Assembly (NCBI GenBank): GCA_911728435.2
Contig: OU452203.1
Coordinates: 18,125,651-18,189,650 of the forward strand
Direction: 5' to 3'
DNA: 64,000 nt
From: Apoderus coryli
Taxonomy: Eukaryota > Arthropoda > Insecta > Coleoptera > Attelabidae
A program made the position numbers and the translations under genes. A model generated the notes under the pieces. That model worked only from the letters and a program-made list of their open reading frames with translations. It was not told the DNA's origin and made no database searches. Below, piece after piece: positions 1-64,000 of this stretch. The first letter of the stretch is position 1. Each line of letters begins with the position of its first letter.

Positions 1-197
1 GACTAGAATTCTCTGTAACAAAATAAGTGTATTTTTCGCTTATTATTATTTAGTACTATTCTTTTAATATTATTCTTCATATAGCAAACGTCGCGAAAAA
101 CGCAAAGCCTGAACATAAAAGTATAAAAGACAACACAAGGAGGGACAACAAATATTTTTACATAGAGGAGCTTTTGGTTAAACAAAGGTTAACTTAC

Positions 198-1123
198 CTT
201 AACCATATTTGCCTTCTCTTTGCCTGCCACAGCAAACACGCAGTTCTTGGCACTATTTATCACAGGAAACGTTAATGTAACTCTGCATGGAGGCGGCTTG
301 GGGGAATCCGAAATAGCAGCGACAAGTTTCTGATCCTCTTCAAGCAATTTATGTCCAGGGAACAGCGAACATGTATGCCCATCAGGTCCCATGCCCAAGA
401 GAAGTACGTCGAATATAGGAAAAGGTTGTCCGTCAACGAGTCGTCGCACATCATTTTGATAGATTTGAGCGGCTTCTTCAACTAAGAAAGACGTTCACCG
501 TCAGTAAAATTATTTAAACTAATTGTACATCCCAGACTACGATAAAAGTGATTCATAACACATTTACCTTCGGCTCCTTGTTTGATTGTAACAAACTGTT
601 CAACAGTCACTTTTGTCGCTCCAGAATCTATAAGTTTTCGTTTATACACTCCAAAAGTTGATTCTGGATCATCAAATGAAACGACTCGCTCATCACAGAA
701 GAAGAATCTCCATTTAGATACATCTGTCTTGATTTTCGTTAAAATTATGACAAGAAAATCGACTAACGAACCACCTACAACAATAATTCAGCACATAATT
801 TTAATATGGAAATTAACCTCAAATTCATAATATCGTATAACCTGGTAGTACCATTGTCTTTATAAACCTCATTATAAAGACAATTGTAGTACCAAAGATT
901 TATTTAGTATTATGTATTATTAGAGCAATGCATATTATAACCATAGAATAAGCGTAGCTTACTTATTCTATGTTATAACATAATATAACCTAATTGTGTA
1001 AATACCTGAGACTCCAATATTAAAAACATTCTGTTTTTGCAAAGTTCTGGTTGCAATATCTTCCAATATAACCAACAATCGATTAATTACTGCTTCTTTA
1101 TTTTCTTCAATTATTACTACCAT
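198..1123 (-). CDS. PGLS: 6-phosphogluconolactonase, 5' three exons (3' end outside window)
   Basis: This enzyme hydrolyses 6-phosphogluconolactone to 6-phosphogluconate in the oxidative pentose-phosphate pathway (cytosol). I model exons 1123-1006, 774-568 and 481-198 on the minus strand; the phases fit (118+207+284 nt = 203 codons). The family signature GMGPDGHTCSLFPGH is in exon 3, followed by ISDSPKPPP and RVTLTFPVIN. Exon 2 carries WRFFFCDERVV, the usual substrate-binding DER region, and the GGSL motif is rebuilt across the exon 1/2 junction. I chose the start at 1123 because the family begins only a few residues before this point; an in-frame upstream ATG would add an unusual 29-residue extension. 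The last exon must lie left of base 1, since exon 3 ends in a donor (AAG|gtaagt) after MVK. The family identity is clear; exon edges are inferred. Confidence 0.9.
844..893. repeat. Short hairpin in PGLS intron 1
   Basis: Two ~22-bp arms (GGTAGTACCATTGTCTTTAT and the reverse complement of the right side) face each other over a 6-base loop. The core CATTGTCTTTATAA recurs in other short hairpins in this window (near 6290, 6480 and 37020). A second hairpin (935-977, arms around ATAGAATAAG) follows at once. They look like small MITE-type or folded repeats; no function can be read from sequence. Confidence 0.6.
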
Positions 1124-1471
1124 AATGAATAACTTTGAAATGTAATTAAAAGTAATTAGGTACTCAGAGGAATAGTTGATTTTGAATTTAAAAACACAAT
1201 GCACAATCAATCAAGCAAAGCAATGAACACAATTTTTCGAGTATCATCGGAATGAACTTAAACATGTGATATGATATACCAAATCAAATATTAATGAATC
1301 TTTAACCAACGATTATATTATTATAATAATACAAATAAAAAAATAAATCGTAATTAATTTTTATAATTTATTTTATTAATGAAATAATTACGTATATTCC
1401 TATTCTACTATAATATAAATAATTTCACATTTAGAAATTCATAATTGATAATTAGCAAAAATAATACAGTC

Positions 1472-1477
1472 TTTATT
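1472..1477 (-). terminator. Poly(A) signal of the left small heat-shock gene
   Basis: AATAAA on the minus strand, about 120 bases past the stop codon of the small heat-shock gene at 1594-2142. Confidence 0.55.
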
Positions 1478-1593
1478 CTTTACAAAATGGTAACAAATAA
1501 TTTTTTAAACTATAAACCTTAAATTATTACAGACAATGGCTAAAAATAGCTATATTTTAGTAATTATAAAACACAGTATTAATACTAATATTT

Positions 1594-2142
1594 TTAGGTA
1601 CTCTCGACTTTCTTGGCCTCATCCTTTGGCTTCTCCTCAATCTTCCTCAATGGCTTACCGGTTCTTTGTATAGGAATCAGTTTATAATCCAACTCTTTAC
1701 CCTCAGTTTTCTTTGGTGCGGTGATTGTTAAAACTCCATCTGAAGATAACTTGGACTGCAGCCCCCGCACATCGCAATTCTCTGATAACACGTACCTTCG
1801 AACAAAATGCCGTGAAATGTATCCATGTTCATCTTGTTTCTCTTCATGTTTACCCTCGACTGTAATAGAATTATCTCCAGTTAATTTAACTGAAATTTCT
1901 TCGGGGCGGAATTGCTGTACATCAACGTTGGCCTGGAATTTGTCAGGGTCAACTTGGATGGAGAGGTCATTGTCTTTGTTTATTAGGAAACAGGAGAGGT
2001 CTTTCTCGACTTCAGAAAGTTGATGTTCCATTTCACGTATGTAGTCGTTCCAGCTGGACGGGTTGAATTGACGCTGCTGAGGAATTATCAGAGATGGTCG
2101 TTGGAAACAGAGATCACTTAAAATGTGTGGAATTAAAGCCAT
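1594..2142 (-). CDS. Small heat-shock protein (alpha-crystallin/Hsp20, l(2)efl-like)
   Basis: Single-exon gene of 182 residues. The alpha-crystallin domain runs from about residue 65 to 148, beginning DKFQANVDVQQFRPEEISVK and containing ITVEGKHEEKQDEHGYISR; the conserved A-x-x-x-n-G-v-L appears as SSDGVLTITAP. The N-terminus MALIPHIL is the standard start of insect l(2)efl-type proteins, so this ATG is well supported. Such proteins form ATP-independent oligomeric holdases that bind unfolding proteins in the cytosol. The C-terminal tail has an I-P-I motif (KLIPIQ), the usual oligomerisation anchor. The gene is intronless, as expected for a heat-induced gene, and is divergent to a paralogue at 4324-4860. 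A heat-shock element and TATA-like run lie upstream (2286-2327). Confidence 0.93.
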   Translation of the reverse strand: MALIPHILSDLCFQRPSLIIPQQRQFNPSSWNDYIREMEHQLSEVEKDLSCFLINKDNDLSIQVDPDKFQANVDVQQFRPEEISVKLTGDNSITVEGKHEEKQDEHGYISRHFVRRYVLSENCDVRGLQSKLSSDGVLTITAPKKTEGKELDYKLIPIQRTGKPLRKIEEKPKDEAKKVEST

Positions 2143-2285
2143 TTTTTAATTTTTTGAAATTATTAACTGCGTAAAATTACGTGTGATAGATAGGTATAAA
2201 CCACGATTTAGTTTTCGCACTTAAACACTTCTTACTTTCGCGAGTGTTAACTAAATAACATTGCAGGATCATCTTTGAACGAGCG

Positions 2286-2327
2286 TATATATATATTTGT
2301 GTATTTTGTCTGGTAATTTCTGGAATT
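2286..2327 (-). promoter_or_regulatory. Heat-shock element and TATA-like run of left sHSP promoter
   Basis: A TATATATATA run at 2286-2295 and, just upstream of it, TTCtgGAA at 2318-2325 (two correctly spaced NGAAN pentamers) followed by a partial third unit. Position and spacing suit an HSF-driven promoter for the minus-strand gene starting at 2142. Confidence 0.65.
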
Positions 2328-2956
2328 CAAATTGTTACATCGAATATTCGCAAACGTTATCGACTTTAGAAAAACCGTAGTAAATGAAACTGAAAGTGAA
2401 GTAACTGTTCATCGGATGTTGTTTTTTATCCTTAATTTTTTATGACTAGTCAGATAATTTCAATTAAGAATAGTAATGACAGTAACATTTAATCCATTGA
2501 AAATGGAATTTGCAGATTGATTCCTAAATATGTATGGCGTTTTGTAAAATGCTGAACATCATGTATAATTATTTTGTTGTGGAAAAGACTCATTTGATCT
2601 CACATATTATGCTGCCAACTTGTCGTTCAGTAAAAATAAAAGTCATATACTGAAAATTAATTAATTTTAGGTAAAAGCTGCATGAATTTGAAACTTTTTT
2701 TTCGAACTAGTCAACAGCGCTTAGAATTTCGTATTTTGTATGTACCTATATAACGAGGATTATAAAAACTTTTAATGTGTAATACAGACTTATTCCTAAA
2801 TTCTGATTCTTCAAATTCGTAACCTGTATTATTTTTTGTTGCTATACATAATATACATATATATACCTATAACTATTATTACATCAAAGTTAGAAATAGT
2901 ACATTATTTGTATTTACAAATATACAAAAAATATTTAAACATGGATTGAATATATT

Positions 2957-3047
2957 ATGAACAGTTAGGCCAATATTCTAGATGTTTCACGAAGCTGCTG
3001 CCATCTGTTATGTTCTAGAAAAGTCATGAATGTCCCTAACTGTTCAT
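2957..3047. promoter_or_regulatory. Heat-shock element cluster bounded by a 13-bp inverted repeat
   Basis: Two four-unit HSE arrays lie here. The first has TTC 2976, a degenerate unit, TTC 2986 and GAA 2991. The second has TTC 3013, GAA 3018, a degenerate unit and GAA 3028, and contains the perfect palindrome TTCTAGAA. They are enclosed by ATGAACAGTTAGG (2957-2969) and its exact reverse complement (3035-3047). An 11-12-bp version of the same word recurs at 2402-2412 (reversed) and 4099-4110. It may be a shared distal enhancer of the divergent sHSP pair, or the promoter of a lost third copy. Confidence 0.5.
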
Positions 3048-3181
3048 TGAGTGAATAATAATTTAGGTTTAAAAAATTAATTTTATAATAAAAACAACTT
3101 CAAGAAAATATTAAAAACTTCCTCAAAATTAATCCACATTATCCAAATTATCTCTGAATTTTAAAAGTGTAACCTCATACA

Positions 3182-3793
3182 CAGGGTGAGTCAAATTAGA
3201 GGGCCACCATTTGATCTCATAATCGGTAGGAGTTAGAGGGGTAGTTAAAATTTGTCAAAGTGAGCTAACATTTTCAATCTTAGAGATAATTTGGAATGAA
3301 ATGAACAATGATTATTCTTATACGAATTTAAAAATTTTCGATTAAACTGATATTTTGATATTTATTTTATTTTTTCTTGTAATTATTTAAAATCGTATCA
3401 AAGAACAAAAAGTACATTCTCAAAGCGATTCTCAATGTCTAAATGCTGACAAAGTTTGATCTTCCGTACACCATCAACAAATATATTTTTTATGGGGCCG
3501 TATCGAAATCCATCACCAGTTTATTACGTTTTTCTGACTGGTTTCAAAAACGTGTAACTTTCTACAACGTTTCGTGCTGCCTAAACCATCATTTACCAGA
3601 CACAAACACTTAGCTTTTGATTGGTAATTAAATGCAACATAATAATTTGCGAAATACGAAACGTTGCACATGATATGTGTCTTCGTTTTCGCGAAGAGAT
3701 TACAAAGAGACTTTGAGAATGTACTTTTTTTTGCAATAAAAAATGAACTTAAATTTTTACGGCAGTGGTAGCCCTCTAATTTGAATCACCCTG
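3182..3793. mobile_element. Non-autonomous DNA transposon (MITE-like), ~610 bp
   Basis: The ends are imperfect terminal inverted repeats of about 28 bp starting CAGGGTGA and sharing CAAATTAGAGGGC. An internal inverted pair (GTACATTCTCAAAG near 3411, reversed near 3711) adds further fold-back. No ORF is visible. It sits between the two sHSP genes. I could not make out a clean TA duplication on the left side. Confidence 0.6.
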
Positions 3794-4125
3794 TAAAGCC
3801 GTTACAACAAAAATTGCTTGAGAAGTGGAAATTATATATTTGTGGACGAAGAAGAACATATTTTTTCAGAGGTCAATTTAATAATTAGTCAATATATTGA
3901 TTTTTGTTGACCATATTGCATGTGCATTTAAGATTCTATTTTCCCGAATAAGAAATTTGATTTACTTTGGGTATTTTTCATTCATATTTAACCTTTTTTG
4001 ATACTAATATAATTGTCTTTTTATTTTCTTTTTTTATATAAAGGCGATGCCATAGTCTTTAAACACAATGCTAATATATACTAATAATATTCAATCTGAT
4101 GAACAGTTAGTTATAGATTGTGTTG

Positions 4126-4188
4126 TTTCGTGAAAAACATCGATAAACGCGTCTGGAGAACTCTCGAACGTTCATTGGCTGTATAAAT
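4126..4188 (+). promoter_or_regulatory. Heat-shock elements and TATA box of right sHSP gene
   Basis: TTCgtGAA at 4127-4134 and GAAcgTTC at 4166-4173 are two perfectly spaced HSE pairs. A TATA box (TATAAATA) at 4182-4189 follows. The start codon is ~135 bases downstream, leaving a normal-length 5' leader for a heat-shock gene. Confidence 0.8.
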
Positions 4189-4323
4189 ACTGCCTATTTT
4201 GCCGGTGTATTTCAAACTCACATCGTACACAAAAGAGTGCAGTAAGATACTAGATATTTTATTCGAGAGTTTTTGAATAGTCTCTGTTATAAAGGTGTTA
4301 TTTTTTGATTTGAAGAGAAGAAA

Positions 4324-4860
4324 ATGGCTCTAATACCTTTCTTATTTGACGACTCCTATTTGGTACGTCCATCAAGAATCCTGGACCAACATTTCGGCTT
4401 GAGTCTCGAGCCGGAAGACCTACTACAACCAATCAATATCAACAACAGACTTCTAACGCGTTGTCCTGCTGGATATGTCAGGAATTGGCGCTCCGCTACA
4501 TCCCAAAAAGACACCGGTTCTACTGTCAATTTTGGTAAAGATAAATTCGAAGCCAATTTGGATGTGCAACAATTCAAGCCTGATGAAATTTCGGTAAAAG
4601 TGACCGACGACAACGTCTTAACGATCGAAGGGAAACATGAAGAGAAACAAGATGAGCATGGGTTCATTTCGAGACATTTTGTGCGACGTTATAGGCTGCC
4701 CAAGAACTACGATATTGGTCAAGTAGAGTCCAAGCTGTCTTCTGATGGGGTTCTAACCATCGCAGCCCCGGCTATCGAATCAAAACAGGGAAGTGAACAG
4801 ACGATCCCGATTAAGCAGACTGGAGAACCTGCGAAAGCTGTAGAACAGAAGAAGCAGTAA
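4324..4860 (+). CDS. Small heat-shock protein (alpha-crystallin/Hsp20, l(2)efl-like)
   Basis: Single-exon gene of 178 residues, a paralogue of the divergent gene at 1594-2142. The alpha-crystallin domain spans about residues 73-150 (DKFEANLDVQQFKPDEISVK, then IEGKHEEKQDEHGFISR, RHFVRRYRLP and SSDGVLTIAAP). The start MALIPFLFDD matches the family start. The core domain is almost the same as in its partner, while the N-terminal arm and tail differ freely, as usual for duplicated sHSPs. The tail keeps an I-P-I motif (TIPIKQ). The role is cytosolic holdase activity under heat stress. Strong HSEs and a TATA box lie directly upstream, and AATAAA is at 5043-5048. Confidence 0.94.
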   Translation: MALIPFLFDDSYLVRPSRILDQHFGLSLEPEDLLQPININNRLLTRCPAGYVRNWRSATSQKDTGSTVNFGKDKFEANLDVQQFKPDEISVKVTDDNVLTIEGKHEEKQDEHGFISRHFVRRYRLPKNYDIGQVESKLSSDGVLTIAAPAIESKQGSEQTIPIKQTGEPAKAVEQKKQ

Positions 4861-5042
4861 TTTATCCTTATACAGTCGAGACTGTATTTTATCAGCAAGT
4901 ATTCACATTCAAAATAAGTTTTTTTACATTATAATACATTATATTTAATTTAGATAGCCTATGTTAAATATGTTTAATTAAGGTTTTATAGAATGTAGGT
5001 AGTATGTACTTCAATGTATTTGTTGTATTTTTTTTTTTTGTT

Positions 5043-5048
5043 AATAAA
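5043..5048 (+). terminator. Poly(A) signal of right sHSP gene
   Basis: AATAAA about 185 bases after the stop codon, preceded by a T-rich run and followed by more T-rich sequence. Confidence 0.65.
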
Positions 5049-5252
5049 ACTTGCGGAGATAAATATTTTCTTTTTTTTTATTTATTTGGCTATTTTTAGC
5101 TTAAGATAAGTTATTGATAAAAGAATAATGAAACAGGAGTATAGCATATTTAATTTAAAATTTTAAATAATGAAATTTTTGTTTTAACCTGTGAATTCCA
5201 AGCGGAGATCACAAGCACAGATCAAGAAACTTCTAGATCTGTGATCACAACC

Positions 5253-5359
5253 GTATAAGCACTATTGTCACAGTATAATAAATAATACAGTATTCTGTCT
5301 TTCACGTTTGCAAGCCGTCCTGCGCATATCGTCGCGCATGCCGCCATTATGGGTTACAA
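5253..5359 (+). repeat. Left arm of ~100-bp imperfect inverted repeat
   Basis: This block (GTATAAGCACTATTG ... ATGCCGCCATTATGGGTTAC) matches the reverse complement of 6096-6197 along most of its length, with scattered mismatches and one poorly matching stretch in the middle. The arms flank the THAP exon at 5549-5649. Confidence 0.65.
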
Positions 5360-5548
5360 CGTCAAAATAATCGCATTGACGTAGATAGATACAGTTCACT
5401 ACTGTGTTCAATATATAGTTCATTGTCGGCGTGTACGAGATAAATAAATATTGTGTTTAAATCTAAATCTGTGTTTTGTGTTTTTGGTATAGTGTTCGTG
5501 AGAATTAAAAGGATTTTATTTTTATTAACGTGTCTTGGGATTCATACA

Positions 5549-5649
5549 ATGAATAATCACGGAGGACATGTGTGTGTTGCAAAATGTTGTCCCAATAAGC
5601 GGTACACTTGCTCTAAACATTTTTTTCGCTTCCCCAAAGATCCTGTTAG
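5549..5649 (+). CDS. THAP-type zinc-finger first exon (fragment)
   Basis: The 33 codons plus two bases encode the start of a THAP DNA-binding domain: the first zinc-binding cysteines (HVCVAKCCPN) and the FFRFPKDPVR block. A good donor (AG|gtgagt) follows. The second half of the domain (W, then C-x2-H) is not found in the next kilobase. THAP domains occur in cellular regulators and in P-element transposases. The flanking inverted arms (5253-5359 and 6096-6197) favour a degraded P-like element or a captured exon over a living gene. The frame stays open further upstream, but the start is best placed at 5549 by comparison with the domain. Confidence 0.55.
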
Positions 5650-6095
5650 GTGAGTAATAAGTAAAAATTAAGATAAATACTAGATAATTTTACGTTTATA
5701 ACAACTATTTGTATAACCGTAAAATTTATATTACGAAATGACAGTATCTAATATGTATATATTATATAATATTTATATTATATAATATATATATATATTA
5801 TATTATAATAATATATAATATTTTAAACTAAATACAAGTGAAACATAAACACAAGTTGTCGCGTGGCTAGTTGTTATTTTATTGACAATATCATTATAAA
5901 GTTTCAAGAAGTTTTTGCCAAAATTTGCCTTTAAAGTTGCTGTTGTTGTAATTTGTGAATTAAACTATGACACACCACAAATATTTCTGAAATTGACAGC
6001 GATATTATTATGTACTTAAATATTTTTACAAAAATAAAAATACAGTACTGTGGTTAGAAACCAAAAACTATAATTATTCTTAGTCAGGACCTGTT

Positions 6096-6197
6096 TTGTA
6101 ACCCAAAATGGCGGCATCTTACGTCACACTTTTTTTCAAAGTGCGAACGTGGAGACGGAATGCTGTACTTATTAATGCTGTGCTATTGTGCATCTAC
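6096..6197 (-). repeat. Right arm of ~100-bp imperfect inverted repeat
   Basis: Reverse-complement partner of 5253-5359; both share the GCCGCCATT and GGGTTACAA words and an ACAG..TTC.GTCT block. Confidence 0.65.
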
Positions 6198-6203
6198 TTT
6201 CTA

Positions 6204-6750
6204 TTGAACAAATATTTATGTATTTATTTTGCTGTGGTACCTATAACTGAGAATATTAGATATTCATAAGGCGTTCTCACTGTCTTTATAAATAAAGACA
6301 ATGGTGTTATCATTGTCTTTAAAGACCATGGCCATTGTCTTTATCCTTTTATATCTCAGTTGAGCTGAACTTATGGGACATTATATCCTGTCATTTACTT
6401 GCTAACTAAACTTTTTCACTTGTGCACTCATTTTGTAAACGAAATGTTTAAGTCAACACAATTTAAACCGTATATGTTAAACCATTGTCTTTAAAAAGTT
6501 TATAAAAACAATGGTTAAACCAAAGATTAATGTACACAATGTGTAGATTTATCTTTGGTTAAACTGACTGAAAATTGCTGATAATCGACATTAAAAGGAT
6601 ATCGCCTTTAATCGATATCTCTAGTTTCTCTAAATCCTAAGTGCGTGTCATCTGTCATTTCTTAAATTTATAAAATACAAAAATTAGGTTAGGATCTTGA
6701 AAAGTTATGTGATTTGTTAAATATACATTTAAAAAATAATTTTGATTGAT
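6204..6750. other. Spacer with tandem hairpins upstream of AFG3L2
   Basis: No ORF. CATTGTCTTTA words recur at about 6279, 6310 and 6341. Two back-to-back hairpins share an arm: GTTAAACCATTGT/ACAATGGTTAAAC (about 6476-6520), then GTTAAACCAAAGAT/ATCTTTGGTTAAAC (6514-6527 and 6551-6564, 14-bp perfect arms). The AFG3L2 start and its short 5' leader lie just downstream. Confidence 0.6.
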
Positions 6751-9700
6751 ATGGCATATCGGTTATTAAACAGTAGTAAGAGGATAGAAAATTTGGTGTG
6801 GAACACAATTAAACAATACAATGCTAGTATAACAAGGGTAATATTTATGATGCAATATTATACTTGTGACTATGCAACTTCTACTTCCAGAAAAACATTG
6901 GACTGAAAAGGACAGTATTGAATGAATGGCGATTATTCTGTGAAAAACCACCGAAAGGTTTCGAGAAATATTTTAAACCTGGGGGCGCTAAACAACTATC
7001 TAAAGATGCTAAACCAGAACCGGCAAAAGAGGCTGGGAAGGAAGCCAAAAAAGACGCACCAAAAGAACAACCACCACCTAAAACTCCCCCATCTTCGCCG
7101 CCCGGTAGTTCTAAACCCTATGATCAGTGGTCTTTCGGTTTGTTTGGGGGCACTGGAAGCAGGTAAGGAATGCTGATAGTTGTGGAAAAATAAGAAACAT
7201 ATTTTGACGTACTTCGGTTAAGGTTTAACGTACAATCTTGAAAATAATGTTATTATTTTTTAGAGGTAGTGGTGGTAAGCCCTTTGGAGACGGCGGAAAA
7301 GATAAATGGTACATAATTGGAGCTGCTGCTACAGTAGCCTTTTTAGCCACAGTTACAATGTGGGAGATGGGTTATAAAGAGATAGGTTGGAAGGAATTTG
7401 TTTATAGGTTTGTTAAATATACGATTATTTCTTTTTTGTAATGTAGTAAACAGTTTTATGCTTTTTGTAGCTATTTAGCTAAAGGTGTTGTTGAACGTTT
7501 GGAAGTTGTAAATAAGAAATGGGTGAGAGTTAGATTGACACCGGGAAATTTCGTAGAAGGAGCAGTGAGTAAATAACACTTTAATATAGATCTGAATCAC
7601 AAAATATTTAAGAATCTAAATGCCTCCTTGTTTCTTGTGTATAAATACATAATATATTAGTGGGTATGATAGAAAAATCGCTATAGTAAAATCCGAGCTA
7701 ACATCATTCTATTTTATTTAATCAAATAATAATAATTGGCAATATTTCTTAACTTATCACAATATAAGAACCATGCAGCTGGTGACTTGTTTCGTAGATA
7801 AGATGCGGAATGTAAGAATTCACCTGAATATTGATATGTCAATCAGTTATATTAAACATTCATTATAAAGCTTGTGTTTTTTAATGATTTCTTTAGTATG
7901 GTAAATATTTTTCAATTATGTAATAATTTCAGAGTATTATTTGGTTCAATATTGGCAGTGTCGACTCATTTGAGCGTAATTTAGAAAATGCCCAAATGGA
8001 AATGAACGTTGAACCACCAAATTTTGTGCCGGTGATCTACAAGACTGAAATAGAGGCGGCCAGTTTATCGGGTGTATTGCCTACATTGTTAGTTATTGGG
8101 TTTTTGATCTACATGATGAGGCGATCTGCAGAAATGATGGGTGGACGAGGCGGTAGAAAAGGCGGCGGTCTATTCGGAGGTGTTATGGAAAGTACTGCCA
8201 AATTGATTAATTCTAATGACATCGGTGTTAAGTTCAGGTAAGTATTGTGAAAATGCGGTATGAGAATCATCATGTACCATATTTTTTGCAATTGTCTTAA
8301 TCTCGCTAACTAATGGTGAAAAATAAACCGTTTACGACATTTGATCTAGGGATGTAGCAGGTTGCGAAGAAGCTAAAATCGAAATCATGGAGTTCGTGAA
8401 CTTTTTGAAAAATCCACAGCAATACATTGAATTGGGTGCAAAAATTCCCAAAGGAGCTATGTTGACAGGTAACCGCATGTGTTGATGTGTTTAGTGGCAA
8501 ATTAATTTGTTATTTTTTTGATTTAGGTCCACCTGGTACCGGTAAGACTCTGCTGGCCAAAGCAACTGCCGGTGAAGCGAACGTTCCCTTCATCACCGTA
8601 TCCGGTTCCGAGTTTCTGGAGATGTTCGTCGGTGTTGGTCCATCCAGAGTTCGTGATCTGTTCGCAATGGCACGTAAACATGCGCCATGTATATTATTTA
8701 TCGACGAAATCGATGCGGTGGGTCGGAAGCGAGGTGGACGTAGTTTTGGTGGTCATTCCGAACAGGAGAACACGTTAAATCAATTGTTGGTGGAGATGGA
8801 TGGTTTTAATACTACAACAAATGTTGTGGTTTTGGCTGCGACCAATCGAATTGATATTTTGGATAAAGCTTTGTTGAGACCGGGGCGGTTCGATAGGCAA
8901 ATATTTGTACCTGCGCCAGATATTAAAGGTTTGATATATTTTCTTCGCATTATACACCTATGGATTTATAATTTGTTTAACATTTTATTCACAGGTAGAG
9001 CCAGTATATTCAAAGTACATTTACAGAATTTGAAAACCAATTTGGAAAAGTTGGATTTGGCAAGAAAAATGGCAGCACTAACGCCTGGATTCACTGGTGC
9101 AGACATTGCAAACGTATGTAACGAAGCTGCACTCATTGCAGCACGAGATTTGAACGACAGTATTACGATGAAACACTTTGAACAGGCCATTGAGCGTGTG
9201 GTTGCAGGTAAAATATGAGTTCGCTGAAAAAAAAAATAAGATATACATCTAATAATTTTCTAAATTCAGGTATGGAGAAGAAAACTAATGTTCTATCCCC
9301 CGAAGAGAAGAAAACAGTTGCATATCACGAGGCAGGGCATGCTGTAGCAGGTTGGTTCTTAGAACATGCCGACCCTCTATTGAAAGTATCTATAATACCA
9401 CGTGGTAAAGGTCTTGGATATGCGCAGTACCTACCGAAAGATCAATATTTATACTCCAAAGAGCAATTGTTTGATAGAATGTGTATGACTTTGGGTGGTC
9501 GTGCATCAGAGGAGATATTCTTCGGAAGAATTACTACGGGTGCACAGGATGATCTGAAGAAAGTAACGCAAAGTGCTTATGCGCAGATTGTACATTATGG
9601 TATGGATTAATTGAAATTTGTTATGCTATTAAATTAGAAATCCTTTGTCATTTTGTCATCAATTTCAAACGTGCCACAAAACCTTTTTATTGTTAAATTT

Positions 9701-10172
9701 AAAGCATTTCAAGTTGCTATTTATGGTGGGTATGGCTATGGTATTCTGACGATATTTTCTTTCATTAACAGGTATGAATGACAAAGTAGGTAACATAAGT
9801 TTTGATATGCCACGCGAAGGTGAAATGATGATCGAAAAACCATATTCCGAAGAAACTGCACAACTTATCGACATAGAAGTACGCAAATTAATCGATACAG
9901 CCCACAAAAGAACTTTAGCACTACTCAAAGAACATAAAGCCAAAGTTGAAAAAGTCGCAGAACGATTGTTAAAGAAGGAAGTCATCAGCAGAGACGATAT
10001 GATTGAATTACTAGGTAAGAGACCGTTCCCTGAAAAGTCTACTTATGAGCAATTCGTGGAGGGTACCGGATCATTTGAGGAGGACACCACATTACCTGAG
10101 GGATTGAAAGAATGGAATAAGGAAAAGGGTAAGTCGCCTCCAGCACCAAGCAGTGCGTCAGCGCAAGTGTGA
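6751..10172 (+). CDS. AFG3L2: Mitochondrial m-AAA protease subunit AFG3L2
   Basis: ATP-dependent zinc protease of the mitochondrial inner membrane, facing the matrix; it degrades misfolded membrane proteins and matures others. Ten exons: 6751-6837, 6891-7162, 7264-7407, 7471-7564, 7933-8237, 8350-8468, 8527-8928, 8995-9207, 9270-9599, 9772-10172 (2,367 nt, 788 residues, all phases consistent). The N-terminus is a basic presequence, then a Lys/Pro-rich linker. TM helices lie at about residues 135-155 and 244-261 around the intermembrane-space domain. Walker A GPPGTGKT is at 341-348 and Walker B ILFIDEID at about 396-403, with the second region of homology around [19 protein letters not shown]. 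The metalloprotease site HEAGH is at 565-569, with the distal Asp in TTGAQDD. Length and order match full-length AFG3L2 rather than paraplegin. An AATAAA overlaps the stop region at 10173. Confidence 0.96.
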
Positions 10173-10178
10173 AATAAA
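10173..10178 (+). terminator. Poly(A) signal of AFG3L2
   Basis: AATAAA directly after the stop codon; a second AATAAA lies near 10243. Confidence 0.5.
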
Positions 10179-12864
10179 ATATAATGTAGTTATTATATGT
10201 TTTATTCTGGTGGCTTAATTATTAGACTTTTATTATATTTGAATAAATAAAAAGTTATTTAAAGCTAAATTACATTTGTATATATAAATAATATATCGCC
10301 TTAAGTATCTATTAATGTATAAAATTTAAAACTAATAAAAATACATTAATATAGATAATTTTGCAAATGTTATTGTAAATAAGATATAATTAAAAAATAC
10401 GAACAAATAATACTTGTCATGGTAGTAAAACTATGATAATATTCAGGGTGGGTTAATTTTATCATCTGGTTGTAATAAATATTGATTTTCTAATGGAGTT
10501 TACTATGTAATTTGCATTGTACTTGAGGTTTGAGCTAATTCCCAGGTCACAATAAGTTAAAACGAGTAATTGGAAGAATTCGTTTCAGTTTAAACAGGCG
10601 TCAAAGTTGAATTAGTTATTGAAGGCCCCAGGCTGTTTATAAAAACAGCAGATCATACCAGATCATAACTCGAGGTTTGAGCTAATTTACAGGTCTTTTA
10701 TAAAAAGAAAAGATCATACCTTGAAATGTGAAATCTGACTCAATTGATGGACTGGTGCATCCGCATATTCATAACGTAGAATTTTCAAAATTCGGTTGAG
10801 TCAAGTAAATTTGTATGCAAATTGGCATCCGTTTACGATAGAGTATTGATATAATTCGAGAGTAATCGGTGGCACTTTAATGTGGTGAAGCTTGGTTCTT
10901 ATGCTGTTTGGGGAAGATTCTTGTGGTAGGTGATGTAAGTTCTTAGTACAATTAAACGCTGGCAACTATGTTTATATGAAGGCCGATAGCCGGCCGTCAG
11001 ATGGTTGTATCTCATTGTATATATTGGGTATATGACGTAGTGGCAGTGTTGCGGATTGATGCTGAATTATAGATGAAAACGCTTTGAAGCACGCTTCATC
11101 TGCATAAGAACATGTATGATAAATAGGCTATTGGTGTAACAGAGAATACAAGCACTGGCAAGGATGTCAAGTGCCATGCACAGCGAAGATATATATCAAA
11201 ATAAATAATTACAAGTATAAAAAGGGGGAAATATATGTACATTGTGGATGATGAAAATTGTATACATTTATTTATGGTTTAAATTTTATATGGAGAAAAA
11301 TAATTAGGATGGTTAGTATAATGACATTTCATCAGTACTCAAAAGCAAGCTTTTTGTATTGCTTTTTGTATTATGAATAAGTATGAAACGCGGTTTTAGC
11401 ACTTTCAGTGTTTTCAGCAGATTTCGATTCGGAACATAGCCCTGTTTAATGTCATTGAGAGTTGCTCAATTTCTCATATGTTGCAAAACAATTAATTGAA
11501 ATAAGTAGTAGTAATTGAGGTAAATAATGCACTCAAATCGGTCAATTTTCAATTTATTGAAATGTTTAATTAGTTGTTTTAATCCCAGTTTGGAATCATC
11601 TTTAGTGTCAGAGTTAAGTTACATCATAGTGTTTATATAAGTTTAGAATGATATGAAGTTACAATTAGTGTACAATGGCCGCAGAATAGTTGAATCACAT
11701 TCGACACGTAAAATTTGATAATGCAGTTGGCAGTTGCTTGCCTAAAAATGCTTGCTTTACCTGTCAAATTTGGCATTACTTATTCACAACGTGAAAGAGT
11801 CCCCTTATTTATTAAAGTTTTGGAAATTGTTGTTTGAAAAAGCTTAGTTTTGCATTTTCTATCTACCTGTAAAATTTTGTTCGTGCACGGTCCACGCACA
11901 TTTCCATTTAGCGGCAATGTTTAAAAAAATTTTGAACATTTTAATACTCAACCAATAAAGGAGTCTACGCAATTATTCATCGAATTGAAAAATAGAAAAA
12001 AATGAGGCAATTTATGATTAAGCATAATAAAAATCCTTAAAATAAATAATTAACTTTCCATCAAAGAATAACTACTACGGATATCGGTTTTTGTAGAAAT
12101 TTGTATGAAGGTAGGTAATAATATGTCAGATTTAGTAAAATCAAATCATTTTGCAACACTATATAAACATTGATATACAGGTCTAGGTCAAAATTTTCGT
12201 GTGGATAGAAAATTCAACTTTTTGCCGACATGATAGTTTATGATATAATAAAAGGCGACAGACAATAAAAAACAGGTCGGATCCTTCATTTTTAAGCTTA
12301 ATTCTTGTGAATTTTCAAGTAATATCATTTGTGTTGAAAAATGAAAATAGTACTTCTTTACCTTTCTTGCAGACATCGCCAATTACACGACTCCGCGACA
12401 ATTGCATAATAACACAAAATATAATATTACAAGCGTGTTTGATAATATGAATGAGTGACAAATAATGCCATTACGAATAAGCTAGAGTTGGATTATAATT
12501 TATTGTTAATTACTGTGTTGCTAAATCGAATCGGTAAAGTTCTATTAAGGTACTTAATGTATGTAGTATGTATGTAATTGCATAAGTGGTTAGAACTTGG
12601 CTTTTAGCATTTAAAACTTTGGATACTAAAAGGATAATTATAGACTATAGGTTCTAATTTTTAAGATATACCCTCCCTGAAATTTCTGTTTGGTAAGCTC
12701 TGCGTGCAGACATGATAAGCTTATAAATAGTATGGCACATTCATTTTTTTTTAGAATGAAAACTACATCCTTAAGAACTTACATATTGACTTAATATACT
12801 ATAAATTCAAATTTTAATAAATGTATTAATTTGTTTATTCAAGCCTTCAACGTAATTTTCGAAT
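10179..12864. other. Intergenic, no gene seen
   Basis: AT-rich sequence with no ORF that resembles a protein. A short direct repeat (GAGGTTTGAGCTAATT) occurs at about 10526 and 10672 with related AGATCATACC words between and after. Nothing else is recognisable. Confidence 0.5.
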
Positions 12865-13060
12865 TCATCTTCGATTTGCCAAAGGTCTTTCCTCTAATTT
12901 TATACTATTTGTGCCGTTATTCGCTGTTATACTGGATCGATTGTCCGAATTCAAACCTGTTTCAGCTGTCGAATACGAAGTAGAAAAGTGGCTGCTTCTA
13001 GTTGTTTGTGTCGTAGTTAAATTATGCGCTAGATGTGGTTTACCAATAAACAAGTAATAT
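12865..13060 (-). CDS. Candidate alternative 3'-terminal exon of the Methuselah-like locus
   Basis: An acceptor (tttttacag) opens a 64-codon frame ending in TGA at 12865. It begins in phase 2, so an upstream AG plus its first base A gives Arg, then YYLFIGKPHL. The proven-by-phase last exon of the complete receptor (16243-16330) also begins in phase 2 and reads Arg, then YCWSKK. The rest is Ser/Thr/Asn-rich, like a GPCR cytoplasmic tail. It could be an alternative terminal exon of the gene at 16-20 kb (about 3.4 kb from the preceding donor, with a recent transposon between) or the relic of another paralogue. Only phase, position and the R-Y start support this. Confidence 0.45.
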
Positions 13061-13707
13061 CTGTAAAAAATGTTTTAAAATTAGTCAAACAATGGCAATT
13101 TTTATTTAATGTTAAAATAAAAATGTATATTTCTTTCCTAAGATAATACATTTCCATCGTTCTCAGGTTACTGACGTTTTTGTCATGTTGTGTCAATTTT
13201 TATTTTGATGCAGTTTTAGGACATGTTTGTTTTAGATGAAATGTCTAGACGTAGATATAGATAGTATAGAAATTAAGATGCCAAAATTGGTTGTATTCAT
13301 TGCTCATTATTTATGAGAATGTTTTTTAATACAGAGACCAACTTTGGTGCGTCCATGTGTCCGCTTATTGCTAAGAAAGAAAAATATACTTCCATATTAT
13401 TATATTACATATTTTAAGAACAACATGCTTCGAGTTTTCTTGTTGAAACATTTTTTTAAATTAAAAACATTTTGTTTGTTTGCATTATAGTAGAAGATCT
13501 ACAACACTGAAATACAGTAGGTACCTACAGCAAGTGAAGGAAATAGACCACCATCTCTATAATGGCTTAGATTTGGAAATTCTTGGAATGAGGCTCACAA
13601 ATTACACACATACTAAATAACAATCGGTTATTTAATGTCAAAACATTTTTGGTAAATGTATCTATGTATGTACCTTGATTTACTCTGTTTACTAACTAAC
13701 TTATATA
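13061..13707. other. Non-coding stretch left of the DD41D transposon
   Basis: No convincing ORF. It would be intron if the exon at 12865-13060 is used by the receptor locus. Confidence 0.4.
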
Positions 13708-14048
13708 CAGGGTGGTCCAACGAAAAGTTTGCACCTAGCTTTTCTCTTTTTTTTTGTAGTCGAATGCGAAAATGCTCGGACACGTCGATTTTGCTTTTGA
13801 GGGGGACACATTTTAAACATATTTTTCGATCTGCGCCTTTAACCCCCTAGCGGGGGTGAGTAACAACCCTAAAATTTTAAATGGAAAGAGGGGTCTAATG
13901 ACATATCATTTGAAAGGACACAAAATTGTCTTTCTAATGATACCCTATTTGTCGAATTTTACTAAAACAGTTAATACGAAAACGACTTTAAAGACATTAA
14001 GCCGATAATTTTGGTATTAATGAGAAATACAAATAAGTTTTAATTATT
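13708..14048 (+). repeat. Left terminal inverted repeat of DD41D transposon
   Basis: 341 bp, matching 15456-15795 in reverse complement almost base for base; weaker similarity runs on for about 25 bp further inward. Confidence 0.93.
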
Positions 14049-14277
14049 ACGACTGAAAACAACTACAATCATTTCTAAATTATTTACTTTGAAGAAAAAC
14101 GGGATTTCAAAAACACTATCTTATTTATCAGAACTAAATTCCTCACTAATCGTTTGCGTTTTTTGTTGAAATAAAAACTGCAGATACGTGTAGGAAAAGA
14201 ATTTACACCGTTTATTTTAGTCTTTTCATTGATTTAGTTTGGTTGCTTCTCAAGTTATTTTACTTTTACCGTACAAA

Positions 14278-15351
14278 ATGATTTATTCCATTCTAGAACG
14301 AGTTGAAATTGTTAAACTTTATTTTCAAAATAATAGTAGTGCTAGACTTACGGCTCGCTTATTTAATGAGAGACATCCCGATAAAAATGTGAATGATGTG
14401 TACGTTGGCAAGTTAGTTAAAAAGTTTGTAGATACCGGATCTGTCTGTAATGTAAAACACCAGCCGCAGAAACCGATCAGAAATGAAGCTGTGGAAGTCG
14501 CTGTTTTAGGGCATGTTGAAATGGATCATAGTCAAAGTACCCGTCAACTAGCTGAAGCCTCAGGTGTCTCCCGTTCGTCCATAATACGAATTTTAAAAGC
14601 GTACAAATTTCATCCGTACAAAATCAAATTAGTACAGGAACTAAATGAGGATGATCCTGATAGAAGGCTGCAATTTTGTGAAGCAATGAGCCAGCGTTTA
14701 ATTGAAGATCCGCAATTATTATTTAACATTTGTTTTTCCGACGAATGCACATTTTATTTGAATGGAGCTGTAAATAGGCACAATTGCCGTTACTGGGATG
14801 ACAGTAACCCACATTTATTCCGTGAGGTTCATACCCAGTATCCTCAAAAAATAAACGTCTGGTGTGGCATATTAGGAAATCATATTATAGGACCACTTTT
14901 TATTCCTGGAAATTTAACTGGTGAAGTGTACCTAAACATGCTTGAAGACACAATTGATCCTTTAATAACACAAATAATAGAAGATGACCAAAATCATACT
15001 GCTGATCGGCTTTATTTCCAGCAAGATGGAGCACCTCCGCACTATGTGGCTCCTGTAAGACAGTTCTTAGATGACCGGTTCCCTGGACGGTGGATTGGAA
15101 GGAGGGGCCCAATTGAATGGCCTGCCAGGTCACCGGATTTATCGCCTTTAGACTTTTTTCTTTGGGGGCACTTAAAAAATAAATGTTTTGCCACGAAGCC
15201 CGAGTCCATAGAAGATCTTCGCCAACGCATTACAGAAGAGTGCAGAAACATAACACCTGATATGCTACAAAATGTTAGAAATAGATTTGAACAAAATCTG
15301 TATTATTGTATGGAATCAAATGGGTCACATTTTCAACATTTGTTAATGTAA
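14278..15351 (+). CDS. DD41D mariner-type transposase
   Basis: 357 residues from the ATG at 14278, chosen because the helix-turn-helix region begins at once (MIYSILERVEIVKLYF). The frame is open 39 bases further upstream. The N-terminal half is a paired-type DNA-binding region with a second HTH (QLAEASGVSRSSIIRILKAY). The catalytic triad is Asp155 (CFSDECTF), Asp250 (FQQDGAPPHY) and, by alignment with mariner, Asp292 (SPDLSPLDFFLWG), giving 94 and 41 intervening residues. There are no stops or frameshifts. It catalyses cut-and-paste transposition at TA sites. It sits alone between its own long TIRs, and both ends look intact, so the element may still be active. Confidence 0.92.
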   Translation: MIYSILERVEIVKLYFQNNSSARLTARLFNERHPDKNVNDVYVGKLVKKFVDTGSVCNVKHQPQKPIRNEAVEVAVLGHVEMDHSQSTRQLAEASGVSRSSIIRILKAYKFHPYKIKLVQELNEDDPDRRLQFCEAMSQRLIEDPQLLFNICFSDECTFYLNGAVNRHNCRYWDDSNPHLFREVHTQYPQKINVWCGILGNHIIGPLFIPGNLTGEVYLNMLEDTIDPLITQIIEDDQNHTADRLYFQQDGAPPHYVAPVRQFLDDRFPGRWIGRRGPIEWPARSPDLSPLDFFLWGHLKNKCFATKPESIEDLRQRITEECRNITPDMLQNVRNRFEQNLYYCMESNGSHFQHLLM

Positions 15352-15455
15352 CGTTTTAATAAATCAATTTAACAGCTTGTTTACTTTTTTTACAAAGCAA
15401 TGTTAAAACTAACAAACATTGGAATGTACTAACGATTGCAGGTGTTTTCACTCGC

Positions 15456-15795
15456 AATAATTAAAACTTATTTGTATTTCTCATTAATACCAAAATTATC
15501 GGCTTAATGTCTTTAAAGTCGTTTTCGTATTAACTGTTTTAGTAAAATTCCACAAATAGGGTATCATTAGAAAGACAATTTTGTGTCCTTTCAAATGATA
15601 TGTCATTAGACCCCTCTTTCCATTTAAAATTTTAGGGTTGTTACTCACCCCCGCTAGGGGGTTAAAGGCGCAGATCGAAAAATATGTTTAAAATGTGTCC
15701 CCCTCAAAAGCAAAATCGACGTGTCCGAGCATTTTCGCATTCGACTACAAAAAAAAGAGAAAAGCTAGGTGCAAACTTTTCGTTGGACCACCCTG
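15456..15795 (-). repeat. Right terminal inverted repeat of DD41D transposon
   Basis: Reverse complement of the left TIR; one visible substitution relative to the left copy. Confidence 0.93.
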
Positions 15796-15797
15796 TA

Positions 15798-16242
15798 TAA
15801 GTAATGTAAGCAAAATAAAAAAAATACGTAGAAAAATAAAAGAAGGAGAAAGCGACATCTAGTGTTTAAACAGGCAAAAAACCCAGTGAAACAATATTCA
15901 CAACGACGGTCGGACAGAAGAGCAGACCTTCATTTAATTCATTTGTTAGCACTACATATATAATGATAAACTAAAAATAGTAAGCAAGGTTGCGCAAGTT
16001 TGAGGCAACGTTCAGTCGTCTCAGACCTAGAGTCTACTCTCGAAGTTGCCGTTGTGACTAATTCTTAAGCCTATATGGCCACACACAACTAATTAGCAAC
16101 ATGTTTGAATTTTTTAGTTATTAGTATACAGCCCAAAACCAATTCCACATATAAAATACAAAACAGACAACTTACTGATCACAATACACAACGTATTTCA
16201 AAGCAAAAGACTAGACAAACTAAACATAAGGATAAATTTTGT
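15798..16242. other. 3' flank of the Methuselah-like gene
   Basis: No gene seen. The 3' UTR of the minus-strand receptor must fall here. Confidence 0.5.
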
Positions 16243-19200
16243 TTAAGCTGTATTTGTTGCACCAGAACTACTTGGTACACGAGTAGCGCCTGTGACGACA
16301 CTATCTGTATTTTTTTTCGACCAACAATACCTATAAAAAATATATTAAACTTAACTAAACTATTAGAAACTTTATAGTATTAGTATTTTTCAATTGATCA
16401 TTTTTTTTAGATTCTCCTACAAATCTTACCTCTTCTGTAACAGCCGCCAAATCTTCTTTTTGAAAACAAATATAAAGAATATAAAAACTCCATAGATGGC
16501 ATTACAAAAATCTGTCAAATACCACACGTAATTCGGTATTTTATTGCCCAGCATCCACATAACTGCCCAGGAAATTATTTCCATACTCCAATTCACTCCC
16601 ATGGCAACTAATAACTTCAAATATAAGTTGAACCTAAGGATAACAAAATACGCAATTATTATATTCCGACTAATCAGCAACGATTTTACGTTAAAATGTC
16701 GGTACCATCCAAAGGACAGATTTTCTTTGGTTGGATCGTTATCCTCACATGAATCAAATATGTCGTCACGAAATGTGCGTATATACGACGTCCATAGATG
16801 CTGTAATTAACTTTGACGTGACCGTCATTTACAAACTTCTGGACGGACAAGGGATGTGTTATTTTCTGTTTGACTGTTGGATAATTCACTTCAAAAACGT
16901 ATGAAGAAGTTGGAAACGTCCGATCTGATTTTCGGTTCAATTCATGAGACATATGAATTGACAATGCAGGTGGAAGTAGAAGTTAATTTTAAACATCAAA
17001 AAGAATTGTGAAAATGGGATTTAAAATTCTCGTGATTCAACATCAAACAACTCATGAAATTTGTTATAGATACTGGTACTTTAAATGCAATTAAAAATGT
17101 CCCAAATCTTGGTTGTGATTCTGAAACTAACCGCCAATCAATGTATTGAAACGTCATGTCAAGATATCTACGACGCCTTCTATCTGTTTCCTCCTGCCAA
17201 TAAAGCTGCATTTAGGGGAACAAGTCTTCAGTCTGTTGAAGCTGTGAAAAGAAAAGCGTCATGGGTCATGAAAAGAAGACTTTCGACTCTGTTATGGACA
17301 TTTGCATGGAGCTTCAACTAAATATGTACCACATTTAAAAGAAAATATTTTTAGAATCATCGTTATTGTATTATTATTGATGTAAGTGAACAGGAATGCT
17401 TACTTTTGCTTATCTTTTTCGTAAGAATGTCGTTTGCTGTCATTATGTTTCAACATTGATGTTTCTTCTTTCACTTTTTTGATCTTGTATGCCGTCAAAG
17501 AAAACAGAAGTATATTGATTGCAATGATAATTGCTACCAATCCATAAAAGTATAGTAAAGTTGGTATTCCATCTGAAATTACATGAAATATAGTGTTAAT
17601 TGTTTCAAAAAATTGTCTTAACGTCTTTACCTTCGAGGAAACATTTTGATACTCCAACCCCAGGATAGTAAGCTGCATTTGGATTCCCATACTCATTTAT
17701 TAAAATCACTATCAGTATATCCAAGAATGACATTCCCCAAGCATATCCACAGTAGATTAGCAGTCTTCGACGTTCTGAAGCTTTTTGGCTGCCGATAAAT
17801 CCTCGACTACCACTGAAACAAGAAAATTTGAAGATATGTTATAGGAAGACACTCCTATGGACGTATGAAAAGTTATTTTATTAATATTGTTACCTAAATG
17901 TGAACCAAATATCAATGCAAATGACATTCATCCAAAAAAATGATACCATAAAGAAGAATACTGTTGAAAAACCTGTAAGAAAAACTCAAAGATTGAGTTA
18001 TAAGTGATATTTTCATCTACTCGTAGCGTCATACGTACCTATGGCTTTACAGGTGACTATATCGAATTCTGGATTGGATAATTGAACTGTAGTTAAGAGT
18101 ACGTAAGCCATAAATAAATTGAATACGTAAAACATCAACGCTTTTTGATGTAAATTTCTGTCTGGTAAGGCGGCATAAACCAAAAATGTTGCTAAGAGGA
18201 ATGGCATTGAGATTATCATCCCTGGAACAAAATAAGTTTGACGTTAATACGTTCCCATCTACGTTTAGTACCTAATACTATCTATAGCTCTTAGGAAATC
18301 ATCTTATACTTAGTTATTCTATGATTATTTCATTAATGTAAGAACAAATATCCATTTTGTATCTATTTCCAGGTTTTTGTTTCGAGGTATTAAAACTTCA
18401 ATTATTTTTCACATCCTTTTCGTTACAAAATTTTTGAGTGCTCAAGATTCCTATTTCCTCAGCGTGTTTTGGTTTTAGTGAGCGTCTCACTCAACTAATT
18501 TCAAATAGGATTAAAGAAGAAAAGGGTGACATTAGCCAGAATGATTGTTAGTTTGCCCATGTACATGTAAATATAACGCTTGTGTTCCCGAATATCCCAA
18601 GTTCTAATTTCGCCAATAAGGAGGTGTATAAGAGCTTGTATTGAAATTATAAACAACACGCTCTAAATTGTGTTTTAAAGAGAGCACCGTTGAGAAAAAT
18701 GTTACCATGTACTGGAAATGTTATGGCAACAGGTTTTCGGGAATATTTCTTTTAGTCGACTTTCTTCAGAAAGGTAAAAACAATTCATTCTGAATACTGC
18801 TGTAACCTTCTGAATCAGTTGGATGCAAAAATACGTGAAAAGAGCTGGTCTGCCGCTCAAAAATCAATCAAGATAATGTAACTGGTTAGAAAATACACAC
18901 AACCATAGCAAAAACCACCGAATTAAAATAAGAATTATCCATTCCCCCTACTCGCCAAATTATGAGCCCATAAAAGCAGTACGTACATTCGTCTGACGAA
19001 GCTTAAAAACGTCTTATAAAGACACATCATGGTGTCGTTCTGCTCATCCACAGAACATTCTACAAATTAGAGGAAATACCTATACAGGTTTTGGATTATC
19101 TTTTAACTAAATTTTACCATAAACTTCTTATCAGATAACATCCATGTTTAGTCGTATTTTCATTCAAATGTGTTTTCAAAATTCTAAATTTAATTAGAGT

Positions 19201-19799
19201 TTTGGTTGTCTACAAATCTGAATAAAAAACATACCGATAACATTAAACTCTCTGCCAGCCACTCTCATACTATAATCATTCATAGTCTTATTTTCCAGCA
19301 CTTTTTTATAGCACAAATAAGCTTTAGCAACATCTTCATCCAAACAATACTCATCGTTTGTGTAAAACATTTTAAAAGCCGGCATCCATAACGATCCATT
19401 TTCCTGGATGTAAAATAGATCTGCATCATTTCCTCTACTATTCAATTGAAAAATTGAACAATTCACTAAACCAATAACGAACTTGTTTGGTGGCGAAATT
19501 TCACGCAAAAACACAGTTTTGTTTTGATACAGTTGTACAGAAAACAACTCAGTGGTATTGTTGCTATTAATTCTTGTACATATTTTACCCGGATTTAAAC
19601 TATAACCGAATTTACAACACTTTCTAATACACTTGCTTGGTTTTTCACAATCTGTACAAACTTGGGTTCGATTACTTTGATAACTACTTTTATTATCTAC
19701 TGATATCTCACAAAAGTCCTCTACAACTGTGGAGAAAACAATATTATTTCTAAGTAATAAAAAAGTTATAAGAATAAAGAAATTATTCCAACTTCGCAT
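16243..19799 (-). CDS. Methuselah-like secretin-family GPCR (complete; ectodomain cassette A)
   Basis: Seven exons on the minus strand: 19799-19235, 18221-18039, 17972-17894, 17812-17631, 17572-17404, 16633-16430, 16330-16243 (1,470 nt, 489 residues). Exon 1 holds a signal peptide, then the Methuselah cysteine pattern with CIRKCC, several N-x-S/T sites and NDEYCLDEDV, ending ..NVIG before TM1. TM1 (MIISMPFLLATFLVY) and TM2 are in exon 2, TM3 in exon 3, TM4 in exon 4, TM5 in exon 5, TM6 (LYLKLLVAMGVNWSMEI) and TM7 in exon 6. Exon 7 is a short Ser/Thr tail. Exon 6 reaches a stop if unspliced (..LLQKR*), but AG|gtaaga and a matching acceptor at 16330 support the last intron. Members act in stress response and ageing in flies; the ligand here is unknown. 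The 7TM part seems to be shared by five more ectodomain exons upstream. Confidence 0.88.
16634..17403 (-). other. Intron with unrecognised open stretches
   Basis: This 770-bp intron between the TM5 and TM6 exons holds two open minus-strand stretches (near 16686-16964 and 16996-17211). They match no family I know and would break the receptor frame. They may be eroded TE sequence. Confidence 0.4.
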
Positions 19800-20528
19800 G
19801 GTTAATTTAAAAAGAAAAGAATTCTACAAGTTGCTCCGTTTGCTTGTATATCTACGAAGCGACAACTTGTTTATTATAGGATCATTAGTGGAATAAAAAT
19901 ATTACGCTTTTGTCATCTTTTAATAATAATATTAATAAAAGAATGCAATTATGGATCAGAAAAGAAAACAAATAAAAAAGTTGACAAACGATTCTCGTCG
20001 ATTATTAACGACTATCCCAGTTGGGGGTGAGTAAATTAAAATGATGGTGTTTTAATTGACAAATGATTATGTTGTGTGAGGGTATATTATTAGTTTGCAG
20101 AACAGGGCACCCTTGAATTTTTTAAATTTATTTATTGAAATGTGTTTTATATGAATAGGTAGGTGAAGAGACTGAAAAATTATCTTTTAATTTATTTTCA
20201 CTTAACAAATTATCAGCTTCTATCTAGAATGTTATTTTATCGCGAAAGTGTAAAAACAAACACAACATATTGATAAATATTTCGTAAATATTTTGTCACA
20301 TCAATATCCTATCGGGTGGGAAACGAATGCAGCATTTATAAGTTCATTACCTTGTATCTTTAATTTTCTATACAGGGTATTAATTGGTGAAGTATTGACA
20401 ATTTCTAAATGACCTTGGTTTACTTTTGCAGATTTCCAATTTTCTTTTGATAAAGTCAACCAGAACATATTGTGGCTTCCTTAGATATGTTTAGGTATAT
20501 TTAATTCATATTTATCTTTAAGAAAACA
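19800..20528. other. Spacer upstream of cassette A
   Basis: AT-rich. It presumably contains the cassette A promoter; a TATAATAA word lies on the minus strand near 19875. Nothing else is recognised. Confidence 0.4.
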
Positions 20529-21112
20529 AAAAGTTTATCATAATGGTCAGTTTTCGACGGTCTCAGATTCTATTATTGTTTGCCACAGGGTTCAATTCTG
20601 GGGCCTCTATTATTTTTAATTTATACCTCATAAATTTTGAGTTCGTAGCATACAAGCCTTTGCAGATGATACGTAGGTTTATTACTCTATTAAAACAAAT
20701 TATTGTTTGAAGCCTGCCAGAGAGTCAATGCTGACCTTGATATTCTATACAGACGGTCCCATGTTGGACGTTTTTGATGGAAACCCAGAATTTTTGTGGA
20801 ATTGAACTGTAGTTAAGACTACGTAAGTCATAAATAAATTGAATTCGTAAAACATCAACGCTTTTTGATATAAATTTCTGTCTGGGAACGCGGAGTAAAC
20901 CAAAAATGTTGCTAAGAGGAATGGCAGTGAGATTATCATCCCTGGAACAAAATAAGTTTGCCGTGAATACGTTCCCATCTACGTTTAATAGCTAATAAAG
21001 TTTATCGTAATGGTCAGTTTTCGACGGTCTCCGATTCTATTATTGTGTGCCACGGGGTTCAATTCTGGGGCCTCTGTTATTTTTGATTTTATTACCTCAT
21101 AAATTTTGACAA
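20529..21112. pseudogene. Copied receptor exon 2 between two copies of a LINE reverse-transcriptase fragment
   Basis: Bases 20799-20997 repeat, on the minus strand, most of receptor exon 2 plus part of the upstream intron (source 18079-18275), at roughly nine bases in ten. The copy lacks the 3' part of the exon and its donor. On both sides (20529-20640 and 20998-21110) are direct copies of a plus-strand RT fragment containing PQGSILGPLLFLIY. The exon copy cannot code for a working TM segment in a transcript, because its end runs into unrelated sequence. See findings. Confidence 0.75.
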
Positions 21113-21531
21113 ATGATTGTGCTAACTTCGCGTTTTTAGTTGTCGAATAAATATCTATATTTGTTCAAATTGGTGAAATTGGGTGCAAACATGGGCGTAG
21201 GAGTTTGGGTAAATATTGCACCGAGGAAGAGGTAAAGAGACAGATTTTTGGGTGATTTTTTTTCATTTGACTGGATATAAACAATTCGTTGATTTTAGCC
21301 ATAGGCCATAGCAACGTCTGCATATTAAGACCCTTAAAATGTGTAGAAATGGTTTACATAATCGCCTTATTGAACTTTTCTTCTATTCTGACAAAAAGAT
21401 GTTTTAAATTTGAAAAAGCACCGTAACGAACCAATGTTTATGAATAATATTGTAAGGAAAATAATAATCCATAATTTTACCATTTTTGAAAAATAAGTCT
21501 TCGATGTCAAAATACTTAGAATATAACTAAC
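21113..21531. other. Spacer downstream of cassette B
   Basis: No ORF recognised. It would be intron if cassette B is spliced to the shared 7TM exons. Confidence 0.4.
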
Positions 21532-22087
21532 CCATAGCATATAATAACCCATTCGGTTGTACATCCTCTCTGACACAAGCTACAGCAACCAAACTATGTT
21601 CAACATTCTCAACACAGAAATTTTGATAATCAAATTCCATCCCGCTCCAATTCAACACACCACTTTCCTTTAACTCCAAATTAGACTCCAACTTCACACT
21701 ATACACATCTTCGTCAGTACAAAATGTTGGTCGATTCGGCACCCAAATTATATGAAAAACACTTAGAGTATCAATTGGAATCACTTCACTTAAATCTGAT
21801 AATGATGGATCATACGTTTCTACACACGAAGTTGATGTTGTATTCAACGTTTCTGTATTATTACAACACCTCCTCAGGCAGTTAGTCACTTGGCAGATAC
21901 AACCACGTATTGTATTTTCTTCATAGAAATAGTCATTTTGGGTGTATGTGATATTGTTTTTAGTGATATTTGTGCCTGATTTAATCCCGTCGCTGATATC
22001 AATATTAATATCACACTGAATAGTACTAGATGTAGTTTTTTGTGATAATAAGAGTATCACAAGAACTACAACAAATTTGCAGATCAT
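21532..22087 (-). CDS. Methuselah-like ectodomain exon, cassette B
   Basis: ATG at 22087, a signal peptide (MICKFVVVLVILLL), then a Methuselah-type ectodomain of about 185 residues. It has NCLRRCC in place of IRKCC, FCTDEDVYS, and a closing YQNFCVEN...VAVACVRE pair, with several N-glycosylation sites. It ends ..YAMG with donor G|gttagt in phase 1, the same phase and the same Gly as cassette A. No TM helix is encoded, so alone it would be a secreted stub. Joined to the shared exons at 18221 onward, the total is 486 residues in frame. Between it and those exons lies only a broken exon 2 copy (20799-20997) and cassette A. Confidence 0.75.
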
Positions 22088-22860
22088 TTTTACGAAATTA
22101 TACCTACTAAATTATAAAAAATTATTATTGTAAGTTTTAAAGTGTTTAGATAAGTAAAGGCTTGTCTCAGATGACTTAAAATTGTTTGAAATAGATAAGG
22201 ATTGTGATAAGAGGTTTTAGCGTGAACGCTAATAAATACTAGGAATGACTGTATGTACGGTTATGCTGATGGTATTTTGTTTTTCTCATTGAGTAAATAT
22301 GGTGAGTTTTGTATAAATAGTCGTTATGTAAATTATGGAGATTTTACTAATAAGTTATGCATGTTTTTAGTTTATTATACAATAGAACTATCATGACGAG
22401 TCGTTGCTCGTAATTTTCATTGAGATAATGTCAATAAAATGTTTATGATTTGACTATAAAAAAATGAAACTAATGCTGTAAATAATTGTAGTTTGATTCA
22501 TTCAATTTCATTTTATTTTTGAAAGACACAAATAAAACAACGTCTACTCCACCAAACTATTCACATATTAGTATGCAATCAGCCTGCAGCGCCAGACATG
22601 TTTCGGAAAACTAAGTTTCCATCATCAGTGGCTCATAATAAAACAGTCACGCAGTCATTTTAGTTAAAGTCAAAAACAGTATCATACGTTGCTTTATTTG
22701 TGTCTTACACAATCAACTCCTCTCGAAGATGGACTACTTCAGAAAATATTTTATTTTTGAGTATTTAATTAAAAATTCTCAATTAAGCTAATACCTTTAA
22801 AACAATAAAAAAAGTTGATTTTCTATGTTTTTATTCTTCATCTTCCGCTGCTATCCATTA
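22088..22860. other. Spacer with repeat-like words
   Basis: No gene. The words GACATGTTTCGGAAA and CATCATCAGTGGCT (about 22597-22635) resemble a motif common in insect dispersed repeats; a similar pair recurs near 47540-47570. Confidence 0.4.
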
Positions 22861-24780
22861 ATGGATGTTTGTGATCACTTCTGACCATTTTTTCTTATCT
22901 CTGGTGGTGTGAATTAATTCTCCTGTGGTTCCTATTCCTGTCCAATGCTTGATGTTTCGGAGCCACGACATCCTCTTTCTGCCTACACCCCTTCTTCCAT
23001 GGGACTTTCAGGATTCTTCGATAGATCCACATTTCAAATGCTTCTAGCCTATTCATTGTGCTAACCTTCACTGTCCAGCCTTCCATACCATACAACAGTA
23101 CGGACCATACATAACACTTTGTGAATCTTATTCTGAGATTGAGGTCAAAGTCGGAGTTCGTAAAGACGTTTTTGAATCTCATGAATGAGCTCCTCGCTTT
23201 TTCTATCCTGTACCTGATTTCTGCATCTGAAGACCAGTCTTCACATATCCAAGTCCCCATATAGTTAAACTTTTTAACTCGTTCTATGTCTTCACTATCG
23301 TATGTAAGTTCCGCATTCCGGAACTCATCCAATTTGCGGCTGATTACTAGGAATTTTGTCTTTTTTATGTTGATGTTGATTCCGATGCGTCGGCCGTGCA
23401 TTCCAACCATGTCCAGGAGTCTTTGGAGGTCATTCATATTGTCTGCTATCAGGACTGTGTCGTCTGCATACCGTATATTGTTGATCCATGTGCCAGACCA
23501 GTCTTCACATATCCAAGTCCCCATATAGTTAAACTTTTTAACTCGTTCTATGTCTTCACTATCGTATGTAAGTTCCGCATTCCGGAACTCATCCAATTTG
23601 CGGCCGATTACAAGGAATTTTGTCTTTTTTATGTTGATGTTGATTCCCATTCGTCGGCCGTGCATTCCAACCATGTCCAGGAGTCTTTGGAGGTCATTCA
23701 TATTGTCTGCTATCAGGACTGTGTCGTCTGCATACCGTATATTGTTGATCCATGTGCCATTTACTTTGATGCCTAATTGTTGTCCTTCGAGAGCTTCCTG
23801 GAAGATATTTTCCGAGTAAATGTTAAACAGAAGTGGGGAGAGGACACATCCCTGTCTTACACCTCTGCTTTTGTAACTTCGCTGTCAGATCTAACTGCCG
23901 CTGATTGGTTCCAGTACAAGCTTTCAATACAGCGTATGTCCTTTTGATCTATGTCAATTCGCCTCAGCATTTGAACGAGTTTGTGATGTTACACTCTATC
24001 AAATGCTTTTTCGTAATCTATGAAACACATCGCTACATCTTTTCTCTGATCATAACAGTTCTGAACCAACACTTGGGTTGCGACCAGTGCCTCTCTTGTA
24101 CCGAGACCCCTTCTAAATCCGAATTGAGAGGATCCAACAGCGCTTTCGCATTTCGTGGAAATTCTGTAGTGAATGACCTTCAGAAACACTTTCAGAGTGT
24201 GGCTCATCAAGCTGATCAATCTGTGATCTTCACATCTTGTTGCGTTGCTCTTCTTTGGGAGTGGAATAAAAAGAGATGTAAGCCATTTGGTTGGGAATTT
24301 TCCTGTGTTGTAAATTTGGTTGAAAAGTCTTTGTAGCCTCTTAATACTTTCGTTGTCTAGTAATTTGAGCAGTTCAACAGACACTAAATCTGGTCCAACC
24401 GTTTTCTTATCTTTCGAGCTTTTTATTGCCCTAGTAATCTCTTCTATTGTAATTGACGGTCCAGACAGGTCATCTTCCTGATTATCTTCTAACTGAGGTC
24501 TATCATCTGCAAAAAGATTACTAATATATTGTTTCCAAATAGCTTTTCTCTGTCCGTTATCTTGTGCCATTTGTCCTTGTTCATTTTGTATATTAGAGAA
24601 AGTCCGTTTCCTGTACATTCCAGCTGTTTCTTTTATTTTCTTGTGCAGGTTATACTCATCGTGCTGTTCTTGCAAGTGTTCCATTTCTTCGCACTGTTCC
24701 TTCAGCCACTTATTTTTTGCCGCTCTTACTGCTCTTCTTATGGTATTTTGCAGCAGTTTTTATTACGTTGAATTTATTCC
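22861..24780 (-). mobile_element. 5'-truncated non-LTR retrotransposon with internal tandem duplication
   Basis: Reverse-transcriptase pieces on the minus strand: fingers and early palm at 24756-23989 (VGPDLVSVELLKLLDN, SQFGFRRGLGTREAL, CFIDYEKAFDRV), then after a break the YADD block and thumb at 23701-22895, ending in a TE-typical C-terminus (WLRNIKHW). At least two frameshifts separate the parts. A 264-bp in-frame tandem duplication (23232-23495 and 23496-23759) repeats the region from just after YADD through ICEDWS. The element is related in sequence style to the copy at 33.6-35.5 kb. It is dead. Confidence 0.85.
23232..23759 (-). repeat. Two 264-bp tandem units inside LINE
   Basis: 23232-23495 and 23496-23759 are direct copies differing at only a handful of bases. 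264 is divisible by three, so the reading frame is kept. Confidence 0.92.
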
Positions 24781-25899
24781 TCCAACTCATCCTGTATAAC
24801 AGATTTGTCTCACATTGTGAAAGGAAATGCTTAATAATAACTGAAAAATAATTACATACTGCGTCACCATTCTTGGTTTATATTTTTAATCTATTTTTAA
24901 ATTATTCTAATATTTAAAATCATCAATATGTGAATTTCGTGTGAAATTTTTAAAATAACAAACAAATCACTTTATTATTCTTTTAGAACATCCGTTAATA
25001 TCGTGAAAAAATGACATTATTTTAACAATTTTATATAGATATGCATTCATTCTGAATAATCACTCCGTCTGCATATGTTCAAGAAACCGATAACTTAAGT
25101 TAAAACAATGAATATGTTTGTAAAAATAAAAACGCTAATAAGAAGTTTAAATATTTAGTTAAGAGAAAAATTAACAATAACGGAAATAACACAGGCATCA
25201 GACATGAAATTTTATTGTTTGTTATTGCCTATAACAAATTAATGATTTTTCTGTGGAGATTTCAAATAAACGCGAAAATTTATTTGAATAATTGCGTGTT
25301 TATGTACATACATTTGAATTTGAAATGGGTTTCCCGCCAAAACTAACAAACATGAATCATACAGAGTGTTTCAAAATATCGGGAAAGGCGATATCTTGTT
25401 GAAAATAAACAGTAAGTCAAAAGTAAATTTTTGTAAATGCTGTAAATCCAGAAGGATGCACTTTTTGTAAAATGCGCTTTAACTGAAGCCCATTTAGATA
25501 AAAATCTCCAAAATGCAGTGATCCTTATCTCAACCTAATTTAAGAAATTTGCATTTTTGGGCAGCGGATAATCCTAGAAAAACTTTATCACTGAGAAGAT
25601 CTGGACAAGGGTCGATAGGTGTTTAGTGCGGTACAGTCAAGAACCGGGTTATAGGAAAATTATTTTATAACAAGTCTTCATCGATACTTGGAGCTCCTTC
25701 AAAATGAAATAGATGACGAAATTAATATGCTCCCTTTAAGTATATCTAGAGACTAAATGTGACAACACGCCGAAGCACCACCTTATAGTGTTTTAGCCGT
25801 TCGAGACTACCTGAATTCCAATTACAACATGTAAAATATTCAAATAAAAATAGAGCAAGAAATTAATATTCATTAATATTCAGAAAAAATGCTATACAA
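24781..25899. other. AT-rich spacer
   Basis: No gene. A CAGAGTGTTTCAAAATATCG word near 25364 looks like the end of a decayed DNA transposon, but I find no partner. Confidence 0.35.
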
Positions 25900-27890
25900 C
25901 TTTGTTAATTCAAACTATACTGTGTGATCAAAATTAACGGAGATATTACAATATTCGAAAAATACAGTTTGTCAATATAAATACAATACTTGCAAATACA
26001 ACACAAATACAAATCACATAAAAATATATACGACAATATACAACAATTAGAACAATACTGCACAACAAAACAACGCAATATTGCCAACAAGAATCAAGAA
26101 CTCTACAACCAATCACTCTCAAGAAATTCATCGACAGAGTAAAAACAGTGCTTTAACAAATATGTCTTTATTTTAGTTGTAAATAATTTGTAGTTAAACG
26201 ACCGAATCTGCTTCGGTACCTTATTATAAAATTTGTAATTAAGAGAGTTATTTTGAGATTTTGTTAGTCTATATTTTGGAATGATCAACAAATCAGCCGA
26301 CCGAGTACTGTAGGTTTGATTACTAGAGTGAGGCCGCAGTGAATCCCGAATTGAATGGATCTCCAATAAGGTATGATAGATAAAAATACACGGCAATGAC
26401 ATTATACCGTGGTTTACAAAATGCGGCTTGTAATGGTCAAGTGGCCCAACGCCAACCAGTATTCTGACCGCCCTCTTTTGCAATCTGAATATTCTCAAGG
26501 CGTGCGAAGAACCACCCCAAGGCACGATGGCGTAAGCCAAGTGTGAATGGAAAACCCCAAAGTAAGCCGTTCTAAGGACATGAAAATTTAAGTAACCGCA
26601 AGTTCTCTAAGCAAAAATAGAGCACTGGCCAACTTACGACTTAGGTGTTCGATGTGAGAGTACCAGTTAAGATTGTCATCTAAATAAACTCCAAGCACTT
26701 TGACAGTGTCACCACTATTATGGGAGAAATTAGAAGACAGCTTCAGAACATTGCACTTGTCCTCGTTAAGCCTTAACCCGTTCGCACCAAACCATTTCTT
26801 GGCTGAATTCAAGACCGAAAGGGATATAGTGTTCAGATTGTCAAAACTTGAACTACTCGACACAAAACTGGCATCATCTGCAAAAAGGGACGGAAATGAG
26901 ATATCTGACATATAATAGGAGATATCATTAATGTACATAATGAAAAGTAATGGGCCAAGCACAAAGCCCTGAGGCACCCCATAGCTCACCCTTTTAAGAA
27001 AAGATGTTTCACCGATGAACTCGACCAACTGCTGTCTCTCAAACAGGAAAGATTTAATCAACCCCAAAGGTATCCCCCTCACTCCATAGAAAGACAGCTT
27101 TTCCAGAAGGGTATCATGGGAAATGCAGTCAAAAGCCTTAGACAAATCAGTCGTGGTCAATACAGAGTGTTTACCATTCTCAAAAGACGCAATTACATCG
27201 CCCACAACACTCAGGATCGCTTCGGTTGTTGTTCGCCCTCTCCTAAAACCAAACTGACATGGAGAGAGTAACAAGACCTCGAGTACCTTAGAAAATATAA
27301 CAGTAATTGTAATGGGTCGATAATTATTCAAATCGTCAGCATTACCAGACTTCAGCAAAGGTATTACCTTTCCAATCTTAAAGCACTTCGGAAAACAACC
27401 CTTAAAAACATAAGTTTATTAGGTTAGTGTTCAACCCATAAATATCACAAGATGACGAATTTGTCAAACCACAGATTGTTGAATAAACTTCTGACTCGGT
27501 GGCAGGATTGAGGAAGAAACTGCAGTTTGGCATCGCAAGACCCCTCAAAAACTCAGTCGCCGAACAGTGCGAATGGGTAGGCAAACCTTCAATAATCCTC
27601 ACAGCAACCGAAGCGAAATAGTCATTAAAGTCGTCAGCAGAAATACCAGACTCAATGTGATCTCTCGATTTGCGATTGCCAATATAGTTCACCAAACGGC
27701 AACCGTCTCTGGCTATATTCGCAGATCTTAAGAGATACTGGTCGCAGGCGTTCCTCTTTGCACACATCAACAAATCTTTCTTAAACTCAGCCTTCAGCAC
27801 GTTGTAAAAATCCCAGTCTTCGCGTCTTTGTGTGGATTTACACACAGCACAACAGTAGATAAAATTGATCTCTTGCTTTCTAGCTCTGCA
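25900..27890 (-). mobile_element. Jockey-like LINE, 5'-truncated and frameshifted
   Basis: Three minus-strand blocks: pre-RT linker and early fingers 27890-27402; RT core 27358-26588 with CQFGFRRGRTTTEAI, LSKAFDCISHDTLLEK, GVPQGFVLGPLLFIMYIND and catalytic FADDASF; and C-terminal domain 26540-26103 (YAIVPWGG, RLQKRAVRIL). Frameshifts separate the blocks, so it is not functional. The 3' border is not sharp. Confidence 0.88.
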
Positions 27891-28509
27891 CTATGCCAAC
27901 GAATAGGGGGCCGATAGCTATTGAGTAAAATATACGTACAAGTATGGGGAGGGGTGGGTTAATTTCGAATTTTTCTTCTCCAAATTCCCCAAATAGAACT
28001 TCGTATTGTATATGGGATGTATGGCATTAATACGATTCGCCTGAATTGTAATGTTTCAATCTGATAAGATAGGTATCAACAGTCGGTACTAACTCTCAGC
28101 TATTTATATAAAATGATTTTTTTCCCAATTACAATAGATAATTTGTGTTAATTTTCCGGATTATATTAATATGTAAATATATTATATTTGTACTGAATGT
28201 AGCTTTTCCTTTTATCAATAGACACCTATACGTAGCTTTAGATAATGATGTATACGATTGCAATAAATAAAAACCGCGAATGCAACATTTGCTATGCATT
28301 ATTAATAATTTGTAGCATTGACGTATGCTGAGTTAGCACCTTTTGGCATATCTATTGTCTTTTATGTTTGTTTGTTTGTTTGTTAATGATGATTATTGTA
28401 ATGTATCATGCCAATAAAGTCATTATTATCATTAATATTAATAAGACTATTCTTCATTTGCGCCTGTTAAAGTTTGATTTTTAAAAGTAAATCCATTTAT
28501 CATTTAGGA
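27891..28509. other. Spacer
   Basis: No gene; AT-rich with a TTTG microsatellite near 28366. Confidence 0.4.
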
Positions 28510-29246
28510 TCTTTACAAAATAAATGAATATTTTGTGAACATTCCTATCGGGAAGCCTGCTGTTGATACCTTAAATTTTTACTCGTCTAACCATAATCCA
28601 AAAGCCAATAGTTTCGACTTTAAAATGGTAGAGATAGAAGATATCGCCAAAGCCTTAGACTCAATTAAAAGTGGAGCAGTGGGACATGATGGTATAAGTT
28701 TGGATATGCTACGTCGTAGCTGCCCCTGTGTTTTGCCCGTGATTCTTCATATCGTCAATTATTGTATTGAAAAAAGCATGTACCCTAAAATCTGGAAAAT
28801 TAGTCAAGTTGTTCCTCTGCCTAAAGTGTCAAATCCGTCAGATTTCAAGGATTTGCGACCTGTGAGTATTTTGCCTACAGTGAGCAAGATTCTTGAAAGA
28901 ATTCTCGATGACCAGGTGAAGGGATACGTGGAGAAACAAAGCTTATTGCCCAAAATTCAATCCGGTTTCAGATCCGATTATAGTTATTGCACTGCCTTGC
29001 TTAATGTCACGGACGATCTATTTACGGCTACTGATCAAGGTAAAATGACGGGTTTAGTACTGTTGGATTACAGTAAAGCATTTGATAGGCTTGATCATAG
29101 TTTATTGATTGCTGTTCTGAAATATATGGGTTTCAACAGTCCATCAACCGCCCTAATTAAAAACTATTTGACTGAGCGTAGTCAAATGGTTTCCCATAGA
29201 GGAAAGCTATCGCAAATAGAAAGATTGAGGAGTGGCGTTCCGCAAT
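28510..29246 (+). mobile_element. LINE reverse-transcriptase fragment
   Basis: One open frame with RT fingers and palm (GAVGHDGISLDML, LRPVSILPTVSKILERIL, QSGFRSDYSYCTAL, LLDYSKAFDRLDHSLL). It breaks off abruptly at SGVPQ (29245), before the FADD motif, and runs into T-rich unrelated DNA. Both ends are missing. Confidence 0.88.
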
Positions 29247-31285
29247 TTTATTTTTTTTATATACGTCCCAGTTTACCATCAAATTTGTCAGATTCATCAG
29301 AATTTTTTCAAATTATCTCTAAAACGAATCATCTTTGGGAGCAATACAAAATAATTTAAAATAAATTATTATTATTTTAAAAAATATATAGTCATGGACA
29401 TAACATTCACAAATGAACTTTCGTATGAATATGAACGCGCAAACTGACCTAATAAAAATCCTACTAATTTTGTTCAAAGAATTATAGAATCACGAAACAA
29501 TGCCGCTGTTTTCTCAAAATATTTAAACATTGTATTCGACTCGCATGTTATGTTTGTCATTCACATAAGTAACAGAGATTATAACATGCTCAGTGAATAA
29601 GATCCTATTATTTCTATCTTCATGTAAAAGACATCGCAAAACTTTAACAGTATAAAATTAGTAAATATAAGAGTAATAATGATGAAAAAGATCCAGAAAG
29701 AGGTTTCAGCTACTAGTAAATTTTTCAATGCTGTTAAAATAATGATGTTGTAAGTGACGTCAAAACATTAAATATTATAAATCCAGATTTCACTATAATA
29801 AATGGTAAAGTATATTATTTTTTAAAGGAAATATTTCGACTATGTTTATTTTGATTTTATAATAATATCGTTAACATATTCACATTAAAGAATTAATTGG
29901 TTGTTATAAGATCAAATATATCTTTTATTTAATTATAACATATCGCAAATTTAAACATTGATAATAAGAGATAACAATAAAAGACATTATCGGATTTGCA
30001 TTTTTACTGCACATTTAATTCTTCATTGAAATTTACATAATATAGAGCAGAAATAAATTTTAATCAACAAAAAAAAAACTAGTGATTATCACTCTAGACA
30101 TAGAGGCATAATTTGTTCGCGAAAAGACTCATGAAGCAGATGAAAATAGCGGAAAACCTCTTATCTCTGGGGATGATATCCAAGCTTATACCAAAAATAA
30201 GGTTTCTAGAACGTTGATGCGTATTTAAGATATGACCGAGCCAGAACAGAATAATGACATTTAATATAATTGCATTATAAATCCCAGCAACCAAAAAGTT
30301 TTATTATTAATGCCTCTAATATGAGGAACACACAATATCAAAGTGCTATTTGGTGCAATAATTGTGATTAACAGGCCTCATTGATATCTTGCAATTAATT
30401 CCTCTTTTTAAACAATTCCGGCATCTCGCAATGCATAAATCCTCCTGTAAATTTTCAGATGATCCACAAAAAACTTAAAAAACATTTCACGAATTAAACG
30501 ATAGAGGATCCAGATATGAATAAACCGGGTGCTTTCAGGAAAGAAAAATATTAACAAAAGTGGTCATGAGAAATTGACCAAAATAGTACCATATACTGGA
30601 AGTCTTATTCAAGTCAAGTGAGATGTATTCGGCTGCAGTAAAATCCAAAGTTCTTCCTTTGTTTATTTTGAAATTGTTTTACGTTTTTCTCGAGACTGAG
30701 AGATCATCAGAGACTTATTCGGGTTCTCTCAAGTAAGATGAAAATTATTTCCTTTTTTTATTTTTAAAGATTGTAAAATTTAAATAAAAAAAAGTTTGGA
30801 ATATGATTCAGGTTTATGTCATTTTGTTTCTTATTTTAGGCTTATTTAAACCAAAATATAAAAACATTGAATTATCCCATTTATTTTTTTACTCAAAACG
30901 GCTTAATCAGTTATTTCGATATTCAACGCCACGTAGCGGAAAGTTGGTAAAAAATAATGAAGGTTTGTTTGCACATTAAATGAAAGGTATCAATTGCCTT
31001 TTTAGTGAGCTTAAGTAGACTTTAATCGGATAAAGAGTCGCCGAGATATCGCATATTTTCTAGAACATAATTTTTTTACCCCCATCAAAATATTAAGAAA
31101 CAAAGTTGTAGAGAAAAGTAAGATTCGAAAATGTAATCTAATGGATACTTGTCCATTTGAGGTTTTTTAAATATTTTAGTTTTTAGTTTTCTTTTTAAAA
31201 ATTCGCCCTCTAGTGGTAGGTATTGAAAATCCCCTAAATCCGAATTAAAAACCCCCCTCGTAATATTCTAATATATCATTAGAAG
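29247..31285. other. AT-rich stretch, no gene recognised
   Basis: Long AT-rich region with only short meaningless ORFs on both strands. It may contain old, unreadable TE sequence. Confidence 0.4.
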
Positions 31286-31620
31286 ACTACCGTTCATCTT
31301 GGTACCAATTGGACGGAGCACCAGCTCACTGTACTGATGAAGTTACGCATTGATGGATATATCCCAAGATCGTTAGTTTAGATGTTTGGGTCCTTGGGAC
31401 TGGCCTGCAAGGTCTCCCGACTTAACGTTATTTATGGGGTAATTTAAAACAAAAAGTATATCAGACGCCAGTAAACAGCAAAGAAGAACTGTGTGAACGA
31501 ATCCGGAGTTACATCAGTCAGCTAGATGCTGAAAGATACAAAATGCAACCATTTGTTCATCGTCGGATAGTAAGGGTTTAGAAATGAATGGAGGACATTT
31601 TGAGAACTTTCTTTAGGTTA
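31286..31620 (+). pseudogene. Decayed Tc1/mariner-type transposase 3' part
   Basis: The stretch reads as the second catalytic block (YQLDGAPAHCTDEV), then after stops the remains of a P-x-L-x-LFMGNLKQKVY block and a tail (CERIRSYISQLDAERYKM). In-frame stops and frame changes show it is dead. Its ends were not found. Confidence 0.7.
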
Positions 31621-31803
31621 AGATAGGTTAATTGTTGTTATTTTGAGCAATTTATGTAATTCAAGATAATTTTGCTACATGGCAATTTCCCTGGCAAGCT
31701 ATTAACAATAAATTGAAATTTTCGAAAACCTTAATACTTAGGTATAGGGATATGATATATCAATTAATAGGAAATTATATACTATATAAAATATGATAAT
31801 ATA

Positions 31804-32303
31804 CAGGGTGTTCCATTCAAGAAAATTCACTTATGCCTATTTTTACTATTAGATCATACTATAGTGATTTGTGACCACCCTGTACCTTGGTGTGCCAACT
31901 TCTTTATAGATCTTTTTGTGGTAAGGTATTCCTAAGAGAAATTAAAAATTTCAGGATTCTACTTATGTAAAAGGCAATATGACTTTAACTTTTCGAAGAG
32001 CTGTTTTTGGCAAAAAATTAACGAAAACCATTATTATTTCAAAAACAGTTGAAGATAGGTTTAGGGAAGTGTTAACAAAAAGTACTTCAAATCGAATGGG
32101 GAATCCAAAAATATAATAATATATAGGATGTTCTATTTAAAATAATAAAGTTGATATCAACTTCCGGTATAACCGGAAGTGACACAAACGTCAAAATATC
32201 TTAGAAACGTAGATTGGATCGACAAATGTAACTAGCCAAAATTTCAGGACGATCCTTTATCTCGTTTTGCTAAAACTGCCATCCACCATCAATAACCCTG
32301 TAT
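31804..32303. mobile_element. Possible short DNA transposon with CAGGGT ends
   Basis: ACAGGGTGTTCC at about 31804 and AACCCTGTA at about 32295 face each other next to TA. Further CCTGTA words inside suggest nested or rearranged copies. No ORF. Confidence 0.35.
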
Positions 32304-32446
32304 AGTAAATCATTATTATATCACAGTATTTTAAGGTGACTGTAAATATGTGTCGAATAAAAGAAAGACATATTAATCCAAATAAAAGATATTAAAAATG
32401 CTCACTTATCACTAAATATATATTGCAAACAGTAGTTAAATCTTAC

Positions 32447-32873
32447 CGATAAAATTATTTATTGCAATCCCGGCATCCACATAAAACGCACAAAAAATCA
32501 CACTCCAAACCTCATCGGTATTCACATAATCTACACAATAGTCACTGTAATGCCTGTACAACGTATAATTTCCATTCACAAGTTCTAAATCGCCATTTTC
32601 AAGTATTTCATAACTATCATACATTCCAGGATATATCCATACAGCACCCATATTTTCTGGATCACTACATTCATTCCCATAAAGAAATTGAAAAGTGAAG
32701 TTACTGTACTCTGCAGTAAAACTTTCCAGAAAGTTGTTTTTGGAGCTTGGGATGCAAGTACCGTTAATAAAGTCCTTGTTTTTTGAACAGCATTTTCGCA
32801 CAAAGTTTTGAGAATTAACGGAATTTATTACGAACGCTACCGTTAATAAAATGATCGGTACTTGTAGGCACAT
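32447..32873 (-). CDS. Methuselah-like ectodomain exon, cassette C
   Basis: ATG at 32873, a signal peptide (MCLQVPIILLTVAFV), then the shortest ectodomain of the set (about 142 residues). It has NFVRKCCSKNKDFINGTC near its start and YSDYCVDY..VIFCAF near its end, the core Methuselah cysteines. It closes ..NNFIG with donor G|gtaaga in phase 1. It encodes no membrane span. With the shared 7TM exons the total is 443 residues in frame. On the right is a spacer and then LINE debris; on the left, TE remains and no 7TM exon until cassettes B and A. A lone exon kept open with all key cysteines argues against a simple relic. Confidence 0.72.
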
Positions 32874-33261
32874 GTTTTAGCACAAATAAGCTGGAGCAAC
32901 GAGAAGTTAAGATATCGTTTTTGATATCTAGTGTTAAATTTGTTGCCTGTAAACGATATTATGTTCAACTAGGCAGTGTTTTTTTTTTGTAATTTTTTTG
33001 TGTATTGCCAATTTGGTGATCGTGTAGCGTCGTTTTTGTTTGTTTTACTAGGAGCGATATAAAATTGCGAGCGCGTGTTTTATACATGTACAGTGCTTCC
33101 CATTAGGTTCACATTACGCATACAATTTTGACAATTATACTGAGTGACAACAAAAAGTTGAAACTTCCGACTCGCTCAAGCGGTGAAGATATAAAATAAC
33201 GAAACTGATGCTTCTATAGAAAGACGCGTAGCGACAATAAATCAGTTCAGCCAAGGCCTCC
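32874..33261. other. Spacer upstream of cassette C
   Basis: No ORF recognised; presumably holds the cassette C promoter. Confidence 0.4.
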
Positions 33262-33376
33262 GTAAGCAGGAATTTGCCTCTAAACAAATGTCTGCAAGTA
33301 AAGGTACACACAGTTGAAAGTAGGAACCTTTACTTGCAGACTTTTTCTTAGAGGCAAATCCTGCAAAACTGCTTAC
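33262..33376. repeat. Long imperfect hairpin
   Basis: Arms 33262-33304 (starting GTAAGCAGGA, containing TTTGCCTCTAA and CTGCAAGTAAAGG) and 33327-33376 (its near reverse complement, ending CTGCTTAC) enclose a 22-base loop. It is a fold-back repeat, in size compatible with a MITE remnant or a miRNA-like hairpin. Confidence 0.75.
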
Positions 33377-33599
33377 TTTAGACCCATGAAAAGTTATCAC
33401 TTTTTTAAGCAAAAATGAACAGGGAATTCAAAAAAAATTATAAAGATATATTTATTCCAGTGGCGTAAAAAATAGGGGGATAAAGAGTGTTCCCAACCCC
33501 TATAGCATGCCACTGGTTAATTTTTTTTAAATATTGATTACGTCAAAATATTACTTTTTTAAAGAACATATGCCTTTGGGCGTGGAATCATACATGCTC

Positions 33600-35555
33600 A
33601 TTAACCCGGCTCACGGAGCACAGAGTCACCTTCTCTGTCGCTCACGTGGGTAATTCTAACCTGGCGCGTCCACGTCGCGGGGGTGGGCATCTACCACTTC
33701 AGTAGGCCGGAGTGAATAGATGGCTAAGTTCAGGTTGGGACCCAGTTCTGTGGGGTATAACACAGACCCCTTGCCCAGGGTTACGGGTGAAGCCCACAAT
33801 GGCAGAAAGGCGGAGAAGCAGAGCTTCGGAACGGTGGATCTGGCAGAAGTGGCACCCACGATTTTAGGGCTAGTATAAAATCAACCAGCACCTGATGAAA
33901 GGCAGCAGTTTCATCAGTACCAAGGCATGGCGTAGAAAGATAAACTTTCTCAAAACGGTGTGTAACTTGGACGCGAAAAGCGCAGCTGAAACAGCCTTAC
34001 CGGTTTTCGCACTGCGGTGTAGAAAGGAAACGGAACTCCTACTACACTATACTACTTCCAAATCATCCAAATGACTAGTACGAACAGAACCACGGCCCTC
34101 AGTCCGGGGCACCCCTTAGGTGCGAAGAATCCCCCCGTCAAACATAATCAATCCCCCCGTCAAACATAATCAAATACCAAATATCCTCCTGAAATTACAA
34201 AAGAAGAGATCCACCTTTGTTACTTTGCCAAAGAAGAACAAGGCATCACAATGTGACGAATACCGCATGATCAGTTTGATGTCCCACGCCTTGAAGATAT
34301 TCTTGCGGATCATTCATAACCGCATATATAAAAAGTGTGAGTCCGTAATTGATCGCTCGCAATTTGGCTTTAGGAATGGAACGGGTACCCGAGAGGCTCT
34401 TTTCTCTTTGAATGTGCTAACTCAGAGATGTAGGGACATGAACGTCGCTGTATTCGCGTGCTTTATTGATTATAAAAAAGCTTTTGATTGTGTGTCACAT
34501 CAAAAAATGATCAACATCCTAAAATCAACCGGGATCGATGCTCAAGATCTAAAGATCATTACTGAACTTTATTGGCACCAAACAGCAACAGTCAAAATCG
34601 AAGGGTCCACATCAGAAGAAATAGCAATAAGAAGGGGCGTGCGACAGGGTTGTGTACTGTCCCCACTACTGTTTAATCTCTACTCTGAGGCAATATTCAT
34701 CGAAGCTCTCGAAAATTCAACTGCAGGCATAAAGATCAATGGAATCAATATAAGTAACCTTCGATACGCAGATGATACCGTCGTAATAGCCAGCAGTATA
34801 ACAGAACTTCAATCCCTTATGTACCTTATTGTGGAGTATAGTGAGAACTTTGGGCTTTATATGAATACATCCAAGACCAAACTGATGGTATTCTCAAAAT
34901 CACCAAGACCCGTTACTCTAATGATCAACGGAGAGCACATTACACAAGTGTCATCTATAAAATACTTGGGGGTACTCGTCAGCCAGCAATGCGACTCAAA
35001 TACCGAAATTAGATCAAGAATTGCGCAAGCACGGAAAATTCTGAATAACATGAGGACACTTCTGGCAAACCGAGACCTCAGCCTGGACCTCCGGATTAGA
35101 TTACTTCGCTGCTACATCTTCCCTGTCCTTCTATACGGATGTGAGAGCTGGACCATTGATGCAACCACAGAAAAGAGAATAGATGCGTGCGAAATGTACG
35201 CCTACAGACGAATGCTGCGAGTTTCTTGGACGGCACATAAGAGAAACATAGAGGTTATGCAGCAAATGGGTAAACACAAAGAACTCCTCACGACAATCAA
35301 GGAGAGAAAGCTGCAGTACCTAGGACATATCATGAGAGGCGAACGATATGAGATTCTCCGCCTGATAATAGAGGGAAAGATCGAAGGAAAACGGACAGTC
35401 GGCCGTAGACAAAATTCATGGCTGAGGGACTTACGTAGATGGTTCGGACAGACGTCCATAGAAATTTTCAGAGCTGCGGTTTCCCGCACAACAATAGCCA
35501 TTTGGATCGCCAACCTTCGTAGGGAGACGTCGTCCTAAGAAGAAGAAAGAACATA
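33600..35555 (+). mobile_element. Non-LTR retrotransposon: GC-rich 5' leader joined to RT, internally deleted
   Basis: Bases 33600-34120 are a GC-rich leader unlike the neighbourhood. They join directly to a 472-codon open frame (34120-35538) coding for RT: SQFGFRNGTGTREALFS, CFIDYKKAFDCVSHQKM, RRGVRQGCVLSPLLFNLYSE, LRYADDTVV, then thumb, LLYGCESW and a C-terminal LQYLGHIMRGERYE block. The endonuclease and the first part of RT are missing, so an internal deletion lies at the join, where a 22-bp tandem word (CCCCCCGTCAAACATAATCA) sits at 34130-34171. It ends in an AAG-rich tail. The RT part is surprisingly open. Confidence 0.88.
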
Positions 35556-35839
35556 TCGGTCACTAAATTTGAAAAAATTATTTAAAGCAGTTTTTGAATT
35601 ATGGCACCCTGTATCTAGACAAGTAAGCCCGAATATAGAAACACCCTGTAGAAGCTATTACCTATATACCCCAATTGAAAATAATGTTTCATAATAAATC
35701 ATATCCAATATTTACTAAAAAGTTCTAGTAATATTAGTAGCATTTTAATGATCAGAGTATGCAGGTTGGGGTAGTAATTTCGCAAAATGTTACAAGGGCA
35801 TCTAAACTATAAGGTTATAGTTTTTGAAACAGCATCAAA

Positions 35840-36830
35840 TTTTATTATAATAATAATAAGTTTATTTGCAGTTCAAAATAAGATACATATTCAATATATT
35901 ATAAATATTTAGACTAAAAAAAAAGAACCACAAAATGGGCTGAATGGCAGTAAATACTGATATAGGAATTCAGCCCAAACAAAAATATCATATTCAAAGT
36001 ATGCTAACAGTGAAAAATAGATAAACAAAAAAAATCAAACAAAAAATGATATTGTGAAGGTCCCAAAATTGAACACAAAAGCCTGAAAAATTACTCTAAT
36101 TAACGCAATAACAACATAAAATATGTACAAATTCAAAAAATATTAGTTAGAATCGTCATTTTAAATATTGGGAAATTGGGGATCAGTTCAAAGTGGATTC
36201 AATAAATAAGTGTTCACGAAGGAATATACATTTAACTTTTTTAAGTAATCAGGTATGCGGTTATAGATTTTGTAAATCTGAAAAGTGAATGATCGCTCAA
36301 AAATGGCAGTTCTGTGGCTTGGGGGAGAAAGAAGATTTCTGGACCTAATGTTTATGTTATGTACATCCGATCGGAACTTAATTTTATTATACAGATATGG
36401 GAGTTGTCTAGTCATAAGAATTGTATGAAATAAAACCGCTGAATGTAACTGCCTCCGGTCGTTCATGGAGAGCCATTTGGTACTTAATAGGTTATGGCTT
36501 ACAGGCTCGTACTTCCTAATCCCAAAAATGTACCTCAAACATGATTTTTGAACGCGTTGGATACGATTTTTATCAATATTTAGCAAACAGGGGCCATAAA
36601 CAACGTCACAAAAATTAAAATTACTCAAAACCAGATTTGAACGTGTCTATGTGGATAAAGCATCTTCAATGAGGCATATGACTTTGAAATGCATTTAGAG
36701 ATGTGATCATTGAAGCGTAATTCGGAATCCAACACTAGTCCCAAACTTCTGACCTTGTCTGTAATTTGCAGTGATACATCATTGAGCTTAATTTGCATAC
36801 AATTTTTAACATGTTTGTTTTTACCAAAAA
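35840..36830 (-). mobile_element. 3' fragment of a Jockey/CR1-like LINE
   Basis: Minus-strand pieces after the RT core: VRSLGLVLDSELRFNDHISK near 36740, then 36628-36188 (RIQRVQKSCLRYIFGIRKY), ending in an ATT/TAA-rich tail near 35845. The 5' part is absent. Confidence 0.8.
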
Positions 36831-37834
36831 ACTAGAATATGTCACACATGCAGTTTTTATTTTCAACAATTACCACCCTTATTTATCTAGTCAGTTCACT
36901 AATTTCTCTAAGCCAGCCAGTTTAAATACACCCATGGACAACAATATCGAACATTTCAAAGTTAAAAAATTTATTAAAAATGTAAAAACACTTTTTACTA
37001 GTAAAGTAGTACTTAGTAATGCCATTGTCTTTATAAACAATGGTAATGCTTATTGCTGTTATAGTTATTTTCGGTCGAATATAGCAACACCCAAGATAGC
37101 TCTAATGAGAATTTTGAAACGTATTTTAGTTATTTGGTGGCATAAGCAGTGTTTTATTCTGATTCCTTGATATTTATTAGTTGAAAGATTCTCATGCCTC
37201 TGGTCGACTAAAACTCTTTTTCCTTCGGGCCTGTATTCTAACAATATCGGTTACTTTTGCATTTTCTGGTTGCTTTTTTGTTAAATTAAGAGTTTTGATA
37301 CTTTCTGTTCTTATTAAAATTGATATTAACCACTTTTTAAAACCAATAATTACGTGGAAGTGAGGTTTATTGTTTGCTTTGTTTATAATAATTACCTAAG
37401 AGGACCAATCAAAATAATTTATTAGACACAAATTTAATTTTGCTGTTAAAACTAATTAAAATGTTCCCATCATTCATCCCCTTAGGGAAATGAGACAGTT
37501 TATGGGTGTAGTTGTTGACAACACACGTTTTTAATATATCAGCTACCAACATTTTCAATTAAGTTTGTTTAGATAATTATTATACCTACCGGTTTTCTTT
37601 TTCTGAGAAAAACATACTCCGTCAATTTTTTCCCACTTCGTTGTGAGTTGGTGGATGATGATGAATAACTAATTTTGAATATTTTTAACAGAAAAACACA
37701 ACTTCAAACAAGGTGTCATAAATAATTCTTGAAATTAAAAGTCGAAAAAAAAACATAAAACGGCTAAATTCTTTTTTCTTTATTGACACAAAGTATGCAT
37801 TTTATTTTATTTTTCTTGATCCGCTGCAGAGTGC
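36831..37834. other. Spacer
   Basis: No gene. A short CATTGTCTTTATAAACAATGG fold-back near 37023 belongs to the hairpin word family also seen at 850 and 6480. Confidence 0.4.
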
Positions 37835-38730
37835 TGAGGTGTTCCAGACCGATCTCGACAGAGTGATGACTTGGTCATCAACTTGGCTGATGAGTTTGAA
37901 TTTGGATAAATGTACAGTCCTCCATTTGGGACCAAATAACCCCGAAATATCCTACACCCTTGGTGGACACGAATTAAGACCAACTCTCCAGCAAAAGGAT
38001 CACGGCGTGATTATTACCAATGATTTAAAATGGGAAATCCATGTCTCGGCGGTAGTGAAGAAGGCCAACAAATTGTGGTATTTGATCCAGAAAGCATTTA
38101 GATCAAGGTCCAATGACATGGTTCTGAAGCTGTACAAGTCGTTTGTCAGGCCGGGCCTGGAATATGCCAATAGTGTATGGTCTCCTTATTTTGTTAAGGA
38201 TATTGAGGCTTTGGAGAGAGTTCAGAGAAGATTTACCAAGCTTCCACAAGCGCTGTGCCACCTGCCATATGAATATCGGCTAAGAGCTTTGAATATCGGC
38301 TAAGAGCTTTGAACGCTTGAAGAAAGGCGTCGTCGTGGCGACTTGCCATGATACAGACGTATAAGGTTCTTAGCGGACATTACACAATAAACTTGGATCT
38401 CTTTCATCTTAATAGAAATCCGAGCCTACGTGGTAACAGCAAGAAATTGTGCAAAGAAAGATGCGCCAAGCTCGCTCGAAGAAACTTTCTGTCATATAGA
38501 GTGGTATATGCGTTGAATGATATGTCGCAGGAGGTTGTATCAGCGCCAACAGTGAATAGTTTTAAGAACAGTCTGGAAATTACGCTTAAAGATCGGGGCA
38601 GCTGCATGGTCCACTACTCGTTATAGTAAATAGTCGTGTTTTTATGCACTGAGCCGAGTTTTATCTTTTACAAATCGGGTGACAGTCTCATCGGTTTCAC
38701 CACTTACTGTCTGAACTAATAATAATAATA
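37835..38730 (+). mobile_element. 3' fragment of a Jockey-like LINE
   Basis: The thumb and C-terminal region reads QTDLDRVMTWSSTW, KCTVLHLG, HGVIITNDLKW, SFVRPGLEYANSVWSPY and ERVQRRFTKLP. A 20-bp tandem duplication (38271-38290 and 38291-38310) then breaks the frame. The rest continues in a second frame (38348-38626). It ends in a (TAA)n tail at about 38717. Confidence 0.85.
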
Positions 38731-39133
38731 AAAAAGGAAGCGATATTTTAAAAATAACTAGGTACTCTTCTTTGTGCTTTTTTAATAAAAAATTAAAACA
38801 GGAAAAAAAAGCGATTTAAACCAAAAATTATTGGGTTCATCCTAAGACTCCCCCAAACTCTTTCTCAAAATTCTTTTTTTAGCGTGTTCACCATACTTTC
38901 CCCTATTAAATGGTTTCTTGTTAATGAGAAAATTCCCTATTAGAATGTTCTACCTACTAAATTCAAGACGAGAAGGAATTGATATTATTTTTGATCATCA
39001 ACCTGTTTTTTTAAAACAAATATTTATCGTAAAACAGCAGTAAAACAACCCCATAATGCCATTGAAAATAGCTTAACTACTACTGACTCACCCACTTCAC
39101 GAAATCGAGGAGTCAAAGAAATAACAACCTTAC
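38731..39133. other. Spacer downstream of cassette D
   Basis: No gene; if cassette D is unspliced its frame runs on to 39024, but a donor at 39133 ends the similarity to the other cassettes. Confidence 0.4.
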
Positions 39134-39677
39134 CTACGGCATTCACATGCATCTGCTCCAAAAGACTCAGTTCAGACTCATTATAAGACACCAGAAAAAT
39201 CGCACGAACATCTCCATTATCCATTGAAACTAAATCTAAGCAATATTCGTCTTTCGTATACAAATATAACTCATCATCCTCACTACTTCCACTGGAATAA
39301 ATGTTTTCACCCAATAAGTCTCCATTAAACTGGAGATAGGCTTTATTTATTATTGGAATTACCCGATTTTCTTTGGTATGAATTATTTCGAAGTTATTTG
39401 CTCCTAACATTTCTGAAGTTGACACTGTTGCAAGTAACTTCGTGCTATTGTAAATTTCAAATATCAGTTCATACTTCGTTAAATTATCATTTTTTGTACA
39501 AATTTCATTCACAAATAATTCCTGGTCAGCGCAGCACTTGACAATAGAGAATTTATCAGAAATAATCGTTGAATTTATCAATACATTGTAATTATTGTCT
39601 TCTTTTTTAAAATAATTTGAGGATTTTGTTAAAATCATTGTATTTAAAACAATAAACAACGATATCAGGTTTAACAT
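39134..39677 (-). CDS. Methuselah-like ectodomain exon, cassette D
   Basis: ATG at 39677, a signal peptide (MLNLISLFIVLNTMILT), then about 181 residues with FSIVKCCADQELFVNEIC and LYTKDEYCLDLV, the two hallmark Methuselah blocks. The last family cysteine is replaced: AIFLVSY stands where its sisters have a C. It ends ..NAVG with donor G|gtaagg in phase 1. Joined to the shared exons the total is 482 residues in frame. The unspliced frame continues for 37 more codons without a TM-like stretch. The nearest neighbours on both sides are LINE fragments. The lost cysteine may mean early decay or a changed disulphide. Confidence 0.7.
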
Positions 39678-39879
39678 GATGTGGTTAGTTTTTCTACTAA
39701 AAGTAATTTTGTGTAAGAGCCTCTCTTATTATTCAAATACAAGTGGCACGAGTATTATGCAAATATAAATGTGATTAATGGCTTGGATAAGTTCTTATAC
39801 TGGGTGAAAAATAGGAGTAACACATCATGTGGTGTAATATGGCAATTACACGTTTTGGAAAAACTCTAAATTTGTGTGT

Positions 39880-40980
39880 GGTTTTTCTCCTTATCAGAGG
39901 TCATCAGTTTCCTGTCATTTTTAATATTTATAGATGACCTGATCAAGGTCATTGGTGTCTCTAGGCTTGCATTTGCAGACGATCTTAAATTATTCGCTGT
40001 GGTGGATTCTTTGAGTGATTGCGAAGCGTTGCAAGAGAATTTGATTATCGTGAATGACTGGTGTGGAATAAATTATCGTTAAATGTCTCCAAATGTTGCG
40101 TATCAACGTTTCATAGAATTAAGAACCCAATTCTCTTTCAATATAAGATAAATATCGATGCACTTAAGCGCGTATCCGAAGTCACTGATTTGGTTGTTGT
40201 CTTCGATACCAAATTCACATTTGCACCACATTATTCCTCTAGAGCGCTTGGTTTTGTGTTGCGGAATGGTGGAGACTTTGGTGTATCCACTTTGAAACTC
40301 CTCTATTATGCATTTGTTCGCAGCAGATTGGAGTTTGCTTCATTAATTTGGAATCCTATGTACGATTGCTATGTTGGAGATTTAGAGTCTGTGCAGAGGC
40401 GATTTCTAAAGTACTTGGCTTATAGAGAGGATTACATTTATCCTGCAAGGGGTTCAAGTCATCAAGACTTATTAAACAGATACGGTATGCGTTCTCTTAG
40501 TCTACGCAGAGATATAAACTCCGTTAAGTTTTTTATAATTTAATTCACAACACAACAGACTGTGAGTTTTTGCTGTCAATGTTGGATTTTCAAATTGCGC
40601 GTCCTGGAGCCAGGAGTAGTCCTACTTTCAGATTGAGCACGCCCAACTCTAATGTTCTTAGTCAAAGTCCAGTTTTTTATATGTGTAATTGTTATAATTC
40701 AGTTTCTAGTAGTTCTGAAGCTGATCTGTTCAGTGATTCCATTGGACAAATAATCCAAATATTTAATGCTTAGTTTTTATTTTTGTCTGTGATTTAAGAA
40801 TATTGATTTCCTCTTTCTTCTCTTTTAAGAGAATTCTTAATTTTCTTAAATTTAATTTATTTTTAATTAAAGTATCTTATTACTTAGTTTTAGGTATTAT
40901 TTTGAATATATTTATAATTTTTGTTTCCTGTTAGTGGGCAAATGGCCTGTTGGATGAATAAATATTATTATTATTATTTG
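39880..40980 (+). mobile_element. 3' fragment of a LINE
   Basis: Plus-strand pieces: IDDLIKVIGVSRLAFADDLK (39930-40020, catalytic FADD), then after a frameshift 40061-40543 (FAPHYSSRALGFVLRNG, SRLEFASLIWNP, ESVQRRFLKYL) and 40570-40773. It ends in a TTATTATTATT tail near 40975. Confidence 0.85.
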
Positions 40981-41598
40981 GGAGAGACGATATGCCAATT
41001 CTAGAGTAGAGACAAATTAAAAATCTTGAAAGTGTAGGTATTTGTGGAAGAACCTTTTTGTTTCTTTCATTTTTCAATTTATTCAAGAAACCTATTTTTT
41101 TTTAATGAAGAAGATGGATTCATCTTGAAGAAGAATAATTAATTTTGTGGAGCAGTCGTAATTTTATTGATTGATAATCATCGCTACTCTTCAAGATGGA
41201 CTGCTTTATTAAAGAAAAATAATTTTGTGGCATAGCGAACAAAATTATTAAGATATAAGTACCTACTCCAAAAAAATTTACTTTAACTTCGAAATACTCG
41301 TATATTTCTCTATCACCCTGTTGAACTCTGTCGCATTACATTCATTAACTAATAGAATCCACCTCTAGTTGGTGTGATGTGATTTTATCTACATGCCATG
41401 AGAATACGAGGATGGGATGAAAAGTTTCCAGCAATGACCATACAATTGTTGGGGTACTTGGCTGGAAGCTGCAATTTATTAAGCAGATAATTGTTGTGAT
41501 TTGGAATAGTAGGTTTATACACAAAATCACCAAAAAAAAGCAAATGCAAATGCCGTACAATTTTTTTTATCTCTACTCTCTATTAGTTTTAAGATATA
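40981..41598. other. Spacer
   Basis: No gene seen between the LINE tail and the mariner element. Confidence 0.4.
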
Positions 41599-42826
41599 CG
41601 AGGCACGTATTTTTAGTAAGTACCGTTTTGCGATTCCGCCGCCGCAGCGCTACGGTCGGCGTTCCGCGCATGCGCGCTGGTTACCTAAATCTCTTGTCTA
41701 CGCACTGACGCCATTACAGTCTGATTCCTCATTGTATACGTTGTTTACTGAGTGTTTAAGATGCCTCCGACAATCGTGAGTCCCGCCGATTGTGAAGTAC
41801 GGGTTGTTATACGATTTCTTAGTGCTAAAGGCGTAAAACCGATCGATATTCATCGTGAGATCTGTGAAGTTTACGGACAAAACATTATGAGTGATGGAAT
41901 GGTAAGGAAATGGGTGAGAGCATTTAAAGATGGCCGCACAAATGTGTATGATGAAGAACGGAGTGGGCGTCCTTCGGTCGTTAATGAAGATTTGGTGCAG
42001 AAAGTGGAGGAAAAGGTGAGAGAAAACAGACGCTTTACAATTTCATCAATGTGCGACTGCTTTCCTCAATATTCTCGTAGTGTTTTGTATCGCATTGTGA
42101 CCGAGAACTTGAATTACCGGAAATTGTGTTCACGTTGGGTTCCAAAAATGTTGACGGATTTGCACAAAACCCAACGTTTAGGCAGTGCATTGACTTTCCT
42201 TGAGCGGTACCACAATGAAGGTGAAGATTTTTTGGACCTAATTGTTACTGGTGACGAAACATGGGTGGCCTACGTCACACCAGTTTTTTGGGACAGAAAA
42301 GGAGTATTGCTATTGGAGTTTCTGCCTCGTAATGAGACAATCAATGCAGCGTCTTATTGTGAGATATTGCACAATCTGCGTTGTGCAATCCAGAACAAAA
42401 GTAAGGGTATCGTTTTGCTGCATGACAATGCCCGTCCACATGTGGCCAATCGGACCAAAGATCTCATCAAATCTTTTAAATGGGAAACTCTAGATCATCG
42501 ATCATCCTCCATACAGCCCTGATGTGGCGCCCAGCAACTACCATTTGTTCCTGCACTTGAAGAAAGACCTGGGTGGTCAGCGTCTTTAAGACGATAACGA
42601 AGTCAAAACATTTGTGATACAGTGGTTAACAAGTCAGGCGGCAGAATTTTATGAGGAGGATATTCAAAAACTGGTGCCACGTTATGACAAGTGCCTCAAT
42701 ATTCACGGAAATTATGTAGAAAAGTAGATTAAGGTACAGGCTTTCATGTAAAAATAAAATTATTGCGATATCTTTGCACGTCTTTTTTTAATTCCAAAAA
42801 GGTACTTACTTAAAAAACATGCCTCG
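41599..42826 (+). mobile_element. Mariner element, inactivated
   Basis: The TIRs of about 28 bp begin CGAGGCA and share GTAAGTACC; TA flanks both ends (41597-41598 and 42827-42828). Length 1,228 bp. It contains a broken transposase (41761 onward). Confidence 0.9.
41761..42723 (+). pseudogene. Mariner transposase pseudogene
   Basis: The N-terminal HTH region (MPPTIVSPADCEVRVVIRFL..) and paired-like domain are intact. The first Asp (VTGDETWV) and second (LLHDNARPH) are present. Against the family pattern, roughly 30 residues between the first Asp and the FWDRKG block are missing. A small insertion (repeated ATCATCGATC words near 42495) shifts the frame before the third block. There the expected final Asp reads Asn (APSNYHLF), and a premature TAA follows. 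The protein is inactive by several independent defects. Confidence 0.88.
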
Positions 42827-42828
42827 TA

Positions 42829-43396
42829 CAATCTGTGTCGTCATAAAAATAATAATAATAAACCAATGAACAATAAAATATCAAACGATAGTTGACATCC
42901 ACAACATTAATACATGTCAAAAAGAACACATAACACGTTAAAAATAAATAATTACAATAAAAACAAGAAATCACGAATACACTACAATGAGGATATGAAT
43001 TCATTGAGGCTGTAAAAAGCGTTACTCGTTAAAAATTTCCTCAATGATCTTTTAAAAATATTCTCCGATTGGCAACTCCTCAAGGCTGAAGGAAGCAAAT
43101 CAAAATTAAAAATTACAAACTAAAATTCAATAAAGGGTAGTTCAAAAGAAAAAAAAAATTGCTCGCAATATCGACAACATACTACGATATTTTATAATTT
43201 GTTTATAAAAAATCTTTCATGATTCGCAGGATTTTGACAACAGCAGTGAGATTCTCATCAAATTTGAGCTTAAGGCGTAGAGGTTAAGATTCCACTTATG
43301 CCCACTTTCAAACATCGTCTACATCTGACTAGGGGAGGGCATCACGCCAGTCCGACACTATCTATTTAATTTGAAATTGACACAAAACACACTTAC
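42829..43396. other. Spacer downstream of cassette E
   Basis: No gene recognised. Confidence 0.4.
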
Positions 43397-43877
43397 CAAT
43401 ATAATTCGAATGAATTCCCAACTCTTCTTCCATACAAAGCACTGCACCCAAAAAGCACTCATCAATAACCAAACCCGTATTGTTAGACTCTTTATAACAA
43501 AGTGTCTCCAAACAAAACTTGCGATTAGTAAAACTTTTACCAGAACTATATTCAAACTCTTTTAAAATGAAAAACTCATCAACAGTAAAATTAGTCATTA
43601 ACACTGGTTCCTTTCCTCTTCCGCAAAGTTGATCGGTATTAGGAAATTTAAATTTCACTTCAGGATATTGTTTACGAACATCAAATACCATGAATTCGCT
43701 GGTATATTCGCATTGTTCGTTAACGAATATCTCGAATTCTTTGCAGCATTTTCGAAGAAAACAGTTTGCTGAAGAATTATCTTTACATGATGGTTGTTGT
43801 GAGATGTTTTGTGGTGAGGTATTTGACATATTTAAAATTAATGTACAAAAGATTGTTGCTAATATATTTTTGAACAT
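43397..43877 (-). CDS. Methuselah-like ectodomain exon, cassette E
   Basis: I place the start at 43877 (MFKNILATIFCTLIL), which gives a proper signal peptide; an in-frame ATG 13 codons upstream would put charged residues in front. The ectodomain is about 160 residues, with NCFLRKCCKEFEIFVNEQC, RKFCLETLCYKE and ECFLGAVLCMEEE, so it has an extra cysteine pair over its sisters. It ends ..SNYIG with donor G|gtaagt in phase 1. Joined to the shared 7TM exons the total is 461 residues in frame. No membrane span lies in the exon or in the sequence left of it before cassette D. Confidence 0.72.
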
Positions 43878-44149
43878 TTTAATATCTACTGTTATATTTT
43901 TAAGGTGGATAATCAAACTGAAAGTGATTTTAATCTTTGAATAATTATTGTATAAGAGATGCTAAAATTAGTTTTCTACTGTAAGTCGAATGTGAGTTAC
44001 TATTATGAAGATTTGGTTTTAAAACCGGAGTCGTTACAATTAATTGTTATTATTTCAGTTTATTGTTAATATAGTAGAATTAGTTATTTTTGTTTTGATA
44101 AAATTTGTGGTTTTCGTAGGAATACATTAGTAGTAATTCGTAATGATAA
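43878..44149. other. Spacer upstream of cassette E
   Basis: No gene. It should contain the cassette E promoter; a TCAGTTT initiator-like word lies on the minus strand about 40 bases above the ATG. Confidence 0.35.
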
Positions 44150-45090
44150 GATTTTTTTTATATTACGTGAGTAGGACTAAAAGTTAATGCTATAATACAT
44201 ATCTCAAGAGGACAGATGGTTTGACAAAACTCGATTTTATTATTCAACATAGTTGCCTCCAAGGGCAATACAACGCTGAAAAAAAAAGGAATAATTTTTC
44301 CAAGGGCTGGTGGGGAAATAATAGCGGTATATTTCAAATCCTCAAAGCTCCTACCACTAGCTAAAAACCTGAGTGTACTCGATAATCGTTCGTGTGGTGT
44401 TATGGCTCTTCTCATCCTCGTGTCTTGACGTTCTATTTGTGGTGTTATTAAATGGAACAATTCCAGCTTGGTATTTTCATCCATTCTCAGATAATTTCTG
44501 TAATCGTCCGGTTCTAATTTCACTTTATTTATTAAATTAACATGCGAGAATGTATCACGTTTGGATAACCACGATTTTTTTCCATACTTTCAACTGCAAG
44601 AACGACAGCGGTTGCAATCACACACATTTATTCGACGTTCATTTTTCGCACAGGTCCCACCAACTGACGCACCTCGACGTTTACCTGATTAATGTGTCGC
44701 CACAATTCGTTGCGCGCGGACTTGCCCGCATGTGTATAGGCCGCTTAAGGGATTGTTCTCTGGCCAAACACTCCTCTGAAGCATCAATTCGTTGTCGATT
44801 TTGGTCGACTGTGAGCTCACGCGGCACCCACTTTGCACAGAGCTTTCGCAGACCCAAATGCTCGTGCACCTTCAATTTGCGATCGTTCATCACCAATTTC
44901 TGAATTTTGTTGACATTTTCTGAAATAAAAGCCTCATTTGGGTGTCCACTGCGCTCTGCATCATTTGGGCTGGTTCCACCACGTTTAAATTCAGCAATCC
45001 ACTCCATTTGTCTCGATGGTTCAGAGCTCGGATAATGTTTATCAAGCCATTGTTTGGTTTCCACTGTATTTTTTTCAAAAAGAAGAAGAA
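44150..45090 (-). mobile_element. Mariner remnant with nested Harbinger-like fragment
   Basis: Mariner N-terminal part on the minus strand at 45064 to about 44757 (HYPSSEPSRQMEWIAEFKR, DAERSGHPNEA, LGLRKLCAKWVPRELT). The mariner C-terminus (RCIALGGNYVE) lies at about 44283-44240, its TE end near 44155. Between them (about 44284-44756) sits unrelated sequence ending in a Harbinger nuclease N-terminal frame (44523-44287). The catalytic mariner core is gone. Confidence 0.75.
44287..44523 (-). pseudogene. Harbinger (HARBI1-like) transposase N-terminal fragment
   Basis: DDYRNYLRMDENT, RRAITPHERLSSTLRFLASG and RSFEDLKYTAIISPPALGKI are the standard N-terminal block of PIF/Harbinger nucleases. The frame then leaves the family at the junction with mariner 3' sequence; the DDE nuclease half is absent. 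Confidence 0.8.
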
Positions 45091-46937
45091 ATTTAATATT
45101 GGGGCAAAATTAAAATAGACAAAACATTAACCAAAAGTCAAATTAATATTTATATAGTTTCTATTTTATTTCTTGAATAATCTAGGAACAGAAAAAATGG
45201 ACATTAAGTAGGTAGTAGGTATTTAAACGAAAAATCACTTATTGTTAACTGTGAAATTCAATGTGGAGTTGCTTAATCATGACTTTGTACTAGATTCGAT
45301 AGCCCCTTCGATGACTCGCTTTCATTAGCCAACTGCTGATCAGCAGTCAAGTCAGAAAACTTGAGGATGCACTACTCCTGTTGGCGAAACGTCAATAACA
45401 ATTTATACAAAACAAGCGCTTAATAAACGAAGAAACTACAATTCTTTACTAAACAGCCAGGAAAGTCGTACAGAATTTATCAAAATCAATGATGATATCT
45501 AATGAAAGAAACAACTTCACAAAAATATCAGAAATTTCGTTTTTATGGACATTTTTAAATTTCAAGAAAGAGATACAAAACATTTTTCACTTTTTATAAT
45601 ACACCTGATATAAACACGCAACATTAACAAATTTACACTACCCCTTTGCTCCAAATCAATCAATTTTTGAAAAAACAAAACACATCCGATCGTCCTCGTG
45701 TATCCATGTCTAAGCCAGAACCCCTGTGCTTTCTCACTCTACTTTCTTTTATATGGCTATCCTGTATATTCTTACGGTGCTAAATTGTATTAAAAAATAT
45801 TATTATTATATTACTTCAATGGATTAAAGAAGGCAAAACTATTAATCAACATTTCTCTATCTTGAGCTTCATGATCAACAATGTGCCTACTTATTTTGCA
45901 TTTTATCTCAAGGTCAAATTTCAAATTTCCTTTAAAAGTACAAGAAGTCCCCGTCAAACTGGTGAAAGACAAAGTAGATCGCACCATGAAGAAGTTCACT
46001 TCCCGCACTGTTCCTACAGAACACAATGGACGATTCATATAGAGCATGCCATAATTTCGAATTATTTTATAGCCTCACCTAGTAGTACACATAAACCTAT
46101 TTACATTTCTTTTTTTGATATCATATAGAAAACGGCAAGATAAGTCGATACAAATTATTATCTCGAAAGTAGTTGGTTCTTGAAATTAAAACCTCCGGGA
46201 TAAAACCGGAAAAATCCTAGGAAAACCGTTCAATAAATACCTAAATAAACTAACCCTAAACCATTTAAAAACTGTACTTCTGGTAAATGGAGACAAATAT
46301 CATATTGCAACTAAGGAACGTGCGAACAAATATTACAAAACAATATTGTTAATACTTGAAAAACTTTGGTCGACTATTAAATCAAATGATTTTAGCTAAA
46401 CTTAAGATGTATAGTAATTTACTAATTCCCTTTACACAGTATGGATGTAGGTATGTATGTTTATATAAAACTTGTAAAGAAAACAGTGATTATTAAACCA
46501 AAATATTTGAGTTATCGACGGATATAATCCTTGTTAAAGGTAGATTTATTGTTAATAAACATCACTTTCATCTCTTTTTACTGATTTTGCTTTTAAAATA
46601 ATGTTAAAATTCCTTTCAATACCGATTAAAACTGTTACATGCTGCAATTTCTAACTACGTACTTGAAAATTTAAATATGCGATATAATTGTTCATTTCAA
46701 AAAAGGTGTTTTAATTCCATCTCCTCTTAAAAATTTAAAATAAACATGTATATGCAATTTCAAAAAACCTTTCTAAATAGCTGTCATGGATTTTCCTAAG
46801 ACGGGAGACCTGAATCGCTGCTTTTGTTTTTGAAGTATATTTTAAATAAATTATAAACCATTGTGGAACTATTAAAACAAGTCTACTCATTACCCATGTT
46901 TTGCATGACAAAACATCAATTAATGTAAGTTACTTAC
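45091..46937. other. Long spacer downstream of cassette F
   Basis: No family recognised. A 78-codon minus-strand frame at 45811-46047 has balanced codon use but matches nothing I know. The stretch 45340-45430 (CTGTTGGCGAAACGTC) looks like a dispersed repeat. Confidence 0.4.
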
Positions 46938-48309
46938 CAAAAGAATTCAACTTCAATTCGTCCTTATCCTCGATGTGTTCATTCGGGATACAAACCAACG
47001 CTGTAAATGTAGTCCTATTACCTTTACGTCCAATAAACGTGTCCAAACAATATTCATCCATAGTTCTATATTGTCCAAAATTAACATTATCGTAATTTGG
47101 TAAAAAGAGTCGTCCATCAATTTGTAGATAAAACTCATCAGCTTGGTTACGATCCGGGTCTAATTTTAATCGTCTAGAATCGGTTTTGCATATAAGATTT
47201 GCTGTCGTAACAAAAATTGTTGTACCATTACTGTTTGTAATATTCGGTATTACAGATTTGTTGTTATAAAATTGTGGTGAAAAATCTATATCATAATTTA
47301 GGATGCATCGCTTTTTGGCTAAGAAGTAGACCGCGTTTTCTGGACAACATTTTCGTACAAGCATAATATCTTCAGATATATTGATAGAATCTGGAAACAC
47401 AGAAAGTGTTTTCAAGAAATTAATTATAATAATATATAATTGATACTTGAAGATAAACAAATTTTAATTGTAAATAAAACGACGTCAGCTCGACAAAATA
47501 TTCGTACATTATGTTCAGATCATCTAAATTGTGTCAGATATGTTTCAAGACTAAAGGTCTCATCATTAGTGACATAGTTACAAAATATTTTCCATAAGTA
47601 TTCAAAATGTATTTATAAATTTAAACATGTATATAAACATTTTGTGTAAAATTTGTGATGTTACATTGTAACGACACCAATGTGAATTTTGAGAAAAATC
47701 TATTTTCAAAAATACTTATTTTTATGATCAATTAAAAGAAAAATATATCATAAAATTAGTCAACGGTTTGTTGGCTTTTATCGATGTTAAGCTAGAATTG
47801 ACACAGTTGAAATGGTAAGGATGTCATTGACAACTCTGTGATTACATTTAAATCAAAAAATATTTTTTCAATAAAATGGTAAGTTGAACGTTAAATTTAC
47901 ATATCAATAAAAAATGATCTAAAAACTGGGGTGTGTTTCCCAGACTTCAATGGAATTTTTGACCGGAATATTTTGTTTGTTTTAGCGTTAAGTTTGTTCG
48001 ATTGTTGACTTGCTAGTATTTTATTATTTTTAAAAATGATAATTTTATAATAATAATAATAATAGTACAATTTTATAATATAGTAGTTGTATCATCCAAG
48101 TTTTGAATACAAAATTTAATATGATTATAAATAATAATTATATTTTGAAGTACGTATTAGAAACTTTAAGACGACAAGGAAACATACTTACCGTTTTTAA
48201 CTACATCTAACTTGTAAAACATATAATTGTTTTCATTAATACTGTACGAAAATTGTATTACACAAATTAACACTATAATAATTAGGTCACTATTGAACAA
48301 TAAAAACAT
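46938..48309 (-). CDS. Methuselah-like ectodomain, cassette F (two exons)
   Basis: Exon 48309-48192 holds the ATG and a signal peptide (LIIIVLICVIQFSYS) and ends in phase 1 (AAC G|gtaag). Exon 47390-46938 follows a clear acceptor (gtttccag) and joins in frame. The ectodomain has IMLVRKCCPENAVYF, RTMDEYCLDTFIG and TALVCIPNE, and ends ..LNSFG with donor G|gtaagt in phase 1, as in the other five cassettes. With the shared 7TM exons the protein would be 491 residues. It alone among the six has the signal peptide on a separate exon. It is the most upstream cassette, about 29 kb from the 7TM exons, and only 1.4 kb from the 3' end of Prp8, which is on the same strand. Confidence 0.74.
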
Positions 48310-49615
48310 TTTGAACTGATTTTTTTATTGAATTTTAATAACAATCAAGAAGTAAAGGATGTAATTACACACGAGATATTTGTTAAATTTATTTTCAACA
48401 AATTAGCGATGATGATAATTTATTTAAAGCAGAATACGACACGCGTTTTGATAAAATAATAATTCGTGATACAACAAAGTGGTATCCTATTTTTATTTTA
48501 TTCTAAAGGTCTTCACAGAAATCATTAACATACTTTATTTTTTATTTATAGTTATTTGGTCAAGTGCTAGTTATTCTGTATTTTTCAAAAACAGATTGCT
48601 AAATACTTGGATCAACTCCGGCTACTAAAGGGCTAAAACGTAAATAATTAGTTAATTACTTTTCTGACTCTATAAAAAAGTATCAAAAAAAAAATCTAAT
48701 TGTATAATTGATATATGAAATATTTGTTGCTAAGTTTTGTTTCATATAAATTATGGGTATCTGAATGATATTTATTGCAGTTAAAGGTGTGTAGAAGAAT
48801 ATTATGAATATTAATGAGTTTAGTGGGAAAATATACCGGGTGAATAAAGCTGCGCTTAATACGGAATGTTTTTTTTTTTAAACTCTGGTTATTTCTTTTA
48901 AATAAATTTTTTGTTTTTGAATTGTATTTTACAGTCTGGTACCTCTTAAAACCCACTAAATTTCATTTGCATATCTCGACCAGTTACAGAGCAATGAATA
49001 AATCATCAGTTTTTAAGAAAAACTTTAACTCACTGTGGCTTGGTAACGAAGCATTTGCGGACATACGTTTATATAGGAAACTGTCATTATTTTTTCAAGC
49101 AGAATCACCAACTAGTGGGAGATATTTAAAAATGCACGGGTAAATTTCCTGGTAATCACAAAAGGAGCATCGGTTATGAAAAATCACCATAGCAACGCCG
49201 ATAATACAATTAAACCAAATTGACAGTTTAAATTATTTCGCTAATTTCGAAGGTTTCAATTCATATAATGAAAAACAGTGATAGTGAATATAGTCAATTT
49301 AACATTACGTTTCGAACCTTGTTTGGGTCCTCTTCGGATGTTGTAGTAATTTAATAAGTCATGAAAATGGTTATATTTGCATTTTCATTAATATTTTTTT
49401 GCCCCCGGTATGTCCAAATATAAAGAGGATTCAATCGGGCACGAAATTATTACTTTTTACATAATTATTAAATTGCTATAACATCTGAAGATGATGAAGC
49501 TTCGAAATGGAAATGTTCTCAATAAACTGTTTAAAAAAAATTAATTTGCTGCTGAATTGACCACTGGGAAAACTGGATTGTATAGTATTAATAAGAATAA
49601 GTAATTTTATAATTA
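48310..49615. other. Spacer between Prp8 and cassette F
   Basis: No gene. ACCGGGTGAATAAAGCTGC near 48836 looks like a DNA-transposon end without a clear partner. Confidence 0.4.
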
Positions 49616-49621
49616 TTTATT
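49616..49621 (-). terminator. Poly(A) signal of Prp8
   Basis: AATAAA on the minus strand about 80 bases after the Prp8 stop codon. Confidence 0.6.
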
Positions 49622-49702
49622 TGTAATGATAAAACTATCACAAAAAATAATAAGTGATTCCACAATATTATTTACAACTTATGTTTAAAGAAATCAAAAA
49701 CA

Positions 49703-64000
<14,298 letters not shown>

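Follow-up and report, generated by a model that had tools for sequence, protein, structure and literature searches.

A Methuselah-type receptor gene of the beetle Apoderus coryli with six predicted alternative ectodomain exons and one shared seven-transmembrane core

Introduction

Genes in which a constant region is combined with alternative first exons are of a general type that is already known. In the clustered protocadherins and in UGT1A, variable first exons with their own promoters are spliced to constant exons; the protocadherin variable exon includes the membrane helix. These proteins are unrelated to the product of the beetle gene described here, and the promoter for each exon, which is shown in those systems, is inferred in this one. 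The Methuselah (Mth) receptors are known as an ageing-and-stress family, and their ligands are poorly settled.

A preliminary description of this locus had drawn a parallel to the protocadherins, which holds for the general type; the insect gustatory receptor genes are the closer precedent, with unique N-terminal exons joined to shared C-terminal exons and 30 variants from TcasGr214 (PMC6720082, accessible portion). As presented there, these genes resemble the beetle Mth gene in that N-terminal exons stand in tandem as alternatives before at least one C-terminal exon common to them, beetles included; however, gustatory receptors are not class B, and what varies in the Mth gene is an extracellular domain with its own leader, whereas all seven transmembrane (TM) helices are common.

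In the accessible portions of two reports, the number of Mth genes is given as three for Tribolium (PMC3163568) and as five, by citation (PMC5083930). The preliminary description had known of no account of such an arrangement for Methuselah receptors, and our literature search agrees in that no published description of shared-core Methuselah genes was found, subscription papers (e.g. the 2014 Tribolium Mth papers) being outside its scope; public gene models, however, already contain the isoforms. In their accessible portions, PMC5083930 uses 'splic' and 'isoform' 0 times, and PMC4768249, PMC3163568 and PMC4899757 do not describe a shared Methuselah core. A Bombyx transcriptome (PMC3426547) was set aside as a precedent: in the portion accessible, its 'alternative first exon' refers to the unnamed CUFF.6110 and CUFF.6350, and Methuselah is listed among new genes only.

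Organization of the locus

The stretch of A. coryli DNA analyzed (64 kb; hereafter the window) contains an Mth2-type gene on the minus strand, from approximately 48.3 to 12.9 kb. Its layout is very probably that of six alternative first coding units (heads A to F, each a leader with a putative Methuselah-type ectodomain), one seven-transmembrane (7TM) core and two alternative last exons, and we consider it highly probable that the core is common to all six heads.

Five of the heads are single exons, the lower coordinate being that of the donor: head A (19235-19799, GTATGT), head B (21532-22087, GTTAGT, weaker than the five other head donors), head C (32447-32873, GTAAGA), head D (39134-39677, GTAAGG) and head E (43397-43877, GTAAGT). 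Head F is split into a leader exon with the start Met at 48309 (48192-48309, assigned from the sequence and the join) and a second exon with a phase-1 donor (46938-47390, GTAAGT). All six heads begin with a separate start Met and a hydrophobic leader (judged by eye), and they contain KCC-type and YC-type cysteine blocks (counting RRCC and FC/YC variants), a coding length of 1 mod 3 (6/6), and a final Gly that is split as G|GT at the donor (6/6). The open frames between the heads include some that resemble, by eye, reverse transcriptases and transposases.

The core is encoded by constant exons e1 (18039-18221; TM1; phase 1 to phase 1), e2 (17894-17972), e3 (17631-17812), e4 (17404-17572) and e5 (16430-16633; last TM helices; phase-2 donor), all assigned from the sequence and the joins, with the common acceptor at 18221 reading TTGTTCCAG|GG|ATGATA. 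It is a class B (secretin-type) 7TM domain (PF00002, 7tm_2; E 1.9e-10, 40.8 bits against a cut-off of 20.6), and among its named relatives the best matches are Mth2-like or Mth-like. Two last exons follow: the short tail 1 (16243-16330; stop at 16243), which is placed by its join and has a counterpart in Cylas P0008, and the long tail 2 (13060-12865; YYLFIGKPHLAH..; tblastn E 1.5e-14), because of which the locus reaches to its stop at 12865; an AATAAA is located beyond this stop, at 12839.

With the 7TM exons and tail 1 attached, heads A to F encode 489, 486, 443, 482, 461 and 491 residues, and all head-core-tail combinations are open and in phase (12/12, tail 2 being open with all six heads), so that six heads and two tails would allow up to 12 receptors. 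The preliminary description had given the same six minus-strand units with the same features, the same lengths, and the same phase-1 start of the first 7TM exon at Gly-Met, and all of this was reproduced. It was also correct in that only one complete set of 7TM exons is present, but it had overlooked tail 2, and a second, truncated TM1 exon is located at 20997-20800.

The other heads are 22-27% identical to head A. Heads A and B match Pfam Methuselah_N above the cut-off and head F below it, and heads C, D and E gave no match. A profile of 112 beetle heads, none taken from the window, recovered all six in the window with E 2e-30 to 3e-8 (head D, 2e-14; head E, 3e-8; exon 2 of head F, 3e-26), the next best hit being at 0.5; this profile of relatives gave no seventh head within the 64 kb, and the DNA flanking the window, 20 kb on the upstream side and 10 kb on the downstream side, contained none either. 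The predicted fold of head C, a structure model, matches the Methuselah ectodomain; the fold comparison refers to head C, the predicted model of head E being of too low quality. A sequence search of the head A ectodomain against solved structures returned two Piwi chains only (E 0.036 and 0.3), which were taken as chance. In a genome-wide Methuselah_N search the single match was head B, and since head A was missed the search is not sensitive and weighs little against stray heads elsewhere; a search with the head B region returned its own query as sole match.

A profile of 115 beetle cores detected every constant exon once in the window and an additional, partial TM1 exon, and gave a weak match to tail 2; this TM1 copy apart, tblastn and the core profile gave no other core relic in the 64 kb. 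The copy (20800-20997, minus strand) is located between heads B and A with near-identical repeats on its flanks. It is partial and decaying, with 93.4% identity over 198 bp, 9 of 46 codons different and 7 of these altering the amino acid, including a V to E change that puts a charged residue in the helix; it retains CAG|GGATGATA at the acceptor (20941). A DNA search of the genome for the TM1 exon gave two copies, both at this locus. As the TM1 copy demonstrates, this locus is subject to partial duplication and decay.

Comparison with other beetles and within the genome

The preliminary description had proposed that the same layout be sought in related species. Among 120 listed proteins, 102 belong to the 21 beetle species that are represented more than once; the heads and cores of these relatives are known here from protein sequences, and 86 of the 102 carry names of the form 'isoform X..', which is a gene-model name. 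Within species the listed heads are all distinct (247 pairs, median identity 27%, highest 64%), whereas one identical core is shared by all listed proteins in 16 of the 21 species; the core is letter-for-letter the same under different heads, with the junction at the same Gly-Met (Gly|Met-Ile-Ile-Ser). The first 240 core residues agree in all three listed proteins of Acanthoscelides, and in Onthophagus, with 12 heads of median identity 28%, 11 of the 12 have one core as far as its first 230 residues. The core differs by a short insert before e5 in Anoplophora, for which one listed entry belongs to another gene, and in two Euwallacea; two different cores are present among the listed proteins of Ignelater. 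Two tail types within one species were observed in 6 of the 21 species.

Beetle gene models named Mth2, Mth2-like or Mth-like 10 (e.g. Cylas formicarius, Tribolium, Diabrotica, Onthophagus) have the same head type and junction as the gene in the window, and the number of listed heads varies by species; the core of Cylas is 73% identical to that of the window. The four listed entries of Dastarcus have one core, and one of them (450 aa) equals in length the RACE-cloned Mth-like2 as given in the accessible portion of PMC5083930.

In a tree of beetle heads, the clades of head A and head B hold weevils, longhorns and leaf beetles (support 0.94 and 0.946), head C groups with two bark/ambrosia beetles (0.911), and head E with weevil and darkling-beetle heads (0.80-0.895); heads D and F were not assigned to any lineage by this tree. 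At least heads A and B thus belong to lineages that are present in other beetle families. Because of such counterparts, which are less well supported for C and E than for A and B, these four heads appear to be maintained rather than decaying.

Mth 7TM exon sets are present at two other loci of the same genome (C12:7.68 Mb and C5:18.75 Mb). Each of these paralogous loci has one core, scans of 60 and 44 kb upstream of it showed a single head in each case, and the phase-1 Gly at the head donor is found in both. The proposal that different heads are put on one core is supported by the beetle relatives with identical cores, by these two one-head paralogs, and by the old head lineages. When the genome was searched with the core, C21 and C20 each yielded one weaker match as well, standing in isolation (E 1.5e-5 and 2.1e-5).

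Start sites and alternative explanations

With alternative first exons, transcription would begin at one head, the donor of this head would be spliced to the acceptor at 18221, and the intervening heads would be skipped because, as first exons, they would carry no acceptor. Promoter choice would then set which ligand-binding head tops the common signalling core, and last-exon choice would set the cytoplasmic tail. We think it probable that each head has one promoter of its own.

If the core is shared but a single upstream promoter is used, the heads would be spliced in a mutually exclusive manner behind a common 5' leader exon. With an acceptor matrix built from only eight sites, and hence weak (leave-one-out scores -2.3 to 10.0), no acceptor above the 95% background level was found in the 150 bp upstream of any of the six heads; the acceptor-like sites that lie upstream of heads A-E are no better than chance, scores as high being reached by 13-32% of random windows, and these sites together with the eight-site matrix leave room for a common leader exon that is non-coding. 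The presence of a separate start Met and leader on every head, and likewise on those heads of relatives that were read, suggests otherwise, and we regard a common leader as doubtful.

There is only a slim chance that some distal heads yield soluble or single-pass proteins, through read-through of the donor or through the TM1 copy (20941): head B joined to this copy reads as head, TM1 and a short end before a stop, and the retained acceptor would permit it, but there is no sign of constraint on the copy, in which 7 of 9 codon changes are non-synonymous and the helix carries the charged residue.

A tandem array of full receptor genes, of which mobile elements destroyed five other 7TM sets and orphaned the heads, is unlikely and in our estimate close to negligible, the partial TM1 exon (20997-20800) apart, for although this truncated copy with its acceptor, amino-acid changes and flanking repeats and the transposase- and reverse transcriptase-like frames between the heads would fit such a history, the copy is at 93% identity far younger than heads that are 22-27% identical to head A, no other core relic was detected in the 64 kb by the beetle core profile, six heads are open with intact phase-1 donors, and some of them have counterparts that share one core in other families. 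The preliminary description had disfavoured such an array on the grounds of the open heads and intact donors, and had named undetected 7TM exons for each head as the finding that would speak against a shared core; the core profile gave none in the window.

Implications and wider distribution

If each head on the shared core makes one receptor, Mth counts by locus would undercount the receptors of beetles, and RNAi against the core would be expected to hit every head at once. The natural head swaps on an identical core in beetles make ligand specificity directly testable with one reporter.

We are somewhat inclined to a broader view, in which a modular, two-sided gene has been kept across polyphagan beetles with its old head lineages as separate sensors, such that head choice would decide what is sensed and tail choice how the receptor signals, and in which sawflies, bees and wasps share this design, their junction lying deeper in the gene by one or two introns. 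In the latter, partial 5' duplications would stand in series before one kept 3' end. Mth2 models of Athalia (P0158/P0173), Lasioglossum (P0165/P0166) and Nasonia (P0156/P0168) have differing 5' parts and an identical 3' part, which begins one or two exons later than in the beetle gene (boundaries matched by eye). In Nasonia the identical part comprises 240 residues from about the e2/e3 boundary, the P0168 model (899 residues) being possibly a fusion; in Athalia and Lasioglossum it comprises 263 and 281 residues, respectively, from about the e1/e2 boundary.

Sequence joining and searches

Exons were joined from the window DNA by script. A head profile was built from 112 heads (110-230 residues) and a core profile from 115 cores (each at least 270 residues) of the listed relatives, with the window sequences excluded, and both were run against all window frames of at least 15 codons. 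The core was also used as query against the window's own assembly (428 Mb), and the head profile was applied to 80 and 90 kb around the two paralogous exon sets found there, covering 60 kb (contig C12) and 44 kb (contig C5) upstream of the heads. A search for related proteins gave 309 matches, and the best 120 of these were examined. Counts refer to 102 of the 120, from 21 beetle species with at least two entries each; the other 18 comprise 12 from single-entry species, three Dendroctonus entries with truncated names and three entries without organism. A further protein search, set to longer proteins, gave entries of the scarab Onthophagus taurus.

Structure of the locus

The locus, on the minus strand, comprises six putatively alternative heads, each with its own start, an apparent leader and a probable Methuselah-type ectodomain, and one core of constant 7TM exons (e1 to e5). 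Heads A (19235..19799), B (21532..22087), C (32447..32873), D (39134..39677) and E (43397..43877) are single exons, and head F consists of two (46938..47390 and 48192..48309). The positions of the head exons and of the 7TM set in the preliminary description were exact, and scripted joining to the tail at 16330-16243 (tail 1) reproduced its product lengths of 489, 486, 443, 482, 461 and 491 residues (A-F). All six head lengths equal 1 modulo 3, and every head ends G|GT; the donors are GTATGT (A), GTTAGT (B), GTAAGA (C), GTAAGG (D) and GTAAGT (E and F). All six joins take the same acceptor at 18221, TTGTTCCAG|GG|ATGATA.

An acceptor scan, which is a weak test, found no strong acceptor upstream of any head. 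One promoter per head is the simplest and most likely reading of this arrangement; a transcript begun at head E would pass over heads D to A, which, as presumed first exons without acceptors, would be skipped, and then join 18221.

The six heads were the sole head-profile matches in the window (E-values 2e-30 to 3e-8; next best 0.5), and the same profile found no additional heads in 20 kb upstream and 10 kb downstream. The core profile matched every constant exon once, tail 2 (see below) weakly (5e-5), and one additional TM1 exon (3e-19); tail 1 was missed among all window frames of at least 15 codons. Hence, within 64 kb, no core of their own can be recognised for heads B to F, and the earlier claim of only one complete 7TM set is borne out, the extra being one partial TM1 exon.

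This TM1 copy (20997-20800) aligns with 18277-18080 at 93.4% identity over a stretch that takes in the intron side, and ends abruptly within the exon; 9 of 46 codons differ, 7 of these altering the amino acid, and a DNA search of the genome for the TM1 exon found these two copies only. Near-identical repeat pieces (21109-20997 and 20640-20530, 92%) border it. By its sequence, the copy is a recent, decaying partial duplicate; its acceptor is intact and could be a decoy for heads B-F. The bordering repeats resemble reverse transcriptase remains by eye.

Probable alternative tails

The C-terminal tails of the relatives are of two kinds. Tail 1, that of the preliminary description, is similar to the short tail of the Cylas protein P0008. 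Tail 2 (YYTFIGKPHLAH-type) lies at 13060-12865, 3 kb past the limit of the preliminary description, where it had not been noticed; TTTTTTACAG precedes the exon, the phase fits, and AATAAA follows the stop. Joined to the phase-2 donor at 16430, it gives products of 525, 522, 479, 518, 497 and 527 residues (A-F), and all 12 head-tail joins are open. Since a single donor (16430) faces two acceptors (16330 and 13060), the tail would be chosen between these. Both tail types are present in 6 of the 21 beetle species, among the proteins listed.

Paralogs in the same genome

Two further 7TM exon sets were found in the assembly, at 7.68 Mb of C12 (G000:C12:7675892-7690142) and at 18.75 Mb of C5 (G000:C5:18733793-18771631), together with two isolated weaker matches on contigs C21 and C20. 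Each paralog has one head as far as scanned, which in both cases ends, like the heads of the six-head locus, with a phase-1 Gly. The C5 head is one exon; the C12 head is matched in two pieces (profile positions 41-77 and 70-172), apparently two exons of one head, resembling head F. One-head paralogs, as far as scanned, thus coexist with the six-head locus in one genome and are an internal control.

Relatives in beetles

The heads of all 102 proteins are distinct within their species (median identity 27% and maximum 64% over 247 pairs), three of them being short models of 76-101 residues. The core is letter-for-letter identical in every listed protein of 16 of the 21 species. In Anoplophora, seven of nine cores are alike, one is without a 14-residue insert before e5, and one is another gene; in Euwallacea similis, three of four are alike and the fourth has a 7-residue insert, which is also the sole difference between the two cores of E. 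fornicatus. One Acanthoscelides model deviates near the C-terminal end, the first 240 core residues agreeing in 3/3. Ignelater has two different cores, and is either contrary to the pattern or represented by two genes. Immediately before the core, 101 of 102 proteins have Gly and one, a Cylas model, has Cys; 86 of 102 carry 'isoform' in their names, which are gene-model names. The three Dendroctonus entries left out of the counts have the D. ponderosae core over 240 residues (one compared over 270).

Twelve heads of O. taurus (median pairwise identity 28%) were found; 11 of the 12 proteins have one core as far as residue 230, and the remaining one is without a 34-residue insert before e5. The firefly has one core in 5/5. 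Judged from these proteins, the shared-core design extends across a large part of the suborder Polyphaga, in which firefly, scarab and the many Cucujiformia are grouped. The optional inserts directly before e5 (Anoplophora, Onthophagus and the two Euwallacea; database proteins P0017, P0130, P0101 and P0112) should fall in the expected third cytoplasmic loop; no such insert was recognised by eye in the e4-e5 intron of the window.

Four Dastarcus 'Mth-like 2-x' entries have one common core. PMC5083930 describes a single RACE-cloned Mth-like2 of 450 residues, the length of Dastarcus protein P0073.

Pairs outside beetles

Pairs of models with differing 5' and identical 3' parts, whose boundaries were matched by eye, were seen in Athalia (P0158/P0173; 263 common residues from about the e1/e2 boundary), Lasioglossum (P0165/P0166; 281, likewise from about e1/e2) and Nasonia (P0156/P0168; 240, from about e2/e3; one model unusually long). 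In contrast to the beetle locus, the alternative part of these Mth2 pairs extends further 3' in the three Hymenoptera. The difference in a Dufourea pair is confined to the N-terminus, followed by 468 common residues; the Odontomachus and Ischnura pairs look like separate genes. These few cases suggest repeated partial 5' duplications ahead of one kept 3' end.

Relation to known genes

A layout of this kind, in which variable first exons precede a constant region, is already known, in beetles from gustatory receptor genes (PMC6720082). For Methuselah receptors, no description of variable heads on a common core was found in the accessible parts of the open-access literature; surveys count Mth genes by locus, with three in Tribolium (PMC3163568), and the accessible part of PMC4768249 mentions neither splicing nor isoforms. 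Public gene models already contain the data, though the point has perhaps never been made in print.

Other frames in the window

Long open frames whose translations by eye are transposase-like lie at 14233-15351 and 41752-42522, and reverse transcriptase-like ones at 22895-24759, 26103-27890 and 34120-35538. The plus-strand frame 9750-10172 presumably resembles an AFG3-like mitochondrial AAA protease (C-terminal part).
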